From Maribacter orientalis (lineage in GTDB: Bacteria > Bacteroidota > Bacteroidia > Flavobacteriales > Flavobacteriaceae), in contig NZ_FNZN01000003.1 in the NCBI RefSeq assembly GCF_900109345.1, forward strand, positions 434,001 to 498,000: a DNA stretch of 64,000 nucleotides, in the 5' to 3' direction. A program made the position numbers and the translations under genes. This document shows, in pieces, positions 1-64,000 of the stretch; positions within the stretch are counted from its first letter, which is position 1; each line of letters opens with the position of its first letter. Under the pieces are notes generated by a model. That model searched no databases. It was not told where the DNA came from and was given only the letters and a program-made list of their open reading frames with translations.

Positions 1-920
1 TCCAATGGATATTCTTTTGTGATAACCGTATTTTTCTGTTGGCCGAATTCAAAATGTTTATGCTCTAAAATTCTGGTATAGGGTATTTCAGCTTCAGTAT
101 AGTTGATGACGGCATTACCTTGATAATTATCTATCTCTAATATTTCATGGTCGAAACGTAATCCGCGATATTCAAGTTTACCATACTCGTAATTATAATA
201 CTCATCAATTTTACCGGTGAATACCGTTTTTGAGGCTAATTTTTCTAAGGACTCTTTGTTCTTAAAATAATTTACACCTAACTGTATATCTATTCCTTCT
301 AAAAGGCCGCCACTTAATTCATTATAACCACCTATTGGTATTCCTTGATAGTTATCATTGAAATAATTATTATCAAAAGTATAGCGAAGGGGTAATCTTT
401 TAATGATAAAAGCAGGTAGTTCTGTTGCTTTTCGACCCCATTGCTTTTCTGTGTAACCTTTTATAAGTTTATAGTAAATGTCTTCGCCAACCAATGATAG
501 TGCCTGTTCCTCTAGATTTTCGGGTCTATTTTTTTGATATTTTTTACTTTGCTCTTCAATAATGCTTTTTGCCTCTGCTGGCGTTTTAACTCCCCATAGT
601 TGATGAAAGGTATTCATGTTAAAAGGCAGGTTGTAGAATGAGCCTTTATAATTAGCTACAGGTGAATTGGTATATCTATTAAATGGAACAAAGTCATTTA
701 CATAATCCCAAATTCTCTTATCATTTGTGTGAAATATATGAGCTCCATAGGCATGAACATTGATGTCTTCAATTTTTTCGCAAAAAGTGTTACCACCAAT
801 ATGTTCTCTTTTATCTATTACTAGGCTTGTCTTCCCTCTTTTTTTTGCTTCATGGGCAAAAACAGCTCCGTAAAGTCCTGCTCCAACAATAAGAAAATCA
901 TACTTTTTGGTTAAAATCAT
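1..920 (-). CDS. glf: UDP-galactopyranose mutase, 3' end cut by window
   Basis: This flavoenzyme interconverts UDP-galactopyranose and UDP-galactofuranose in the cytoplasm, supplying galactofuranose for surface glycans. Translating the minus strand from the ATG at 920 gives an N-terminal FAD-binding loop (VGAGLYGAVFAHEA, residues about 9-22), then an H-x-x-GGN motif (EHIGGNTF) and the mutase motif AYGAHIFHT near residue 55, followed by the long helical substrate domain (about 306 residues visible). The C-terminal part lies beyond base 1. A TATCTTTG -7 promoter box sits at 940-947 on the same strand, giving a short leader. The divergent neighbour at 1064 is a candidate galactofuranosyltransferase, which supports the call. 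Identity is high confidence; only the gene end is missing. Confidence 0.93.
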   Translation of the reverse strand, partial: MILTKKYDFLIVGAGLYGAVFAHEAKKRGKTSLVIDKREHIGGNTFCEKIEDINVHAYGAHIFHTNDKRIWDYVNDFVPFNRYTNSPVANYKGSFYNLPFNMNTFHQLWGVKTPAEAKSIIEEQSKKYQKNRPENLEEQALSLVGEDIYYKLIKGYTEKQWGRKATELPAFIIKRLPLRYTFDNNYFNDNYQGIPIGGYNELSGGLLEGIDIQLGVNYFKNKESLEKLASKTVFTGKIDEYYNYEYGKLEYRGLRFDHEILEIDNYQGNAVINYTEAEIPYTRILEHKHFEFGQQKNTVITKEYPL

Positions 921-1063
921 ATTTACCTAATTAATATCTCAAAGATACGGCTAGTGAAACTTAATTTTTATTCATAAGAATTTAAAAAAGTTTACATCTA
1001 ATTCATTTTTTGTGACTAAAGAATATTAAACTTGTATTTCTTTTTGGCAAATAAAACCTTCGA

Positions 1064-2098
1064 ATGAGTTCTAAAAATCAGTACTATATATCTAGGAATT
1101 ATAAATTTTCAAAGAATGCGGCCTCTAAACCTAAAATGGATTGTGAGACAATTTTAGAAAAGAATGGTTTTAAAAATTTAGGGTTCAAACAGAGTAATCA
1201 TCCCAGTTCGGCATTAGGTGCCATTATCAGCTTTTTTGGAATTACAAAAGGATTGTTTCTATTGCCAAGAAATTCTGTATTCTGTATGCAATATCCGCTG
1301 AGTAAGTTCTTTGGTTATATCACAAGTATTGTTTTAATAAAAAAATGTAAGCTAATCATCATCATTCATGATGTAAAATATTTAATGGGTAAGTCAAAAG
1401 ACCTGAAAGGTGAAATGGTTAAATTCAATAAAGCTGATTTTATTATTGTGCATAATGAATCTATGAAAAATTGGTTTCAAGAAAACGGTTGTACTGCAGA
1501 ATTGGTACGTTTAGAATTGTTTGACTATATACATGCCAGTGAAAAACATGCTTCACTAAACAAACCTTATGATGTGGTGTTTGCGGGTGGATTGGGAAAA
1601 GAGAAGAGTGAATTTTTATATAGTATGGATAAGCTAAATCCATCAAACTATACTTTAAAATTATATGGTAATGGATTCAATGTTGCTGATGTAGAGCAAG
1701 AAGATTCCATTTTAAATTACCAAGGTGTATTCTCTCCGGATGAGGTTATTGATAAAATAGAAGGTTCTTTCGGATTGATATGGAATGGGAATGCTTTAAA
1801 TGAGTGTTCTGGTGATTTCGGAAAATATCTTTTATATAATAATCCGCACAAGACATCTTTATATCTCTTGTGCGGATTACCAGTTATAGTTTGGAAAAAA
1901 GCAGCTATTGCTAAATTCATAGAAAAGGAACTTATTGGGATAACCTTAAATTCCTTAGATGAATTGGATGCTCTATTAGCCAACCTTAAAACTGAAGATT
2001 ATGCCATTATGATTTCTAATGTTGAAAAGATAAAGGCAAAAGTTGCTTCTGGTCATTACCTAACTCAAGCTATTAAAAAAGTAGTTGAAATGGTTTAA
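1064..2098 (+). CDS. Glycosyltransferase, probable beta-1,6-galactofuranosyltransferase (WbbI-like)
   Basis: This 344-residue protein has no signal peptide and a two-lobed glycosyltransferase layout. There is an IIHDVKYL segment near residue 100, a central FAGGLGKEKSEF loop near 173, and a C-terminal conserved block (CSGDFGKY, then NNPHKTSLYLLCGLPVIVW) near 247-278. The NNPHK...GLPVIVW block is typical of the bacterial galactofuranosyltransferase family that includes E. coli WbbI, whose length is similar (about 330). It lies divergently next to UDP-galactopyranose mutase, the enzyme that makes its presumed donor. What is seen is a GT-B-like transferase; galactofuranose specificity is inferred from family resemblance and the neighbour. 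The acceptor is unknown. Confidence 0.75.
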   Translation: MSSKNQYYISRNYKFSKNAASKPKMDCETILEKNGFKNLGFKQSNHPSSALGAIISFFGITKGLFLLPRNSVFCMQYPLSKFFGYITSIVLIKKCKLIIIIHDVKYLMGKSKDLKGEMVKFNKADFIIVHNESMKNWFQENGCTAELVRLELFDYIHASEKHASLNKPYDVVFAGGLGKEKSEFLYSMDKLNPSNYTLKLYGNGFNVADVEQEDSILNYQGVFSPDEVIDKIEGSFGLIWNGNALNECSGDFGKYLLYNNPHKTSLYLLCGLPVIVWKKAAIAKFIEKELIGITLNSLDELDALLANLKTEDYAIMISNVEKIKAKVASGHYLTQAIKKVVEMV

Positions 2099-2108
2099 AG
2101 TTTAAACC
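2092..2108. repeat. 17-base palindrome spanning two convergent stop codons
   Basis: GGTTTAAA, one spacer base, then TTTAAACC. It contains the TAA of the glycosyltransferase and the TAA of dapD, which converge here three bases apart. It lacks a GC-rich stem, so it is at best a weak bidirectional terminator. Confidence 0.5.
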
Positions 2109-2917
2109 GCTACATCATATTCTCTGAGGGCATCGTTCAATGATGTCTTTTTATTAGTACTTTCCTTTCTTTGACCAATGATTAAGGCACAGGGCACTTG
2201 AAATTCACCGGCTGGGAATTTTTTAGTGTAACTACCAGGAATAACCACTGAGCGTGCAGGTACTAATCCCTTTCTTTCTACTGGTGTTTCACCTGTAACA
2301 TCTATAATTTTTGTACTCATTGTTAAAACTACATTTGCTCCTAGTACAGCTTCTTTCTCTATTCTAACGCCTTCTACGACAATACAACGTGAACCAATAA
2401 AAGCACCATCTTCAATAATCACTGGGGCTGCTTGTAATGGTTCAAGAACTCCACCTATACCTACACCTCCACTTAAGTGAACATTTTTACCGATTTGGGC
2501 ACAACTACCGACTGTGGCCCATGTGTCTACCATAGTGCCTTCATCAACGTAAGCTCCAATATTTACATAACTAGGCATTAATATAGTGCCAGCTGAAATA
2601 TATGCACCATGTCTTGCAACGGCATTAGGTACTACTCTTATTCCTTTTTCGGCATATCCTCTTTTTAGCGGAATTTTATCGTGATATTCAAAAATACCTG
2701 CTTCTAAGGTTTCCATTTTTTGAATAGGGAAATACATCACTACGGCTTTCTTTACCCATTCATTAATCTGCCATCCGTTTGAGGTTGGCTCGGCGCATCT
2801 TAATTTACCTACATCTAAAAGGTCGATAACCTCTCTAATGCAATCTTGGGTTGCAGACTCTTTTAAAAGATCTCTATTTTCCCATGCTTTTTCTATTTGT
2901 GCTCTCAGTTCTGTCAT
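2102..2917 (-). CDS. dapD: 2,3,4,5-tetrahydropyridine-2,6-dicarboxylate N-succinyltransferase
   Basis: DapD succinylates tetrahydrodipicolinate in the succinylase branch of lysine and meso-diaminopimelate synthesis. The 271-residue product begins MTELRAQIEKAW and has the N-terminal helical domain. A left-handed beta-helix of hexapeptide repeats follows (for example the VNIGAYVDEGTMVDTWATVG region near 120-140, given here as its core). The closing segment IIGQRKESTNKKTSLND is typical of the family, and length matches the usual 270-275. In-frame TTG (2926) and ATG (2923) lie just upstream. A TATATTTG -7 box at 2935-2942 places transcription start near 2928, so 2917 is preferred and 2923 remains possible. 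It converges with the glycosyltransferase gene. Confidence 0.95.
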   Translation of the reverse strand: MTELRAQIEKAWENRDLLKESATQDCIREVIDLLDVGKLRCAEPTSNGWQINEWVKKAVVMYFPIQKMETLEAGIFEYHDKIPLKRGYAEKGIRVVPNAVARHGAYISAGTILMPSYVNIGAYVDEGTMVDTWATVGSCAQIGKNVHLSGGVGIGGVLEPLQAAPVIIEDGAFIGSRCIVVEGVRIEKEAVLGANVVLTMSTKIIDVTGETPVERKGLVPARSVVIPGSYTKKFPAGEFQVPCALIIGQRKESTNKKTSLNDALREYDVAV

Positions 2918-3017
2918 TTTCATCAAAATTTTCTCAAATATAAGTTGAAGCGGAGGAATTCACCATTTGTAAAAGCACATATAACAAATTATCCTTTATT
3001 TTTGCCAAAAATTAAGT

Positions 3018-3428
3018 TTGGGAAGGATTCTTGCGATTGACTATGGTGTAAAACGAATTGGCTTGGCGGTTACTGATGAGATGCAAATGATTGCTTTCGG
3101 TTTAACTACCATTCCTGAGAGCGAAATATTTGACTATTTGACCACATATATAAAAACAGAAAAGGTTGACACCATTGTAGTAGGCGAACCAAAACAAATG
3201 GATAATACGGCCTCAGAGTCTGAGGTGCACATAAAACCATTTTTAGTTAAACTGGCGGAAAAATTCCCAACGATTCCTATAAAAAGGCATGATGAGCGTT
3301 TTACCTCTAAAATGGCATTTCAAACCATGTTAGATAGCGGCTTAAAAAAGAAACAGAGAAAAAATAAAGCACTGATCGATGAGATAAGTGCAACCATTAT
3401 TTTACAAGATTTTTTAAAGACATTATAA
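3018..3428 (+). CDS. ruvX: Holliday junction resolvase-like / pre-16S rRNA nuclease (YqgF family)
   Basis: The RNase H-fold YqgF/RuvX family processes pre-16S rRNA and has been proposed to act on Holliday junctions. At 136 residues it is of normal length. It shows the N-terminal AIDYGVKRIGLA motif with the catalytic Asp at residue 8, the VVGEP strand, the conserved DERFTS segment, and the C-terminal acidic motif DEISATIILQDFL. The start is TTG, because no ATG or GTG lies upstream in frame at a plausible distance. A TATTTTTG -7 box at 2997-3004 fits a very short leader. The stop codon abuts the ATG of def without any spacer, so the two are probably co-transcribed and translationally coupled. 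Confidence 0.93.
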   Translation: MGRILAIDYGVKRIGLAVTDEMQMIAFGLTTIPESEIFDYLTTYIKTEKVDTIVVGEPKQMDNTASESEVHIKPFLVKLAEKFPTIPIKRHDERFTSKMAFQTMLDSGLKKKQRKNKALIDEISATIILQDFLKTL

Positions 3429-4019
3429 ATGATTTTACCCATTATTGCATACGGAGACCCCGTATTAAGGAAAGTTGCGGACGAAATTGATAAAGATTAT
3501 CCTAAACTGAATGATTTGATTTCCCATATGTGGGAAACAATGTATAATGCTAGCGGGGTTGGTCTTGCTGCTCCTCAAATTGGTTTGCCTATACGAATAT
3601 TTTTAGTAGATACCACACCATTTTCTGACGATGAAGACTTAACTGCAGAAGAGCAGAAGCAATTGGATGGCTTTAAGCAAGTGTTTGTCAATGCCTATAT
3701 TGAAGAGGAAACGGGTGAGGAGTGGGCTTTTAACGAAGGTTGCTTAAGTATACCAGATGTACGTGAAGATGTAAATAGAAAGGATACTATTAAAATCACC
3801 TATTTAGATGAAAATTTCAATACACATTCAAAGACTTTTGATGGACTATTGGCAAGGGTTATTCAACACGAGTACGATCATATAGAAGGTATTTTGTTCA
3901 CTGACAAATTATCAGCCTTAAAAAAGAGAATGTTAAAAGGTAGATTAACGAATATATCAAAAGGGAAGATAAGTGTAGATTACCGTATGAAATTTCCTGC
4001 AATGAAAAAAGGACGTTAA
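3429..4019 (+). CDS. def: Peptide deformylase
   Basis: It removes the N-formyl group from nascent proteins and is a cytosolic metalloenzyme. All three family motifs are present in order: GVGLAAPQIG (43-52), EGCLSIP with the metal ligand Cys105, and HEYDH with ligands His147 and His151 and catalytic Glu148. At 196 residues it has an acidic insertion near 66-80 (SDDEDLTAEEQ), a common feature of Bacteroidota enzymes as far as I recall. The ATG follows the ruvX stop directly. The next gene, encoding DUF5606, starts 60 bases downstream, so a three-gene transcription unit ending at the hairpin at 4531 is likely. Confidence 0.97.
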   Translation: MILPIIAYGDPVLRKVADEIDKDYPKLNDLISHMWETMYNASGVGLAAPQIGLPIRIFLVDTTPFSDDEDLTAEEQKQLDGFKQVFVNAYIEEETGEEWAFNEGCLSIPDVREDVNRKDTIKITYLDENFNTHSKTFDGLLARVIQHEYDHIEGILFTDKLSALKKRMLKGRLTNISKGKISVDYRMKFPAMKKGR

Positions 4020-4079
4020 AATCATCTTTTAATTAATAGAAAAGTGTAATCTTTGTCGACTTAAATTTTAAAATAGTTT

Positions 4080-4508
4080 ATGGGTTTAGAGAAAATTTTA
4101 TCTGTTGCAGGAAAACCAGGTTTATATAAGTTAATTACCCAAACAAGAACTGGATTTGTGGCGGAGTCTTTGTTAGATGGAAAAAGAATAACCGTAAGTC
4201 TACGTGCCAGCGTAAGTGTATTATCGGAGATAGCAATTTACACGCTTGAAGAAGAAGTGCCATTAAGAGAGGTTTTTGAAAAAATACAATCTAAAGAAGA
4301 TGGAGGAAAAACTTCAATTAGCCACAAAGATGAAAAAATAAAATTAGAAGAATACTTTTTCGAAGTGCTTCCTAATTACGATGAAGATCGTGTTTATGTT
4401 AGTGATATTAAAAAAGTTATTCAATGGTATAACATATTGACAGATAATAAAATAATTGATTTCTCAAGTGAAAAAGGAGAAGCAATTGATGCCTCTGAGG
4501 AGGAATAA
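4080..4508 (+). CDS. DUF5606 family protein
   Basis: This is a 142-residue cytosolic protein of the DUF5606 family, conserved in Bacteroidota but without an assigned function. The diagnostic N-terminus (MGLEKILSVAGKPGLYKL, then TRTGFVAESLLDGKRITV) is intact. A less conserved, acidic helical C-terminal half holds LPNYDEDRVYVSDIKKVIQWYN and ends in a Glu-rich tail (DASEEE). It follows def on the same strand and is closed by a strong hairpin terminator, so it is probably the last gene of the ruvX-def unit. The fixed association with def suggests a translation-linked housekeeping role, but that is inference only. Confidence 0.85.
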   Translation: MGLEKILSVAGKPGLYKLITQTRTGFVAESLLDGKRITVSLRASVSVLSEIAIYTLEEEVPLREVFEKIQSKEDGGKTSISHKDEKIKLEEYFFEVLPNYDEDRVYVSDIKKVIQWYNILTDNKIIDFSSEKGEAIDASEEE

Positions 4509-4526
4509 AAAAGTATTATTGAACAT

Positions 4527-4562
4527 AAAAAAAGCCTTGATTTTTAAATCAAGGCTTTTTTT
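4527..4562. terminator. Bidirectional rho-independent terminator
   Basis: A long perfect stem (AAAGCCTTGATTT pairing with AAATCAAGGCTTT) is flanked by an A-run on the left and a T-run on the right. It lies between the convergent DUF5606 and GH20 genes and can serve both strands. Confidence 0.9.
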
Positions 4563-4576
4563 ATGCAGTAGTTTAT

Positions 4577-6190
4577 TTAGTCCTTTTTAATGGTCTCATA
4601 AGTAAAATCACTTTTTTTCCAATCAATTAAAGGAGAGGGATAATACTTTACATCCATTCTATCTAAAAAGGGAGCTTGATCTGCCAAACGTATTTTATAA
4701 TCCTCCCAATTCCTATTTTCTTTAATACTCCAACTAAGTTCAGAATAGCCAATTATTCTTGGAAAAGCTAAGTACTCTAGTTCATCTATATTACTAATTG
4801 TTTCAGACCAAAGTGGCGCTTCTACACCTAATATATTTTCTACAGGTATACCATATTCTTCCGGTGTCCATACATACGCAGTATCAACGGGTATGTAAGC
4901 GGCCCAGTGTAAGCCGAACTTAGATAAGGTGTCATATTCCATATCTAAATACGCTTTCTTGGCAGGTGAAATGATGATTTTCATTCCTTTATCTACAGCT
5001 TTTTTGGCATTTTCTTCGCTTGCCCACCATTGTGAAATGGATGTAGAATCAACATCCGCAATGGCTACTTCATCCCAACCTATCATTCGTTTACCATGTT
5101 TTTGAACAATCTTTTCTACTTTATTAATGAAATAGATATAATCACTCTTTTTTGTCACATGACTTTCATCTCCACCAACATGAAAATATGGTCCAGGTGT
5201 TATTGCCGAGATTTCTCTTACAACATCATCAATAAAAGTATAAACAGTATCCTTATGGGTGTCAAATGTGCTAAAGCCAACACGCATACCTTCATAAAGT
5301 TTAGGTGTTTTACCATTACCATTTAAGAATGGATAAGAAACAGAAGCTGCGTTTGTATGGCCTGGCATATCTATTTCAGGTATAATGGTCATATATCGCT
5401 CAGCGGCATAACGTACAATCTCTTTGTAATCTTCTTGGGTGTAAAATCCACCAGATTCACCACCAACTTCTGTGCTACCACCGACTTCGGTTAATTTAGG
5501 CCAAGATTTAATTTCTATACGCCAGCCTTGGTCATCACTTAGGTGTAAATGCAGCACATTTATTTTATAATAGGCCAGTAAGTCAATGTATTTTTTAACA
5601 TCATCAACACTGAAGAAATGTCTTGCAACGTCTAACATAGAGCCTCTATAACCGAAGTTAGGATTGTCAACAATCTTACCCGACGGTACTGGCCAAATTT
5701 TCTGTAGTGCCAATGTGTCGTTACTTTCAATAGGCACCAATTGTCTTAATGTCTGTATTCCTCTAAAAGCTCCTTCAGCTGTATTCGCGTTAATAATGAT
5801 TGAATCTTGATTTATGTATAGTTGATATGCTTCAGGCGCTTCTATATCTATACTATCGCTCTGGTTGATATATATTATTCTTTCAATTGTATTGGCGCCT
5901 TCAGAATTTACAGGTATGGTTAAATTTGTTTTACTTTTTAACTTATCAGCCAAAAAGGTGCCTACCTCTTCAAAACCTGTAGCGTTTTTTGAAGTGTAGA
6001 TAGCGGTAAACTGATCTAATGCAAACGCTGAATTTGTTGGTGTTGTTTTTAAAGGTTTTGGAATCAAACTAACTTTAGATAAATCAGTTGTAGGCATGGC
6101 AATTCGTTCTTTTTTTTCCTCGCTACATGCGATGAAGGCTAAGGTGATAGCGGCAAAAAATAAACTTCTAATACAAAGGGTCTTAAACAT
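4577..6190 (-). CDS. Beta-N-acetylhexosaminidase, GH20, lipoprotein
   Basis: It removes terminal beta-linked GlcNAc or GalNAc from glycans. The 537-residue product has a lipoprotein signal with Cys22 (LAFIAC). A GH20 N-terminal alpha/beta domain spans about 38-170, and the GH20 TIM barrel runs from about 180 (YRGSMLDVARHF). The catalytic Asp341-Glu342 pair is in HVGGDESH, and the substrate motif HLHLSDDQGWR sits at 214-224. It is anchored on the cell envelope. It is the last gene of a minus-strand operon with an SGNH hydrolase (9-base gap), an esterase and an aquaglyceroporin, suggesting removal of acetyl or other esters before or after sugar release. Natural substrate (chitin oligosaccharide, host or algal glycan, or muropeptide) cannot be told. 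Confidence 0.95.
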   Translation of the reverse strand: MFKTLCIRSLFFAAITLAFIACSEEKKERIAMPTTDLSKVSLIPKPLKTTPTNSAFALDQFTAIYTSKNATGFEEVGTFLADKLKSKTNLTIPVNSEGANTIERIIYINQSDSIDIEAPEAYQLYINQDSIIINANTAEGAFRGIQTLRQLVPIESNDTLALQKIWPVPSGKIVDNPNFGYRGSMLDVARHFFSVDDVKKYIDLLAYYKINVLHLHLSDDQGWRIEIKSWPKLTEVGGSTEVGGESGGFYTQEDYKEIVRYAAERYMTIIPEIDMPGHTNAASVSYPFLNGNGKTPKLYEGMRVGFSTFDTHKDTVYTFIDDVVREISAITPGPYFHVGGDESHVTKKSDYIYFINKVEKIVQKHGKRMIGWDEVAIADVDSTSISQWWASEENAKKAVDKGMKIIISPAKKAYLDMEYDTLSKFGLHWAAYIPVDTAYVWTPEEYGIPVENILGVEAPLWSETISNIDELEYLAFPRIIGYSELSWSIKENRNWEDYKIRLADQAPFLDRMDVKYYPSPLIDWKKSDFTYETIKKD

Positions 6191-6199
6191 TGTTTTTTA

Positions 6200-6895
6200 T
6201 TATGGGTTGTTTACAAAATTTTTCATGGCTTCATACCAAATATCATAGCCTTTTTGGTTCATGTGCAGTCCGTCTTCAATAAAAATATCAGTAATTAGTT
6301 TTCTATTATTTAGCATAGGGTGCCAAACATCTACAAAGTCTAATTGAATGTCTTTTTTTGCGAGGCGTTCGAATTTTCTATTTAGCTTTTTATATTTTCT
6401 ACGAATCTCCCATCTGCTAATACTTGGTTTTGCAGCTATTAATATAATTTGAGTTGATGGGCTATTTGCTTTTATTCGACGGATGATATCTTCTGTGGTA
6501 TCAAGAACTTGATTTGGTCTTTTTTTTGCCCATAAATCATTATCACCTTCGTAAATAAATACTTTTTTGGGGTTGTAGGAAAGAACTAATTCGTCTATAA
6601 AATACAATAGGTCTGATGCTTGTGAACCTCCAAAACCGCTATTTAAAATTTGATGGTCAGGAAATTCTTCCTCTAGCTTTTTCCATAAGCGTACGCTAGA
6701 GCTTCCTGTAAAAACGATGGTTTCGCGATTAGTGTCCCAAATAGTATCGTATTTTGCTGTGATAGCATTGACCTCATTAGAAAAGGTAATTTCTGACTGT
6801 GCACTACAGTAAAAACTACTTAATGTTAAACAAAAATATAGAAGAAAGAGTTTGCCTATTTTTAATTCGGTAGAATAATGATTTTTATGTTGCAT
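6200..6895 (-). CDS. SGNH/GDSL-family hydrolase, exported
   Basis: The family contains lipases, acyl esterases and carbohydrate deacetylases using a Ser-Asp-His triad. The 231-residue product has an N-terminal export signal ending near SAQ|S (residue 33). Block I is FTGSSSVRLW with the nucleophile among Ser65-67. Block II is SGFGGS (86-91), block III is EGDNDLW (117-122), and block V is EDGLHMNQKGY with Asp208 and His211. All four SGNH residues are therefore present. The start may be internal to the long hydrophilic N-terminus. It sits four bases downstream of the esterase gene and nine bases upstream of the GH20 gene. A role in de-esterifying an acetylated sugar is inferred from context. Confidence 0.85.
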   Translation of the reverse strand: MQHKNHYSTELKIGKLFLLYFCLTLSSFYCSAQSEITFSNEVNAITAKYDTIWDTNRETIVFTGSSSVRLWKKLEEEFPDHQILNSGFGGSQASDLLYFIDELVLSYNPKKVFIYEGDNDLWAKKRPNQVLDTTEDIIRRIKANSPSTQIILIAAKPSISRWEIRRKYKKLNRKFERLAKKDIQLDFVDVWHPMLNNRKLITDIFIEDGLHMNQKGYDIWYEAMKNFVNNP

Positions 6896-6899
6896 GAAT

Positions 6900-7775
6900 T
6901 TAATTGACTGTTGGTTTTGTTAAACTTTCGGTAAGTGCCCAACTATAAAATTGTGAAATCCAATTATCAGAAGCAAGATTCTGTTTTTTCATACCAAAAC
7001 CATGTCCGCCTTTCGAGTACATATGCATTCCAACATTTTTGCCATTGCTTAACCAAGCGGAGTACAGGTCAGCACTTGGCTTCGCAAGTCCTAACGGATC
7101 GTCTGAAGCACAAATAACTAACATTGCTGGGGCATCTTCTGGCACTTTGTACTCACCAATCACGGTCATCCAAGGATAAACAGGGACAATGAAATTTGGC
7201 CTATTTGCTGGTGTGTAGTTAAATGTAACACCCATAGTTACAGCGCCACCAGCTGAGAAACCCATAAACCCAATTTTGTTTGGGTCTAGCTTCATTTCTT
7301 TTGCATTGGTTCTTACATAGGTAATCGCTGCTAAACCATCTGCAATCGAAAGTGGTAGTACGGGAGACACTCTTTCCCCAATTTTAGCAGGATTGGTATT
7401 TCCTTCTTCTGTAATTTCTTTAACGCCATCAATACCTGTAGGTACTAGTCGATATTTTAACACAAAAGCCGTAATTCCTCTATTATTTAACCACTTCGCT
7501 ACATCTCGTCCTTCACTATTTATACTTAAACCGTAAAGTCCGCCTCCAGGCGCAATTATTACACTAGTTCCATTCGGTTGGTCAGCTTCATATACTTCTA
7601 ATCGTGGTACAGATACATTGGTTATTACTTGAGTATCCCATATTTCTGAGAAGTATTCTTTCTCGTCGGTTGACCATTTAACTTCAGAGATAGGGGTGAA
7701 CGGCAATTCAATAATACTTTGGGCGAGTATATTCATCGAGACTAGTAAACAAGGTATGAGAAGTATATTTTTCAT
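6900..7775 (-). CDS. Alpha/beta-hydrolase, acetyl-esterase-like, exported
   Basis: This is a 291-residue secreted alpha/beta hydrolase of the esterase/lipase group often found with glycan-degrading enzymes. It has a signal peptide ending around LAQ (residue 19), an oxyanion-loop motif APGGGLYG (75-82) in place of the usual HGGG, and a nucleophile elbow GFSAGG with Ser174. The acid is probably in the CASDDPLG loop (near 230) and the His in GGHGFGM (near 258). The catalytic triad therefore looks intact. It overlaps nothing but is only 11 bases downstream of the aquaglyceroporin gene. Whether it acts on acetylxylan, an acetylated hexosamine or another ester is not decidable from sequence alone. 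Confidence 0.85.
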   Translation of the reverse strand: MKNILLIPCLLVSMNILAQSIIELPFTPISEVKWSTDEKEYFSEIWDTQVITNVSVPRLEVYEADQPNGTSVIIAPGGGLYGLSINSEGRDVAKWLNNRGITAFVLKYRLVPTGIDGVKEITEEGNTNPAKIGERVSPVLPLSIADGLAAITYVRTNAKEMKLDPNKIGFMGFSAGGAVTMGVTFNYTPANRPNFIVPVYPWMTVIGEYKVPEDAPAMLVICASDDPLGLAKPSADLYSAWLSNGKNVGMHMYSKGGHGFGMKKQNLASDNWISQFYSWALTESLTKPTVN

Positions 7776-7786
7776 TCTTTTTAATT

Positions 7787-8518
7787 TTAAATAAATGATT
7801 CAATTAATTTATATAAAAGTGCAGCCAATACCCCACCTATAATAGGGCCAACTATAGGTACCCAAGCATAACCCCAATCGCTTTTGCCTTTGTTTTTAAT
7901 TGGTAATATCGAATGTAATAAACGAGGGCCAAAATCTCTTGCTGGATTAATGGCATAACCAGTTGGTCCACCTAGTCCGAATCCTATACCCATAACAAGT
8001 AAAGCAACAGGTAGGGCATCTAAAGAACCTAAGGAGACAGCATTTTCACCCATTGCACCGCCAGCAATATAGAAAACACCAAAAACAAGTGCGAAAGCAC
8101 CTATGATTTCAGTTACCAAATTCCAAAAAGGACTTTTTATGGCAGGGGAGGTTGAGAATGTTGCTAATATAGAACCCGTATCTTCTGTGGCTTCATATTG
8201 TTTTTTATAGGTTAACCATACTAAAAGATTACCCATCATAGCACCTAATACTTGAGCAACAATGTAACCAGGTACTAATGCCCATGAAAATTTACCTGCG
8301 GTTGCAAGGCCAATAGAAACAGCAGGGTTAAGATGTGCGCCACTTACATCGGCAGACATAAATACACCTATGAAAACGGCTATACCCCATGCTAAAGAAA
8401 TACCTGTCCAACCAGAGTCACTACCTTTTGTTCCTTTTAATACTAGGTTAGCAACGATTCCATTTCCTATTAGAATTAGCATTGCAGTACCGATAAATTC
8501 AAAAATATATACAATCAT
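7787..8518 (-). CDS. MIP-family channel, aquaglyceroporin type
   Basis: This 243-residue inner-membrane channel has six predicted helices and two half-helices. The two signature loops are AHLNPAVSIGLA and YAINPARDFGPR. The Asp directly after the second NPAR is characteristic of glycerol facilitators rather than strict water channels, so glycerol or another small neutral solute is the likely substrate. It is the first gene of a minus-strand operon that continues with an esterase, an SGNH hydrolase and a GH20 enzyme at gaps of 11, 4 and 9 bases. No glycerol kinase is nearby, so the link between the channel and the hydrolases is unexplained. Confidence 0.92.
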   Translation of the reverse strand: MIVYIFEFIGTAMLILIGNGIVANLVLKGTKGSDSGWTGISLAWGIAVFIGVFMSADVSGAHLNPAVSIGLATAGKFSWALVPGYIVAQVLGAMMGNLLVWLTYKKQYEATEDTGSILATFSTSPAIKSPFWNLVTEIIGAFALVFGVFYIAGGAMGENAVSLGSLDALPVALLVMGIGFGLGGPTGYAINPARDFGPRLLHSILPIKNKGKSDWGYAWVPIVGPIIGGVLAALLYKLIESFI

Positions 8519-8788
8519 TGTTTGGTTGGTTTAAGTGGATTAAGATAAAAAAAAACAAGGAATAATTAAGAATTAAAACGGTTTGTTACATTATTGATAA
8601 TTTAGACTGGTTAGATATGAGAAACTCAATGTTTTTTAATTTAACGACATTAATTATATCCTTTGGTTTTTAAAGATTTTATAAGGAATACCGATTTTGT
8701 AATTTTATGAATTGTGTTGGAATTAAATAGCATAAAAAATATTTATCTTAACTTTTTCATCTGGTTGATTTTAAATTACAAATATGCT
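8519..8788. other. Non-coding divergent promoter region
   Basis: These 270 bases of AT-rich sequence separate the aquaporin operon (minus) and a small lipoprotein gene (plus). I see no hairpin, repeat or convincing coding frame other than an unlikely N-terminal extension of the lipoprotein gene from 8714. Confidence 0.5.
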
Positions 8789-9253
8789 ATGAAAAATTTT
8801 AAATATGTTCTTGTTTTTTGTTCGATACTAATCATTGCAGCCTGCTCGTCAGATGATGATGGCAATGAGACTCAGGAAAGTTCATTAGTTATTGGTGCTT
8901 ATAATTTGACCGAAGTAAATTTAAGTACAGCTCAAGACCCTAATGAAGATGGTGTGTCTTCAATAAATATGTTAGACGAACTTTCTTGTTTAACAGGATT
9001 ACTTACAGTAAGTGAAGATGGAACTTGGGATATGGACTTGATTGAATTAAATATAACTAGTATCACTGGTGATCTTTATGGTATTCGATGTGGCCGAACT
9101 ATAAACTATACAGGCAAATGGACAATTCTAAGTAATGTTTTGAATTTAAATAATAGTGAATTTTCTACTATGATTTTTAATTCGTCAACATTGACTGAAA
9201 GTATAAATGATGATTTACCTGGTATTTCAAATAGGAAATTTTTAAAACAATAG
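8789..9253 (+). CDS. Small lipocalin-like lipoprotein
   Basis: This 154-residue lipoprotein has signal MKNFKYVLVF...IIAAC with lipidated Cys19, followed by an Asp-rich linker (SSDDDGNE). That linker is typical of surface or periplasmic lipoproteins in flavobacteria. The mature part has a G-x-Y/W-x-L-T beginning (IGAYNLTEVNLS), a central LTVSEDGTWDMDL strand, and a YTGKWTILSNVL strand, a pattern resembling the lipocalin-like families of Bacteroidota lipoproteins. The reading frame is open from 8714, but the ATG at 8789 is chosen because it places the signal peptide at the N-terminus. No enzymatic function can be assigned. It stands alone and converges with the SMP-30 gene. Confidence 0.7.
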   Translation: MKNFKYVLVFCSILIIAACSSDDDGNETQESSLVIGAYNLTEVNLSTAQDPNEDGVSSINMLDELSCLTGLLTVSEDGTWDMDLIELNITSITGDLYGIRCGRTINYTGKWTILSNVLNLNNSEFSTMIFNSSTLTESINDDLPGISNRKFLKQ

Positions 9254-9278
9254 TAATTTTTTACTTTATCTGATCGAG

Positions 9279-10187
9279 TTACTCGGTATATCTAACACCA
9301 TGAACATTCATTTTTAAAGTATAGACAGAGCCCATGGCAGTTATAAATAAAATGTCTTGGTTTTTTCCGCCAAATGTAACATTTGCAGTCCATTCCTCGT
9401 TAATAGGTATGTGTTGTATTTTATGACCTTTCGAGTTAAAAACAGTTACACCTTCACCAGTAAGGTATATGTTTCCTTTATTATCAATGGTCATACCATC
9501 AGAACCCATATCTGTAAATAACGTGCGGTTTGTCAATGTTCCATTATTTTGAATGGAATAAGAATAGGTTTTTTGGTCTCCAATATCCGCCACATAAAGT
9601 GTTTTACCATCTGGTGTGCCAATAATGCCATTTGGCTGTACAAAATCAGTTGCAGCAATGGTAATATTTTTTAAGTCCGGCGAAATGTAATACACATTTT
9701 TTTCTTCAAGTTCAGCAGCGGTCCTATCCCAATAGGGTCTTTGGTAATAGGGGTCGGTAAAATAGATTCCTCCATGCAAATCTACCCAGAGATCATTTGG
9801 GCCATTTAATTTCTTGCCCTCAAAATTGGTTATAAGTGTATCAACCTTACCATTCGCATTAATTCGCCATAGTTCATTTTCATTATCTGCTGCTGCCAAT
9901 AAATTCTCATTTTGGTCAAAATATAAACCGTTGGCCCTACCTGCAGGTTCCTTGAAAATACTTAATGAGTTATCTGACTCATTCCATTTAATAATCTTAT
10001 CATTTGGTTGGTCTGTGAAAAACACATTTCCGTTTTTATCTGATGCAGGACCTTCCGTGAAACTATACTCGTTTGAAATTTGAATTAATTCTGCACCTTC
10101 AGCAACCAAATCTACTGATTGAGATTTACAAGAAATTATTGAAATTGAGCAAATAACTGAGGTAATAAATTGAATGGTTGTTTTCAT
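9279..10187 (-). CDS. SMP-30/gluconolactonase family lipoprotein
   Basis: This is a six-bladed beta-propeller of the SMP-30/gluconolactonase/LRE family, whose members hydrolyse sugar lactones. The 302-residue lipoprotein has lipobox IISC with Cys20. The first blade carries the acidic ligand in SFTEGPASDKNGNVFFTD, and later metal-site motifs are LNGPNDLWVD and GSDGMTIDNKGNIYLTG, as expected for divalent cation binding. A GTG at 10196 would add three residues, but the ATG at 10187 starts directly with the signal. The GTG alternative overlaps the stop of the preceding isomerase-like gene, so the two genes are one transcription unit. Oxidation of a sugar to a lactone followed by hydrolysis in the periplasm is a plausible role. 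Confidence 0.88.
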   Translation of the reverse strand: MKTTIQFITSVICSISIISCKSQSVDLVAEGAELIQISNEYSFTEGPASDKNGNVFFTDQPNDKIIKWNESDNSLSIFKEPAGRANGLYFDQNENLLAAADNENELWRINANGKVDTLITNFEGKKLNGPNDLWVDLHGGIYFTDPYYQRPYWDRTAAELEEKNVYYISPDLKNITIAATDFVQPNGIIGTPDGKTLYVADIGDQKTYSYSIQNNGTLTNRTLFTDMGSDGMTIDNKGNIYLTGEGVTVFNSKGHKIQHIPINEEWTANVTFGGKNQDILFITAMGSVYTLKMNVHGVRYTE

Positions 10188-10195
10188 GGTCGGCA

Positions 10196-11029
10196 CTAAA
10201 TATTCTTAAGATAATCCATATTGTATTTCATACTTTCAAAAGGTGTGCTAGTATATTCTTCTTGTTCTATATAAATATGTTCTACACCAGAAAGTTCTTT
10301 ATTATTTAGCATTAATGCTATGTCGAGAACTCCTTTGCCAAATTCAGTACTTTCCTTTTTGGTCATATCCATATCCTTTAAGTGCCACAGGGGGAATCTA
10401 CCTGGGTATTTTTTAAAGTAAGATATTGGATCTTTGCCAGCAACGACAACCCATCCAAGGTCCAATTCCATATGAACCAAATCATCTTGGGTATTGTCCA
10501 TTAACACATCGTAAAGAACCTGCCCATTTTCAGAATCAAATTCATATTCATGGTTGTGATATCCAAATTTTAGGCCTAATTCCTTGCACGCTTCCCCAGC
10601 AACATTAAACTGCTCGGCTACTTTCTTATAATTATCAACTGTTTGTCCATCTGATGGCATTGAAGAACAAATAAGATACTCTTGGCCAGAGGCAACAGCA
10701 TCTTCCATAGTTTTTTCAAATTTATCATCAAGGCGTACATGACCACTTGTAATTTTCATGCCTAAATCTTTACAAGTTTGTTCCATTTCTGAAGGTGTAA
10801 GACCGTAGTAATATCCTTTTACTGAACCTGCACTTTCTATTTCTTTAAAACCTAAACTAGCAATCTCTTCTAATGTTTTCTTAGGATTTTTTAACATGCT
10901 ATCTCTGAAGGAATATAGTTGAACACCATAAGTTGAATTTTTAGGTGCAGCACAACTTAATTGTGGCATTATCAGTGTTGCAGCACCGAATAGACTTGAT
11001 TGTTTAAGGAAATTTCTACGCGTCTTCAT
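10196..11029 (-). CDS. Sugar phosphate isomerase/epimerase-like TIM barrel, Tat-exported
   Basis: This 277-residue protein of the xylose-isomerase-like TIM-barrel superfamily has a twin-arginine signal (KTRRNFLKQS) and a following hydrophobic stretch, so it is exported folded to the periplasm. Barrel landmarks are YGVQLYSFRD, GFKEIESAG, SGHVRLDD, the metal-site strands KFGYHNHEYEFD and HMELDLGWV, and PLWHLKDMDM. These give the Glu/Asp/His ligands typical of the family. It lies immediately upstream of the SMP-30 lipoprotein gene. Family members include 3-keto-sugar epimerases and hydro-lyases; the periplasmic location and the partner suggest processing of an unusual sugar. The exact reaction is unknown. 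Confidence 0.87.
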   Translation of the reverse strand: MKTRRNFLKQSSLFGAATLIMPQLSCAAPKNSTYGVQLYSFRDSMLKNPKKTLEEIASLGFKEIESAGSVKGYYYGLTPSEMEQTCKDLGMKITSGHVRLDDKFEKTMEDAVASGQEYLICSSMPSDGQTVDNYKKVAEQFNVAGEACKELGLKFGYHNHEYEFDSENGQVLYDVLMDNTQDDLVHMELDLGWVVVAGKDPISYFKKYPGRFPLWHLKDMDMTKKESTEFGKGVLDIALMLNNKELSGVEHIYIEQEEYTSTPFESMKYNMDYLKNI

Positions 11030-11147
11030 AAGGGTTGGCTTTTTGATTATAAAAGATTATAAGCTTTAGGCTTTTAAATGTACAAAAACTAAACAGGAAT
11101 TTTAGCCGGTCATACATGGGATACGTATTTTTGTAAAAACTTCACCA

Positions 11148-11924
11148 ATGAATAGCAGAAAAGACCAATTAAAATCTCTTGATAGATTATTAACTATCAT
11201 GGACGAGTTGCGTGAGCAATGCCCTTGGGATAAAAAGCAGACAATGCAATCACTTCGGCATTTGACTATAGAGGAAACTTACGAATTGGGCGATGCGATA
11301 TTAGATAATGACCTGAACGAGGTGAAGTTGGAATTAGGTGATGTACTTCTTCATATTTTGTTTTACGCTAAAATTGGATCAGAAACTGAGGACTTCGATA
11401 TTGCAGACGTTGCAAATGCTATATGCGATAAATTAATTAATAGACACCCTCATATTTATGGTGATGTAAAAGTAGCCGATGCTGAAGAAGTGAAACGTAA
11501 CTGGGAACAGATAAAGCTAAAAGAAGGTAAAAAAAGTGTTTTGGAAGGTGTGCCACGAAGTTTGCCCGCACTTGTTAAGGCGAATAGAATACAAGATAAA
11601 GTTGCAGGGGTAGGTTTTGATTGGGAAAAACCAGAACAGGTATTTGAAAAAGTACAAGAAGAACTAGGTGAATTACAAGTAGAGGTTGCATCTGGGGAAG
11701 TCGATAAAATTGAATCTGAATTTGGAGATGTACTTTTTTCGATGATAAATTACGCAAGATTCTTAGGTGTCAATCCTGAAAATGCACTCGAAAGAACTAA
11801 TAAAAAGTTTATTAAGCGTTTTCAGTATTTAGAGAAAAATGCAAAAAAAATGGGTAAAGATTTACAGGATATGACCTTAAAAGAAATGGATATATTTTGG
11901 AATGAAGCTAAAACTAAAGAATAA
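11148..11924 (+). CDS. mazG: Nucleoside triphosphate pyrophosphohydrolase MazG
   Basis: MazG hydrolyses (d)NTPs to monophosphates and pyrophosphate and is a cytosolic house-cleaning enzyme. At 258 residues it has the two-domain form. The first MazG domain begins LREQCPWDKKQTMQSLRHLTIEETYEL (core CPWDKKQT, EETYEL and ELGDVLLH). The second has VQEELGELQVEVASG followed by SEFGDVLFSMINYARF. The metal-binding E-x-x-E and D motifs are therefore present in both halves. A TATTTTTG -7 box at 11126-11133 lies 15 bases before the ATG. It converges with a response regulator gene, whose stop codon is three bases away. Confidence 0.95.
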   Translation: MNSRKDQLKSLDRLLTIMDELREQCPWDKKQTMQSLRHLTIEETYELGDAILDNDLNEVKLELGDVLLHILFYAKIGSETEDFDIADVANAICDKLINRHPHIYGDVKVADAEEVKRNWEQIKLKEGKKSVLEGVPRSLPALVKANRIQDKVAGVGFDWEKPEQVFEKVQEELGELQVEVASGEVDKIESEFGDVLFSMINYARFLGVNPENALERTNKKFIKRFQYLEKNAKKMGKDLQDMTLKEMDIFWNEAKTKE

Positions 11925-11926
11925 TC

Positions 11927-12331
11927 TTATTCTTGTAAAACGTTATCAACAATTCTCGCTAAATTTCTAAGAGTAATCGGTTTAACAAAATATTCAGAAA
12001 TTTCAGGAAATAATTTAGCACGGTCTAAGTCCTCTGAACTCAATGAGGAAGTCAGCATATAGATTTGTATGTCTTTTTTTATTTTTTCATTTGCGACCTT
12101 AAATTCTTCCATAAATTGAAACCCATTAAGAATAGGCATATTCAGGTCTAAAAGAATTACGTCTGGTAATTTATCTGTAGAATCAAAATTATCAGATAAA
12201 ATTTTTAAGGGTTGAGTCGAATCTGGAAATTCAATAACATTAGTTACCGAAAGTTGCCTAAGGTTTCTCTTCATTACATATTTTGAAATATCGTCATCGT
12301 CGATTATCCAAATTAATGGTGTTTCACTCAT
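11927..12331 (-). CDS. Single-domain response regulator (CheY-like)
   Basis: This 134-residue stand-alone receiver domain has no output domain. It has the acidic pocket IIDDDD (9-14), the phosphoacceptor Asp62 in LLDLNMP, the conserved Thr94 (MLTSS) and Lys117 in FVKPI. Such receivers relay phosphate to other histidine kinases or act by protein-protein contacts. No kinase gene is adjacent; the nearest one in the window is at 39595. The length and motif set place it with the single-domain regulators that are common in Bacteroidota. Its partner cannot be inferred from context. Confidence 0.9.
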   Translation of the reverse strand: MSETPLIWIIDDDDISKYVMKRNLRQLSVTNVIEFPDSTQPLKILSDNFDSTDKLPDVILLDLNMPILNGFQFMEEFKVANEKIKKDIQIYMLTSSLSSEDLDRAKLFPEISEYFVKPITLRNLARIVDNVLQE

Positions 12332-12693
12332 ACGAATTAAAAGTTAATGGTCTTGTAGTGTTAATACACTATAGATAACGAATTATTATATACAAATAGT
12401 ACACTCGCTCGAAATATATTTCATCTATATTTTCTGATGGCTATTTTCTTTTTTGGGGAGAAATTACGGACGAATAATCATGCAGCTCTGCTTATTTATA
12501 GTTTTTTGTATTTATAAATAGGATAAAAATCTTTTCATATACCCAGTAGTCTAGTGGCTATTTGTGGAGATAATTTTACTTGAATTATAATAAAAAGAGG
12601 ATGTTTAGATAGATTTTCAACTATTTAATACAGTTCTCTTTAAGCTGAAATAGGCTAATTAGAAGTACCTTTGCCAAAATTTTAGATTAAGGT
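12332..12693. other. Intergenic region between response regulator and MATE gene
   Basis: These 362 bases are AT-rich. I see no coding frame. An AT-only inverted repeat (TATTTATA / TATAAATA) lies around 12490-12525. A TACCTTTG box at 12666-12673, which fits the Bacteroidota -7 consensus, probably drives the MATE gene. Confidence 0.5.
12666..12673 (+). promoter_or_regulatory. -7 promoter box of MATE gene
   Basis: TACCTTTG matches TAnnTTTG. The TTG start of the transporter follows 20 bases later. No clear -33 TTG is visible at the expected spacing. Confidence 0.45.
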
Positions 12694-14061
12694 TTGTTAC
12701 AAAAATTCACCAAAGAATTTAGATATAATATTAAGCTTTCCGTTCCTGTTATTTTAGGAATGTTGGGCCATACTTTCGTGCAATTGGCAGATAATATTAT
12801 GGTTGGCCAATTAGGTACCGCTGAATTAGCAGCAGTTTCATTGGGGAATAGCTTTGTGTTTATAGCTATGTCTTTGGGCATAGGTTTTTCTACCGCAATT
12901 ACACCTTTGGTTGCTGAAGCAGATGGCGCGGGTAATAAAAAGGATGCTAAAAGAGCATTGAAGCATGGTTTGGTGTTATGCACTATTCTGGGTTTGACTT
13001 TATTCGGATTGATTTTACTGGCGAAACCCGTCATGAACATGATGAATCAACCGGCTGAAGTGGTTGCGTTAGCATTGCCATATTTAGATTTGGTTGCTTT
13101 TTCATTAGTTCCGTTGATAATTTTTCAAGCATTTAAACAATTTTCAGAGGGGTTGTCGCAAACGAAATACCCAATGTATGCAACCATTGTGGCAAATATT
13201 ATTAATATTATATTAAACTATCTTTTAATATTTGGAACTTTTGGTTTTCCAGAAATGGGAATTGTAGGGGCAGCAATAGGTACGCTTGTCTCTCGATTTT
13301 TCATGGTATTTTATATATGGTTTATTTTAAAAACCAAGGAGAAATTTAAATATTATGTGACCGGTTTCGATTTTGCTAATATTGAGAAAACAGTGATAAA
13401 GAAAATCATAGAATTAGGGTTCCCTTCATCATTACAAATGTTTTTTGAAGTTGGTATTTTTACCTCTGCAGTATGGTTAAGCGGTGTTTTAGGTAAAAAT
13501 GCACAAGCAGCTAACCAGATTGCCTTGAATTTAAGTAGTATGACCTTTATGTTTGGTATGGGTCTAGGAATAGCTGCTATGATACGAGTTGGAAATCAAA
13601 AAGGCTTAACGAATTTTACGGAGTTAAGGCGCATTGCCCAGTCCATATTTTTACTGACCTTTTTATTAGAAATTTTCTTTGCTATACTTTTCTTATTAGG
13701 TAGGTTTTGGTTTCCTTCTTTATATTTAGATATTAATGATGTAGCCAACATCACTGATAATACAGAGGTTATAGTTATTGCGGCTGAGTTATTATTGGTG
13801 GCTGCGTTTTTTCAAATTTCAGACGGAATTCAAGTAGTAGTGCTAGGGGCATTACGTGGATTGCAAGATGTGAAAATACCAACGGTTATTACTTTTATTT
13901 CTTATTGGTTAATAGGGTTTCCTGTAAGTTTTTACTTGTGCCTTTACACAGATTTGAAAAGTACCGGTATTTGGATTGGTTTGCTAACGGGTTTAACCGC
14001 ATCGGCCATTATGTTGTATCTTCGATTTAATTATTTAACAAAAAAACTAATTGCTGGGTAA
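12694..14061 (+). CDS. MATE-family multidrug/sodium efflux transporter
   Basis: This 455-residue inner-membrane antiporter with about 12 helices belongs to the NorM branch of the MATE family and exports cationic compounds in exchange for Na+ or H+. Characteristic features are the N-terminal LADNIMVGQLGTAELAAVSLG segment (core DNIMVGQLG) and the repeat-equivalent C-terminal block QISDGIQVVVLGALRGLQD. The start is a TTG at 12694, which gives the expected N-terminus (LLQKFTKEFRYNIKLS). No ATG is available before the first helix. A -7 box precedes it. The next gene is a small acidic protein 54 bases downstream, so read-through is possible. Confidence 0.92.
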   Translation: MLQKFTKEFRYNIKLSVPVILGMLGHTFVQLADNIMVGQLGTAELAAVSLGNSFVFIAMSLGIGFSTAITPLVAEADGAGNKKDAKRALKHGLVLCTILGLTLFGLILLAKPVMNMMNQPAEVVALALPYLDLVAFSLVPLIIFQAFKQFSEGLSQTKYPMYATIVANIINIILNYLLIFGTFGFPEMGIVGAAIGTLVSRFFMVFYIWFILKTKEKFKYYVTGFDFANIEKTVIKKIIELGFPSSLQMFFEVGIFTSAVWLSGVLGKNAQAANQIALNLSSMTFMFGMGLGIAAMIRVGNQKGLTNFTELRRIAQSIFLLTFLLEIFFAILFLLGRFWFPSLYLDINDVANITDNTEVIVIAAELLLVAAFFQISDGIQVVVLGALRGLQDVKIPTVITFISYWLIGFPVSFYLCLYTDLKSTGIWIGLLTGLTASAIMLYLRFNYLTKKLIAG

Positions 14062-14115
14062 TGGTTTCAAAACCTTAATGAGCAATTAAATTTCAACTTA
14101 TATAGTATATTTTTT

Positions 14116-14343
14116 ATGGAATTTCCAAAATTTTTACTGGGTGACAATACCGATTATCCAACAGCAATATTTGTTGTACATACCGAATTTCCAAGGTTTA
14201 TTATAAATCTTGAAAATGACGAAGTAGAATGGCTTGAAGAATTTTCTAAAGAAGATGAAAAAGAATTAGAAGAGGAAGCAGAAAACTTAATAGTCGCTGC
14301 CACCGCTTTCTACGATAGAGAAGTCTCTAGATATGAAGATTAA
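14116..14343 (+). CDS. Small acidic protein of unknown function
   Basis: This is a 75-residue cytosolic protein that I do not recognise as a named family. It starts MEFPKFLLGDNTDYPTAIFVVH and contains a second FPRF motif. It ends in a strongly acidic helical segment (EEFSKEDEKELEEEAENL) before a short tail. No signal peptide or membrane helix is present. It is five bases upstream of the PAP2 phosphatase gene and is likely in the same transcript. Good codon usage, a clean start and operon position support a real gene. The phrase HTEFPRFIINLENDEVEW suggests a small beta-hairpin domain, but no function can be given. Confidence 0.75.
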   Translation: MEFPKFLLGDNTDYPTAIFVVHTEFPRFIINLENDEVEWLEEFSKEDEKELEEEAENLIVAATAFYDREVSRYED

Positions 14344-14348
14344 GTAAT

Positions 14349-14918
14349 ATGCTTCAAGAGTTATTACAATTTGACAAAGAATTTTTTATATACCTCAACG
14401 GTTTGGGTACACCTCAATGGGATAATTTATTTCAATTTATATCCCACAAGTTGAGTGCCGTACCATTGTACATATTTCTTCTTATTCTTTCATACCAAAA
14501 ATTCGGACTTAAAAGAACTTTGGTTTTATTGATTTCCGTTGCTTTTTTAATCACTGTTACGGATCAATTAAGCAACTTTTTTAAGTATGGCGTTGCCAGA
14601 TTAAGACCTTGTCATGATCCCGAAATAATACCGGTAATGCGCTTGGTTAAAAGTTATTGTGGTGGGCAGTACGGTTATTTCTCAGCACACGCCGCTAATG
14701 CTTTTGCCATAGCAGTTTTTTTTGGTAGTATTTTGAAGTCATCCATAAAATATATTGGAGTCTTTTTAGTGTTGTGGGCTGCTTTGGTAGCGTATAGTCG
14801 CATTTACCTTGGCGTTCACTTTCCACTAGATATTATTACTGGTGCTGTAATAGGTTCGTTGTTCGGCTGGTTGTTTGTAAAGTTATTTATATTTGCACTT
14901 CGCAAATTCTCCCTATGA
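14349..14918 (+). CDS. PAP2-family phosphatase, membrane
   Basis: This 189-residue membrane phosphatase of the PAP2/acid phosphatase superfamily acts on lipid phosphates such as undecaprenyl diphosphate or lipid A. The three-part active site is complete: K79-x6-RP (KYGVARLRP), the SAH motif with His114 (YFSAHAAN, with Ser-Ala-His replacing the usual Ser-Gly-His), and SR-x5-H-x3-D (SRIYLGVHFPLD; Arg151, His157, Asp161). Five to six helices are predicted. Its last four bases (ATGA) overlap the start of the GT39 gene, so the two are translationally coupled. Coupling with a polyprenyl-sugar-using transferase suggests recycling of the lipid carrier or dephosphorylation of lipid A. Confidence 0.93.
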   Translation: MLQELLQFDKEFFIYLNGLGTPQWDNLFQFISHKLSAVPLYIFLLILSYQKFGLKRTLVLLISVAFLITVTDQLSNFFKYGVARLRPCHDPEIIPVMRLVKSYCGGQYGYFSAHAANAFAIAVFFGSILKSSIKYIGVFLVLWAALVAYSRIYLGVHFPLDIITGAVIGSLFGWLFVKLFIFALRKFSL

Positions 14919-16573
14919 TATCCAATCTAAGGTACTGGTTTTTAATTGCTTTGATATTCATGGTTTACGTGGCAGGTATGTTTGTTACGTTGTTTGAGAA
15001 TGATTCTGCACAGTTTTCAGTAATGGCCATGAGAATGGTTCAAGAAAATGATTTTTTCAGCTTATTTAAAGGTCCCGAAGAGTATTTAGACAAGCCACAT
15101 ATGCATTATTGGCTTGCCGCTTTATCCTATAAAATTTTTGGAATACATGATTGGGCGTACAGAATACCGGGTATTTTGGCCACATTACTTGCGGCATACA
15201 GTTGTTACGGTTTAGGAAATCTTTTATACGGAAAACATGTTGGTAAATTATCAGCGTTAATTTTTATGACTGCCCAAACAATTGTGTTGGGAGCCATAGA
15301 TGTACGTACCGATGCGGTATTGACAGGTTTTAGTATTTTGGCGATTTGGCAACTAACCACGTATATTGAAAAAGGTTCTTTAAAAGGAATTATAATAGGA
15401 GCCTTTGCGGCAGGTATAGCATTCTCCACTAAAGGACAGATTTCTTTATTGGTTATTGGTTTACCCATTTTGTGTCATCTTTTGTATACGGGTAAATGGA
15501 AAGCATTTTTGAGTTGGAAGGTATTAGTGGCTCTTTTTGTTTTTGGTGTGACTATTAGCCCTATGTTATATGCTTATTACCTTCAATTCGATTTGCATCC
15601 TGAAAAAATAATTCGAGGAAAGGATAACCGTAGTGGTATATTCTTTATTTTTTGGGAACAAAGTTTTGAACGACTAAGTGGTGAAGGAATAGGAAAAAAT
15701 AGTAGTGACTTTTTCTTCTTTTTTCATACTTTTTTATGGGTATTTCTACCTTGGACAATTCTTGGAATTGCTGCCTATTATGCTAAGGCAAAAAGACTTA
15801 TTAAGCTTAAATTTAAATACAACGCCAAGTTTGAAGTATTAACATTAGGGGGAATAACTTTAATATTTGCAGTTATTAGTTTTGCACAATTTAAGCTACC
15901 ACACTATTTAAATATCACCATTCCTTTATTTGCTGTTTTAACGGGATCTTATCTCTATGATTTATATCGATTTGATAGAGAGAAAGCAACACGATTACTG
16001 ATGAAGGGTCAATATTTTATACTAGGCGTAGTATTCATAGCCTCAGCCTTAATTTGTTTTTATGTATTTGAATTAAAGGGTATAGTGGCTTATATCTTTC
16101 TTTTAATTGCAGGAGTAATTATTATCTTCTATTCCTTAAAACGAGAGGGTGTTTATGTAAGATTAATTACTATTTCTGTATGTGCATCATTATTATTGAA
16201 CGCTGTTTTGAATTTGCATTTTTACCCTAATTTATTAGAGTTTCAAGGTGGCTCTTCAATGGCGAAAATCATAAAATTAAAAAATATTCCTGTAGATCGA
16301 GTGTATAAGGTTACTTCAGATTATACTTGGTCTTTAGATTTTTATAATCAACATCCTGTTCAAATAGCGACCCCTAATTTACTAAAAGGTAAAAAGGATA
16401 TTTGGGTATATGCCAATGATGAAGATATGTCAACGTTGCAGAAAATCGGACTAGATTGGGATTCTCAAATTTCTGTTGACCAGTTTCGAATAACTCGTCT
16501 TCAAGGTAAATTTTTAAACCCGAATACCCGTAAAAAGGTTACACGTAAAATGCATTTGCTGCATATTTACTAA
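14915..16573 (+). CDS. GT39-family (ArnT-like) membrane glycosyltransferase
   Basis: This 552-residue polytopic inner-membrane protein is of the PMT/ArnT type. It transfers a sugar from a polyprenyl phosphate to a periplasmic acceptor such as lipid A or a protein. The first periplasmic loop holds the family's acidic motif (ENDSAQFSVMAMRM), followed by the conserved YLDKPHMHYWLAALSYKIFG (core DKPHMHYW) and the WAYRIPG motif. Ten or more helices follow, with a C-terminal soluble domain (SDYTWSLDFYNQ...). The start overlaps the stop of the PAP2 gene. It converges with a GT2 and UPF0104 pair on the other strand, which could provide its polyprenyl-linked sugar donor. Acceptor unknown. Confidence 0.9.
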   Translation: MISNLRYWFLIALIFMVYVAGMFVTLFENDSAQFSVMAMRMVQENDFFSLFKGPEEYLDKPHMHYWLAALSYKIFGIHDWAYRIPGILATLLAAYSCYGLGNLLYGKHVGKLSALIFMTAQTIVLGAIDVRTDAVLTGFSILAIWQLTTYIEKGSLKGIIIGAFAAGIAFSTKGQISLLVIGLPILCHLLYTGKWKAFLSWKVLVALFVFGVTISPMLYAYYLQFDLHPEKIIRGKDNRSGIFFIFWEQSFERLSGEGIGKNSSDFFFFFHTFLWVFLPWTILGIAAYYAKAKRLIKLKFKYNAKFEVLTLGGITLIFAVISFAQFKLPHYLNITIPLFAVLTGSYLYDLYRFDREKATRLLMKGQYFILGVVFIASALICFYVFELKGIVAYIFLLIAGVIIIFYSLKREGVYVRLITISVCASLLLNAVLNLHFYPNLLEFQGGSSMAKIIKLKNIPVDRVYKVTSDYTWSLDFYNQHPVQIATPNLLKGKKDIWVYANDEDMSTLQKIGLDWDSQISVDQFRITRLQGKFLNPNTRKKVTRKMHLLHIY

Positions 16574-16581
16574 ATAGTCTT

Positions 16582-17463
16582 TTATTGCTTTGAAGTTTCT
16601 ATAGATTCTAGCGTTATTTTTTTGAAGTGATACCAAACTCCTGCTAAAGAAACGATCGCAGTAATTAAAAAGAATAATACACTTACACCAACCGATATAT
16701 TCTGGTCTAGCCCTAATAGCTGTGCACCATAAAAAAAGGTGACTTCACGGCTACCGATGCCACCTAGGGTTAAAGGAACAACTGCTACGATTGATGACAC
16801 AAGGAAAATTATAAGATATGCGATTTGATTCAGTTCTATTTTCAGAGCAAATAAAATAAACCATATACTTATTAATTGGGCCAACTGTACCAAAGCCGAT
16901 AAGATGGTGGTATTCCAAAAAATGGGAAGCACATAATTGAAAAATCTTTTGTTTAAAAACCAAAATACTGCAACCGACAATGGAATAGCTGAAATGAACA
17001 TCCATCGAAAACCATTTAGGGATTCTAAATCAAGAAAAGATAATAAGGCACAAGCATAAATAAAGAGTAGAAGAAGACCTCCTAAACGGTCTAGCACCAA
17101 AACACTCACTATTTTTTTGGTAGGTACATCGAAATTCTTTTTTAAAATGTAGCCTTTATAAGCGTCACCACCAATACCACCAGGTAAGAAGAGGTTGTAG
17201 AACATCCCCAAAAGGTACAGTTTAAGATTACTTTTATGGGTAAGAGGTATACTAAGTTGATGAAAATAAAGATTAAGCCTCACAGCCGCTATTACCTTAG
17301 AAATAATAAAGAAAATAGCGCCACCGAATAAATAAACAGGATTGCTCTTTACTAATATCTCCTTTATTTCTTCTACATTAATTTTTGTAAGAATGAAATA
17401 AATAAGAACTGCACTGATAAGTACTTTTAATCCGGTAGCTACTTTCTTATTTAACTTCGCCAC
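16582..17463 (-). CDS. Lysylphosphatidylglycerol-synthase-type / UPF0104 membrane protein
   Basis: This 293-residue protein with about eight helices belongs to the LPG_synthase_TM/YbhN family, whose characterised members are flippase-like domains. Landmarks are the LFLPGGIGGDAYKGYIL segment (core GGIGGDAYKGY) near residue 92-104 and the closing PLTLGGIGSREVTFFYGA with GGIGSRE. There is no attached soluble aminoacyl-transferase domain, so it is not itself an LPG synthase. It overlaps the preceding GT2 gene by 17 bases. Together they look like a pair that makes a polyprenyl-phosphate sugar and moves it across the membrane, a role inferred from family and context. Confidence 0.87.
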   Translation of the reverse strand: MAKLNKKVATGLKVLISAVLIYFILTKINVEEIKEILVKSNPVYLFGGAIFFIISKVIAAVRLNLYFHQLSIPLTHKSNLKLYLLGMFYNLFLPGGIGGDAYKGYILKKNFDVPTKKIVSVLVLDRLGGLLLLFIYACALLSFLDLESLNGFRWMFISAIPLSVAVFWFLNKRFFNYVLPIFWNTTILSALVQLAQLISIWFILFALKIELNQIAYLIIFLVSSIVAVVPLTLGGIGSREVTFFYGAQLLGLDQNISVGVSVLFFLITAIVSLAGVWYHFKKITLESIETSKQ

Positions 17464-18406
17464 CTATACTTACTTTTTTAATACGGTACGGTCTCTTCTT
17501 CTGTGATTCATAATACGTACGTATCAATAATTCCATAACAATACCTATGGTGAACAATTGAATTCCTGCAAGAATGAACATCATTCCGAACATCAATAAA
17601 GGTCTTGTACCTATATCTTCCCCAAAACCTACTTTTACGACTAAGAGATAAAAATTTATTAATACACCCAAAAGGATTAATAAAAATCCGAATATTCCGA
17701 AAAGGTGAATGGGACGTTGAAAGTATTTACGAATAAATAGTAGTAGCATCATATCTGCTACTACTTTAAATACTCGTTCTAAACCATATTTGGAAACTCC
17801 TGCATGACGTGCATGATGTTTTACAGGTATTTGTTTTATTTGTGCACCTTCTAAATGTGCTAGAAGGGTGATAAATCGGTGCATTTCGCCATAAAGGTTT
17901 AAATCTTTGGCTATATCCTTAGTGAAAACTTTAAGGGCACATCCGTTATCCTTTATATCTAATTTGGTGATTCGGCGCACCAGAAAATTGGCGATTTTAG
18001 AGGGTATTTTTTTAACTAGAGAATCTTTCCTTTTTTGACGTATTCCCGTTACTACATCATATTCTTCACTCACTGCATAGGTAAGCATCTCAGGTATATC
18101 GGAAGGATCGTTTTGCAAATCCCCGTCCATGGTAATGATATATTCACCTTCTGCATAATCAAGACCAGCCGCCAAAGCTAAACTTTGCCCATAATTTTTC
18201 TTAAGTTCAATAAGATGAACCTTATCATCTTTTAGTGCTTTTACTACTTTTTTAGTGTCGTCTTTAGAAAAATCATCAACATAAATAATTTGATAATTGT
18301 AGCCTACCAAGCTTTCGTGGATTTTTTGTGTCAATAATGCCACATTATCTTCTTCGTTATATAAAGGAACAACGACCGAAAGTAGGGAAGTGGTAACAGG
18401 TTGCAT
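17447..18406 (-). CDS. GT2 glycosyltransferase, polyprenyl-phosphate-sugar synthase type
   Basis: This 319-residue enzyme combines an N-terminal GT-A catalytic domain with two C-terminal membrane helices, the architecture of DPM1, GtrB and ArnC. The nucleotide-binding region has PLYNEEDNVALL and YVDDFSKDDT. The metal-binding motif is MDGDLQNDPSDIPEML (core DGDLQNDP), and the acceptor region has GMHRF-like GEMHRFITLLA. It probably moves a sugar from UDP or GDP to undecaprenyl phosphate. A TAACTTTG -7 box lies at 18429-18436. Its 17-base overlap with the UPF0104 gene shows coupling. The convergent GT39/PAP2 genes are the likely users of its product. Confidence 0.92.
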   Translation of the reverse strand: MQPVTTSLLSVVVPLYNEEDNVALLTQKIHESLVGYNYQIIYVDDFSKDDTKKVVKALKDDKVHLIELKKNYGQSLALAAGLDYAEGEYIITMDGDLQNDPSDIPEMLTYAVSEEYDVVTGIRQKRKDSLVKKIPSKIANFLVRRITKLDIKDNGCALKVFTKDIAKDLNLYGEMHRFITLLAHLEGAQIKQIPVKHHARHAGVSKYGLERVFKVVADMMLLLFIRKYFQRPIHLFGIFGFLLILLGVLINFYLLVVKVGFGEDIGTRPLLMFGMMFILAGIQLFTIGIVMELLIRTYYESQKKRPYRIKKVSIGGEVK

Positions 18407-18428
18407 TGGGTTGTTTTTGGAATAGCTG

Positions 18429-18436
18429 CAAAGTTA
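18429..18436 (-). promoter_or_regulatory. -7 promoter box of GT2 gene
   Basis: On the minus strand TAACTTTG matches TAnnTTTG, 23 bases before the GT2 start codon. The -33 element is not clear. Confidence 0.45.
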
Positions 18437-18488
18437 TGTTTTTTATCGTTAAGATAAAGGACATGATTATTACTACATCTCTCGCAAC

Positions 18489-19478
18489 CTAGTTGGTTGA
18501 AAGTGCGTTCAATAGTTTTTCTGCAGCTGAAAAAGGTGACGTATTACCATTGATTACTTCCTCTTTAAGTAAGGGTAATAACTTTTTAGTTTTCGGATTT
18601 TGATAGAATTTCGATAAAAGTTCTTGTTCTAGATATTGAATAAGCCATTTTTCATTTTGTTGTTGCCGGTTTTTAGTGAAATAACCAGTTTCTTTCATGG
18701 TCTGGCAATAGTTGGCAATTAATTTCCAAATCTCCTCTAACCCTCTATTTTCTAATGCAGAACATGTTAAAACTTCAGGTGACCAACCATTCTCTTTTGG
18801 CGGAAACATATGTAAAGCTCGGGCGAATTCCATTTTTGCCTGAGTAGCATTTTGTACATTGTTTCCATCAGATTTATTGATGACAATAGAATCTGCCATT
18901 TCTATAATTCCTCTTTTTATTCCCTGTAATTCATCACCTGCACCTGCTAATTTTAATAGTAAAAAAAAGTCTACCATATCATGAACGGCTGTTTCACTTT
19001 GCCCTACACCAATTGTTTCAATTAGAATAATGTCAAAACCCGCTGCTTCAAGGATAACAATACTTTCTCTAGTTTTTCTAGTAACACCACCAAGTGAAGA
19101 ACCAGAGGCAGATGGTCTAATGTAGGCATTAGGATCTTTTACCAATTCTTGCATTCGTGTTTTGTCTCCTAAAATACTACCTTTTGTTCTACTGCTAGAA
19201 GGGTCAACGGTAAGCACAGCTACTTTTTTTCCTAAACCAGTGAGCATTCGACCAAACTGTTCTATAAAGGTGCTTTTACCAGCGCCTGGCACACCGGTTA
19301 TGCCAATTCGAATGGTGTCATTTCTCTTAGAAATACAGCCTTCGATTATTTTATTAGCTATAATATGATGTTCTGGTTTTGTACTCTCTATAATTGTAAT
19401 AGCCTTACTGACAATAGCAATATTGTTCGAGAAAATACCTTCAATTATTTCTGTACTATTAAGGTTGGCTATATTCAT
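18489..19478 (-). CDS. meaB: Methylmalonyl-CoA mutase-associated GTPase MeaB
   Basis: MeaB is the G-protein chaperone that protects and loads adenosylcobalamin into methylmalonyl-CoA mutase. At 329 residues it is of normal length. The P-loop is GVPGAGKSTF (near residue 61-70). Other family motifs are VLTVDPSSSRTKGSILGDKTRM (core DPSSSRTKG), SGSSLGGVTRKTRE, the switch region ETIGVGQSE, and the NKSDG base-specificity motif. The mutase genes are not in this window. A cobalamin adenosyltransferase at 46432 would make the cofactor, so a B12-dependent propionate/methylmalonate route is likely in this organism. The gene lies alone, with DUF2911 upstream on the same strand after a 39-base gap. Confidence 0.95.
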   Translation of the reverse strand: MNIANLNSTEIIEGIFSNNIAIVSKAITIIESTKPEHHIIANKIIEGCISKRNDTIRIGITGVPGAGKSTFIEQFGRMLTGLGKKVAVLTVDPSSSRTKGSILGDKTRMQELVKDPNAYIRPSASGSSLGGVTRKTRESIVILEAAGFDIILIETIGVGQSETAVHDMVDFFLLLKLAGAGDELQGIKRGIIEMADSIVINKSDGNNVQNATQAKMEFARALHMFPPKENGWSPEVLTCSALENRGLEEIWKLIANYCQTMKETGYFTKNRQQQNEKWLIQYLEQELLSKFYQNPKTKKLLPLLKEEVINGNTSPFSAAEKLLNALSTN

Positions 19479-19517
19479 TAAAACAGCTTGAGGTTTGGTT
19501 GGCCTGATATAAATGTA

Positions 19518-20090
19518 CTATTTGTATATGGGAATCATAATTTTAATAGTATCCCACGCCAAACTTAAATTATTTTGAGACGTATTATTTATCTCAATGT
19601 CCTCAAAATTAATAGATAAATCTTCTACCGGTACTTCTAATTTTTTGGTAGGTACTTCAATAGTCAAGTAGTCGTACTTCACTTCATGAGTGGTTTGGTT
19701 ACCATCTACACGGGTTACGCCCCATTCGGGTATTTCGGTATTGAAAATAACCTTCCAAGAATCTTTGTTAGGTATCGTCCATAAAGAATATTTTCCTGCA
19801 GGTAAAGTTTTGTCGATTATTTTAATCTGCTTGGTCGTGGTAAAAGTGGTAGGCTCATTGGCTCCAGTTCGCCATATTTTACCATAAGGTACTAACTCAC
19901 CAAAAATTGTTCTTCCTTTTTTTGACGGACTCGAATAATCTACTTCTAACGAGCCTCCTCCAAGTTCTAAAGTAGCTGTTTTTTCGGGACTGAATTTTTT
20001 GGCTTCATTGTGTATATAGGGTATTGCTACAAAATAAATGAGAGCTATAAACACAGCAATACCAATCAGAATTTTTATTACTATTTTCAT
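19518..20090 (-). CDS. DUF2911 family membrane-anchored protein
   Basis: This 190-residue protein has an N-terminal membrane anchor (KIVIKILIGIAVFIALIYF, residues 2-20) and a periplasmic DUF2911 domain. The family signature is present: a VDYSSPSKKGRTIFGEL segment, then GKIWRTGANEPT and the PAGKYSLWTIP turn. The function of DUF2911 is not known; it has a beta-rich fold in Bacteroidota envelope proteins. The stop lies 39 bases from the meaB start. It is possibly transcribed together with galM upstream (29-base gap), but the three functions do not obviously belong together. Confident in the family, not in a role. Confidence 0.88.
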   Translation of the reverse strand: MKIVIKILIGIAVFIALIYFVAIPYIHNEAKKFSPEKTATLELGGGSLEVDYSSPSKKGRTIFGELVPYGKIWRTGANEPTTFTTTKQIKIIDKTLPAGKYSLWTIPNKDSWKVIFNTEIPEWGVTRVDGNQTTHEVKYDYLTIEVPTKKLEVPVEDLSINFEDIEINNTSQNNLSLAWDTIKIMIPIYK

Positions 20091-20119
20091 GTGCTAAAAA
20101 CCAAGTATTAAATAACATA

Positions 20120-21028
20120 TTAGGTGATACTATCAAATTTAAATATAGAGATGTTGTTATAGATATCACCAGGCCTTAAGACGCTTTTAGGGAAATCTGG
20201 TTGGTTGGGGGCATCAGGATAATTCTGTGTTTCAAAACAAATACCTGGAAAATCTGAAGGTGTGTATAGTACTAATGCTGGTTGATTGGTAAATACCTTC
20301 ATTGAAATACCAGAGGTTTTTGAATGCACTTCTGCAACTTTTTCATTACCAATATCTTTAATGAAAACTGTATTTAAACGTTGTACTCCGATTTTTCTTG
20401 GTAATAAAAAATCATATTCAGATTTCCTAACAGGAATAATGTCTCCTGTAGGAAGTAATTTTTCATTCATTTCAAGTCTATACGGACAGTTTAACTGCAA
20501 TTCATAATCGTCTATATACGGGTCTGAATCAAGTTTAAAATATGAATGATTGGTAAGATTAATAACCGTGCTTCTATCTGTAGTCCCTTCGTAAATTACC
20601 TGTAATGCATTATTCATTAGTTTATAGGTAACACTTACAGTAAGGTTGCCAGGGTAACCTTCTTCTAAATGCTTGCTTTTATACGAAAGTTTAACTGAGG
20701 GGTTATCGTCTTTGTTTACTTCATCAATAGACCAAAATTTATGATGAAAACCTTCTTTGCCACCATGTAAATGAACTCCATCTTCATGGTATAAATGAAA
20801 TTTTTCTCTATCAAGTTCAAATCCTCCGTTAGAAATACGACCAGCATAACGACCTACACTTGCACCAAGCATATTATCATCTAACCGATATCTACTTGGA
20901 TGATTAAAACCAACAACGACATTGGTATAGTTTCCGTCTTTACCTTTTACGAGTAATTTTTGTATCGTAGCGCCATAATCAAGCACCATCAGGGTTATAA
21001 ACTTATTGGAAATCGTAACTTGTTTCAA
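20120..21028 (-). CDS. galM: Aldose 1-epimerase (galactose mutarotase)
   Basis: GalM interconverts the alpha and beta anomers of aldoses such as galactose and glucose. The 302-residue protein has a beta-sandwich fold with the family motifs GRYAGRISNGGF, a VHLHGGKEGFH His motif, the catalytic His in INLTNHSYFKLD and the catalytic Glu in ICFETQNYPDAPNQP. The start is TTG at 21028, since a TAG lies just upstream in frame and no ATG precedes the conserved first strand (ISNKFITLMVLDYGA). No signal peptide is seen, so it is cytosolic. It is divergent from the ECF sigma gene with a short intergenic region. Confidence 0.93.
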   Translation of the reverse strand: MKQVTISNKFITLMVLDYGATIQKLLVKGKDGNYTNVVVGFNHPSRYRLDDNMLGASVGRYAGRISNGGFELDREKFHLYHEDGVHLHGGKEGFHHKFWSIDEVNKDDNPSVKLSYKSKHLEEGYPGNLTVSVTYKLMNNALQVIYEGTTDRSTVINLTNHSYFKLDSDPYIDDYELQLNCPYRLEMNEKLLPTGDIIPVRKSEYDFLLPRKIGVQRLNTVFIKDIGNEKVAEVHSKTSGISMKVFTNQPALVLYTPSDFPGICFETQNYPDAPNQPDFPKSVLRPGDIYNNISIFKFDSIT

Positions 21029-21132
21029 AGGGAGCTATTAATTATACAATGTAAAAATAAAGATTTTTGCAACATTCTTTTTTTTCTAACGTCCTTATTA
21101 TAACAACAAACTTAAACCAACCTATTCAACCG

Positions 21133-21678
21133 ATGTTTCAAAGCAATGTCGTAGAGAAATGTAAAGCAAATGATAGATCTGCACAGTTGCAACTGTATAG
21201 AAAATATTGTGATGGTATGTTTATCGTTGCTATGCGATTTGTAAAGAATACTGATGATGCGGAAGATGTTTTACAAGAATCTTTTATAAAAGCTTTTCAA
21301 AAATTACATCAGTTTAAAGGAGATGTGACATTTGGAGCATGGTTGAAGCGAATTGTTATTAATAAGAGCATTGATTTTCTAAAGTCAAAAAAAGAAAATG
21401 TTGTGTCTTTAGATGAAGGGTATATGCAGGTTGTTGAAGATGATGATAATTGGAATGTACCATCGACAATTAATATAGAACAGGTGAGAAATGCAATTGA
21501 TGATTTACAGAGTAAATACAAGTATGTAGTACTCATGTATTTGTTAGAAGGGTTTGACCATCAAGAAATCTCACAGGTATTGAATATTTCAGAATCTGCC
21601 TGTAGAACAAGATTGTTGCGAGGAAAAGGACATTTAAAAGAATTACTAAAAGAAAAAAAATATGGAGCAGGATCTTAG
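21133..21678 (+). CDS. ECF RNA polymerase sigma factor
   Basis: This 181-residue sigma-70 family factor has region 2 (YRKYCDGMFIVAMRFVKNTDDAEDVLQESFIKAF; core DAEDVLQESF) and region 4 (YKYVVLMYLLEGFDHQEISQVL, with helix-turn-helix ISESACRTRLLRGKG). There is no region 3, as in all ECF factors. The ORF is open from 21067, but the ATG at 21133 is preferred because conserved homology begins there and the upstream part is an atypical leader. Its end overlaps the next gene by 17 bases, the usual coupling of an ECF factor with its anti-sigma factor. The trigger and regulon are unknown; autoregulation and control of the whole operon are likely. Confidence 0.93.
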   Translation: MFQSNVVEKCKANDRSAQLQLYRKYCDGMFIVAMRFVKNTDDAEDVLQESFIKAFQKLHQFKGDVTFGAWLKRIVINKSIDFLKSKKENVVSLDEGYMQVVEDDDNWNVPSTINIEQVRNAIDDLQSKYKYVVLMYLLEGFDHQEISQVLNISESACRTRLLRGKGHLKELLKEKKYGAGS

Positions 21679-22246
21679 GGAAATGTTCAATAAGGAAAAG
21701 CTAGAGCAGCAATTCACCATAAATAATGGCCATGAAGAGCGCTTTTTAGAGAAACTGCAGCAATCATTGCCAGAGCATAAAAAAACAAATAGGGCATGGA
21801 TGAAAGTTGCTGCTTCGATAGCGGTCATACTAAGTGTTGGTGTAGGTTATTTTTTATTAAATGGAAATAGCAATATCGAGAATACAGTTGTTGATAGTGA
21901 CCCTATTAATGAAAACCAAACTGAATTCACTTTTGGTGACTTATCTCCAGACCTTAAAAAAGTGGAAAATTATTATGTAGCCAATATTAATCTAGAATTA
22001 GCGAAGCTAGAAGTATCGCCTGACACCAAAGATTTAATAGATGGTTTTATGGAACAACTCAATAACCTGAATTTAGAGTATAAAACCTTAAACGCAGAGT
22101 TGAAAGAATTAGGGCCAAATGACCAGACTATAACAGCATTGATAGAGAATTTGCAATTACGATTACAATTATTACAGAAGTTAAAAAGAAAATTAAACGA
22201 ATTAAAATTATCAAAAAATGAACAGATCAATGAAAACAGTATCTAG
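21662..22246 (+). CDS. Probable anti-sigma factor, membrane-anchored
   Basis: This 194-residue single-pass membrane protein has a cytosolic part (1-45) with FNKEKLEQQF and GHEERFLEKL helices. A transmembrane helix spans about 47-66 (MKVAASIAVILSVGVGYFLL), and a periplasmic helical tail ends in long heptad-like stretches of Leu and Asn/Lys (LNNLNLEYKTLNAELKEL and LQLRLQLLQKLKRKLNEL). No zinc-finger motif is seen. The 17-base overlap with the ECF gene and the topology identify it as the likely anti-sigma partner, although no family match can be named. The next gene starts 29 bases before its stop, so the three form an operon. Confidence 0.75.
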   Translation: MEQDLREMFNKEKLEQQFTINNGHEERFLEKLQQSLPEHKKTNRAWMKVAASIAVILSVGVGYFLLNGNSNIENTVVDSDPINENQTEFTFGDLSPDLKKVENYYVANINLELAKLEVSPDTKDLIDGFMEQLNNLNLEYKTLNAELKELGPNDQTITALIENLQLRLQLLQKLKRKLNELKLSKNEQINENSI

Positions 22247-23648
22247 GCAACTCATCATTGTATTAGAACTATTAATCACCATCGGGGTATATGCCCAGAA
22301 GGAAAGTAAAACATTTCAAGAACGTTTTATTGTGGCTGAAGATGCCGTAATAGACATTAATACCAGTTATGCTGATATTGAATTTGAAACGTGGGACAAA
22401 GATGAGGTGGCCATTACGGCCACCATCACCTTAGAAGGCGCTAGCCAAGAAGAGGCGGATGCTTATTTTAAGGGAAATCCAATTGAAATATTGGGTAATA
22501 GTAAAAATATTACTATAGCATCAAAATCAAGAAACAATACATTCTTTTCGATTGACGAAACAGATTTTGAATTTGATCATAGTGACTTACATATTGAAAT
22601 ACCAGAAATAGCATCTTTTGTTATGAATATGCCGCAAATTGCTCCATTCCCTAATATGCCGCCATTACCACAAACACAGGCATTTTCATTTGATTATGAA
22701 GCATATCAAAAAGATGGGGATAAGTACATGAAAAAATGGCAAAAGAATTTTGAGAAAAGTTTTGATAAGGAGCATCAAGAACGTTTAGAAGAATGGGCTT
22801 CAAAAATGGAAGCGCAAGCTGAGGAAATGGAAAAGCGTATGGAAAAACAAAACGAAAAACGCATTAAGCATATGGAAGAACGTGCCAAAGAAATGGAACA
22901 GCGGCTTGAAGAGCGTGAAAGAGACCGTGAACATCGTCTTGCAGAAAGAGATTCGATAAGGAATTTTGCTTTTTTACGACGAGATAGTTTAATCAGCGCG
23001 CCAAATATTTTCTATTTGAACACGAATGAAGGGCAAAAGAATTATAAAATAAAAAAGATTATACAAATTAAGTTACCTAAGTCTACCCGTATAAAAATGG
23101 ATGTACGCCATGGAGAAGTAAAACTAGCAGCGAATACCAAAAACTTGAATGCGAAACTTTCGCATTCAAGCCTTTGGGCAGCTACCATAGATGGGCAAGA
23201 AACTAATGTTTCGGCTTCATATTCACCTGTCAATGTTCAAAAATGGAATTATGGCCAATTAAGCACTTCGTATTCAGAAGAAATATCATTGTTAGAGGTT
23301 GATCAATTGCAATTACAAGCAACATCCTCTGGCGTTACCATAAACAAATTACTTAAAAATGCTTTTATTAAAAATAACTTTGGTGCAGTACATATACTTG
23401 AAATAGGACTAGATTTTAAAGAATTGGATGTAAGTGTTCGAAATGGTGAATTAAACATAGCATTGCCAAAAGTGGCTACAGATGTTTATATAAAGGGTAA
23501 TTCTTCTACTGTTAAAGTACCTGCTACTTTAAAGTTAGAGCAGATTAAAAATGGTACTTCAATTATTAACAAAGGTTCTTATTTAAAAGAAAACAGTAAT
23601 CGTTCTGTAATGATCACATCTGATTATAGTGAAGTGGTAATTCATTAA
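22218..23648 (+). CDS. DUF4097-like exported protein with long charged helix
   Basis: This 476-residue exported protein has a signal peptide ending at VYAQ. The ATG at 22230 (fifth codon) is an equally good start. Beta-rich DUF4097/adhesin-like repeats flank an insert. The N-terminal module (FIVAEDAVIDINTSYADIEF) and the C-terminal module (KLSHSSLWAATI, LQATSSGVTINKLL, VSVRNGELNIAL) are typical of the beta-solenoid family. Between them is a Pro-rich linker (NMPQIAPFPNMPPLPQ) followed by about 85 highly charged residues rich in Lys, Glu, Arg and Met (roughly 155-240), predicted as a single helix or coiled coil. It sits in the ECF operon and is probably an envelope-stress effector or sensor. 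Function unknown. Confidence 0.8.
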   Translation: MNRSMKTVSRQLIIVLELLITIGVYAQKESKTFQERFIVAEDAVIDINTSYADIEFETWDKDEVAITATITLEGASQEEADAYFKGNPIEILGNSKNITIASKSRNNTFFSIDETDFEFDHSDLHIEIPEIASFVMNMPQIAPFPNMPPLPQTQAFSFDYEAYQKDGDKYMKKWQKNFEKSFDKEHQERLEEWASKMEAQAEEMEKRMEKQNEKRIKHMEERAKEMEQRLEERERDREHRLAERDSIRNFAFLRRDSLISAPNIFYLNTNEGQKNYKIKKIIQIKLPKSTRIKMDVRHGEVKLAANTKNLNAKLSHSSLWAATIDGQETNVSASYSPVNVQKWNYGQLSTSYSEEISLLEVDQLQLQATSSGVTINKLLKNAFIKNNFGAVHILEIGLDFKELDVSVRNGELNIALPKVATDVYIKGNSSTVKVPATLKLEQIKNGTSIINKGSYLKENSNRSVMITSDYSEVVIH

Positions 23649-23649
23649 T

Positions 23650-24190
23650 GATGCTATCAATTCTAATATGCCAAAAATAGTTACATCTATCCACCCTTGA
23701 TTTTTATCTTCACCAAGCATAAATACCTATTGAATAAAATTTTCTTGCTTTGCACTTTTATCATTATCGGCATATGCGAAAGCAAATCCTATTCTTTTTT
23801 TAGTTAAAATGACTGATTCTACATTTTTTGTATCATCTGTATAAACTTTAATGGGCTTTTCCTAAAAGGTGATTGTACCTTTTGTCTTCTGTATCGATAT
23901 TATGTGGTCATTAAACAATTTTTGCCTTTTATCATAGGCTAAATTGGTGACATTATTGTTTAGGGTTACCTGATTGGTAAAAGCATTATGATTGAATTGA
24001 TGAAACCTAAAGAATTATTCTCATCAATATAAACTACTATACAGTAATCTTTTCACCAAAGTTTTAAAGAATCTTTGGTTTAGTACAGCAGAATATTATC
24101 TACTATTTCTAGCATTACATTAAGTCTGTCTTCATTTTATGCTATTTCATAAAATGGATTAGATTTTATGACATTGGATGTATTAAATAC
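23650..24190 (-). pseudogene. Decayed gene of unknown function
   Basis: On the minus strand this stretch reads as protein-like sequence broken by several stop codons and one frameshift. The first frame gives YAEVFNTSNVIKSNPFYEIA, a stop at 24137-24139, NEDRLNVMLEIVDNILLY, a stop at 24080-24082, TKDSLKLW, a stop at about 24053, then KDYCIVVYIDENNSLGF. A frameshift near 23990-24015 leads into FHQFNHNAFTNQVTLNNN and NVTNLAYDKRQKLFNDH. Two more stops at about 23862 and 23727 separate KPIKVYTDDTKNVESVILTK, then NDKSAKQENFIQ, then VFMLGEDKNQGWIDVTIFG. I do not recognise the family. Three TAA/TAG stops sit where Gln would fit, consistent with C-to-T decay. Confidence 0.55.
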
Positions 24191-24197
24191 CTCTGCA

Positions 24198-24244
24198 TAA
24201 AAAAAGCAATCTACTAATTCATATTTTGAATTTGGTAGATTGCT
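24198..24244 (-). terminator. Rho-independent terminator of Gfo/Idh gene
   Basis: On the minus strand AGCAATCTAC pairs with GTAGATTGCT, with an inner AATTC/GAATT extension and a following T-run (plus-strand A-run from 24199). It lies about 30 bases after the stop of the oxidoreductase. Confidence 0.85.
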
Positions 24245-24272
24245 ATAAATTTTAAACACCTTATCTATTAGA

Positions 24273-25601
24273 TTATAGAACCGGTTCCCAACCTTCTGCG
24301 TAAGTTCGCTTCCAAGATTCCATTGCTTTAGCATTGTTAGTGATTTTTCCAGTAGTGGAATCAATCTTTAAGGTTTCTCCTGCGTCTTGAGCCATATTTC
24401 CTAAATGACATAGCATGGTAGAAACACTCGCATCACTTATATCAGAATTAAGACTTTTATCTTCTCTAATACCTGCAAAGAAATTAGAAATATGGTTTGT
24501 ATCTAATTGACCTTCACCTCTTGTGTTGGTTGTTTCGCTTGAGCCACCTTCAAGTTCCTCTTTTAAAAGATTGCCATCTAAATCATAAAGTTGATAGAAA
24601 TTACGGTCAAGCATAATGCTTCCTTTAGAACCATATATCGTACTTCCTCGTCCAGGTCGCGTTGGTTTCATTATTCCTCGACTATGGCCTGCCCAGGTTA
24701 AAAATTTATTATTTGCAAAAGTGTAGGTTACTTGTTGGTTGTCTACAAATTCCCAATCGTCTTGAAAGGTATATTTGCCACCAAAAGAGGTAACTGTTTC
24801 TGGTAGGTCTACACCTAGGGCCCAACGGCAGATATCTATTTCATGGGTACCGTTATTATGTACCTCACCTGTACCCCATGCACGAAACCAATGCCAGTTA
24901 TAAGGGTGAATATTATCCTTATACGATTCTCTTGGTGCTGGCCCTTGCCATAAATCCCAATTTAATGTAGAAGGAACATCAATTACATTTCCTTTTCCAA
25001 TAGAACCTCTATTGTTAGAGTAATATGCTTCTCCTTTATAGACATCACCAATAATACCTTCTCTTATATCTTTGATGGCACTAATAGAAGTTTTTGCAGA
25101 TCGTTGTTGGTTACCCATTTGAACTTTTTTTCCATACTTTTTTTGTGCTTCGACCAAAAGGTCATTTTCATACGGATTATGACTACAAGGTTTTTCAACA
25201 TAAACATGCTTACCTGCTTGTAAAGCTAAAATAGCCATTGGTGCATGCCAGTGTTCTGGCGTAGCAATGAATACGGCATCGACATCTTTGTCTTCCAATA
25301 CTTTTCTAAAGTCTTTTTCTATTTTGGGTATGTATCCTATATTTTCTTTACACCACTCATTATGTTCTTGCAAAATCACATCATCGACATCACAAGAATA
25401 TATAATCTTGGCATTTTTATCAGTATGAATAGCCATTACGTGTGCTTTCGCTCTACTACGTACTCCAATTATAGCACAATTGATATGGTCGTTAGCGCCA
25501 AGAATATTTGCATACGAACTACTTGGAAAGACTAAACTGCCCAAAGTAACCGCTGCTGTACCTGCGGAGGTTTTTTTAATAAAGTTTCTTCTAGTGGTCA
25601 T
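24273..25601 (-). CDS. Gfo/Idh/MocA-family oxidoreductase, Tat-exported
   Basis: This 442-residue NAD(P)-dependent oxidoreductase has a twin-arginine signal (MTTRRNFIKKTS) and hydrophobic stretch, so it is folded before export and carries its cofactor with it. The Rossmann part shows NCAIIGVRSRAKAHV, the CDVDDV strand, FIATPEHWHAPMAILALQAGKHVYVEKP (core HWH and EKP), and a substrate-side NGTHEIDICRWALGVDLPETV. Only three bases separate it from the upstream DUF1080 lipoprotein gene. Recent work on Bacteroidota links such pairs to 3-keto-glycoside metabolism, in which the oxidoreductase oxidises C3 of a glucoside and the DUF1080 protein splits it. That role is inferred, not shown by the sequence. 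Confidence 0.9.
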   Translation of the reverse strand: MTTRRNFIKKTSAGTAAVTLGSLVFPSSSYANILGANDHINCAIIGVRSRAKAHVMAIHTDKNAKIIYSCDVDDVILQEHNEWCKENIGYIPKIEKDFRKVLEDKDVDAVFIATPEHWHAPMAILALQAGKHVYVEKPCSHNPYENDLLVEAQKKYGKKVQMGNQQRSAKTSISAIKDIREGIIGDVYKGEAYYSNNRGSIGKGNVIDVPSTLNWDLWQGPAPRESYKDNIHPYNWHWFRAWGTGEVHNNGTHEIDICRWALGVDLPETVTSFGGKYTFQDDWEFVDNQQVTYTFANNKFLTWAGHSRGIMKPTRPGRGSTIYGSKGSIMLDRNFYQLYDLDGNLLKEELEGGSSETTNTRGEGQLDTNHISNFFAGIREDKSLNSDISDASVSTMLCHLGNMAQDAGETLKIDSTTGKITNNAKAMESWKRTYAEGWEPVL

Positions 25602-25604
25602 TGC

Positions 25605-26981
25605 TTATTCTTTAATGATTGATTTTATTTTTATGTTTTTAAAGGAAACTTTGTCTCCATGATCTTGCAAAAGAATATGTCCTTTTTCAGCTTCTCCAAA
25701 ATTTGGCCATTGCGCATATTTGCTCTCTGATACTAATTTTCGGTAGTCGTCGCTTTTACGTTCATATTCTAAAACTTTCATCCCGTTTAACCAATGTTCT
25801 ACGTGATTGTCTTTAGAAATGATATGAGCGGTATTCCATTCTCCTGGTCCGTTCATTGGTTTGTTAACGTCTGCTTGAATAAGGTCATAGAGAGAAGATA
25901 CGGTGCGACTACCATCGTGATTCCCTAGTTTTGCATCGGGATGTCTAGCATCGTCTAAAATTTGATACTCTAAACCTATTGAAGAACCTGGCCCTTTATT
26001 AATATCGGTATCTACATAGTATTTGATACCACTATTAGCACCTTCTGTGATTTTAAAATCTAACATTAATTCAAAATCACCATATAACTCTTTAGTAACG
26101 ATATCTCCACCAGCTGCCGACTCTTCACCACCGGATGGTAGTACTGTCAAAATACCATCATTAATTTCCCATCCTATTGTTGGGAATTCATCTAAACGTG
26201 CTCCTCGCCAACCATTTGTAGTTTCGCCGTCCCATAACATTTTCCAACCATTTTTCAATTCGTCTGCACCTAACCCATTTTTTGTGATTATTGGTGTCAA
26301 AGGACTTTTTCTTGAATACTTAGAAAGACTGTCGGTTAAAATTTTAATATCCTTCCAGATAATATCAGTACCATCTTTCTGTTCATCAGAGATGCTATGT
26401 ACTTGAAGCGCTATAAAACCCTTATCTGTTTTATCATCAATTAAGTAAGCAGCAGGTACATCATTGATCCACGTTTTTAAGGTGTCGCCTATAGCTTCTA
26501 TTCGATAGTGGTTCCATTCATTTTGCTTGAATGCCTTTTGAGCATCAGGGTTATCGGTCATCGGGTTCAACCAACCTCTTCTTGCTTCATCATAAATACC
26601 AGCACTCCATGCTCGTTCAGATGGATCTATTTCTATTTGATATCCATGAACTCGCCCATCCATATAATGTGGTAAACTATTACTTCTAATTTGTATGCCA
26701 GAATTCATACTAGGGTCTACCTTATAATCTAATTCTAAGATAAAATCACCATACAATTTATCTGTTGTCATAAATGAGTTGGGGGTGTTATGCACCGTGG
26801 TGCCCACAATAGCATTATCTTTTACTGCATAAGTAGCTTCGCCGCCGAGTTGTGACCATCCATTTAAAGTTTCTCCGTCAAAAAGACTTACCCAAGGGGT
26901 ATCGTCTTTAGGTTTTTGATTACAACTTATAAATGTTGTTAGAATTAAGGTAATCAGCAGAATATTGATGTTTGATTTCAT
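25605..26981 (-). CDS. DUF1080 (3-keto-disaccharide hydrolase) lipoprotein, two domains
   Basis: This 458-residue lipoprotein (lipobox TFISC, Cys20) contains two consecutive DUF1080 domains. Both start with the family signature: WVSLFDGETLNGWSQLGGEAT near 30 and WKMLWDGETTNGWRGA near 243 (core [LW]FDG-E-T-NGW). Both also carry a D-hydrophobic-F-x2-x-ANSGI/SGI strand (DYKVDPSMNSGIQIRS; FKITEGANSGIKYYV). The DUF1080 family is now annotated as 3-keto-disaccharide hydrolase, acting on 3-keto-glucosides. It is translationally adjacent to a Tat-exported Gfo/Idh oxidoreductase, with which it likely works in the envelope. A tandem-domain form is less usual than single-domain ones and may allow two different substrates. 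Confidence 0.92.
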   Translation of the reverse strand: MKSNINILLITLILTTFISCNQKPKDDTPWVSLFDGETLNGWSQLGGEATYAVKDNAIVGTTVHNTPNSFMTTDKLYGDFILELDYKVDPSMNSGIQIRSNSLPHYMDGRVHGYQIEIDPSERAWSAGIYDEARRGWLNPMTDNPDAQKAFKQNEWNHYRIEAIGDTLKTWINDVPAAYLIDDKTDKGFIALQVHSISDEQKDGTDIIWKDIKILTDSLSKYSRKSPLTPIITKNGLGADELKNGWKMLWDGETTNGWRGARLDEFPTIGWEINDGILTVLPSGGEESAAGGDIVTKELYGDFELMLDFKITEGANSGIKYYVDTDINKGPGSSIGLEYQILDDARHPDAKLGNHDGSRTVSSLYDLIQADVNKPMNGPGEWNTAHIISKDNHVEHWLNGMKVLEYERKSDDYRKLVSESKYAQWPNFGEAEKGHILLQDHGDKVSFKNIKIKSIIKE

Positions 26982-27005
26982 TTGGTCTTGGTAAATTATG
27001 GTTTA

Positions 27006-27031
27006 TAAAAAAAGCACCCGATAGGGCGCTT
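27006..27031 (-). terminator. Rho-independent terminator of msrA
   Basis: On the minus strand AAGCGCCC, loop TATC, GGGTGCTT forms an eight-pair stem followed by a T-run. It is about 25 bases after the msrA stop. Confidence 0.9.
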
Positions 27032-27058
27032 GAATATAACAAATTTTTGGGAGACCTA

Positions 27059-27766
27059 TTAGTGGACACTCTTCTTTAGATAATCTCCAAAGTTTTCTTT
27101 AAACCTGTTTAATCTTGGTATAGATACGTTTTTAATATATGAATTATTAGGATTGTTTTTTTCGTAATCTTGGTGGTAAGCCTCTGCTTTATAGAAAACT
27201 GTGAAAGGGGTGACCTCTGTTGTAATTGGGTCACCACCATAGACATTTTGATCTGTAAGTGCTTGCATGTATCCTTCAATTATTTTTTTTTGTTCATCGC
27301 TTTTGTAAAAGGCAATAGAACGGTATTGTCTACCGCGATCAGGACCTTGTCTGTTTAATTGGGTAGGGTCGTGAGAACCAAAGAAAACTTGAACCAATTC
27401 GGTAAAGGAGATTTCTTTTGGGTCATAATAGACCTCTACGGCTTCTGCATGGTCAGTTTTACCATAACCGACGTCTTCATAGGTAGGATTCTTTTGTTCG
27501 CCTCCAGCATAGCCAGAAACAACCTCTTTAACTCCTTTAACACTCTCGAAAATAGCTTCTACACACCAAAAACAACCACTAGCAAAATAGGCAGTTTCAT
27601 ATGTACTTAATTGTTGGGGACTTAGTTTTACAACCTCATCAACTTCATCATTTACAATTTCAGTGTTTTCAGCATTTTCTGATAAGGTATTTTTCTTGAC
27701 TTTAGATTGACAACTTGTAGCTAGTAATGTAGCACAGGCCAATACTGTTATTTGTACTAATTTCAT
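27059..27766 (-). CDS. msrA: Peptide-methionine (S)-S-oxide reductase, lipoprotein
   Basis: MsrA repairs oxidised methionine in proteins. The 235-residue product has a lipoprotein signal (ATSC, Cys19) and a short acidic linker, so it works in the periplasm rather than the cytosol. The catalytic motif GCFWCVEAIF has Cys65, and the second Cys68 gives a CxxC arrangement. GYAGGEQKNPTYEDVGYGKTDHAEAVEV (core GYAGG and HAEAV) and FFGSHDPTQLNRQGPDRGRQYRS (core HDPTQ and GRQYRS) are all present. The C-terminal recycling segment lacks an obvious second Cys pair. A terminator follows the stop. Its location suggests protection of surface proteins from oxidants; the redox partner is not evident in the window. 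Confidence 0.96.
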   Translation of the reverse strand: MKLVQITVLACATLLATSCQSKVKKNTLSENAENTEIVNDEVDEVVKLSPQQLSTYETAYFASGCFWCVEAIFESVKGVKEVVSGYAGGEQKNPTYEDVGYGKTDHAEAVEVYYDPKEISFTELVQVFFGSHDPTQLNRQGPDRGRQYRSIAFYKSDEQKKIIEGYMQALTDQNVYGGDPITTEVTPFTVFYKAEAYHQDYEKNNPNNSYIKNVSIPRLNRFKENFGDYLKKSVH

Positions 27767-27855
27767 GGCAATTTTCTTTTAGCAATTTGTAGGTAATTTA
27801 CAAAGACCTTACGAGGAAAATGGTTAAAAAATGTTAACTAGATAAAAGGATATTA

Positions 27856-27863
27856 TATTTTTG
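27856..27863 (+). promoter_or_regulatory. -7 promoter box of M23 peptidase gene
   Basis: TATTTTTG matches the Bacteroidota -7 consensus TAnnTTTG. It ends five bases before the ATG at 27868, implying a nearly leaderless transcript. The -33 element is degenerate. Confidence 0.45.
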
Positions 27864-27867
27864 AGAA

Positions 27868-28551
27868 ATGAATACATTGCTTGAAGACCTTAAATCGTAT
27901 ACCACAAACCCTATTTCTATTTTAGATAGGACAATTCCTATTCAAGAATATGTCTCCTTAAATCTTTCAAAAGATAATGTGGAGTTATTAGGTTTGGATA
28001 TAACTAACTATTCTATCTGTCAAAATTATATTGATAAAGTTTTGCTCGATAAGCAAGGATTAATAGCATATGGGGGCTATTTAGAAGAGCGTAACCTCTA
28101 TAATGATAAGGAAGGTTTTACCTCTAGCAAAAAACCAATTCGAAACATTCATTTGGGAATCGATTATTGGTGCGCTGCCTTAACCAAAGTAATTGTTCCT
28201 ATAAAAGGTGTGGTGCATAGTTTTAAGAATAATAATGTTATTGGTGATTACGGACCAACTATTATATTAAAGCATGTTTTGGGTAATCATATCTTTTACA
28301 CTTTATATGGCCACTTGTCGGTAGATTCGTTGGACGGACTTTTTATTAATAAAGAATTTAAAGCGGGCGATACCATTGGCAGATTAGGTACACCTGATAT
28401 TAATGTCAATTATGCCCCACATCTACATTTTCAGATTATTAAAGACTTAGAAGGGAACCACGGTGATTATCCGGGAGTATGCGCCAAAGAACAATTGTCC
28501 TTTTATCAGGAAAACTGCCCAGACCCCAATATTTTATTGAAGTTGAAGTAA
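27868..28551 (+). CDS. M23-family metallopeptidase (LytM-like)
   Basis: This 227-residue protein has no signal peptide or membrane helix and a C-terminal M23 (LytM/lysostaphin-type) domain. Zinc ligands are His95 and Asp99 in HLGID, and His187 in HLHF (His185-x-His187), with YGHL at 147-150. The N-terminal 90 residues contain a helix-rich region with YGGYLEERNLYND. M23 enzymes cut peptidoglycan cross-bridges or act as degenerate scaffolds; here all metal ligands appear present. Lack of an export signal is unusual and may mean an atypical export route or a start further upstream, but no longer open frame is available. Two small secreted proteins follow downstream on the same strand, after a separate leader. 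Confidence 0.87.
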   Translation: MNTLLEDLKSYTTNPISILDRTIPIQEYVSLNLSKDNVELLGLDITNYSICQNYIDKVLLDKQGLIAYGGYLEERNLYNDKEGFTSSKKPIRNIHLGIDYWCAALTKVIVPIKGVVHSFKNNNVIGDYGPTIILKHVLGNHIFYTLYGHLSVDSLDGLFINKEFKAGDTIGRLGTPDINVNYAPHLHFQIIKDLEGNHGDYPGVCAKEQLSFYQENCPDPNILLKLK

Positions 28552-28620
28552 CCTGTATCGATTAACTGCATCTTTAATCGCTAAGGTGATTTTGGTTACT
28601 GTGTCGTTTATCGACCAGAT

Positions 28621-28647
28621 TTTACACTTTAACCATGTACGTGTAAA
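28621..28647. repeat. Inverted repeat 1 in leader of small secreted protein
   Basis: TTTACAC, 13 bases, GTGTAAA. The interval holds AACCATGTAC. It lies about 85 bases before the small secreted protein gene at 28733. Confidence 0.7.
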
Positions 28648-28673
28648 GTAACGAGTAATATGTGTTTTTGAGC

Positions 28674-28693
28674 GATTCACCACCTAGTGAATC
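28674..28693. repeat. Inverted repeat 2 in leader of small secreted protein
   Basis: GATTCAC, six bases, GTGAATC, a perfect seven-base stem 40 bases before the start at 28733. There is no T-run, so it is not a standard terminator. Confidence 0.7.
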
Positions 28694-28732
28694 AAGGCCT
28701 GCTGCGTTCTATAAGTGTAACAAACGCAAGTC

Positions 28733-28969
28733 ATGAAAACAATACTAACAATCATCTTTATCATCTTCTTAGGATTTACTGCTCAAGCACAAAACGGTAC
28801 TGCCGATGTCAAAGTTGAAACTATTGAAATGACAATCGTTACTGAAACATCTTACGAAATGAACTTGGAGACTAAAACGGAAGTAGCTCGTTTATACAAG
28901 TTTAAAAATTCTAACATCAAAAAGGAATTGAATTTTCTTACTAAGGCTAACAAACCTAAAATGGCTTAG
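28733..28969 (+). CDS. Small secreted protein, family of four (member 1)
   Basis: This 78-residue protein has a Sec signal peptide (MKTILTIIFIIFLGFTAQAQ, cut after residue 20), leaving about 58 residues. The mature part begins with a KVETIEMTIV strand and ends in the shared signature ARLYKFKNSNIKKELNF, followed by TKANKPKMA. I do not recognise a named family. Three more members occur in the window at 29294 and 37466 and, on the minus strand, at 48149; all share R-[LF]-[YF]-[KR]-x-K-N and L-x-F. The basic, repeated C-terminus hints at binding to something negatively charged, or at a secreted peptide, but that is speculation. A 180-base leader with two inverted repeats precedes it. Confidence 0.85.
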   Translation: MKTILTIIFIIFLGFTAQAQNGTADVKVETIEMTIVTETSYEMNLETKTEVARLYKFKNSNIKKELNFLTKANKPKMA

Positions 28970-29293
28970 TTTTATTAGTTAATTGAGTAACTACTTAACA
29001 GAATTTTCTTTATTATATCTTCAAGAAAGTAACTTTAAATAGCATCCGAAAAGCAAACGATTAATATTTCAGGATAGGAAATCAATAAATTTGTAGGAAT
29101 ATGATTATTAAATCGATAAACGGTTCATAAATTCCGATTATCGACAAATATATTTGTAGGAAAACGGACTACAAAAAAAGGTAATACATCGAAAAGCTAT
29201 ACTTTCATCGTTAAAACAATACATCTTGTCGATTTCAAAATACGTTTACTTACAATGAGAGGGTTATCTATAAACCAAATTTACCTACTTATT
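28970..29293. other. Leader region with direct and inverted repeats
   Basis: These 324 non-coding bases hold a direct repeat of ATTTGTAGGAA (29089-29099 and 29152-29162). They also hold an inverted repeat TCGATAA / TTATCGA (29113-29119 and 29138-29144) between the two copies. No Bacteroidota -7 box was picked out with confidence. This looks like a regulatory leader of the second small secreted protein gene. Confidence 0.6.
29089..29162. repeat. Direct repeat ATTTGTAGGAA flanking an inverted repeat
   Basis: ATTTGTAGGAA occurs at 29089-29099 and 29152-29162, 63 bases apart. TCGATAA and TTATCGA lie between them at 29113-29119 and 29138-29144. Together they form a nested arrangement upstream of the small gene at 29294. 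Confidence 0.6.
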
Positions 29294-29533
29294 ATGCGTA
29301 CAATTATTTTTTTATTCCTTGTTGTCTGTTTGGGAACCAAGTCCCAAGCTCAAGAGATGTTACCCGTTACCAAAGTGGAGACTATTGTAATGCCCATGGC
29401 AGATATAATTGTCCAATCTGAAATTAATACTCAGGGTTACCAAACAGCTGCAAGGTTTTTTAAAGTTAAAAATGCTAGAATTAAACAAGCTTTAAAATTT
29501 AAACCAACAACAGTAAAAACATTTTTTGCTTAA
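29294..29533 (+). CDS. Small secreted protein, family of four (member 2)
   Basis: This 79-residue protein has a signal peptide (MRTIIFLFLVVCLGTKSQAQ). The open frame begins at 29255, but the ATG at 29294 puts the signal at the N-terminus and is chosen. The mature part has VTKVETIVMPMADIIV, paralleling the KVETIEMTIV of member 1, and the signature ARFFKVKNARIKQALKF. Phe replaces Leu and Tyr in the first half, making it the most divergent member. The C-terminal tail is TVKTFFA. It is only 324 bases downstream of member 1 and is probably a tandem duplicate. Its stop codon overlaps that of the convergent tesA-like gene by three bases. Confidence 0.83.
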   Translation: MRTIIFLFLVVCLGTKSQAQEMLPVTKVETIVMPMADIIVQSEINTQGYQTAARFFKVKNARIKQALKFKPTTVKTFFA

Positions 29534-30270
29534 TTCATTTTATCAACTTCGGTAGTAGTAGTTACCTCTGTATCGGTTTTTGGTAGTACAACCGATTTTA
29601 AAATTTTCCAGACATTATTAGTAACAATTTTTTGCCCCTCTGCTGTTGGGTGAATACCATCCTCTAAATTCAATTCAGGTATACCAGCAACACCTTCCAA
29701 TAAAAAAGGTATTAACAGAATTTCATTAGACTTGGCTAAAGCAGGATACATAGCCATAAATTGAGAGGTATAGTCAGAACCCATATTTGGTGGTATCTGC
29801 ATTCCGGCTAAAATAATAATAGTTTCAGGGTTTTTAGCCTTAACCATATCGATCATTGCTTGAAGATTGTTCATCGATTCAGAAATGGGTATTCCTCTTA
29901 GTCCGTCATTAGCACCCAACTCTAAAACAAAAATATCTACAGGTTGGTTCAGAACCCAATCAAGTCTATTTAAACCGCCAGATGTGGTTTCGCCGCTCAA
30001 TCCAGAATTAATGACCTTATATTCCAATCCTAAAGAGTCTAAACGCTGCTGAATTCTATTTGGGAATCCTTCCTTTGTATCTAAGCCATATGCGGCTGTA
30101 AGACTATTGCCATAAAACAAGATAAACTTTTGGTTAGTATCAATAACCTCCTTTTGGGTAGTACTAATTTCTTTGGCAGCGCCATCCGATTGTTTTTGTT
30201 CTGTACTTTCTCCACATCCAATAACCATGAGTGCCCATAAAAAATAACGAAACTTTAATACTTTCAACAT
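29530..30270 (-). CDS. tesA: TesA-type arylesterase / lysophospholipase, lipoprotein
   Basis: This 246-residue SGNH hydrolase resembles E. coli TesA (thioesterase I / lysophospholipase L1 / arylesterase). It has a lipoprotein signal (MVIGC, Cys19) and SGNH motifs: Ser56 in FYGNSLTAAYG, Gly in INSGLSGETTSGG, Asn in LELGANDGLRG and the Asp/His pair in LEDGIHPTAEG. It is therefore anchored in the envelope. It is divergent from an ABC transporter pair that resembles ybbA and ybbP, reproducing the tesA/ybbA/ybbP neighbourhood known from E. coli. This supports a shared function of the three in lipid or envelope metabolism, still unproven. Confidence 0.9.
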   Translation of the reverse strand: MLKVLKFRYFLWALMVIGCGESTEQKQSDGAAKEISTTQKEVIDTNQKFILFYGNSLTAAYGLDTKEGFPNRIQQRLDSLGLEYKVINSGLSGETTSGGLNRLDWVLNQPVDIFVLELGANDGLRGIPISESMNNLQAMIDMVKAKNPETIIILAGMQIPPNMGSDYTSQFMAMYPALAKSNEILLIPFLLEGVAGIPELNLEDGIHPTAEGQKIVTNNVWKILKSVVLPKTDTEVTTTTEVDKMN

Positions 30271-30332
30271 AGTTTTAGCTTATTAGATTCAAAATCATTT
30301 GCTTATTTTGTTAGCTTGAAGTAAAATGATTT

Positions 30333-31022
30333 ATGGCAAAGATATTAAACGTACGTAATCTAAGGAAAACGTACACGAGTGGATCTAAAAATTTGACAGT
30401 ATTAGATGATATTTCTTTTTCAATAGAGGAAGGGGAAACTTTTGCAATCGTAGGTCCTTCCGGTAGTGGGAAAACTACTTTGTTAGGACTATGTGCTGGT
30501 TTAGATGAAATTGATGAAGGTGGTATAGATCTTTGTGGTGAAGATTTAAGTACGTTGAATGAAGACCAGCGTGCTCTTTTAAGAAATAAAAAAGTCGGAT
30601 TTATTTTTCAAGATTTTCAATTGTTACCGACCTTAACCGCATTAGAGAATGTAAGTGTTCCTTTAGAATTACAAGGCGCGCCACATGCAACAAAAGATGC
30701 TATGGAACTACTGACCAAAGTAGGTCTTGGCAATCGACATAATCATTATCCGTCACAGCTTTCTGGTGGGGAACAACAACGGGTTGCTTTAGCTAGGGCA
30801 TTTTCAAACAAACCTTCAATTCTTTTTGCTGATGAACCAACGGGTAATTTAGATGAAGAAACAGGAGAAAAGGTGATAAAATTACTGTTCGATTTAAATA
30901 CTGAAATGGGAACTACTTTGGTTATTGTAACCCATGATTTAGAATTGGCTAAACTGAACCAACATGTATTACGACTTAAAGGTGGTAAAATAGTAATCAA
31001 TGAAACCTCTGCAATATCTTGA
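30333..31022 (+). CDS. ABC transporter ATP-binding protein, YbbA-like
   Basis: This 229-residue ABC ATPase of the MacB/LolD/YbbA type, for mechanotransmission or lipoprotein export-like machines, has Walker A GPSGSGKTT and signature LSGGEQQRVALARAF. Walker B is ILFADEPTGNLDEETGE, and the switch histidine is in VTHD. It is coupled to the permease gene: the permease TTG start overlaps its stop codon. Divergent from tesA with 62 bases between, it fits the ybbA position of the tesA/ybbA/ybbP synteny. Confident about the protein class; the transported substrate is unknown. Confidence 0.93.
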   Translation: MAKILNVRNLRKTYTSGSKNLTVLDDISFSIEEGETFAIVGPSGSGKTTLLGLCAGLDEIDEGGIDLCGEDLSTLNEDQRALLRNKKVGFIFQDFQLLPTLTALENVSVPLELQGAPHATKDAMELLTKVGLGNRHNHYPSQLSGGEQQRVALARAFSNKPSILFADEPTGNLDEETGEKVIKLLFDLNTEMGTTLVIVTHDLELAKLNQHVLRLKGGKIVINETSAIS

Positions 31023-33571
31023 GTAAACCAACACGAACTTCAAAAGCAGATTTTAATTGGTTATTGAAAATGGCTTGGCGCGATGGTAAGGCAAGTGGTA
31101 AGCGCTTGCTCTTGTTCATGGCTTCCATAATTTTGGGTATAGCAGCAGTCGTTTCAATTCAGTCTTTTAGTGATAACCTTAAAGATAATATCGGTCTACA
31201 GTCAAAAGCCCTTATGGGAGCCGATTTTCTCATCGATAGTAATCAACCAGCAAATGAGCGGGTAATTCAGTTGATGGACTCCCTTGGTGGAGCCGATGCT
31301 AGGGAGGTGAATTTCGCTTCGATGGCAGCTTTTACAAAAAATGGAGCCACTAAATTAGTTCAGGTGCGTGGTATGGAAGGAGGTTTTCCTTTTTACGGGG
31401 AATTAGAAACCGAGCCCGCAAATGCAGCTATTGAATTTCAAGAAAAAGGAGGTGCTTTAGTTGATGCTACCGCGATGTTACAATTTAATTTAAAACCGGG
31501 CGATAGTGTAAAGCTAGGGTCTATTACTTTTCCGATTATCGGTTCATTGATAACCGCACCTGGTAGTACAGGAATTGGCGCTACGGCGGCACCACCTATT
31601 ATTGTGCCATTTCGGTTTATGGAAGAAAGCGGACTACTACAAAGGGGAAGCCGTTTAGGGTATAATTATTATTTTAAAAACCCCAATATAGATTTAAAGG
31701 AACTTAATAAAAAGGTAGATCCCTTGTTAGATGCCGAAAATGCTGATTTGGATACTCATACAGATACCAGTCAGCGATTAGGTCGGCGGTATGAAAATGT
31801 TGGTCGATTTTTAAATCTTGTGGCATTTATAGCACTTCTGCTAGGTTGTGTAGGTATCGCTAGCTCTGTGCATATTTATATTAAAGAGAAATTAAAATCT
31901 GTTGCCATTCTCAAATGTTTAGGAGCGACCCGTAAGCAGACCTTTTTAATTTATTTGCTTCAAATTGCCGGTATGGGGTTGTTAGGCGGCTTCATCGGGA
32001 CTGTTTTAGGTCTGATTTTACAACAAACTTTTCCGTTAATTCTACAAGAATTTCTGCCGTTTCAAGTAGAAATATCTACTTCGTACCAATCGATTTTTGT
32101 AGGCTTATTATTAGGCGTCTGCATGTCAGTTTTGTTTGCACTTTCTCCTTTGATTAATACGTGGTTCGTTTCACCTTTGCAAGTTTTACGTGTACAGGAA
32201 GATACAAGCAAAAAATCGCGTCCATATCAAATATGGGTAATGATAGCTATAGTTCTATTTGTATTCCTTTTTGCATATTGGTTATTAGGTAGATGGTCAT
32301 TTGCAGCAAGTTTTGTGGCAGGTATCTTAGTAACGTTTTCCATATTAGCAGGAGTTTCCATTCTATTTATGCGAATGATAAAACGATATTTTCCAAAATC
32401 GTGGAGCTTTGCAGCGCGACAAAGTTTATTGAATCTATATCGCCCCAATAACCAAACCGTGGTATTAATATTGGCAATAGGAATAGGAACTTTTCTAATA
32501 AGTACCTTATATTTTACTAAAGATTTTCTACTCGCTAAAACGTCTTTCGAATCAAGCGCTGAAAGTCCGAATTTGATACTTTTTGACGTTCAGACCGAAC
32601 AACGTGATGCCGTGGCCAACACGATTACCCCAAATGGGTTAACTGTAATTGATAATATTCCTATAGTAACTATGCGAATGGAACGTATAAAAGACCGCAG
32701 TGTTAATGATATTCGATTAGATAGTACTACACGGGTGAATAAATGGATTTTAAACCATGAGTTTAGAACAACCTATCGAGACTCTATGATCGGGTCTGAA
32801 AAGTTATTAGAAGGAGAGTGGATGCCTAGTATGGCTCCCAATGCTGAGGTTATACCGATTTCTTTGGCAGATAATGTTGCCAATGATGCTCTTGTAACTC
32901 TAGGAGATACAATTTCATTTAATGTACAAGGTAAATTGATGACCACCGTAGTGGGTAATATTAGACAAGTCGATTGGGCGCGCATGCAGCTTAACTTTTC
33001 TATTGTATTTCCTAAAGGGGTGTTAGAGAATGCGCCACAGTTTCATGTATTGACAACAAATGCACCTGACAAAAAATCTTCAGCCAATTTGCAACGTGAA
33101 CTGGTGAAAAAGTTTCCTAATGTCTCCATTATAGATTTACGACAGGTGGTGACACTCATTGAAAATATTCTGGATAAGATTTCATGGGTGATTACCTTTA
33201 TGGCTTTCTTCAGTATTCTAACAGGTATTATTGTTTTAATAGGATCTGTACGTAATAGCAAATACCAACGTATACGTGAAAGTGTATTGTTGCGTACACT
33301 TGGTGCACAAAGCAAACAGATTTTAAAAATTAATGCTTTGGAATATCTGTTTTTAGGAATATTAGGTAGCGGAGTAGGCGTACTTCTTTCTTTAGTAAGT
33401 AGCTTTTTATTGGCTTATTTTATTTTTGACACACCGTTTATACCCTCATGGGTGCCATTTTTAGTGGTCTTACCAGGAATTACTCTTTTAGTTCTTTCTA
33501 TAGGATTATTAAATAGCAGGGGTGTTTTAAATAGTCCGCCATTGCAAGTTTTAAGAAAAGAAGGAAAATAA
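31019..33571 (+). CDS. FtsX-family ABC transporter permease, YbbP-like
   Basis: This 850-residue permease has two FtsX domains (about eight to ten helices) and large periplasmic loops. The first helix is around residues 30-50 (LLLFMASIILGIAAVVSI), and a first FtsX block follows near 270-390 (KSVAILKCLGATRKQTFLIYL, core LKCLGATRKQ). A central hydrophobic region comes near 405-500, and a second FtsX block is near 710-845 (SVLLRTLGAQSKQILKI, core LRTLGAQ). The start is TTG, overlapping the TGA of the ATPase gene. The architecture matches E. coli YbbP. This type often handles lipids or lipoproteins; no substrate is established. Confidence 0.92.
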   Translation: MSKPTRTSKADFNWLLKMAWRDGKASGKRLLLFMASIILGIAAVVSIQSFSDNLKDNIGLQSKALMGADFLIDSNQPANERVIQLMDSLGGADAREVNFASMAAFTKNGATKLVQVRGMEGGFPFYGELETEPANAAIEFQEKGGALVDATAMLQFNLKPGDSVKLGSITFPIIGSLITAPGSTGIGATAAPPIIVPFRFMEESGLLQRGSRLGYNYYFKNPNIDLKELNKKVDPLLDAENADLDTHTDTSQRLGRRYENVGRFLNLVAFIALLLGCVGIASSVHIYIKEKLKSVAILKCLGATRKQTFLIYLLQIAGMGLLGGFIGTVLGLILQQTFPLILQEFLPFQVEISTSYQSIFVGLLLGVCMSVLFALSPLINTWFVSPLQVLRVQEDTSKKSRPYQIWVMIAIVLFVFLFAYWLLGRWSFAASFVAGILVTFSILAGVSILFMRMIKRYFPKSWSFAARQSLLNLYRPNNQTVVLILAIGIGTFLISTLYFTKDFLLAKTSFESSAESPNLILFDVQTEQRDAVANTITPNGLTVIDNIPIVTMRMERIKDRSVNDIRLDSTTRVNKWILNHEFRTTYRDSMIGSEKLLEGEWMPSMAPNAEVIPISLADNVANDALVTLGDTISFNVQGKLMTTVVGNIRQVDWARMQLNFSIVFPKGVLENAPQFHVLTTNAPDKKSSANLQRELVKKFPNVSIIDLRQVVTLIENILDKISWVITFMAFFSILTGIIVLIGSVRNSKYQRIRESVLLRTLGAQSKQILKINALEYLFLGILGSGVGVLLSLVSSFLLAYFIFDTPFIPSWVPFLVVLPGITLLVLSIGLLNSRGVLNSPPLQVLRKEGK

Positions 33572-33630
33572 AAGGTATTTGTTTTTTTATAAATTTTAAA
33601 CTGAAGATGCTTTACTGATTATCTTTAAGC

Positions 33631-35286
33631 ATGAACTTGATAAAACATCTAATTTTTTCTTTTTTCTTTACGATTCTTCTAATTTCATGTAAGACCGAAA
33701 GTATAAAAGCAGACCTCATTATTACCAATGCCAATATTTGGACTGGTAATTCTGATAGCCCAAAAGCAGAAGCTATGGCTATTAAAGAGGATACCATTTT
33801 AGCTATTGGTTCAGCCATAGATATTCAAAAGTTTAAAGGGGAGTCTACAGAAGTAATTGATGTACAAAATAAATTCATCACTCCTGGTTTTATCGATACT
33901 CATGTACATTTACTAATGGGTGGTAATAGCCTTTTAAGTGTGCAACTTAGAGATGCCAAAACTAAAAATGAGTTCATCAATAGAATCGCGGCATTTGCTA
34001 AAGATATAAAACCTAACCAATGGATAGTTGAAGGAAATTGGGACCATACACTTTGGGGAGGAGAACTCCCTTCAAAAGAATGGATTGATGCATTTACAGG
34101 AGCGAATCCTGTAGCAATATATCGCATGGATGGGCATATGATTTTGGCTAATTCAGCAGCTTTGAAAATTGCAGGTATAGATAAGAATACTGCCAATGTA
34201 GAAAATGGGGAAATTGTTAAAAACCCTGACGGGTCACCCACTGGTATTTTAAAAAGCGAGGCTATGTATTTGGTATTAAATAAAATACCAGACCTTACTA
34301 ATGATGAGAAGGCAGAGGCAATAAATGTAGCTCAAGATTATTTAATTTCTCAAGGAGTTACTTCTATTCATGATGTCGATAGTTTAGGGGGCTACGAAGT
34401 TTTAAATACTTTGAAATCTGCCATGAAATTAAAAATCAGAGTTTATTCTGCTGACCCCTTAAAAAACTGGAAATCTATATCTAAAACCACTACTGAATCG
34501 AAATGGTTGAAAAATGGCTTAATGAAAGGTTTTGTAGACGGCTCATTAGGTTCACATACCGCAGCATTCAATGAGCCTTATTCAGATAAATTAGAAGATA
34601 AAGGTCTTTTTATAGCTAATATTGATAGTTTGTATCATTGGGTTTCAAATGCAGATAACAAAAACTTACAGGTAACAGTTCATGCCATTGGTGACAGAGC
34701 AAACAATACCGTATTGAACACATTTGAACGCGTTATTGAAGAAAATGGGAATAAGGACAGACGATTTAGAATTGAGCATGCGCAACATTTAGCTAAAGAA
34801 GATATTAGTCGATTTTCTAAACTGAATGTTATTGCAAGTATGCAGCCCTATCATGCAATTGATGATGGTAGATGGGCAAAAGAACTTATTGGTAAAGAAC
34901 GTATTAAAACTACCTATGCTTTTAAATCTTTGTTGGATGTAAATACAACTTTAGTTTTTAGTAGTGATTGGCCAGTTGCACCTGCCTCTCCAATTTATGG
35001 AATCTATGCAGCGGTTACTCGACAAACTATAGACAACAGAAACCCTGAGGGTTGGGTTCCAGAACAAAAAATAAATGTGTCACAGGCGTTAATGGCATAC
35101 ACTAAGAATGCAGCCTACAGTTCGTTCGACGAAAATATAAAAGGAACTTTAGAACTAGGTAAATTGGCTGACTTTGTTATTCTCAGTGAAGATTTAATGG
35201 TAATACAGCCGAATAAGATAAAAGATGTTAAGGTTTTGGAAACGTATATTGGTGGAAGGAAAGTGTATGTTTCAAACTTAAACTAG
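33631..35286 (+). CDS. YtcJ-like amidohydrolase, lipoprotein
   Basis: This 551-residue amidohydrolase superfamily member (YtcJ/imidazolonepropionase-like) has a lipoprotein signal (ISC, Cys20). The metal-binding HxH is in GFIDTHVHLLMG. Later motifs include FVDGSLGSHTAAFNEPY, the HAIGDRANN His, RIEHAQHL and the SSDWPVAP Asp. All the metal ligands of the family therefore look intact. It is envelope-bound. The substrate is unknown; members of the group hydrolyse cyclic amides, formamides or D-amino-acid derivatives. It stands alone between the ABC permease and a small PLDc_N protein. Confidence 0.9.
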   Translation: MNLIKHLIFSFFFTILLISCKTESIKADLIITNANIWTGNSDSPKAEAMAIKEDTILAIGSAIDIQKFKGESTEVIDVQNKFITPGFIDTHVHLLMGGNSLLSVQLRDAKTKNEFINRIAAFAKDIKPNQWIVEGNWDHTLWGGELPSKEWIDAFTGANPVAIYRMDGHMILANSAALKIAGIDKNTANVENGEIVKNPDGSPTGILKSEAMYLVLNKIPDLTNDEKAEAINVAQDYLISQGVTSIHDVDSLGGYEVLNTLKSAMKLKIRVYSADPLKNWKSISKTTTESKWLKNGLMKGFVDGSLGSHTAAFNEPYSDKLEDKGLFIANIDSLYHWVSNADNKNLQVTVHAIGDRANNTVLNTFERVIEENGNKDRRFRIEHAQHLAKEDISRFSKLNVIASMQPYHAIDDGRWAKELIGKERIKTTYAFKSLLDVNTTLVFSSDWPVAPASPIYGIYAAVTRQTIDNRNPEGWVPEQKINVSQALMAYTKNAAYSSFDENIKGTLELGKLADFVILSEDLMVIQPNKIKDVKVLETYIGGRKVYVSNLN

Positions 35287-35449
35287 TTTAGAGTATAATA
35301 TCAAAAACAATAATAAAACTGGAATATTTAAATTTTAAAAATCGTTAGTATCATTATTTAATAGGTTATGGAATTTTTGAGGTTTGATGCCATTTTAGTT
35401 ATATTTTAATGTTTTTATTGAAACTGATTACTAAATATTAATCTTCATT

Positions 35450-35671
35450 ATGGAAAGTACTATCTCAAACTTATCTTTAGGTATATGGGCATGGCAAACC
35501 TTTCTACTGGTTATATTAGGGCTATGGATCTATTGTTTAATAGACATAGCAAGAAATAAATTTAAAAATGATGCTAAAACCACTTGGTTTTTAATCGTGT
35601 TCTTCCTTCCTTTTTTAGGTACGTTGCTTTATATTTTTACAGGAAGAAATAGAAAGATAATAACCAATTGA
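35450..35671 (+). CDS. PLDc_N-domain small membrane protein
   Basis: This 73-residue protein has two transmembrane helices, about 12-31 (WAWQTFLLVILGLWIYCLID) and 44-64 (TTWFLIVFFLPFLGTLLYIF), separated by a basic cytosolic loop (IARNKFKNDAK). This is the PLDc_N fold, which in longer proteins precedes a cardiolipin synthase domain. In isolation such small proteins are common but of unknown function. The preceding 163 bases are AT-rich and hold no visible promoter box. Membership in PLDc_N is based on the spacing of the helices and the closing FTGRNRK motif. Confidence 0.85.
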   Translation: MESTISNLSLGIWAWQTFLLVILGLWIYCLIDIARNKFKNDAKTTWFLIVFFLPFLGTLLYIFTGRNRKIITN

Positions 35672-35768
35672 TATACAATATCATTAATTAATGAAAATTG
35701 ATAACCCTCACTGGTCAATATTAACGCTATAATTAGAGCATTTAGCATGTATTGTCAACTAATCCCCA

Positions 35769-35776
35769 TAGCTTTG
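35769..35776 (+). promoter_or_regulatory. -7 promoter box of RNA helicase gene
   Basis: TAGCTTTG matches TAnnTTTG, 26 bases before the ATG at 35802. A TTG at 35752-35754 lies closer than the usual 19-21 base spacing, so the -33 assignment is uncertain. Confidence 0.45.
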
Positions 35777-35801
35777 CAATTGAAATACAAAAGTAATTGC
35801 T

Positions 35802-37154
35802 ATGTCCTTGTTTACCGATTTAAAGATTTCTAGAAATATAGAAAAAGCTCTGGATGATTTAGGTTTTGAAAATACAACACCTATTCAAGAGAAGGCTTTT
35901 CCTATTGTTATGAGTGGTAGTGATGTTGTTGGTATTGCACAGACCGGGACAGGAAAGACATTTGCTTATTTACTTCCCATCTTAAATACCCTTTCATTTT
36001 CTAAAGAGATACACCCAAAGGTGGTGATTCTTGTGCCTACTCGTGAGTTGGTGGTACAAGTAGTAGAAGAGGCTGAAAAACTGGCTAAATATTCAGGCGT
36101 ACGTGTCCTTGGTGTATTTGGTGGTAAAAGCATGCTACGACAAAAGGATGCTTTGGCTTTGGGTACCGATATTTTAGTGGCTACACCTGCTCGTTTATAT
36201 GATTTAATTTTAACCAAGGCGGTTCAATTAAAATCAGTTAGGAAACTTGTGATTGATGAGGTCGATGTGATGTTGGATCTTGGTTTTAGATTTCAGTTGG
36301 TCAATATTTTTGAACTATTGCCGGTCAGAAGACAGAATATTATGTTCTCTGCTACTATGACCGATGACATAGAACTCTTTATAACCGATTTCTTTACAGG
36401 AGTACAGAAAATCGCAATTGCAGTAAGTGGAACTCCATTAGAGAACATTACTCAATTTGGGTATGCTACTCCTAACTTTTATACAAAAGTAAATTTGCTG
36501 GTTAATTTACTTCAGAAAGAAGAGGAATACCATAAAGTTTTGGTTTTTGTCTCTAGCAAACGTAGTGCAGATTTATTGTTCAAAGAGCTGGCAGAATTTT
36601 TCAGTGAAGAAATCTGTATCATACATTCTAATAAGACCCAAAATTATAGATTACGCTCTATCAACCAATTTGATGAAGGGAAGAACCGTATTTTGGTAAC
36701 TACAGATGTTATGGCACGTGGATTGGATCTTCAAGAAATATCTCATGTCATTAATTTTGATACACCTATTTATCCTGAAAACTATATGCACCGAATCGGT
36801 AGAACGGGTAGGGCAGAGAAGGAGGGTACTTCTATTTTATTATTTACTCCAAATGAAGAGGAAGCAAAAGATGCCATCGAAGATTTGATGTTGCAGAAAG
36901 TAAATTTATTAGACTTACCAAGTGATGTTGAAATAGCCACTAAGCTTACTTTCGACGAACAACCCAAACATAAGGAGCGTGAAAATCCTTTGAATATAAA
37001 TGAAGACGAACGTGGAGCTAGCTTTCATGATAAATCAGATAAGAACAAAAAAGAAAATCAAGGTGGTTCTTATAAATGGATTATTAAAAAGAAATATTCT
37101 AAGCCAAAGACTCGAGGCGATAAGAATTACGGAAAAAGAGGTAGAAACAAATAA
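35802..37154 (+). CDS. DEAD-box-type RNA helicase (RhlE-like) with DEVD motif II
   Basis: This 450-residue ATP-dependent RNA helicase has the Q motif (FENTTPIQEKAFP) and Walker A AQTGTGKTFAYLLP. Motif Ia is PTRELV, motif II is DEVD (residues in KLVIDEVDVMLDLGFRFQ), motif III is SATM, and motif VI is HRIGRTGRAEKEG. Motif II is DEVD rather than DEAD, a variation I note but do not interpret as loss of function. The C-terminal 75 residues are rich in Lys, Arg, Glu and Gly (KKYSKPKTRGDKNYGKRGR), a basic RNA-binding tail. A -7 box precedes it. Likely roles are in cold adaptation, ribosome assembly or mRNA decay. Confidence 0.93.
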   Translation: MSLFTDLKISRNIEKALDDLGFENTTPIQEKAFPIVMSGSDVVGIAQTGTGKTFAYLLPILNTLSFSKEIHPKVVILVPTRELVVQVVEEAEKLAKYSGVRVLGVFGGKSMLRQKDALALGTDILVATPARLYDLILTKAVQLKSVRKLVIDEVDVMLDLGFRFQLVNIFELLPVRRQNIMFSATMTDDIELFITDFFTGVQKIAIAVSGTPLENITQFGYATPNFYTKVNLLVNLLQKEEEYHKVLVFVSSKRSADLLFKELAEFFSEEICIIHSNKTQNYRLRSINQFDEGKNRILVTTDVMARGLDLQEISHVINFDTPIYPENYMHRIGRTGRAEKEGTSILLFTPNEEEAKDAIEDLMLQKVNLLDLPSDVEIATKLTFDEQPKHKERENPLNINEDERGASFHDKSDKNKKENQGGSYKWIIKKKYSKPKTRGDKNYGKRGRNK

Positions 37155-37465
37155 GAATAGTTTCTTTAATATTCAGATTACGTTGCTTGTATAATAGAGT
37201 AACTACATTCTTTTTTAAACAAATAGCATTTATTAGACTCCATATTTGGCTGTTTTATTAAGGCTTTACCAATTGTTCTATTTTAAAAACATCAACGAAT
37301 TACATACTATCTCGGTATGATGTTTTTGGTTCAAAAACCATTCGTCGATACTTTTCTTCGATTCATCCTAAAAATTTACGCTAGCCGAAAATTATAGTAC
37401 TTCAGCGAGGTCAAGAGCTTTGATTGCTGGACTGCGGGTATCTTTATATTGTTCAACATTAAGAT
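37155..37465. other. Leader region of third small secreted protein
   Basis: These 311 non-coding bases between the helicase gene and the small secreted protein gene at 37466 contain nested inverted repeats. AAAAACATCA (37285-37294) pairs with TGATGTTTTT (37318-37327), GTTTTTG (37322-37328) pairs with CAAAAAC (37332-37338), and ATCAACGAAT (37291-37300) pairs with ATTCGTCGAT (37340-37349) with one mismatch. ACCATTCGTC at 37337-37346 is also found before the fourth member. Confidence 0.6.
37285..37349. repeat. Overlapping, mutually exclusive inverted repeats
   Basis: The first stem (AAAAACATCA / TGATGTTTTT) and the third (ATCAACGAAT / ATTCGTCGAT, one mismatch) share bases 37291-37294, so they cannot form together. 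A second short stem (GTTTTTG / CAAAAAC) competes with both. It is upstream of the small gene at 37466. Confidence 0.65.
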
Positions 37466-37723
37466 ATGAAAGTACTATTCACATTATTAATTATAATTTT
37501 CGCCGGAACTTTAACGATGGCACAAAACCCTCAATCTAATGATAAAGTTTACGCTATTGAAATGGGTATTGTTATGGTTGATAGCCTTAATAATACTGAC
37601 CATAAGAAAACGTTTACAATCAGTACTGAAACTGAAATAACTCGTTTGTATCGATATAAGAATTCTAGAGTCAATAAAGAATTAGCATTCATTACCCAAA
37701 AGAGTTATGGTAAGTTGGCATAA
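37466..37723 (+). CDS. Small secreted protein, family of four (member 3)
   Basis: This 85-residue protein has a signal peptide MKVLFTLLIIIFAGTLTMAQ, leaving about 65 residues. The mature part has a VYAIEMGIVMV strand, paralleling KVETIEM in the other members. A longer middle segment follows, then the signature TRLYRYKNSRVNKELAF and TQKSYGKLA. The LYRYKNSRV segment aligns with LYKFKNSNI in member 1 and LYKNKNNRI in member 4. I do not recognise a named family. A 311-base leader with overlapping inverted repeats precedes it, and a hairpin terminator at 37737 follows. It is probably monocistronic. Confidence 0.86.
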   Translation: MKVLFTLLIIIFAGTLTMAQNPQSNDKVYAIEMGIVMVDSLNNTDHKKTFTISTETEITRLYRYKNSRVNKELAFITQKSYGKLA

Positions 37724-37736
37724 TCTTTGCTCTATT

Positions 37737-37762
37737 AAAAAAGGTGCAATGAAGCACCTTTT
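37737..37762 (+). terminator. Rho-independent terminator of small secreted protein gene
   Basis: AAAAGGTGC, loop AATGAA, GCACCTTTT. A nine-base stem is followed by a short T-tract. It begins about 13 bases after the stop at 37723. Confidence 0.85.
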
Positions 37763-37774
37763 GAAAATTCAATT

Positions 37775-37894
37775 ATGATAATACTTACACTTTTAATACC
37801 TGCTTTAATTGTTCTTCTAGTTGTTTCTTTTACTTCAAAAAATAAAAAGCAACTTCGTGCAATTAAAGTGCCAGTAAGCAAAAGAAAGTTTTAG
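37775..37894 (+). CDS. Possible 39-residue membrane protein
   Basis: This is a short open frame with an ATG at 37775: MIILTLLIPALIVLLVVSFT followed by a basic tail (SKNKKQLRAIKVPVSKRKF). The pattern of one transmembrane helix and a Lys/Arg-rich tail is typical of small membrane proteins. It begins 13 bases after the terminator hairpin of the small secreted gene, so it would need its own promoter. The stop overlaps the end of the convergent amidohydrolase gene by two bases. Unverified: short frames can arise by chance, and I see no promoter. Confidence 0.4.
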   Translation: MIILTLLIPALIVLLVVSFTSKNKKQLRAIKVPVSKRKF

Positions 37895-39480
37895 TTTTTA
37901 ATGCCAGGCTGCTTTATAGTATAATTATCCTTAGCCTTGGCTTCATCAACTTGACGTTTTACGTCTGCTAATAGCGCTTTTGCATCGTAAACGATGCCGT
38001 CTTTAATAGTATATTTTACACCACCAATACGAACCACCTCATTATCATCGGTAAGCTTTACAGCTCCCGTGCCGTATAGTACTTTGAAATTTTGAAGAGG
38101 GTTTTCTTCAACAACGACAAAGTCAGCTAATTTTCCAATTGTAACGGAACCTAATTTGTCATCCAATCCTAACGCTTCTGCGCCATTTAATGTTGCTGAT
38201 TGAATTATTTCTAAAGGGTGAAATCCTGCTTCACGCATTAATTCTAGTTCACGTATATAAGCAAAACCATATAATTGAAATATAAATCCGGAATCGGAAC
38301 CAGTTGTTACACGGCCACCTCTATTTTTATATTCATTAATAAAGGTCATCCAAAGATTATAATTTTTTTTCCATTGAACTTCCTGCTCTGTACCCCAATC
38401 ATGCCAATAAGAACCATGAGATACTTTGCTAGGTTGATAGAATTCCCATAGGGAAGGCAATGTGTAGTCTTCATGCCATTCGGCACGTCTTGCACGCTGT
38501 AAATCTCTACTAGCCTCATAGATATTAAAAGTAGGATCCATAGTGAAATCTAATGCCAATAATTCATTCATTACGTTATTCCAATGTTCAGAGTAGGGTT
38601 CAGCTGCCTGTGCCCATAATTTACCGGCATTTTCAAAACGATGTTGTTCATTCTGATAGTTATAATCAAGAGGAAAATCTTGCACTGTACGATCGTCGAA
38701 TAATGCTTCCGGTAATCCGTACCAATGTTCCATTGAAGTTAATCCTGCCCTAGCGGAATGAAGCACATTCCATCTTGCAACGCTCATTTGTGCATGATGA
38801 CATGCTGAGCCTAGTCCTAATTTTTTATTTTCATCAAGTGCAGCTGCCATAATAGCCGGTTCTGCACCAAAAAATTTAATACCGTCAGCTCCTTTTTTTG
38901 CATTTGCACGTACCCATTCACGAGCTTGCTCCGGAGTAGAAATAGGAATATCGTTCAACGGATTAAAAGATTTGCTAGTTTGCCCAAATGCGGTATATGT
39001 AATTATGCGTGGGGCGATAATTTCATTTCTCTCGCTTTTCCGTTTTAAATCTAGGGCAATATCAATACCTCTTCCGGCAACTTCTCGAACGGTAGTAACA
39101 CCGTGTGCCATCCATAATTTAAAAACATAATCTGGGTCTGCGCCCTGTGCATCGCCACCAATATGTGTGTGCATATCTATAAAGCCAGGCATTAAGTACA
39201 TACCAGTACAATCTAGCTCCTTACCACCTTCTTTTAGTTGTGGTCGTTTAGAGTTATCGATAGCGACACCAGGATAACCTACTACTTTAATGTCTTTTAT
39301 GATATTGTTCTCCACCACAATGTCAATGGGGCCTTGTGGTGGTGCTCCATTTCCATTAATCAGCATAACGCCTCTAATTATTAATTGAGAGTGTGGGCCA
39401 TCTCCTTCAAGAGATTGGGCATTGACAGTTAGCAAGTCTACCAAAATGAATACCGTAGCTAATACTATTCGTTTGAACAT
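37891..39480 (-). CDS. Amidohydrolase family protein, exported
   Basis: This 529-residue member of the amidohydrolase superfamily (imidazolonepropionase-like) has a signal peptide (FKRIVLATVFILVDLLTVNA). The metal-binding HxH is in GFIDMHTHIGGDAQ. Further conserved points are TVREVAGRGID, the HHAQM His region, SMEHW and the TGSDSGFIFQ Asp. The closing domain has SVTIGKLADFVVVEENPL, which is typical of the family. A fairly large insertion occurs around 270-350 (YQPSKVSHGSYW, among others). It is periplasmic. The substrate is unknown. It converges with the small possible membrane protein and the third small secreted gene. Confidence 0.9.
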   Translation of the reverse strand: MFKRIVLATVFILVDLLTVNAQSLEGDGPHSQLIIRGVMLINGNGAPPQGPIDIVVENNIIKDIKVVGYPGVAIDNSKRPQLKEGGKELDCTGMYLMPGFIDMHTHIGGDAQGADPDYVFKLWMAHGVTTVREVAGRGIDIALDLKRKSERNEIIAPRIITYTAFGQTSKSFNPLNDIPISTPEQAREWVRANAKKGADGIKFFGAEPAIMAAALDENKKLGLGSACHHAQMSVARWNVLHSARAGLTSMEHWYGLPEALFDDRTVQDFPLDYNYQNEQHRFENAGKLWAQAAEPYSEHWNNVMNELLALDFTMDPTFNIYEASRDLQRARRAEWHEDYTLPSLWEFYQPSKVSHGSYWHDWGTEQEVQWKKNYNLWMTFINEYKNRGGRVTTGSDSGFIFQLYGFAYIRELELMREAGFHPLEIIQSATLNGAEALGLDDKLGSVTIGKLADFVVVEENPLQNFKVLYGTGAVKLTDDNEVVRIGGVKYTIKDGIVYDAKALLADVKRQVDEAKAKDNYTIKQPGIKN

Positions 39481-39594
39481 AAGGTGGTGGTTTAAGTTAG
39501 TTCTTTAAATATAGGCAAAGTGATAGTAATGAGACAGAGCTAGAGTCATCTTTATTAATGGAATTATGAACTAGCAATTATATAAGGCTTTAAC

Positions 39595-40827
39595 TTATTC
39601 AATTGGAGCTAATTGTTGCTTTATTTCTTGGAATTTGACAATGTAGTTGGTGCCTTTTTTGGAGGCGTCGCGTTCAATTGTTCCGCGTAATTGACGGGTT
39701 AGGTTATGGATAAGTTTTAAACCTAATGACTTTGTGTTTTTGTAATTGATTGTTTCAGGAAAACCAATGCCATTATCTCCTATTTCAAGAATGTAACAAT
39801 TTTCTTTTTCTGAATCCTTTTGTAATTTGATATGAATTTGTCCTTTTTCCTCTCCTTCAATTCCATATTTTAAAGCATTGGTCAAGGCCTCATTAATCAA
39901 AAGGCCTAATGGAATAGCGGTATCTATACCCAATTTTATATCTGGAATGTCAATCTTTAAATCTACATTATTGTCAATTCCTTTAATTGATCTAATAAGG
40001 TATTCGCTTAATTCTTGCACGTAAGAGTTGTATTCAATATGACTAATATCATTACGCATATAGAGCATTTCATGAACCATTGCCATTGCAATGACCCTAT
40101 TCTGCGTTCCTTTTAACAGTCCTTTCATTGGTCCGCTTTCAGTATTTCGAGATTGCAGACTTAATAAACTTGATACGGTCTGTAAGTTGTTTTTAACTCT
40201 ATGATGAACTTCTTTTAATAAATTTTCTTTTTCATGAACTTGAATAGCCATGACTTTTTTCGAAGTATAGAGCGCGTTGTAGGTCTTTAATAAACTTTTG
40301 CCAAATGTGTTTCCTAAAATAAAAACCGAAAATAAAACTGAAACTAGGCCAAAAACAGCACTTGAGCTTTCAGGAATAACATTTTCTGTGATTTTTAACT
40401 CAGGTATAGTTTGTGAGAAAATTAGAATAATAAGAACTGGAATAACGTTTAAGTAGATTTTACCATACCTGCTACTGTTGATAATGATAAAGCCACCAAA
40501 TGCAACTATTGGAATCATAAAAATAAAAGGACTATGAATACCACCACTGTACAAAGTCACTATAAAGGAGGATATAAGACCTAGTATAGATGAAAAATTG
40601 AAGGTGGGTAAAATCTTTTTATGAATTTTAAAGTATTGTAAGTTGATTAAGTTTAAAATTCCAAAAGCCATAAGTGGGAATGGAACAACTTCGGTTATAC
40701 CTAATAGGAAATAGCATAATATTCCAAATAGAATGGATATTATGCTAGTGGTATAATTTACCCTTAAAAAAAGTTTGGTTTTATCCTGAAGACGCTCATT
40801 GTCATTGGTAAATCCGGGCATAGACAT
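39595..40827 (-). CDS. Sensor histidine kinase (HisKA_2/HATPase type)
   Basis: This 410-residue membrane kinase has six predicted helices in the first 180 residues (MASE-like sensor region). A HisKA_2 dimerisation domain follows with phosphoacceptor His in EVHHRVKNNLQTVSSLLSLQSR (core HHRVKNNLQ). The HATPase domain has the N-box NEALTNALKYG and the G-box GDNGIGFPE. The HisKA_2 class often pairs with single-domain receivers or LytTR regulators. No regulator gene is next to it; the window's only receiver is at 11927. The stimulus is unknown. The N-terminal membrane region without a periplasmic loop suggests sensing within the membrane. Confidence 0.9.
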   Translation of the reverse strand: MSMPGFTNDNERLQDKTKLFLRVNYTTSIISILFGILCYFLLGITEVVPFPLMAFGILNLINLQYFKIHKKILPTFNFSSILGLISSFIVTLYSGGIHSPFIFMIPIVAFGGFIIINSSRYGKIYLNVIPVLIILIFSQTIPELKITENVIPESSSAVFGLVSVLFSVFILGNTFGKSLLKTYNALYTSKKVMAIQVHEKENLLKEVHHRVKNNLQTVSSLLSLQSRNTESGPMKGLLKGTQNRVIAMAMVHEMLYMRNDISHIEYNSYVQELSEYLIRSIKGIDNNVDLKIDIPDIKLGIDTAIPLGLLINEALTNALKYGIEGEEKGQIHIKLQKDSEKENCYILEIGDNGIGFPETINYKNTKSLGLKLIHNLTRQLRGTIERDASKKGTNYIVKFQEIKQQLAPIE

Positions 40828-40938
40828 TGTTTATGTACTAAAAAAAACATACTAATTAAGTAATGTAAATCTAATTATGTTTTTAACATTATACTAGTAT
40901 TTTTTGTTATTGTATAACATAATTATAAAAAGTTAGCA

Positions 40939-42333
40939 TTAGCTGCGAACTTTCTTCGGTGTAAGGTCTGTTAAATCTCCAATATTAATAGCTTTTCCAG
41001 ATTCAATACTTCTTCTAGCCCCAATACCTATTAAAATGGACATAGCCCCATCTCTAACACCGGCAGTTCTACCATATGGGTCAGTAGTTTTAGGATTAAT
41101 GAATATTTTATCATGAAGTCTTTTATCACCACCACCATGACCACTTTTTTCAATAGGTACTTTTACAATTTCATGTTTTTCCCAAAGCTTATGAACGATA
41201 ATCGACTCGTGGTTCAATTCTTCCTTATTATTTTGAGCCATTTCTAAAGCATGTTTTTCTGCCTCATCAACAGTAGATATTGAATGATAAGGAATGTCTT
41301 GTGAAGCTTCAATTCTGCCTTTTGTACCATTAAACGCAACTCGCCATCCTTCAAAGGGTGAATAGGTAGTTAAGCTATAGTTCAATATCGTATTGTCGGC
41401 ATATTTTACTTGTGCAGACATTTTATCATAAATATCAATATTTTCTCTAAATAAGCAATTATCCCTTATGTAGCCATCTTCATGTTCGTGATCTACATAT
41501 AATTTTTTAGATGTTTCATCTTTAGTAATATCCCAATAAAATTCGCAGGTATCGTTATGATTACAACTACGGCAATTAGATCCTCTTTGTGGTCCGTTCT
41601 TGCCATAATATTCTAAATCACCATAGGCAAATACCTGATCGGGTTCAGAATTTATCCACCAGTTTAATAAATCAAAATGATGAGTAGATTTATGAACCCA
41701 GAGGGATCCGCTACTCTCCATATCACCGTGCCATCTTCTAAAATAAGAAGCACCATGATAGGTGTTCAAATACCAATGGAAATCCACGGACACCAAATCC
41801 CCAATCGTTTTATTTGCCAATAATTCTTTTATTTTGGTTGCATATGGACTCCATCTATAATTAAAACCTACAATTAGATTTTTTTCTGATTTCTTTTCAG
41901 CGTCAATAATTGCCTGACATTTAGTTTCATCTGTAGTCAACGGTTTTTCGGTTAATACGTCACAACCCATTTCCAATCCTTTAATTATATATTGATGGTG
42001 GGTTGAATCTTTAGTAGTCACTATAATCAAATCTGGTTTCGTCATCTTCACCATCTCTTCAAAATCTGTGAAAAGTGGGCAATCAGCACCAATAAAATTT
42101 TTGGCATATTTTAGACGACTTGAGTTGATATCCGATAGCCCGACGAATTCTAAAATTTTTCCGTATTCATCAACTAAACGTTTTCCCCAAAAGGTGGTTC
42201 CTCGTATACCGGTTCCTACCAATGCAACTTTTAGTTTTGAAGTCTTACTAAATGCGAATGTTGAAATTGGAAAAGCTGAACTAGCTGCAAGCATTCCTAT
42301 AGAATTGATGAATTTTCTTCTGGTGGTATTCAT
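40939..42333 (-). CDS. Gfo/Idh/MocA-family oxidoreductase, Tat-exported (second copy)
   Basis: This 464-residue oxidoreductase has a twin-arginine signal (NTTRRKFINSIG) and Ala-rich cleavage region. The Rossmann start is LKVALVGTGIRGTTFWGKR (core GTGIRG), then GADCPLFTDFEEM, IIVTTKDSTHHQYIIKGL (core DSTHH) and TEKPLTTDE. The substrate side contains HKSTHHFDLLNWWI. It has a Cys-rich segment (NCRSCNHNDTCEFYW) that could bind a metal, which is not usual in the family. It is separate from the first copy at 24273. The substrate is unknown but likely a sugar or glycoside in the periplasm. No DUF1080 gene is adjacent. Confidence 0.88.
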   Translation of the reverse strand: MNTTRRKFINSIGMLAASSAFPISTFAFSKTSKLKVALVGTGIRGTTFWGKRLVDEYGKILEFVGLSDINSSRLKYAKNFIGADCPLFTDFEEMVKMTKPDLIIVTTKDSTHHQYIIKGLEMGCDVLTEKPLTTDETKCQAIIDAEKKSEKNLIVGFNYRWSPYATKIKELLANKTIGDLVSVDFHWYLNTYHGASYFRRWHGDMESSGSLWVHKSTHHFDLLNWWINSEPDQVFAYGDLEYYGKNGPQRGSNCRSCNHNDTCEFYWDITKDETSKKLYVDHEHEDGYIRDNCLFRENIDIYDKMSAQVKYADNTILNYSLTTYSPFEGWRVAFNGTKGRIEASQDIPYHSISTVDEAEKHALEMAQNNKEELNHESIIVHKLWEKHEIVKVPIEKSGHGGGDKRLHDKIFINPKTTDPYGRTAGVRDGAMSILIGIGARRSIESGKAINIGDLTDLTPKKVRS

Positions 42334-42442
42334 TGGTTTGATTTTAAAGCGGTTATCTAAATATAGCTAATTTTCAATACCAAAGATTTTTAGTATGTTG
42401 ATTTAACAAGTTGACGAAGAAAAGTGAAAATAGGAGGTACTA

Positions 42443-42476
42443 AAAAAGGCATCCCAATCTTGGGATGCCTTTTTTA
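42443..42476. terminator. Bidirectional terminator at end of secA
   Basis: GGCATCCCA, loop ATCT, TGGGATGCC, with A6 on the left and T6 on the right. It ends 19 bases from the secA stop on the minus strand. Confidence 0.9.
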
Positions 42477-42494
42477 AATATAGAAAGTTTTATA

Positions 42495-45400
42495 TTAATC
42501 TTGGGTCAATACCCAAGAACCACTATGAATAAGAGGTTCTGCCTGCTTAAACTTTACAGTTTTACTTTCTCCACTCAACACATTTTTAATTGTAACTCGT
42601 TCGTTACGACCAATTTTAGGTTGTTCTCTTGTAATAGTTTCTGTAACGGCAGGTCGCTGTCCTTGTGTTTGACCTACAGCTCTACTCTGAGCTGCCATTT
42701 CATCGCTATTAGGAATTTCTTCTTTAGTCGTTTTTAAATTTTCTTTTGAACGTTGAATATTCCTTTCTTCTTGGATAGCGTTTGTGTTTTCAGATGGTAA
42801 TTCTCCTTTAAATAAGAATGAAATTACTTCTTTATTCACTTTCTCTATCATTGACTTAAATAGTTCAAATGCTTCGAACTTATAAATTAATAAGGGATCT
42901 TTTTGTTCGTGAACTGCTAATTGCACAGATTGTTTCAACTCATCCATCTTACGAAGATGGGTTTTCCACGCGTCATCAATAATAGCTAGTGAAATATTCT
43001 TTTCGAAATCGGTAATTAATTGTTTACCATTGGTATCGTATGCTTCCTGAAGATTGGTTACAACATTTAAGCTTTTAATTCCGTCGGTAAATGGAACTAC
43101 AATACGCTCGAAATTGTTTGCGTTATCTTCATGCACCTTTTTAATTACAGGGAAAGCAGATGCAGCATTACGTTCCATTTTATCATTATAATGGTCGTAA
43201 GCAGCTTTGTAAATTTTACCAGTTATTTCTTGAGCACCCAATTTTCCGAAGTCAGCTTCATCAACTGGTGATGTCATTGAAAAATATTTAATTAGCTCAA
43301 ATTCAAAATTCTTATAATCATTGGCAGCTTTATTGCCTTCTACAATTACCTCACAGGTGTCATAGATCATATTGGCAATATCAAGCTTTAAACGCTCACC
43401 TTGTAATGCATGTCGCCTTCTTTTGTAGACTACTTCACGCTGTGCGTTCATAACATCATCATATTCTAAAAGACGTTTACGAACTCCAAAGTTGTTTTCC
43501 TCTACTTTTTTCTGTGCACGTTCGATAGATTTTGTCATCATACTATGTTGTATAACTTCACCATCTTCTAAGCCCATCTTATCCATCATTTTAGCTACCC
43601 TGTCAGAGCCGAATAAACGCATAAGGTTATCTTCTAGGGAAACATAGAATTGAGAGCTTCCTGGATCACCTTGTCTACCAGAACGTCCGCGTAATTGTCT
43701 GTCAACACGTCTAGAATCATGACGTTCTGTACCTACTATGGCTAGACCACCAGCTTTTTTGACTTCTTCAGATAATTTAATATCCGTACCACGACCTGCC
43801 ATGTTGGTTGCGATGGTAACAATACCCGCATTACCTGCTTCGGCAACAACATCTGCTTCTTTCTTATGAAGCTTTGCGTTCAATACATTATGAGGAACTT
43901 TACGAACACTTAGTAGTTTTGATAATAATTCTGATATTTCTACAGAAGTGGTACCAATAAGAACGGGTCTTCCAGATTTACTTATTTTCGTTACTTCATC
44001 AATAATTGCATTGTACTTTTCTCTTTTCGTTTTGTAAATTAAATCGTTACGGTCATCTCTAGCAATTGGTCTGTTGGTTGGAATCTCCATTACATCCAAT
44101 TTATATATTTCCCAGAATTCACCGGCTTCTGTAACAGCCGTACCGGTCATTCCAGAGAGCTTACGATACATTCTAAAATAGTTTTGTAATGTAACCGTTG
44201 CAAAAGTTTGGGTTAAGGCTTCGATTTTTACATTCTCCTTTGCTTCAATAGCTTGGTGAAGTCCGTCTGAATATCTACGGCCATCCATAATACGACCGGT
44301 TTGCTCATCAACGATCATTACCTTATTGTCCATTACTACATATTCAGTATCCTTTTCGAAGAGGGTATATGCTTTTAATAATTGACTCATGGTATGAATA
44401 CGCTCGCTCTTAATGGTAAAGTCTTTAAAAAGCTCTTCTTTGAGTTCGGCTTCTTTTTCAATTTCAAGATTTTGGTTTTCAATTTTAGCAATTTCACCAC
44501 CAATATCTGGCATTACAAAGAAGTCTCTGTTTTCTTCACCAGAAATATAATCAACACCTTTATCTGTCAATTCAATTTGGTTATTTTTCTCATCAATAAC
44601 GAATAATAGGTCTTCATCTACCTTGGGCATTTCCCTATTATTATCCTGCATATAGAAATTCTCGGTTTTTTGGAGTAATTGTTTGACTCCTTCTTCACTC
44701 AAAAACTTAATTAAGGCCTTATTCTTAGGTAATCCTCTAAATACACGCAGTAAAAGAAATCCGCCTTCTTTAGTATCGCCTTCAGCAATCAGCTTTTTAG
44801 CTTCTGCCAAAACACTGGTTAAATGTTGACGTTGCTTTTGTACGATTTCGTCAACTTTAGGTTTCAATTCGTTAAATTCATGACGGTCACCTTCTGGTAC
44901 AGGACCAGAAATAATTAAAGGTGTACGAGCATCATCTATCAATACAGAATCTACCTCATCGACAATGGCATAGTTATGTGGGCGTTGCACCAAATCTTTT
45001 GGTGTGTGTGCCATATTATCCCTTAGGTAATCGAAACCAAATTCGTTATTAGTACCATATGTAATATCTGCGTTGTAAGCTGCACGTCTACCATCAGAAT
45101 TTGGTCGGTGATGATCTATACAATCAACAGAAAGGCCATGAAATTGGAATATAGGTGCCATCCAAGCACTATCTCTTTTTGCTAGGTAATCATTAACGGT
45201 TACCAAGTGAGCACCGTTTCCGCCTAGTGCATTTAAATATAATGGTAATGTTGCTACAAGAGTTTTACCTTCACCAGTATGCATTTCAGCAATCTTACCT
45301 TGGTGCATTGCAATACCACCTATAAGCTGCACATCGTAATGTATCATATCCCAGGTTACTTCTTTACCGGCAGCGTTCCAAGAATTTTTCCAAATAGCAT

Positions 45401-45857
45401 CTGAGCCCTCTAAGGTGACATAATCGTTAGAACCTGACAATGTTCTGTCATATTCTGACGCTGTCACTTTCAAAGTTTCATTATTAGCAAAACGTTTGGC
45501 AGTTTCCTTTACAACGGCAAAAGCTTCTGGAAGTAACTTGTTTAAAGTTTCTTCAGAAATAGCATAGGCCTCTTCCTTTAATTTATCAATTTCGGTATAG
45601 ATATCTTCGTTCTTATCAATATCTGTAGAGTTCTTAACCTCTTCCTCTAAAGTAATTATTTGGTCAGTTTTTTCTTTGTAAGAATCCTGAATTATCTTCT
45701 TAAACTCTATGGTTTTCTGCCTTAGTTCGTCATGGCTAAGGCTTTCAAGCTGCGATTCAAATGTCTTTATCTGATTTACTAAAGGCTGTAATTCCTTTAC
45801 ATCTTTTTGTGATTTATCACCAACGAATGCCTTTAGTATGGAATTAATAAAACTCAT
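42495..45857 (-). CDS. secA: Protein translocase ATPase SecA
   Basis: SecA drives Sec-dependent protein export at the inner membrane. At 1120 residues it has the Bacteroidota-type insertions and is longer than the E. coli protein (901). Walker A is [14 protein letters not shown] (core GEGKT), and DEAD-like motif II is [17 protein letters not shown]. The helicase RGR motif is in [23 protein letters not shown] (core [13 protein letters not shown]). An insertion around 340-480 contains many charged residues. The C-terminus ends in [18 protein letters not shown] without the zinc-binding Cys/His SEC-C tail found in E. coli. A TATTTTTG box lies at 45894-45901 upstream. Bidirectional terminator downstream. 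Confidence 0.97.
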
Positions 45858-45893
45858 ATATTTTAAACTATTAGAATTGAAATTTACTTAACC

Positions 45894-45901
45894 CAAAAAT
45901 A
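45894..45901 (-). promoter_or_regulatory. -7 promoter box of secA
   Basis: TATTTTTG on the minus strand matches TAnnTTTG, about 36 bases before the secA start. The -33 element is not clear at the expected spacing. Confidence 0.4.
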
Positions 45902-46021
45902 GGTAAGGAGATTTTCAAAATATTTTAGAGACGACAAATATGGCCGACGCAGTAAATAAGCAAAAGGTATTCCAGTCTTGTTTTTTAACCTGTATAACCT
46001 AAATACCTGCCAAAATTACAT

Positions 46022-46049
46022 AAAAAAAAAGCCTCCGAGGAGACTTTTA
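46022..46049 (-). terminator. Rho-independent terminator of DUF2795 gene
   Basis: On the minus strand AAAAGTCTCC pairs with GGAGGCTTTT, with a short loop and a T-run of eight or more bases. It is about 25 bases after the gene's stop. Confidence 0.88.
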
Positions 46050-46072
46050 AGTAGTTATTATGATATCGAATA

Positions 46073-46297
46073 TTAATATTCGTCCTCGTTCCAGAGGTAG
46101 TCTTCTTCCGTAGGATAGTCAGGCCAAATCTCTTCGATAGATTCATATATCTCGCCGCCTTCCTCTTCCATAGATTGTAAATTTTCTACGACTTCTAAAG
46201 GGGCTCCAGTTCTGATGGAGTAATCTATTAACTCATCTTTACTTGCCGGCCAAGGTGCATCACTTAAATAAGATGCTAATTCTAATGTCCAATACAT
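46073..46297 (-). CDS. DUF2795 family protein
   Basis: This 74-residue acidic cytosolic protein is conserved in Bacteroidota. It starts MYWTLELASYLSDAPWPASKDELIDYSIRTGAP (core YLSDAPWPASKDELIDYA-like), has a VVENLQSMEEEGGEIYESIEEIWPDYPTEEDY block and ends NEDEY. The family name DUF2795 is my recognition; function unknown. A good promoter (TTG, 19 bases, TACTTTTG) is directly upstream at 46325-46354 and a terminator follows, so the gene is monocistronic and probably well expressed. The tight domain and strong Asp/Glu content suggest a small helical protein. Confidence 0.87.
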   Translation of the reverse strand: MYWTLELASYLSDAPWPASKDELIDYSIRTGAPLEVVENLQSMEEEGGEIYESIEEIWPDYPTEEDYLWNEDEY

Positions 46298-46324
46298 AGT
46301 AATTGTTTGATTTTAATTTTTTTG

Positions 46325-46354
46325 CAAAAGTAATTTTTAAATTGAGACAGCCAA
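46325..46354 (-). promoter_or_regulatory. Bacteroidota-type -33/-7 promoter
   Basis: On the minus strand TTG (46352-46354), exactly 19 bases, then TACTTTTG (46325-46332). This is the best match in the window to the consensus TTG-N19-TAnnTTTG. It drives the DUF2795 gene, whose ATG follows 28 bases after the -7 box. Confidence 0.75.
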
Positions 46355-46431
46355 GAAATTATTGATTTATTTCAATATAATCTCAATATTTTTTTTTACA
46401 ATTATTAATTGATAACGAATAATTTATAGAT

Positions 46432-47010
46432 TTATTGGTCTATTTTTTTTGGATTCCATTTTATTTCATTCGCCTTTAAATCACATGACAATTTCCGTGC
46501 CAATACAAATAAGTAATCTGAAAGTCTATTTAAAAAGGAAAGTACATTACCGTCGAAAGGTTCGTTTTCAAATAATAATGTTGAAATGCGTTCTGCTCTT
46601 CTACAAACGGTTCGTGCTATGTGACAGTATGACACTGTAGTATGGCCGCCAGGTAAAATAAAATGAGTCATTTGTGACAATTGACTGTCCATTTCGTCAA
46701 TAGCATGTTCTAAAAATTCGATTTCTACAGATCCTACCTTGGTAATTTTTAAGCGTTGTTTGCCATTTTTTAGAACTTCTTTTTCTGGGTCAGTGGCTAA
46801 AACTGCGCCTACTGTAAATAAATGCTCCTGTATTGCTATTAATTGTTGTTGATTGATTGGGTCAATATCTTGATCTCTTATGAGTCCAATCCAAGAATTC
46901 AATTCATCTACGGTACCATAACTATCTATGCGGATATGATGCTTTGGTACACGTGTGCCACCAAAAAGTCCGGTTGTGCCGTCATCTCCTGTTTTGGTAT
47001 ATATTTTCAT
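46432..47010 (-). CDS. Cob(I)yrinic acid a,c-diamide adenosyltransferase, PduO type
   Basis: It transfers the adenosyl group of ATP to cob(I)alamin to make adenosylcobalamin, the cofactor of methylmalonyl-CoA mutase. The 192-residue product starts with the PduO signature MKIYTKTGDDGTTGLFGGTRVPKHH (core TKTGDDGTTGLFGG), then DSYGTVDELNSWIG. It also has FILPGGHTTVSYCHIARTVCRRAER (core ARTVCRRAER), and ends in FLNRLSDYLFVLAR, all diagnostic. It is cytosolic. It is compatible with meaB at 18489 and the radical SAM gene at 54996 as cobalamin users. A small membrane protein gene lies upstream on the same strand. Confidence 0.94.
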   Translation of the reverse strand: MKIYTKTGDDGTTGLFGGTRVPKHHIRIDSYGTVDELNSWIGLIRDQDIDPINQQQLIAIQEHLFTVGAVLATDPEKEVLKNGKQRLKITKVGSVEIEFLEHAIDEMDSQLSQMTHFILPGGHTTVSYCHIARTVCRRAERISTLLFENEPFDGNVLSFLNRLSDYLFVLARKLSCDLKANEIKWNPKKIDQ

Positions 47011-47075
47011 TTTGTAGATTGTAGAAAGTTTAAATAAATATTAGGGTGTTGTAAGCTGACGAGTTTTTGCGATTA

Positions 47076-47225
47076 TTACCGGTTTTCGTCTTTGTTCTTT
47101 CGCTCATAATCTCCCATGAACTTTCTTGATTTTCGGTCATTTGACTTTCCTCTACTGGTTATACGTATAGCTAAATATATAGCGAACACGACGCCTAGAA
47201 TTATATATATGGTATTGCTGTTCAT
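47076..47225 (-). CDS. Small membrane protein, 49 residues
   Basis: ATG at 47225 on the minus strand gives MNSNTIYIILGVVFAIYLAI, one transmembrane helix, then a strongly basic tail (RITSRGKSNDRKSRKFMGDY, then ERKNKDENR). The arrangement is typical of small single-pass proteins, with the tail predicted to stay in the cytosol. I do not recognise a family. It lies 30 bases downstream of the shortened methyltransferase-like gene and 65 bases upstream of the adenosyltransferase start, so it may be co-transcribed with either. The frame is clean and compact, but short frames need protein-level support. Confidence 0.6.
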   Translation of the reverse strand: MNSNTIYIILGVVFAIYLAIRITSRGKSNDRKSRKFMGDYERKNKDENR

Positions 47226-47255
47226 TAAAAATTACTTTAGTTTAAAATTACAGGA

Positions 47256-47747
47256 TTATATCCGTATTTTAAAATGTTGCTTTGCCTGTTCCTTTCTAAA
47301 AAATATGATCCCGCAGTAAAATAAATCAACTGTAACTCTTACATGCTCTAATACTTTCAGCTTTTCCCAACTTTCATTATTATTTGGATTTTTATGAATT
47401 CCGTCTAAAAATAACATGGAGTCATTGCCTAGATTATTAACTTCTATGCTACTGTTAAGGTCAGATATGCTTCCAAACAAAACATCGGTATCGTTTTTAG
47501 TAAAGGAAATATTTGGGCAATAGTGTTTTATGGTTTCCTCAATGTTTTCATCAGTACCCAAAATACGTAATGAATGATATTTGAAGTAATCAAGACTTTT
47601 GATAAGAATTTTTAAGCTTGTGGGAAGTTTTAATTGCTTTTTCTTGTAAAGACATTTCGTTACATAATCATATACAAATGGAGAATGAACCCCATGTTGA
47701 TTGGTTGCTGAAAAAAGGAATTTAATAAAGGATATAAAACTAAACAC
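47256..47747 (-). CDS. Shortened methyltransferase-like protein
   Basis: This 163-residue protein keeps the two ends of a class I SAM-dependent methyltransferase family common in flavobacteria. The N-terminal FLFSATNQHGVHSPFVYDYVTKCLY block is present (core NQHGVHSPFVYDYVTK). So is the C-terminal FFRKEQAKQHFKIRI block with the FLDGIHKNPNNNESWEKLK segment. The middle, which in full-length relatives (about 230-240 residues) holds the SAM-binding glycine loop, is shortened and replaced by a region without a G-x-G motif (FKYHSLRILGTDENIEET). It is probably not an active methyltransferase. Either it is a fast-evolving remnant or a repurposed scaffold. The reading frame is uninterrupted. Confidence 0.7.
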   Translation of the reverse strand: MFSFISFIKFLFSATNQHGVHSPFVYDYVTKCLYKKKQLKLPTSLKILIKSLDYFKYHSLRILGTDENIEETIKHYCPNISFTKNDTDVLFGSISDLNSSIEVNNLGNDSMLFLDGIHKNPNNNESWEKLKVLEHVRVTVDLFYCGIIFFRKEQAKQHFKIRI

Positions 47748-47894
47748 GAATTACTTTTTCGATTTTTGTCAAAAGTAATGATTAGTGATGCAACTTAGAA
47801 TTGTAATGGTAAACATTAATGTTTTAAAGTTATAGGTAAAGGTATGGAACGGGGGAGGTGTAGCTTAGTTAGAATAGGGCAGTAGGTATCTAAA

Positions 47895-48149
47895 TTATGA
47901 AAGTTTAGTGCCGTTCAATTTGGTGGTGAATTCCAAAGCCTTAATTATTCTGTTATTTTTGTTCTTGTATAATCTTGCAACCTCGTTTGTATTTTCAATT
48001 TCTATAGTAGGAACAGTACTATTAGAAGTTCCAATTGTTTGTGCCATTTCAACTTGTGCAGTTTCAACCTCTAAAGAAACATTCTCATTGTTTGCTTGCG
48101 CTAAGAAACATGTGAAGAAAAGTGCGGTTAAAACGATAATTGATTTCAT
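47895..48149 (-). CDS. Small secreted protein, family of four (member 4)
   Basis: This 84-residue protein has signal peptide MKSIIVLTALFFTCFLAQAN, leaving about 64 residues. The mature part is rich in Glu, Thr and Val (VETAQVEMAQTIGTSN), then the signature ARLYKNKNNRIIKALEF followed by TKLNGTKLS. The motif aligns closely with the others: R-L-Y-K-x-K-N, R-I, L-x-F. It is the only member on the minus strand. The 157 bases upstream contain a hairpin at 48226-48255 and the motif ACCATTCGTC, also found before member 3. Unrecognised family. The gene is probably monocistronic. Confidence 0.85.
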   Translation of the reverse strand: MKSIIVLTALFFTCFLAQANNENVSLEVETAQVEMAQTIGTSNSTVPTIEIENTNEVARLYKNKNNRIIKALEFTTKLNGTKLS

Positions 48150-48225
48150 AATATTTGTTTTACACTGCTAAAGTACAGGCATGAACAAACATAATTTGTC
48201 GCATAAAGTTGACCAGCATTTTACT

Positions 48226-48255
48226 GTAGACGAATGGTAATTGCCACCCGTCTAC
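48226..48255. repeat. Inverted repeat upstream of fourth small secreted protein
   Basis: GTAGACGAATGG, loop TAATTG, CCACCCGTCTAC on the plus strand, a 12-base stem with two G-U pairs on the minus-strand transcript. The coding-strand sequence of the right arm contains ACCATTCGTC, identical to that in the third leader. There is no T-run, so an operator or leader structure is more likely than a terminator. Confidence 0.7.
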
Positions 48256-48306
48256 TATCTTTTGGAAGTAGTAAAATATACTGTGAAGTCTATGTGTTAA
48301 TTGTCC

Positions 48307-50178
48307 TTAACCCTCCATAAGTGCTGAAAGCTCAAACCATCGTTCGGTCTTGCTTTCAATGGAATCGGTTACTTCTTTCAATTGAATCGATAAATTTTTG
48401 ATATCATCGCCACTTAATGAACCATCAGTGAATTTTTCTTGAAGCGCAACTTTCTCTTTTTCGAGCTTTTGAATTTCTCTCTCTATTTTTTTAAACTCTT
48501 GTTGTTCAGCATACGAGGTTTTCGGAGTGGTATCTGGCTCTTTCCAATTGGTCTTGGTAGAAGGTTGTATTTCTTTTTGTTCTCTTTTATCTTGAATTTG
48601 GCTGTCTTCGTAGGCTCTAAAATCAGAATAGTTGCCGGGGAAATCTTCCACTACGGCATCACCTCTAAATACAAATAAGTGATCTACAATTTTATCCATG
48701 AAATAACGGTCATGCGAAACTACTAAAAGACATCCTTGAAAATCCATCAGAAAACTTTCTAATACATTCAGTGTTACAATATCCAAATCGTTGGTAGGCT
48801 CATCAAGAATTAAGAAGTTCGGATTCTGTATAAGTATGGTACACAAGTAAAGACGCTTGCGTTCACCACCACTCAATTTATCTACAAAATCGTACTGCTT
48901 TTTTCTATCGAACAGAAATCGTTCTAATAATTGTTGAGCAGATATCTGTTTTCCTTTCATTAAAGGAATATAATCTCCAAACTCACGAATGACATCTATA
49001 ACCTTCTGACCTTCTTTAATATCAATACCTTTTTGAGTGTAGTAACCAAATTTAATAGTGTCACCTACTATTACTTTTCCACTATCCGGTTGGTCGCGTC
49101 CACTCAGTATATTTAAAAAAGTAGATTTACCTGTACCGTTTTTACCTATTATTCCTATTCGTTCCCCTTTTTGAAAAACATATTCGAATTTATCTAGAAT
49201 AGGTTTGTTAGGGTAGGACTTAGATATCTTATGAAGCTCGAGAATTTTGCTCCCCACACGCTCCATATTCAATTCTAGCTGTACTTGATGGTCCTTTCTA
49301 CGTTGACTTGCTTTATCCTTAATGACAGCAAAATCATCTATTCTAGATTTAGATTTGGTAGTACGGGCTTTGGGTTGCCTTCTCATCCAATCCAATTCTT
49401 TCTTAAAAAGTAATTCTGTTTTATGATGCTCAGTTGCTTCTTGTTCTATGCGGGCTTCCTTTTTTTCTAGGTAATAAGAGTAATTGCCTTTATATGGATA
49501 TAACTTTCCATTTTCTAGTTCTATAATTTCATTACAAACGCGTTCTAAAAAGTAACGGTCGTGCGTTACCATAAATAGCGTCATGTTTTCCTTAGCGAAA
49601 AACTCCTCTAACCATTCGATCATTTCAAGATCTAAATGGTTGGTAGGTTCATCTAATACCAAAAGATCAGGTTTGTTGATGAGTGCATTGGCCAATGCCA
49701 AACGTTTCTTTTGTCCACCAGAAAGTTTATCGACTTTGGCACTCAAATCATCAAGTTTAAGCTTTGATAGTATTTGTTTGTACTGGGTTTCGAAATCCCA
49801 AGCCTCAAAACGGTCCATCGCTTCAAATGCTTTCTGATAGGCGTCTGCGTCCTCTGTGTTTAGCAATGCCTTTTCGTAATTGGCAAGTACTTGTAATATT
49901 TCATTATCTGACGCAAAAATAGTTTCCTCAACCGTTAAGTTAGGGTCCATGACCGGTTCTTGTGCCAAAAAAGAAACTCGTGTAGATTTACGATAGTTTA
50001 CTTGTCCAGTATCCGGAGTATCCGCTCCTGAAAGGATATTTAAAATGGAAGTTTTTCCTGTACCATTTTTAGCGATTAAAGCAATTTTTTGGCCTTTATT
50101 GATCCCAAAAGAGAGGTTTTCAAAAAGTACCAATTCGCCATAGGATTTAGAAATATTTTCAACGGTAAGTAAATTCAT
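48307..50178 (-). CDS. ABC-F family ATPase (Uup-like)
   Basis: This 623-residue cytosolic protein has two ABC domains and no membrane part. The first Walker A is IAKNGTGKTSILN and its signature motif LSGGQKKRLALANALI. The second Walker A is IGKNGTGKSTFLN and its signature LSGGERKRLYL. The linker is rich in Lys and Arg (WMRRQPKARTTKSKSRIDDF), and a C-terminal coiled-coil (residues about 555-615, Lys/Glu rich) is present, as in Uup. ABC-F proteins act on the ribosome or, for Uup, in genome stability. The coiled-coil C-terminus favours Uup. It precedes the DUF4105 gene on the same strand with a 17-base gap. Confidence 0.95.
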   Translation of the reverse strand: MNLLTVENISKSYGELVLFENLSFGINKGQKIALIAKNGTGKTSILNILSGADTPDTGQVNYRKSTRVSFLAQEPVMDPNLTVEETIFASDNEILQVLANYEKALLNTEDADAYQKAFEAMDRFEAWDFETQYKQILSKLKLDDLSAKVDKLSGGQKKRLALANALINKPDLLVLDEPTNHLDLEMIEWLEEFFAKENMTLFMVTHDRYFLERVCNEIIELENGKLYPYKGNYSYYLEKKEARIEQEATEHHKTELLFKKELDWMRRQPKARTTKSKSRIDDFAVIKDKASQRRKDHQVQLELNMERVGSKILELHKISKSYPNKPILDKFEYVFQKGERIGIIGKNGTGKSTFLNILSGRDQPDSGKVIVGDTIKFGYYTQKGIDIKEGQKVIDVIREFGDYIPLMKGKQISAQQLLERFLFDRKKQYDFVDKLSGGERKRLYLCTILIQNPNFLILDEPTNDLDIVTLNVLESFLMDFQGCLLVVSHDRYFMDKIVDHLFVFRGDAVVEDFPGNYSDFRAYEDSQIQDKREQKEIQPSTKTNWKEPDTTPKTSYAEQQEFKKIEREIQKLEKEKVALQEKFTDGSLSGDDIKNLSIQLKEVTDSIESKTERWFELSALMEG

Positions 50179-50195
50179 GTAGGGTATCTTGATTT

Positions 50196-51380
50196 TTATT
50201 TTTTGGATGGATGTTTGCTTTTAAAATAATATATTAGAAATAAGAAACGAATAGCTAATGCTAATAACACTATGACTAATAATATAGAAAACACTTGAAT
50301 TTTAAACATCCAAAGAATACAAGTGATACCTAATAATAAGGTTAGAAATATAATGTAAGTGATCAACCATGTTGGGATTTCTTTTTTGATCATTATAAAT
50401 GCTATAATTATATTCGGTGCAAATGCCCACAACGAATTAAAATTAGCTTTAGTTGCTAAATGGTCTGTGCCAAACCAAAGAAAGAGTATGAGAACACCTG
50501 CTAATCCTGTAACTAGAAATAGCGAAAAGTCTAACCATTTATTTCTTCGAAAGTTTTTGTAATCGGTATAGGTGATAAAACTCACCAGTACCAACAACAG
50601 GGAAAGCCAAAAAACTGGTGTTAAAAAGATGAGACTGTGGTCTTCTTGTTCAGGAATATTCAATAAAACAGACTCCTTTTTTACTATTGGCTTACCATCA
50701 AGGGTTGTATGCTTCATTTGCTCATACACATAAATGGGTAAAAACAAATGTTCGTACGGTGTTGCCTTTCGGTCAATGACAGAGCCTAAAGCTAGGTCAA
50801 TACCGAAATTCGACCAGGTATTCGGGTTTAATTTTAGTCGTATTAACTCGCGAAATGTCAGTTTATTTTCTAAATAACCATAGTCAAATTTAAAAGAACT
50901 ACCTAAGGTCTTTTCAAAGACCAAAGGTATTCTGGTAGCGCAATTATCGAACAAAAAATCATACTTATATTTTTTGTTTTCAGGCAGTAGGTTATGTTCT
51001 AAAAATGCAACGATTGCAGTACGTTGCTGTAAATTCAAATCTAAGGCTTGTTCTATTATCCATCGTTTTTCTTGCTGATAGGAATAATCGAAATACTTAA
51101 ACGGAATTCGGGAAATAGTATATGATAATTTACCTCTGGTGAAATTTAAATAGAAATTAGGGTCTTCAAAATCATAAGTTCCATAACCATAAACCTCATC
51201 AATGCCTAACGTAGGATCTTGTATTCTTATCGCACTGTGCCCAAACTTAGCCGCTAAATCTTCTCCCGTACCAACGGTCAACAAACTGATTTTTGATAAT
51301 GGTGAGAGTTCAACATTTTGAGAATGTCCCCAAAATGAAGTAAAAAATAGAATTAAAAAAAAACTGATTTTTTTGAACAT
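50196..51380 (-). CDS. DUF4105 / Lnb-like lipoprotein N-acyltransferase candidate
   Basis: This 394-residue protein has an N-terminal signal (FFLILFFTSFWGHSQ), a DUF4105 domain (about 30-240) and four or five C-terminal helices (about 250-390). The domain has the family landmarks FGHSAIRIQD, VYGYGTYDFEDPNFYLNF and the Cys in FLFDNCATRIPLV (DNCATR). In Bacteroidota a protein of this family (Lnb) was described as a lipoprotein N-acyltransferase that makes lyso-form lipoproteins. Applying that here is inference, because no biochemical evidence comes from sequence. Conserved His in FGHS and Cys in DNCATR could be catalytic. It is upstream of ABC-F on the same strand. Confidence 0.85.
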   Translation of the reverse strand: MFKKISFFLILFFTSFWGHSQNVELSPLSKISLLTVGTGEDLAAKFGHSAIRIQDPTLGIDEVYGYGTYDFEDPNFYLNFTRGKLSYTISRIPFKYFDYSYQQEKRWIIEQALDLNLQQRTAIVAFLEHNLLPENKKYKYDFLFDNCATRIPLVFEKTLGSSFKFDYGYLENKLTFRELIRLKLNPNTWSNFGIDLALGSVIDRKATPYEHLFLPIYVYEQMKHTTLDGKPIVKKESVLLNIPEQEDHSLIFLTPVFWLSLLLVLVSFITYTDYKNFRRNKWLDFSLFLVTGLAGVLILFLWFGTDHLATKANFNSLWAFAPNIIIAFIMIKKEIPTWLITYIIFLTLLLGITCILWMFKIQVFSILLVIVLLALAIRFLFLIYYFKSKHPSKK

Positions 51381-51626
51381 ACCTTTACTTACTCATAGCA
51401 GTTGCAAAGATGCGAATAATAAGATATTTAATTCTAAAAGCTTTTATAATTTACGGATTGTATGAGTTCCTTCACCAATCTTTAATTTAAAACTCATTTT
51501 ACTTTATCGGTTTAAAACTTAGAACCAATAGAATTATCTTATTTTTATGGCATATTATGGACTGGAGAATTTTTTATTTCTCTAGTAAAGAACAAAATAA
51601 TTGTTGTAGACAAAAGCCAGATTCCT
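51381..51626. other. Divergent intergenic region, DUF4105 / pssA
   Basis: These 246 AT-rich bases show no clear promoter box match with correct spacing, no hairpin and no coding frame longer than a dozen residues. Confidence 0.4.
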
Positions 51627-52364
51627 ATGAAAAAACATATCCCTAATTTTATTACACTAATGAATGTTTTTTGTGGCTGTGTAGCTACAATGTTCGCCGT
51701 GTTAAACCGATTGGAAATTGCTGCTATTTTTGTTGCGCTGGGAATTTTCTTTGATTTTTTTGACGGATTAGCGGCACGTGTTCTTGATGTGAAAAGTGAA
51801 TTGGGACTGCAGCTAGATTCTTTAGCGGATATGATTACAAGCGGACTAGTTCCTGGTATCGTAATGTTTCAATTGCTAGCTATGTCACAGACTAGCGGCT
51901 GGGGTGATGGGGCTCATTTTTTTATGGAATCTGGAGAATTAAAATTCATACACTTAATACCATTTTTAGGTTTTGTAATTACAATGGCTTCTGCATACAG
52001 ATTGGCGAAGTTTAATATTGACGAAAATCAAACATCCTCTTTTATTGGGTTGCCAACTCCCGCTAATGCCCTTTTAATTCTATCCTTACCACTAATCTTA
52101 TTATATCAGAACAACGATTTCTTAAATAGCATCATCCTTAATAAATGGTTCCTGATTATTCTAACATTTGTCAGTGCTTATCTACTAAATGCTAATCTGC
52201 CATTATTTGCTTTAAAATTTAAAAACACCAGCTTTAAGGATAATGCCATGCGCTATATCTTTTTAATCATAGGCCTCGTTCTTATTATTACCATGAAATT
52301 CATGGCTATACCGTTGATTATTCTATTTTATGTAGTAAGTTCTGTTATACAGGAGAGACTTTAA
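51627..52364 (+). CDS. pssA: CDP-diacylglycerol-serine O-phosphatidyltransferase
   Basis: It makes phosphatidylserine, the precursor of phosphatidylethanolamine. The 245-residue inner-membrane protein has the CDP-alcohol phosphotransferase motif D-x2-DG-x2-AR-x8-G-x3-D-x3-D: FFDFFDGLAARVLDVKSELGLQLDSLADMI (core DFFDGLAARV and GLQLDSLADM). Six or seven helices are predicted. It starts MKKHIPNFITLMNVFCGCVA. The DinB gene follows 23 bases downstream, a common arrangement. No promoter box was seen with confidence. Together with a PAP2 phosphatase and an Lnb-like protein the window carries several envelope-lipid genes. Confidence 0.95.
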   Translation: MKKHIPNFITLMNVFCGCVATMFAVLNRLEIAAIFVALGIFFDFFDGLAARVLDVKSELGLQLDSLADMITSGLVPGIVMFQLLAMSQTSGWGDGAHFFMESGELKFIHLIPFLGFVITMASAYRLAKFNIDENQTSSFIGLPTPANALLILSLPLILLYQNNDFLNSIILNKWFLIILTFVSAYLLNANLPLFALKFKNTSFKDNAMRYIFLIIGLVLIITMKFMAIPLIILFYVVSSVIQERL

Positions 52365-52387
52365 TACAATAATAATTAAGGAGAATT

Positions 52388-52909
52388 ATGGATAATGAAC
52401 AGGAACAAGTAGAGTTTTGGTTAGCAGGACCAATACCTAATATACCTGATGGTTTACAGCCGGCAGCTCATGCACTTTTGCAATCTGAGCGTGAGTTGAA
52501 AAAGTATACTGCAGATTTCCCTAAAGAACTTTTATGGGCAAAAGTAGCTGGCAGAGCTTCTGTTGGTTTTCATATGAATCATTTAACGGGTGTTTTGGAT
52601 AGAATGTTGACGTATGCAAAAAGTGAATCCTTAACAGAAGAACAGTTTACCTTTTTAAAACAGGAAGGGGCATTTAATTTAGAATCTGAAGTTGAAGACT
52701 TACGCGAACAATTTTCATTAAAGGTTACTGAAGCTTTAGCATATTTTAAAACAATTCCGGAACAAACACTTACAGAAAAACGTTCTGTGGGTAGAAAGAA
52801 ATTACCGTCTACGGTAATCGGTCTTTTATTTCATGCCGCCGAGCATAGCCAACGGCATATAGGTCAGTTGTTGGTGACGGTAAGTGTACTGAAATCGAAC
52901 ATTTCATAG
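52388..52909 (+). CDS. DinB-family protein
   Basis: This 173-residue DinB-like four-helix-bundle protein has an N-terminal helix rich in acidic and aromatic residues (EQEQVEFWLAGPIPNI). Metal ligands are His in VGFHMNHLTGVLDRML (core HMNHLTGVLDRM) and a second His in HAAEHSQRHIGQLLV (core AEHSQRHIGQL), which matches the family's three-His site. Such proteins act as thiol-dependent transferases or damage-related enzymes; specific function unknown. The ATG has the sequence aaggagaatt five bases before it, one of the rare Shine-Dalgarno-like sites in the window. It is between pssA and an FAD protein. Confidence 0.88.
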   Translation: MDNEQEQVEFWLAGPIPNIPDGLQPAAHALLQSERELKKYTADFPKELLWAKVAGRASVGFHMNHLTGVLDRMLTYAKSESLTEEQFTFLKQEGAFNLESEVEDLREQFSLKVTEALAYFKTIPEQTLTEKRSVGRKKLPSTVIGLLFHAAEHSQRHIGQLLVTVSVLKSNIS

Positions 52910-52938
52910 CTCCTTTTTAATCAGAACAAAATACTACA

Positions 52939-54006
52939 ATGAATAAATCGGTCGTAATTATAGGTGCAGGTTTAACCGGGCTTTTAACAGCATACCGCCT
53001 ACAAGAACTTGGTTTTAGAGTTACAGTTGTAGAAGCAAGGGAGCGAATAGGAGGTAGAATACACACTTTAGAATCGGGTAACGCCAAAGTCGAAATGGGA
53101 GCAACTTGGTTCAATGAAAGTCATTATCATTTGTTGGACATTATCGACGAGTTTAAAGTTTCTTTTTTTGAGCAGTTCCTTACCGGTATATCATATTTTC
53201 AGACGTTTTCGAATGTGCCGCCTCAAGAAATTACTGTGCCAAATGATAGTCCTAGTTATCGCTTTAGTAACGGCACTATCGATTTACTGAATGCAATTCA
53301 CTCGAAGCTAAAACCGAATACAGTTCTATTGAACGAAGCAGTGAATGAAATTGTATTCTCTGAAAATACATCAATAGTAAAAACTTCTTCTCAAATTTTT
53401 AAAGTAGATGTAGTTATAACCACATTACCACCTGCGGCATTAATAGACCAAATAGCATTTTCACCTGAATTGCCAAATGAATTGGTTTCATTGGCTGAGC
53501 AAACCCATACTTGGATGCAAGACTCCATAAAAGTGGCGCTTACGTATAAAAAGCCATTTTGGCGAGAGCAAGGTAAATCGGGTACAATATTTAGTAATGT
53601 TGGTCCGTTGACTGAATTCTATGATCAATCGAATTTAGAAACAAAATCCTATGCACTTGTTGGTTTTGCTTCTGGTAGTTGTGCTCGTTTTACTAAAGAA
53701 CAACGCATAGAAAAGATAGAAGCGCAACTGAAAATGGTATTTGGTGAAGAAGCGTTGCATTATGAATCGTATCTTGAAACGGCTTGGTTTCAAGAAGAAT
53801 TTACCAAATCTAATAGACAGGTAGAAAGCTTGTTTCCTCATCAAAATGGAGGCCATGCGCTTTATCAAGAACCTTTATTGAATAACAAATTATTTATTTC
53901 TGGATCAGAAACATCGAAACATCACTCTGGTTACATGGAAGGCGCTATTTTTGCAGCTGAATCTGTTGTCGCAAAGTTGAAGAACATGCACATAACGCAG
54001 CCCTAA
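52939..54006 (+). CDS. FAD-dependent amine-oxidase-like protein
   Basis: This 355-residue flavoprotein of the amine oxidase/phytoene desaturase superfamily has the dinucleotide-binding start VVIIGAGLTGLLTAYRL (core GAGLTGL) and the second ARERIGGRIHTL motif (core RIGGRIHT). A C-terminal FAD segment is FISGSETSKHHSGYMEGAIFAAESV (core SGSETSKHHSGYMEGA). It has no signal peptide. It is shorter than typical amine oxidases (about 450), so the substrate domain is small. Substrate is unknown. It follows DinB by 29 bases and overlaps nothing. The next gene, dus, starts four bases after its stop, so co-transcription is likely. Confidence 0.9.
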   Translation: MNKSVVIIGAGLTGLLTAYRLQELGFRVTVVEARERIGGRIHTLESGNAKVEMGATWFNESHYHLLDIIDEFKVSFFEQFLTGISYFQTFSNVPPQEITVPNDSPSYRFSNGTIDLLNAIHSKLKPNTVLLNEAVNEIVFSENTSIVKTSSQIFKVDVVITTLPPAALIDQIAFSPELPNELVSLAEQTHTWMQDSIKVALTYKKPFWREQGKSGTIFSNVGPLTEFYDQSNLETKSYALVGFASGSCARFTKEQRIEKIEAQLKMVFGEEALHYESYLETAWFQEEFTKSNRQVESLFPHQNGGHALYQEPLLNNKLFISGSETSKHHSGYMEGAIFAAESVVAKLKNMHITQP

Positions 54007-54010
54007 ATAC

Positions 54011-54955
54011 ATGTCAGTTACCTTATTATCATCTCCCTTACAGGGTTTTACCGATTTTAGATTTCGTAATGCATTCCATAAATATTTTGGAGGTATTGAT
54101 ACCTTCTATGCGCCATACATTCGTTTAAATGGCAAAATGGTCATTAAAAACTCCTATCAAAAAGATTTACAGCCAGAGAATAATACCACTTTGGAAGTTA
54201 TACCACAGGTAATGACAGGTGATGCCGATGAATTTTTATTTGTAGTAAAATACATTCAAAGTTTGGGGTACAAAGAACTCAACTGGAATTTAGGTTGCCC
54301 GTACCCAATGGTTACAAAGCAGGGCATGGGCAGCGGACTCATTTGTAATCCTGAGAAAATTGACCATATTCTTAAACGTGCCCATGAAGAAACCGATGTT
54401 GTTGTTTCTATGAAAATGCGAATGGGTTATGAGAATGCAGAAGAGATTTTAGACGTTTTTCCTATTCTAGATTCTTATCCATTAAAGAATATTGCCATTC
54501 ATGCGCGTATAGGTAAGCAATTGTATAAAGGCGGGGTAGATTTAGATGCGTTTCAACGTTGTGTTGAAAGTACCAAGCATAAACTATACTACAATGGAGA
54601 TATTACAACCGTGGCTAAGTTTACGGAAATGAAAGAACGTTTTCCTACTATTGACCATTTTATGATGGGTAGAGGTCTCATTGCTGATCCATTTTTACCT
54701 AGCATGATTAAAAATAATACTAGCGAATACCCAAAAGACCGTTGGAAGATTTTTTCGGAATTTCATGATACAATTTATCGGCAATATGACGAAGCATTAT
54801 CAGGGCCAACGCCTATTAAAATGAAAATGCAGGGGTTTTGGGAATATTTTTCTCAAGCCACCTCAAATCCGCAAAAGGCATTCAAGAAAATTAAGAAAGC
54901 CAATAATCCCAAGGCATATCAACAAGCGGTACGTGAGATATTGAATAATGAGTAA
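54011..54955 (+). CDS. tRNA-dihydrouridine synthase
   Basis: It reduces uridine to dihydrouridine in tRNA using FMN and NADPH. The 314-residue TIM barrel starts LLSSPLQGFTDFRFRN (core PLQGFTD), has the catalytic Cys in NWNLGCPYPMVTKQGMGSGL (core GCPYPMVTK), then VSMKMRMGY and IAIHARIGKQLYKGG (core HARIGKQ). The FMN-binding FMMGRGLIADP loop is also present. The Bacteroidota-type Dus is close to DusC, but the subfamily is not certain. Gap to the previous FAD gene is only four bases. A promoter for the next operon lies across its stop codon. Confidence 0.94.
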   Translation: MSVTLLSSPLQGFTDFRFRNAFHKYFGGIDTFYAPYIRLNGKMVIKNSYQKDLQPENNTTLEVIPQVMTGDADEFLFVVKYIQSLGYKELNWNLGCPYPMVTKQGMGSGLICNPEKIDHILKRAHEETDVVVSMKMRMGYENAEEILDVFPILDSYPLKNIAIHARIGKQLYKGGVDLDAFQRCVESTKHKLYYNGDITTVAKFTEMKERFPTIDHFMMGRGLIADPFLPSMIKNNTSEYPKDRWKIFSEFHDTIYRQYDEALSGPTPIKMKMQGFWEYFSQATSNPQKAFKKIKKANNPKAYQQAVREILNNE

Positions 54956-54972
54956 GGTATCTGTTATCTTTG
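54941..54972 (+). promoter_or_regulatory. Bacteroidota-type promoter of radical SAM operon
   Basis: TTG at 54941-54943, 21 bases, then TATCTTTG at 54965-54972, matching the -33/-7 consensus. It overlaps the dus stop codon. The GTG start of the radical SAM gene is at 54996, 24 bases downstream. Confidence 0.65.
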
Positions 54973-54995
54973 CAGGATTGTTCTAAAAAAATCTT

Positions 54996-57176
54996 GTGAA
55001 AGACCTTCTTTTAATAACACCACCTTTTACCCAATTGAATACCCCCTATCCTGCCACGTCATATATAAAGGGCTTTTTGAATACAAAGGATATTTCATCT
55101 TTTCAATCGGATTTAGGGATTGAAGTTATTTTATCACTCTTTACTAAAAATACATTTCAGAAACTTTTTGATATGGCTTTTAAGGCAGACGCTATTGTTT
55201 CTGAAAACTGCCAAAGAATATATGCGCTTCGCCTAGATTATCTGAAAACGCTAGATGCGGTAATTTTATTTCTCCAAGGTAATAACGAAACATTGGCTAG
55301 GCAGTTGTGTACCGATAATTTCTTACCGCAAGCTTCTCGTTTTCAACAATTGGATGATTTGGAATGGGCCTTTGGAAATATGGGGATGCAAGATAAAGCG
55401 AAGCATCTAGCGACGTTATACCTTGAAGATTTATCCGATTTTATTGTAGAATGTATAGACCCAAATTTTGGTTTCAGTAGGTATGCCGAACGCTTGGGGC
55501 GCAGTGCTAATTCGTTTGATGAACTTTATGTTCACCTAAATGAAGAACCAACTTTTATTGATGGATTAGCGCTTGACTTGCTTTCGGAACAGTTAAAGCA
55601 TATACAGCCTAAATTGGTATGTTTTTCTGTGCCTTTTCCTGGAAATTTATATAGCGCTTTTCGTTGTGCACAATTTATTAAAGCAAATCATCCATCTGTC
55701 AAAATTGCCATGGGTGGCGGCTTTCCCAATACAGAGTTACGTAGCCTTACCGATGTTCGTGTTTTTGATTTTTTTGATTTTATTTCGTTAGATGATGGGG
55801 AGCTTCCGCTAGAGCTTGTTCATCAATATGTCATGAATGGAGACGGAGAATTAAAGCGGACTTTCATTTTAGAGGATAATCAAGTCGTTTACAAAAACTC
55901 AAGTTTACGGTCAGATTATAAACAGCAAGATGTAGGTACTCCTGACTATTCAGATTTATTATTGGACACATACATTTCGGTTATAGAAATTGCTAACCCC
56001 ATGCATAGTTTGTGGAGCGATGGTCGTTGGAACAAATTGACCATGGCACATGGTTGCTATTGGGGTAAGTGTACGTTTTGTGATATCTCTTTAGACTATA
56101 TTAAAATATACGAACCTGTTGCGGCAAGCCTATTGGCAGACCGTGTAGAAACTTTAATAGCACAAACAGGAGAATCCGGATTCCATTTTGTAGATGAAGC
56201 AGCACCGCCTTCTTTAATGAAGGCATTTGCATTGGAAGTTTTGAAAAGAAACCTGACCATCACCTGGTGGACGAATATTCGTTTTGAAAAGAATTTTACG
56301 CAAGACTTGTGCTATTTGTTAAAAGCTTCGGGTTGTGTAGCGGTTTCTGGGGGATTGGAAGTGGCATCAGACCGTTTACTGAAACTAATTGATAAAGGGG
56401 TTACGGTTGAACAAGTGGCACAAGTAACCAGAAATTTTACCGAAGCGAATATTATGGTGCATTCGTATTTAATGTACGGCTACCCAACGCAAACGGTACA
56501 AGAAACGGTAGATAGTTTAGAAATGGTACGGCAGCTGTTCGAGTTAGGAATTATACAATCTGGTTTTTGGCATCAATTCGCATTAACAGCTCATAGTCCG
56601 GTTGGTCTACATCCTGAAGAATACGGAGTTATGCCCAATTTAAAATCCATCAGCTTTGCCAACAACGATATCGAATTTAAAGATAAAACCGGTGTAGACC
56701 ATAGCAAATTCAGCTTCGGATTAAAAAAATCGCTTTTCAATTTTATGCACGGTATCGGTTTTGAAATGCCATTACAAGATTGGTTCGATGTGAATATTCC
56801 TAAAACGAAAATTGCATCAGATTATATTTTTAATTGTCTTCAAGAGGAAGTGTCATTGAGCACAAAACCTACAGCAAAAATAGTTTGGTTGGGTACGATG
56901 CCAACAATCAAAGAGTTGGTCAAATCAAAAAAAGGCAGAACTTGGGAGCAGCTAGAATTATCATTTCATACCAAAACTGAAGTATATAAATTTACAATGG
57001 ATAAGGAGAAAGGCTGTTGGCTTTTACGTATTTTAGACAAATTGACTCCGCAGCAACAGGCAATGTCTTTCAAACAGGTGAAATCTGAATATGAAATCCA
57101 TTTTGAAGATTTTGAACTGTTTTGGTTTTCAAAACCAATCAGGGGATTATTTAAGCACGGACTCTTGGTTCTATAG
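54996..57176 (+). CDS. B12-binding-domain-type radical SAM protein
   Basis: This 726-residue cytosolic protein has an N-terminal domain of about 330 residues in the style of cobalamin-binding Rossmann domains (LLLITPPFTQLNTPYPATSYIKGF and IKIAMGGGFPNTEL, cores TPPFTQLN and MGGGFPNTE). It has no DxHxxG motif, so cobalamin binding is not assured. The radical SAM core has the cluster motif CYWGKCTFC (Cys354, Cys359, Cys362; C-x4-C-x2-C) and GGLEVASDRLLKLIDKGVT, typical of the B12-rSAM class. Start codon GTG. It leads an operon with GNAT, GyrI-like, MFS and DUF4345 genes. Radical SAM enzymes of this type often methylate inert carbon or build natural products. Confidence 0.92.
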   Translation: MKDLLLITPPFTQLNTPYPATSYIKGFLNTKDISSFQSDLGIEVILSLFTKNTFQKLFDMAFKADAIVSENCQRIYALRLDYLKTLDAVILFLQGNNETLARQLCTDNFLPQASRFQQLDDLEWAFGNMGMQDKAKHLATLYLEDLSDFIVECIDPNFGFSRYAERLGRSANSFDELYVHLNEEPTFIDGLALDLLSEQLKHIQPKLVCFSVPFPGNLYSAFRCAQFIKANHPSVKIAMGGGFPNTELRSLTDVRVFDFFDFISLDDGELPLELVHQYVMNGDGELKRTFILEDNQVVYKNSSLRSDYKQQDVGTPDYSDLLLDTYISVIEIANPMHSLWSDGRWNKLTMAHGCYWGKCTFCDISLDYIKIYEPVAASLLADRVETLIAQTGESGFHFVDEAAPPSLMKAFALEVLKRNLTITWWTNIRFEKNFTQDLCYLLKASGCVAVSGGLEVASDRLLKLIDKGVTVEQVAQVTRNFTEANIMVHSYLMYGYPTQTVQETVDSLEMVRQLFELGIIQSGFWHQFALTAHSPVGLHPEEYGVMPNLKSISFANNDIEFKDKTGVDHSKFSFGLKKSLFNFMHGIGFEMPLQDWFDVNIPKTKIASDYIFNCLQEEVSLSTKPTAKIVWLGTMPTIKELVKSKKGRTWEQLELSFHTKTEVYKFTMDKEKGCWLLRILDKLTPQQQAMSFKQVKSEYEIHFEDFELFWFSKPIRGLFKHGLLVL

Positions 57177-57217
57177 CCATTATACATATGTGATAAAGAG
57201 TGTTCAATAAATGATAC

Positions 57218-57745
57218 ATGAATATGCAGCAAATTGAAAATTCAAATCAAGAGGATATTGAAGAGATATTTAGGTTATATAGATTAGCGTCAGATTACCA
57301 GAGAGGCAAAAAAACTGTGGTAGTTTGGCCCGAATTTGACCGCACAATGGTAAACATTGAGGTAGTTCAAGATAGACAGTTCAAGTTGCTTATCAATGAA
57401 GAAATAGCCTGTGTTTGGGCGATAACCTTTTCAGATGCACAAATATGGGGCGAGAATAATGCTGATGCGGCGATTTACATTCATCGTATTGCAACTAACC
57501 CTAATTTTAGAGGACATAATTTTGTTGGCGCAATTGTAGACTGGTCTAAAACCTATGCTGTGGCTCAACAAAAAAGATATATCAGGTTAGATACATTGGG
57601 CGACAATAAGGGTCTCATTCGGCATTATACAGGTGCTGGATTTGATTTTATCGGTATGTTTGAATTGGAAAATGTAGATGAGTTACCACCTCATTATAAA
57701 GACGGTCCGGTATGTTTATTTCAAATTGATTTGCAAAAGGGTTGA
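57218..57745 (+). CDS. GNAT-family N-acetyltransferase
   Basis: This 175-residue GNAT acyltransferase starts MNMQQIENSNQEDIEEIFRLYRLAS, a typical first strand-helix. It has the V/I-x-x-x-R-x-x-x-A/G region as IHRIATNPNFRGHNFVGAIVDWSKTYA (core RIATNPNFRGHNFVGAIV) and the aromatic-rich GAGFDFIGMFEL acceptor-side strand. The substrate is unknown. It is the second gene of the radical SAM operon, 41 bases after the rSAM stop. The GyrI-like gene follows with ATG at 57748, two bases after its stop, so translation is coupled. Whether it acts on the rSAM product or on an unrelated compound is not known. Confidence 0.88.
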   Translation: MNMQQIENSNQEDIEEIFRLYRLASDYQRGKKTVVVWPEFDRTMVNIEVVQDRQFKLLINEEIACVWAITFSDAQIWGENNADAAIYIHRIATNPNFRGHNFVGAIVDWSKTYAVAQQKRYIRLDTLGDNKGLIRHYTGAGFDFIGMFELENVDELPPHYKDGPVCLFQIDLQKG

Positions 57746-57747
57746 GT

Positions 57748-58227
57748 ATGAAACCAAAAATAGTTCAGTTTGAAGAAAAGTTAATAGTGGGTATTTCTAC
57801 GGAAATGAGTTTGGTTCAAAACAAAACTAGTGAACTTTGGAAATCGTTTAGGGGCAGAACTAAAGAGATTTTGAATAGATCTTCAGAGTATTTTATTTCT
57901 TTACAACAATACCCTTCATCGTATGTTGAGAATTTTGATCCACACAAAAAGTTTGTAAAGTGGGCATGTGTTGAGGTAGATGCTGTTGAAAATATGCCTT
58001 TAGGGATGGGTAGGTTGGTTGTTGAAGGCGGACTTTACGCAGTTTTTAATTATAAGGGAAATGCAGAAAACGCCCCTGCTTTTTTTCAATATATTTATGG
58101 GGAATGGATTCCCAATTCAGAATATATTTTAGACGACCGTCCACAATTTGAAGTGCTGGATGCTAAATACAAAAATAACGATCCCACCTCTGAAGAGGAA
58201 GTATGGGTTCCGATCAAAACTAAATGA
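57748..58227 (+). CDS. GyrI-like / AraC-type effector-binding domain protein
   Basis: This 159-residue protein has the GyrI-like/effector-binding fold, with FEEKLIVGISTEMSL near 5-25, the SLQQYPSSYVENFDPHKKF region and the VEVDAVENMPLGMGRLVV and GGLYAVFNYKGNAEN strands. This is the typical two-lobed small-molecule-binding module. There is no DNA-binding domain, so it is likely a ligand-binding or modulatory protein. An upstream TTG at 57742 overlaps the GNAT stop, but the ATG at 57748 is preferred. The MFS gene follows with an ATGA overlap. It may bind the compound made or exported by the operon. Confidence 0.85.
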   Translation: MKPKIVQFEEKLIVGISTEMSLVQNKTSELWKSFRGRTKEILNRSSEYFISLQQYPSSYVENFDPHKKFVKWACVEVDAVENMPLGMGRLVVEGGLYAVFNYKGNAENAPAFFQYIYGEWIPNSEYILDDRPQFEVLDAKYKNNDPTSEEEVWVPIKTK

Positions 58228-59507
58228 AAGAACCTGAAAAAGCTCCTTGGTATTATTTGTTTTTATTGATTTTAGCAGGGGAGAGCGTCTTTATTTTACC
58301 CTTTGTATTGCAACGGGTATTTAGACCTACCGTTTTAAAGGTGTTTGAGCTTGATAATGTTTCCCTTGGGCTTTGTTTTTCTGTTTATGGTTTTGTAGCA
58401 CTGGTTTCTTATTTGTTAGGTGGACCTTTGGCGGATAAATACCAGCCTCGAAAACTAATTGCCATTGCCCTTTGGATGACAGCTTTAGGGGGATTAGTTT
58501 TTGCATCATTTCCAGATTATTTTGCATTACAACTATTATATGGCTTTTGGGGATTCACTACTATTTTTCTTTTTTGGTCACCGATGATAAAGGCCACTCG
58601 GGTTTGGGGCGGTCAAAATTCTCAAGGCAAAGCATTTGGATTTTTAGACGGTGGTAGGGGATTGGTAGGTGCACTTTTTGGTACTTTGGGTGTTGTTGTA
58701 TTTTCACATTTTATGTCAGCAGATTTAGAGGTGGCAACGTTAGAAGAAAGCCGATTTGCCTTTAGGTATGTTATTTTAACTTCTTCCGCTATCGTTGCTC
58801 TAGTAGGTGTGCTGGTTTGGATGTTCATGAAACTACCAGAGCATAAAGAGAAGGAAATTGTAATTGATAGAATTACCGTCTCCCAAATTAAGGATGTTGT
58901 TCGGCTTCCTTCCGTATTATTATTGATGGTAATTATTCTTTGTGCCTATGTAGGGTATAAAATCACTGATATTTTTTCGCTTTACGCACAAGATGTCATG
59001 TTGTTAGATGAAGTTGCATCTGCTGAAGTGGGTACCTTTTTATTATTTGCAAGACCGGTAGTAGGTGTTTTAATCGGTGTGTTTGCAGACCGTTATCGAC
59101 CAAGTTTGTTCTTATTTATTGGTTTTGTAATTGCCTTTATCGGCGCAATTATTTTTGCGACTGGCATGGTATCCAATATCGCATATTTTGTATTTCTGCT
59201 CTCGATATTGGTAGTTGCTATTGGGGTTTATGCTATTAGATCTTTATATTTTGCTGTAATGCAAAGTGGTAAAATACCTTTGGCATTAACGGGTACCGCT
59301 GTGGGGCTTATTTCTTTAGTGGGTTATACTCCCGATATTTTTGCCGGACCCGCAATGGGTTATTTATTAGATGCATCACCCGGGCTAGAAGGGCACCAAC
59401 ATGTATTTTGGATGCTGGCGGTATTTTCATTTATGGGCGGAATAGCAGCATATAGATATTTTAAACTTTATGGTAAACGATACTATGACAATCTCAAAGA
59501 ATCTTAA
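58224..59507 (+). CDS. MFS transporter, exporter-like
   Basis: This 427-residue inner-membrane protein of the major facilitator superfamily has 12 helices. The first half has the motif near the loop after helix 2, LGGPLADKYQPRKLIAIA (a form of G-x-L-a-D-r-x-g-r), and the second half has GVFADRYRPSLFLFIG. The start overlaps the GyrI-like stop (ATGA). It has long loops between helices 5 and 6. Substrate is unknown. It is the fourth gene of the radical SAM operon and probably moves a small molecule made by the preceding enzymes, but import is not excluded. DUF4345 overlaps its 3' end by 23 bases. Confidence 0.91.
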   Translation: MKEPEKAPWYYLFLLILAGESVFILPFVLQRVFRPTVLKVFELDNVSLGLCFSVYGFVALVSYLLGGPLADKYQPRKLIAIALWMTALGGLVFASFPDYFALQLLYGFWGFTTIFLFWSPMIKATRVWGGQNSQGKAFGFLDGGRGLVGALFGTLGVVVFSHFMSADLEVATLEESRFAFRYVILTSSAIVALVGVLVWMFMKLPEHKEKEIVIDRITVSQIKDVVRLPSVLLLMVIILCAYVGYKITDIFSLYAQDVMLLDEVASAEVGTFLLFARPVVGVLIGVFADRYRPSLFLFIGFVIAFIGAIIFATGMVSNIAYFVFLLSILVVAIGVYAIRSLYFAVMQSGKIPLALTGTAVGLISLVGYTPDIFAGPAMGYLLDASPGLEGHQHVFWMLAVFSFMGGIAAYRYFKLYGKRYYDNLKES

Positions 59508-59877
59508 TTTATTATTATCTGGAATTATAGTGATTTTTGCCGGAATCGTTTACGGAGGTCATCCAACCTTTGTGATGCCAGAACTTTTGGGTTTTGAAGT
59601 GAACGACTTAGAATTGAAGAATATGTTGCGTGCGGTCATGGGTATTTATTTGGGTATTGGTGCCTATTGGTTAATAGGTGCTTTTAAACCTAAACTTTGG
59701 TTTGGTGCCACTTTAAGTAATGTCCTTTTTATGGGAGGTATTTCTTTTGGTAGAATTGTTAGTACCCTATTTGACGGAGTGTCGCCACTTTTTACCCCTG
59801 CCTTAATTTTAGAGCTTTTATTTTTTGGATGGGGGCTTTATAATATGAATAAATACGAAGAGATAGAACAAAGTTGA
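59485..59877 (+). CDS. DUF4345 family membrane protein
   Basis: This 130-residue protein with four helices has the DUF4345 pattern: LNLLLSGIIVIFAGIVYGGHP, MLRAVMGIYLGIGAYWLIGAFKP (core RAVMGIYLGIGAYWL) and FMGGISFGRIVSTLFDG (core GRIVS). The last helix is FTPALILELLFFGWGLYNM. The open frame starts at 59470, but the ATG at 59485 is preferred. It overlaps the end of the MFS gene by 23 bases, so it is the fifth and last gene of the operon. Function unknown; its position suggests a helper of the exporter or enzyme. Confidence 0.83.
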   Translation: MTISKNLNLLLSGIIVIFAGIVYGGHPTFVMPELLGFEVNDLELKNMLRAVMGIYLGIGAYWLIGAFKPKLWFGATLSNVLFMGGISFGRIVSTLFDGVSPLFTPALILELLFFGWGLYNMNKYEEIEQS

Positions 59878-59892
59878 TAGGTAGGTTCTCTC

Positions 59893-60633
59893 TTAGAAAT
59901 CTAACTTCTTCTTACGAAGCTCAAAGTTTTGCCCTAAATATACTTTACGTACCATTTCATCTGCAGCCAAATCTTCAGGAATACCTGACTTTAAAATTCC
60001 GCCTTCAAACATTAAATATGATCGTTCTGTAATAGCAAGCGTTTCCTGCACGTTGTGGTCAGTAATAAGAATACCAATGTTTTTATCTTTTAATTGAGCT
60101 ACAATACGCTGAATGTCTTCTACGGCTACGGGGTCGACACCAGCAAAAGGTTCATCTAATAAAATAAATTTTGGGTCTGTTGCCAAAGCTCTAGCAATCT
60201 CTGTTCTTCTGCGCTCGCCACCAGATAATAAATCACCACGGCTTTTACGAATATGACCCAAACCAAACTCTTCGATAAGCGACTCCATTTTCATGTGTTG
60301 CTCTTTTTTACTCAGTTTGGTGAGTTGAAGTACGCTTAAAATATTCTTTTCAATACTAAGCTTTCTAAAGACCGAAGCTTCTTGCGCCAAATAACCAATA
60401 CCGTTTTGGGCTCTTTTGTACATGGGGAATTTGGTAATTTCCATATCGTCTAACCAAATACTACCTCCGTTAGGTTTGATAAGACCAACGATCATATAAA
60501 AGGAAGTTGTTTTACCTGCACCGTTTGGTCCTAGTAATCCTACAATTTCCCCTTGATTAACTTCCAAAGAAATTCCCTTAACCACCCTACGACCTCTATA
60601 GGACTTCATAATATTGTCGGCACGTAACTTCAT
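59893..60633 (-). CDS. lptB: Lipopolysaccharide export ATPase LptB
   Basis: LptB is the cytosolic ATPase of the Lpt machine that moves lipopolysaccharide to the outer membrane. The 246-residue protein has Walker [17 protein letters not shown] (core GPNGAGKTT), the Q-loop [16 protein letters not shown] (core [12 protein letters not shown]), signature [18 protein letters not shown] and Walker [15 protein letters not shown]. The D-loop and H ([11 protein letters not shown]) are present. This combination, with [12 protein letters not shown], is specific to LptB. It is alone on the minus strand, convergent with DUF4345. The downstream tail ([18 protein letters not shown]) is also typical. Confidence 0.96.
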
Positions 60634-60684
60634 GTTTTCAAATCTATTGGTTATTGGTCTGTTAGAAAAGTAATTAGGGATTAT

Positions 60685-61035
60685 TTAACCTTGTTGGTTT
60701 TCTAACTCTTCCCAATATTCATAAGCTCTTCTCAAATGAGGTATAACAATGGTACCACCTACCAATGTTGCTATACCTAAAGTTTCCATAATCTCTTCTT
60801 TCGAAACACCTTCTTTGTGAGAACTTTCTAAGTGATATTTTACACAGTCATCGCAACGAAGAACTGTCGAGGCTACAAGCCCTAATAATTCTTTGGTTTT
60901 GACATCTAATGCACCCGCTGCAAACGCATTGGTGTCCAAATTAAATATTCGTTTAACTATTTTATTGTTATCAGCTAATAGCTTCTCGTTCATCTTAGAA
61001 CGATAAGCGTTAAATTCTTCAATTTGGTTTGACAT
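60685..61035 (-). CDS. Carboxymuconolactone decarboxylase / AhpD-like protein
   Basis: This 116-residue cytosolic helical protein has the AhpD-type redox motif in STVLRCDDCVKYHLESSHKEGVSKEEI (core CDDCVKYHL, a C-x2-C-x3-H motif). The CMD family C-terminus is ETLGIATLVGGTIVIPHLRRAYEY. It may act as a peroxidase partner or a dehydrogenase of small aromatic compounds. The conserved Cys pair favours peroxide defence. Its start overlaps the tatC stop by 17 bases, so they form one operon with the KdsD-like gene. Nothing links it functionally to protein export. Confidence 0.9.
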   Translation of the reverse strand: MSNQIEEFNAYRSKMNEKLLADNNKIVKRIFNLDTNAFAAGALDVKTKELLGLVASTVLRCDDCVKYHLESSHKEGVSKEEIMETLGIATLVGGTIVIPHLRRAYEYWEELENQQG

Positions 61036-61870
61036 TCTTATTTTCTTTTTTAGCTTTTTTTCTTTCTTTTCTAAGTACCATAGCAGAAATATAGATACTT
61101 ACTTGATATAAAATTAATACCGGTATTGCCACAATAATTTGGCTGGCAACATCTGGCGGAGTAATTACGGCGGATAGGATAAGTACGATGACCAAGGCTA
61201 TCTTACGGTACTTCTTCATAATCTCGGGGGTAACCAAGCCTACTTTGGTTAAAAAGAAGATAATAATCGGTAGTTCGAATAAAATACCACACGCAATTAC
61301 AGAAGCTCTAACGGTTGATATGTAAGAAGCTAAATCGAACTCGTTCGTAACCTCTGAACTCACTTGATACGTTCCTAGAAAGTTTATAGAAAGCGGCGCT
61401 ACTACATAATAACCGAATAGCACACCAATAAAAAATAAAAGGGAAGCAATTAATATAAACCCTCTTGAACTTTTACGTTCTTTTTCATAAAGCCCAGGGC
61501 TAATGAATTTCCACATTTCATACAAAACATATGGAAATCCGATGATGAAACCGGCCCAAATAGAGGTCCAAATGTGGGCAGAAAACTGTCCGGACATTAA
61601 TCTACTTTGAATAGTAAAGGGTAATTTTTCAGCACAGAAGGCGGAATCGAAACCAAAATAGGTAGCAATATCGCAGAAGAGTTTATACGTTGGGAAATCC
61701 ATTTTTTTAGGACCGAATATGACCGTATCAAAAATGAAATTTTTCATTAAAAAGGCTACAGAGCCAATAATAACGATTGCCAAAGTAGACCGAATTAAAT
61801 GCCATCTTAATTCTTCTAAATGGTCGAGAAATGACATCTCGTTGTGAGGTTTAGTAGCTTTGGAACTCAT
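61019..61870 (-). CDS. tatC: Sec-independent protein translocase subunit TatC
   Basis: TatC is the substrate-receptor membrane subunit of the twin-arginine export system, needed by the Tat oxidoreductases and isomerase in this window. The 283-residue protein has the N-terminal signature SFLDHLEELRWHLIRS (core LDHLEELR) and six predicted helices. The conserved family pattern includes GFIIGFPYVLYEMWKFISPGLYEKE (core FPYVLYEMWKFISPGL) and PDVASQIIVAIPVLILYQ. The start overlaps the end of kdsD by one base, and its 3' end overlaps the CMD gene by 17 bases. The C-terminal Lys-rich tail is cytosolic. TatA is not in this window. Confidence 0.97.
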   Translation of the reverse strand: MSSKATKPHNEMSFLDHLEELRWHLIRSTLAIVIIGSVAFLMKNFIFDTVIFGPKKMDFPTYKLFCDIATYFGFDSAFCAEKLPFTIQSRLMSGQFSAHIWTSIWAGFIIGFPYVLYEMWKFISPGLYEKERKSSRGFILIASLLFFIGVLFGYYVVAPLSINFLGTYQVSSEVTNEFDLASYISTVRASVIACGILFELPIIIFFLTKVGLVTPEIMKKYRKIALVIVLILSAVITPPDVASQIIVAIPVLILYQVSIYISAMVLRKERKKAKKENKNVKPN

Positions 61871-62904
61871 TATAAAATACCTTCGTTAATTAAATTATGT
61901 AAATGAATAACACCAACATAAGTGCCATTATCCATGGCAAGTAATTGTGAAATTCCTTTTTTTTGCATGTGCTCTAATGCCTTAATAGCTAAGGTATTTG
62001 CTGGTATGGTTTTCGGGTTGCTGGTCATGATATCTTCTGCCTTAAGGTCTTTGATATTATCATGCTTATTAAGCATGCGTCTAATATCGCCATCGGTTAC
62101 TATACCAACAACTTTTTCACCATCAAGAACCGCAGTAACTCCTAGCATTTTTTTAGAAATCTCTACGATAACCTTTTTAACCTCGGCATCTTTCTGAACA
62201 CTAGGTACCTGATTTTTACTTACCAAATCCGCAACTCTTAGATACAGTCTTTTGCCCAATGATCCACCTGGGTGATATTTCGCAAAATCTGTACTGCTAA
62301 ATCCTTTTATCTCTAAAAGAACTATAGCTAAGGCATCGCCCATTACTAATTGGGCTGTGGTACTCGTAGTAGGAGCCAATCCATTAGGGCAGGCTTCTTT
62401 TTCAACAAAAGTGTTTAGAATATAATTTGCTTCCTTTGCTAAAAAAGATTCGGTATTACCGGTCATTGCAATCAATTTATTAGTACCTCTTTTTAAAAGT
62501 GGAACCAACATTTTAATTTCAGGAGTATTGCCACTATTTGAAATACAAATGACCACATCATTGTCTTGAACTGTACCTAAGTCACCATGAATAGCGTCTC
62601 CGGCGTGCATGAAAATTGCAGGAGTTCCGGTAGAATTTAAAGTGGCTACAATCTTTGTGGCAATAATGGCACTTTTTCCAATACCAGAAATAATTACCCG
62701 GCCTTTTGATTCAACAATACAATTGACGACTTTCGCAAAATCGTCGGTTAGAAGTGTTGAGAGATGTGCTATGGCATCACGCTCAGTTTCAATTGTTTTT
62801 TTTGCCAAGTCAATAATGGTGTCCGTAGCTATCAATCTATTATTCAAATTATGGATTGTATTCCTAAAAGAATGTGTTATCTTTAAGTTGACAAAATTAA
62901 ACAA
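61870..62904 (-). CDS. kdsD: KpsF/GutQ-type arabinose-5-phosphate isomerase
   Basis: It converts ribulose 5-phosphate to arabinose 5-phosphate, the first step of KDO synthesis for lipopolysaccharide. The open frame is 344 codons from a TTG at 62904. It has an SIS domain (IVESKGRVIISGIGKSAIIATKIV, core GIGKSAIIA; ISNSGNTPEIKML, core CISNSGNT) and two CBS domains (from about residue 220). The N-terminal 23 residues (FNFVNLKITHSFRNTIHNLN) are not typical, and a TAATTTTG -7 box at 62892-62899 lies inside them. The true start is therefore probably the in-frame TTG at 62835, giving LIATDTIIDLAKK. Overlaps tatC by one base. Confidence 0.92.
   Translation of the reverse strand: MFNFVNLKITHSFRNTIHNLNNRLIATDTIIDLAKKTIETERDAIAHLSTLLTDDFAKVVNCIVESKGRVIISGIGKSAIIATKIVATLNSTGTPAIFMHAGDAIHGDLGTVQDNDVVICISNSGNTPEIKMLVPLLKRGTNKLIAMTGNTESFLAKEANYILNTFVEKEACPNGLAPTTSTTAQLVMGDALAIVLLEIKGFSSTDFAKYHPGGSLGKRLYLRVADLVSKNQVPSVQKDAEVKKVIVEISKKMLGVTAVLDGEKVVGIVTDGDIRRMLNKHDNIKDLKAEDIMTSNPKTIPANTLAIKALEHMQKKGISQLLAMDNGTYVGVIHLHNLINEGIL
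62892..62899 (-). promoter_or_regulatory. -7 promoter box inside annotated 5' end of kdsD
   Basis: TAATTTTG matches TAnnTTTG on the minus strand. It falls within the first codons of the longest kdsD frame, supporting the downstream TTG start at 62835. Confidence 0.4.
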
Positions 62905-63019
62905 ACTTAATTTTATATGCTGATTATCGCATAATAATTTAGAATAGCCAAGCTAGTCAAATAATATTTTTGTTCACTTATGAGTTTTAGTATAAGTAGT
63001 TTCCCCTTAAATGTAAAAT

Positions 63020-64000
63020 GTGACAGACAGTAAAAATTTCGAGAATATAGATTTACATTCCTCATTAAAAAAATATTTTGGTTTTTCTCAGTTCAAAGGA
63101 CTTCAAGAAGAAGTAATCAAAAATGTTTTACAACGGAATAATACGTTTGTGATTATGCCCACTGGTGGAGGTAAATCACTATGTTATCAATTACCGGCAC
63201 TTATGCAAGAAGGTACCGCTATTGTAGTTTCTCCTTTAATTGCTTTAATGAAAAATCAGGTAGATGCCATTCGTGGTGTATCATCTGAAATAGGAATTGC
63301 CCATGTTTTAAATTCCTCATTGAATAAGGGTGAAATAAAACAAGTTAAACAAGATATAACCGATGGTATTACTAAGCTCTTGTATGTTGCACCAGAGTCA
63401 TTGACTAAAGAGGAAAATGTTGAGTTTTTGAGATCGGTGGTTGTTTCTTTTGTTGCAGTCGATGAGGCACATTGTATTTCTGAATGGGGACATGATTTTA
63501 GGCCTGAGTATCGTAATCTTAAATCTATTGTAGAGCGTTTAGGAGATAATATTCCAATTATAGGCTTAACAGCCACAGCTACTCCTAAAGTACAAGAAGA
63601 TATTATCAAGAATTTAGGCATTGGTGGTGCAAAGTTATTTAAGGCATCGTTCAATCGCCCTAATCTTTTCTATGAAGTACGTACTAAAACCGAGAATGTA
63701 GAAGCTGATATAATCAGATTTGTAAAACAAAATTCAGGAAAATCAGGTATTATTTATTGTTTAAGCCGTAAAAAAGTTGAGGAGTTGGCTCAGGTGTTGC
63801 AGGTGAACGGTGTGAGTGCAGTACCATATCATGCAGGTTTTGATGCAAAGACAAGATCTAAATATCAAGATATGTTCTTGATGGAAGATGTAGATGTAGT
63901 GATTGCAACAATTGCCTTTGGTATGGGAATAGACAAGCCCGATGTACGTTTTGTTATTCATCACGATATTCCAAAAAGTATTGAAAGTTATTATCAAGAA
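63020..64000 (+). CDS. recQ: ATP-dependent DNA helicase RecQ, 3' end cut by window
   Basis: RecQ unwinds DNA in recombination and repair. Starting at the GTG at 63020, it gives TDSKNFENIDLHSSLKKYFGF. Motif 0 is FGFSQFKGLQEEVI (core FKGLQEEVI), Walker A is MPTGGGKSLCYQLPA, motif II is DEAHCISEWGHDFRPEY, motif III is GLTATAT, and motif V is IATIAFGMGIDKPDVRFVIH. Motifs line up with RecQ helicases. The remaining RQC and HRDC domains lie beyond base 64000. Two ATG codons just upstream run directly into stop codons, so GTG is the likely start. It is divergent from kdsD. Confidence 0.95.
   Translation, partial: MTDSKNFENIDLHSSLKKYFGFSQFKGLQEEVIKNVLQRNNTFVIMPTGGGKSLCYQLPALMQEGTAIVVSPLIALMKNQVDAIRGVSSEIGIAHVLNSSLNKGEIKQVKQDITDGITKLLYVAPESLTKEENVEFLRSVVVSFVAVDEAHCISEWGHDFRPEYRNLKSIVERLGDNIPIIGLTATATPKVQEDIIKNLGIGGAKLFKASFNRPNLFYEVRTKTENVEADIIRFVKQNSGKSGIIYCLSRKKVEELAQVLQVNGVSAVPYHAGFDAKTRSKYQDMFLMEDVDVVIATIAFGMGIDKPDVRFVIHHDIPKSIESYYQE

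Follow-up and report, generated by a model that had tools for sequence, protein, structure and literature searches.

Small exported proteins of an unnamed flavobacterial family, mostly preceded by a rigid operator-like box array and co-occurring with a HisKA_2 sensor kinase

The closest described systems are of two kinds. One comprises the LytTR-controlled peptide and bacteriocin regulons of Gram-positive bacteria (LRS HdrRM/BrsRM), in which two 9-bp repeats lie mostly 12 bp apart upstream of the peptide genes (PMC6193735). The Maribacter orientalis locus presented here resembles them in having peptide genes with an upstream 9-bp repeat pair, but differs in its six boxes, which are partly mirrored, in its ordinary export signal, and in the lack of a regulator gene in the block. 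Its kinase is of the HisKA_2 type, not HPK10. The Agr-type systems belong to this first kind as well. The second kind is the RegB/RoxS-type redox kinase; in RegB-type kinases the heptapeptide GGXXNPF binds quinone (PMC10525716). The kinase here is similar in combining a multi-TM sensor with a GGxx-PF-like loop (conserved SGGINSPF in a 17-row alignment), but it has S for the N of GGXXNPF and a HisKA_2 catalytic part, and with GGINSPF in place of GGXXNPF its assignment to the RegB type was dropped.

The window, i.e. the whole 64,000-nt stretch of contig NZ_FNZN01000003.1 analysed here, carries four frames that a preliminary description had presented as scattered, small secreted proteins of an unrecognised family. 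All four are present where it placed them:

28733-28969, plus strand: family member 1 (P0001), 78 aa, exported protein with a predicted signal
29294-29533, plus strand: family member 2 (P0002), 79 aa, divergent B type
37466-37723, plus strand: family member 3 (P0003), 85 aa, C type
47895-48149, minus strand: family member 4 (P0004), 84 aa, D type

Each begins with a hydrophobic export signal, ending in AQAQ, SQAQ, TMAQ or AQAN, and all four match, by eye, the common signature R-[LF]-[YF]-[KR]-x-K-N-x(2)-[IV]-x(3)-L-x-F, whose R, K, N, L and F are invariant in the alignment. Member 3 is 96% identical to an M. arcticus copy (locus L014). A profile of the four sequences finds seven copies in the M. 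orientalis genome, adding two full-length ones (E 1.2e-29 and 4.7e-27, on contigs C17 and C5) and, on C10, a shorter relative that has no signal (E 2e-5), and a nine-row profile (E ≤ 0.001) finds the family in 36 of 36 genomes of the genus, this one included. Recovery of these further copies points to more than a chance likeness among the four. Four members do exist in the window, but the genome holds seven, and "scattered" does not describe related genomes, where local tandem arrays of up to five copies (G026) are common.

No Pfam or NCBIfam model was matched above its curated cut-off. Weak matches linked 3 of 35 members to DUF3316 (best E 0.0014) and 2 to DUF4307 (best E 0.0061); where a cut-off is shown, they fall below it. 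A single member of the 35 matched an unnamed PADLOC candidate model, PDC-S15 (E 5e-5), and the sole PDB matches were two ribosomal L24 chains (E 0.045 and 0.056). The four motif strings did not occur in the literature searched, nor did a paper on the family. These searches bear out the claim that no named family fits; the four proteins are members of one real, unnamed flavobacterial protein family.

Among 397 Flavobacteriaceae genomes from 237 genera, the family is present in at least 71 genomes and at least 42 genera (35-row profile, E ≤ 1e-5). These counts, and those for the kinase below, are lower bounds because only some candidates were scored in each genome, up to 14 for the family and up to eight for the kinase. 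Matches at about E 1e-4, together with L015, proved mostly to be longer proteins with mainly the signal sequence in common and were left out of the counts. From a draw over the phylum, 6 of 395 genomes matched, M. orientalis included, and the others carry the label of the same taxonomic family, which we take to be Flavobacteriaceae and which the draw includes. 

The mature proteins join an acidic linker to a cationic end: over 112 distinct proteins the mean charge is -3.8 in the linker and +7.7 in the last 30 residues, cysteine occurs in the mature part of 2, and A is the final residue of 89. In five sets of related copies, pN/pS over the last 30 residues is 0.11, 0.27, 0.45, 0.12 and 0.25, with looser values in the linkers (0.31 to 1.07); the family is under purifying selection, and its frames have the codon-level conservation whose lack, by the preliminary description, would have told against it. 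The conserved cationic segment at the C-terminus, some 30 residues long, is probably an amphipathic helix. The structure prediction proposed earlier yielded a weak model (AlphaFold, seven sequences), with a helix placed at 48-73 at low confidence (pLDDT 55.8); over 105 proteins the segment is amphipathic if modelled as a helix (mean moment z +1.48) but not if modelled as a strand (-0.37). "Secreted" holds as far as the predicted export signal goes, a signal compatible with the periplasm or with a place beyond it. Of the roles suggested at the outset, matrix component found no support, and the best fit is with secreted peptides or regulators, given the phased operator-like region and the way in which the family follows a sensor kinase.

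The leaders had been called unusually long. The upstream gaps of members 1-4 are 181, 324, 311 and 157 nt, of which the last is not long; it is the content of the leaders, repeated and rigid, that is unusual, and this had been missed. The upstream features in the window are:

28556-28732, plus strand: phased control region of member 1 (leader model, 118.8 bits), with a hairpin-prone stretch after box 6, up to the ATG
28559, 28579, 28612, 28633, 28652 and 28673, plus strand: six box cores of the member 1 leader, from the leader alignment, positions checked
28603-28611 and 28624-28632, plus strand: LytTR-like direct repeat pair of 9-mers, 21 nt apart, in the member 1 leader
29112-29293 (approximate extent), plus strand: B-type control region of member 2, without a match to the leader model; CG boxes spaced by 20 nt at 29188, 29208 and 29228, others upstream
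37293-37465, plus strand: phased control region of member 3, class C (54.6 bits, E 3.6e-16, with a model of A-type leaders only)
48150-48306, minus strand: D-type upstream region of member 4, class D, not matched by the leader model; its different boxes are conserved among D-type copies

From 117 leader rows that passed a first filter, 84 were of the A type and 65 remained after removal of close duplicates; four irregular ones (L041, L050, L081, L088) were left out by eye, and the B, C and D types were deliberately kept out. The resulting 61 leaders align with few gaps and share six conserved cores that contain CG or CC. The steps from core to core are 20 nt (58/60 leaders), 33 (57/61), 21 (61/61), 19 (60/61) and 21 (54/61), and box 6 lies 58-63 nt from the ATG in 60 of the 61. 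A model of the leader sequences, with no structure in it, showed on scanning the window that members 2 and 4 (B and D types) are without the standard array. Applied to 20 further 20-kb loci, 15 of them from genera absent from the model, it placed a leader in front of 64 of the 66 family genes (E ≤ 0.01); of its 70 matches, the remaining 6 lay over the same leaders on the opposite strand, because the boxes have partial mirror symmetry, and none lay elsewhere in these loci. The M. orientalis genome has four strong leaders, all at family genes, the next match having an E of 0.08. Most of the family genes tested are thus preceded by a rigidly spaced, operator-like set of DNA boxes.

Such a leader could instead be a structured, riboswitch-like cis-acting RNA with the protein as its regulated product. 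The boxes do have inverted repeats between them, and folding is better than in shuffles for the 45 nt that directly precede the ATG (mean z -1.65, 34/61 below -1.5) and, to a slight degree, for whole leaders (mean z -1.15, 23/61 below -1.5). However, the stretch from -95 to -45 has no folding excess over shuffles (mean z 0.00), RNAalifold predicts 0 pairs in a consensus fold of the leaders, and base-pair counts for three stems in the leader alignment are no better than shuffles, so that neither conserved pairs nor compensatory changes exceed chance; compensatory changes suspected by eye between boxes 1 and 3 and in the terminal hairpin were gone once pairs were counted. In the stretch that was searched, no Rfam family came up at its gathering score, and the rigid box spacing, near two helical turns, also speaks for DNA. 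We consider the RNA explanation very unlikely.

If the boxes are operators, the protein that binds them may be of the LytTR type. When 242 registers in the 61 leaders were scored against the LytTR consensus, registers 51 and 72 ranked first and second, both on the plus strand, 21 nt apart and located at boxes 3 and 4, with 30/61 and 21/61 leaders agreeing with the consensus at 8 or more of its 9 positions; the ranking is weaker than it looks because the boxes were already known when the registers were tested. The 9-bp direct repeats about 21 nt apart that a LytTR promoter would have upstream are present, a post hoc match that takes a putative promoter position. The strict LytTR consensus, [TA][AC][CA]GTTN[AG][TG], is not enriched in the leaders (21 seen vs 22.0 +/- 4.9 in shuffles). 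The M. orientalis genome has 17 LytTR genes, none consistently linked to the family, and in the loci scanned a LytTR gene adjoins a family gene at one place only. The gene pair there, a TPR-HisKA_2/LytTR pair 2.7 kb from one copy, was rejected as a partner, being found at 4 of 12 corresponding Maribacter sites (15 loci).

Two neighbours in the window bear on the putative input to this array:

27868-28551, plus strand: M23 peptidase, a syntenic neighbour used as a control, not part of the system
39595-40827, minus strand: HisKA_2 sensor histidine kinase with a multi-TM N-terminal sensor (five hydropathy peaks)

The kinase has no response regulator next to it, and its sensor had no profile match in PDB. 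We compared 41 loci (40 of 20 kb and the window), in which some genera are represented twice and stretches do not always span the whole block. The HisKA_2 kinase cluster occurs in 28 of them, with 43 copies, and the block further includes MsrA (34 loci), SecA (25), M23 (21), and TesA, an ABC ATPase and an FtsX-like permease (20 each). In loci that show the block, the family genes sit between MsrA/M23 on one side and kinase/SecA on the other, with member 4 of the window beyond SecA; copies outside it occur in a few loci (e.g. L190, L197, L204, L209, L211 and L212).

The ABC ATPase and FtsX-like permease pair, present in the block in 20 of the 41 loci, could suggest that the proteins are antimicrobial or membrane-active peptides used in competition or under envelope stress, the array giving strong regulated expression. 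Tandem near-identical copies would suit this, as would a cationic, amphipathic C-terminal segment. Yet the ABC pair adjoins TesA and so looks like housekeeping, the tesA-ybbAP order being known from other bacteria; no immunity-like gene recurs among the neighbour clusters listed; and conservation over 42 genera seems to us unusual for bacteriocins. An antimicrobial role is in our estimate distinctly unlikely.

The kinase sensor profile matches at least 66 of the 397 genomes (E ≤ 1e-20). Family and kinase occur together in 59 genomes, the family without the kinase in 12, the kinase without the family in 7, and neither in 319, counts that ignore kinship; by genus the figures are 35, 7, 4 and 191. 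The exceptions include several kinds: (i) at least four of the family-only genomes (G120, G137, G573, G745) have the same kinase with its sensor shortened or unmatched; (ii) among the kinase-only genomes, the kinases of G095, G111, G691 and G701 are more distant and have different neighbours; and (iii) the match in G065 is partial, with a stop near the end of a contig. Two others, G670 and G789, have a SecA-kinase-MsrA block without a family gene. In six of seven genomes rechecked, a family copy lies on the kinase contig, within about 5-16 kb; in G597, G751 and G764 one copy is within about 7 kb of the kinase while most others are on another contig or far off. The seventh, G085, has kinase and family on different contigs, and decides nothing because its assembly is in 200 contigs.

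Because linkage of the two was seen in most of the cases checked, the co-occurrence of kinase and family is partly co-inheritance of one block. At the extreme, the proteins might be structural or other secreted components whose association with the kinase reflects only shared ancestry of a conserved genome block, as the linkage in 6 of the 7 rechecked genomes would allow. The M23 peptidase of the same block tells against this: a search with one query protein, which may also pick up paralogues, matches it in 272 of 397 genomes, at least 201 of which are without the family, and it is absent at the cut-off from some family genomes (e.g. G036 and G046). The block alone therefore does not give the family its restriction, and we think shared ancestry a quite improbable explanation.

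We favour, at slightly less than an even chance and on the strength of sequence comparison, a reading in which the exported proteins are outputs of a two-component system that acts through phased operators, with a function at the envelope. The likely input to this system would be the HisKA_2 kinase that is linked to the family and carries the multi-TM sensor. The rigid half-site array, on one DNA face upstream of each family gene, would be bound by a response regulator encoded elsewhere, most likely one of the LytTR type. The product of each gene would be a small exported precursor made of a signal sequence, a variable acidic linker and the conserved cationic C-terminal segment, and the exported helix may act at the cell envelope, either as a membrane-active element or by binding an envelope partner.

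The arrow could also run the other way, with the exported peptide a ligand or accessory protein of the multi-TM kinase, so that gene, kinase and operator form an autoinducing circuit in Gram-negative bacteria. The co-occurrence, and the retention of one copy near the kinase when others are elsewhere, would fit, as would the several kinase paralogues found in the same locus, the conserved C-terminal segment beside a faster-changing linker, and an operator geometry like that of LytTR peptide circuits. Against this, exit of the peptide from the cell and its binding to the kinase are putative, kinase-only genomes exist, and the GGINSPF loop of the sensor may point to redox or membrane sensing instead. 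We hold a ligand role to be unlikely. Perhaps somewhat less probable still is the fuller version, in which Flavobacteriaceae would possess a circuit of multi-copy cationic-helix peptides sensed by a co-inherited multi-TM HisKA_2 kinase, with feedback via the six-box LytTR-like array.

For the preferred reading, in which the proteins are outputs of the two-component system, as for the others, what matters is that an unnamed exported family, present in at least 42 of 237 genera, is tied both to a single sensor kinase and to an operator-like region of unusual rigidity. Its control and function are directly testable, and such tests could identify signal pathway, regulator and target family together. 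Should the peptide feed back on the kinase, Bacteroidota would have a system of peptide autoinduction and signalling of a sort best known from Gram-positive bacteria.

Beside MsrA, a neighbour gene in the conserved block that holds the family genes and the HisKA_2 sensor kinase, lie two genes whose names were assigned by eye, and the same adjacency was seen again in several genera:

Window 24273-26981: Gfo/Idh-type oxidoreductase and DUF1080-like protein

Some genera (loci L175, L176, L177, L178, L189 and L198) carry three HisKA_2 kinase paralogues close to SecA, and these split into separate clades. At another locus (L110:355-3050), HisKA_2 and LytTR genes adjoin each other 2.7 kb away from a family copy. 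The M. orientalis genome has 17 LytTR loci, and a motif search found such an adjoining pair at this one only; presence of the L110 pair differs across Maribacter.

A profile search of the same genome found a 59-aa relative (C10:360236-360328; L007:1498-1677, minus strand) that retains the conserved C-terminal part and has no signal sequence, possibly a decayed family copy. The copy at L180:4261 has an early in-frame stop (55 aa) and retains its full leader. Scanning with the leader model gave no match at either middle copy (L191:10298 and 10969) of a four-copy array; thus, leader and gene are separable.
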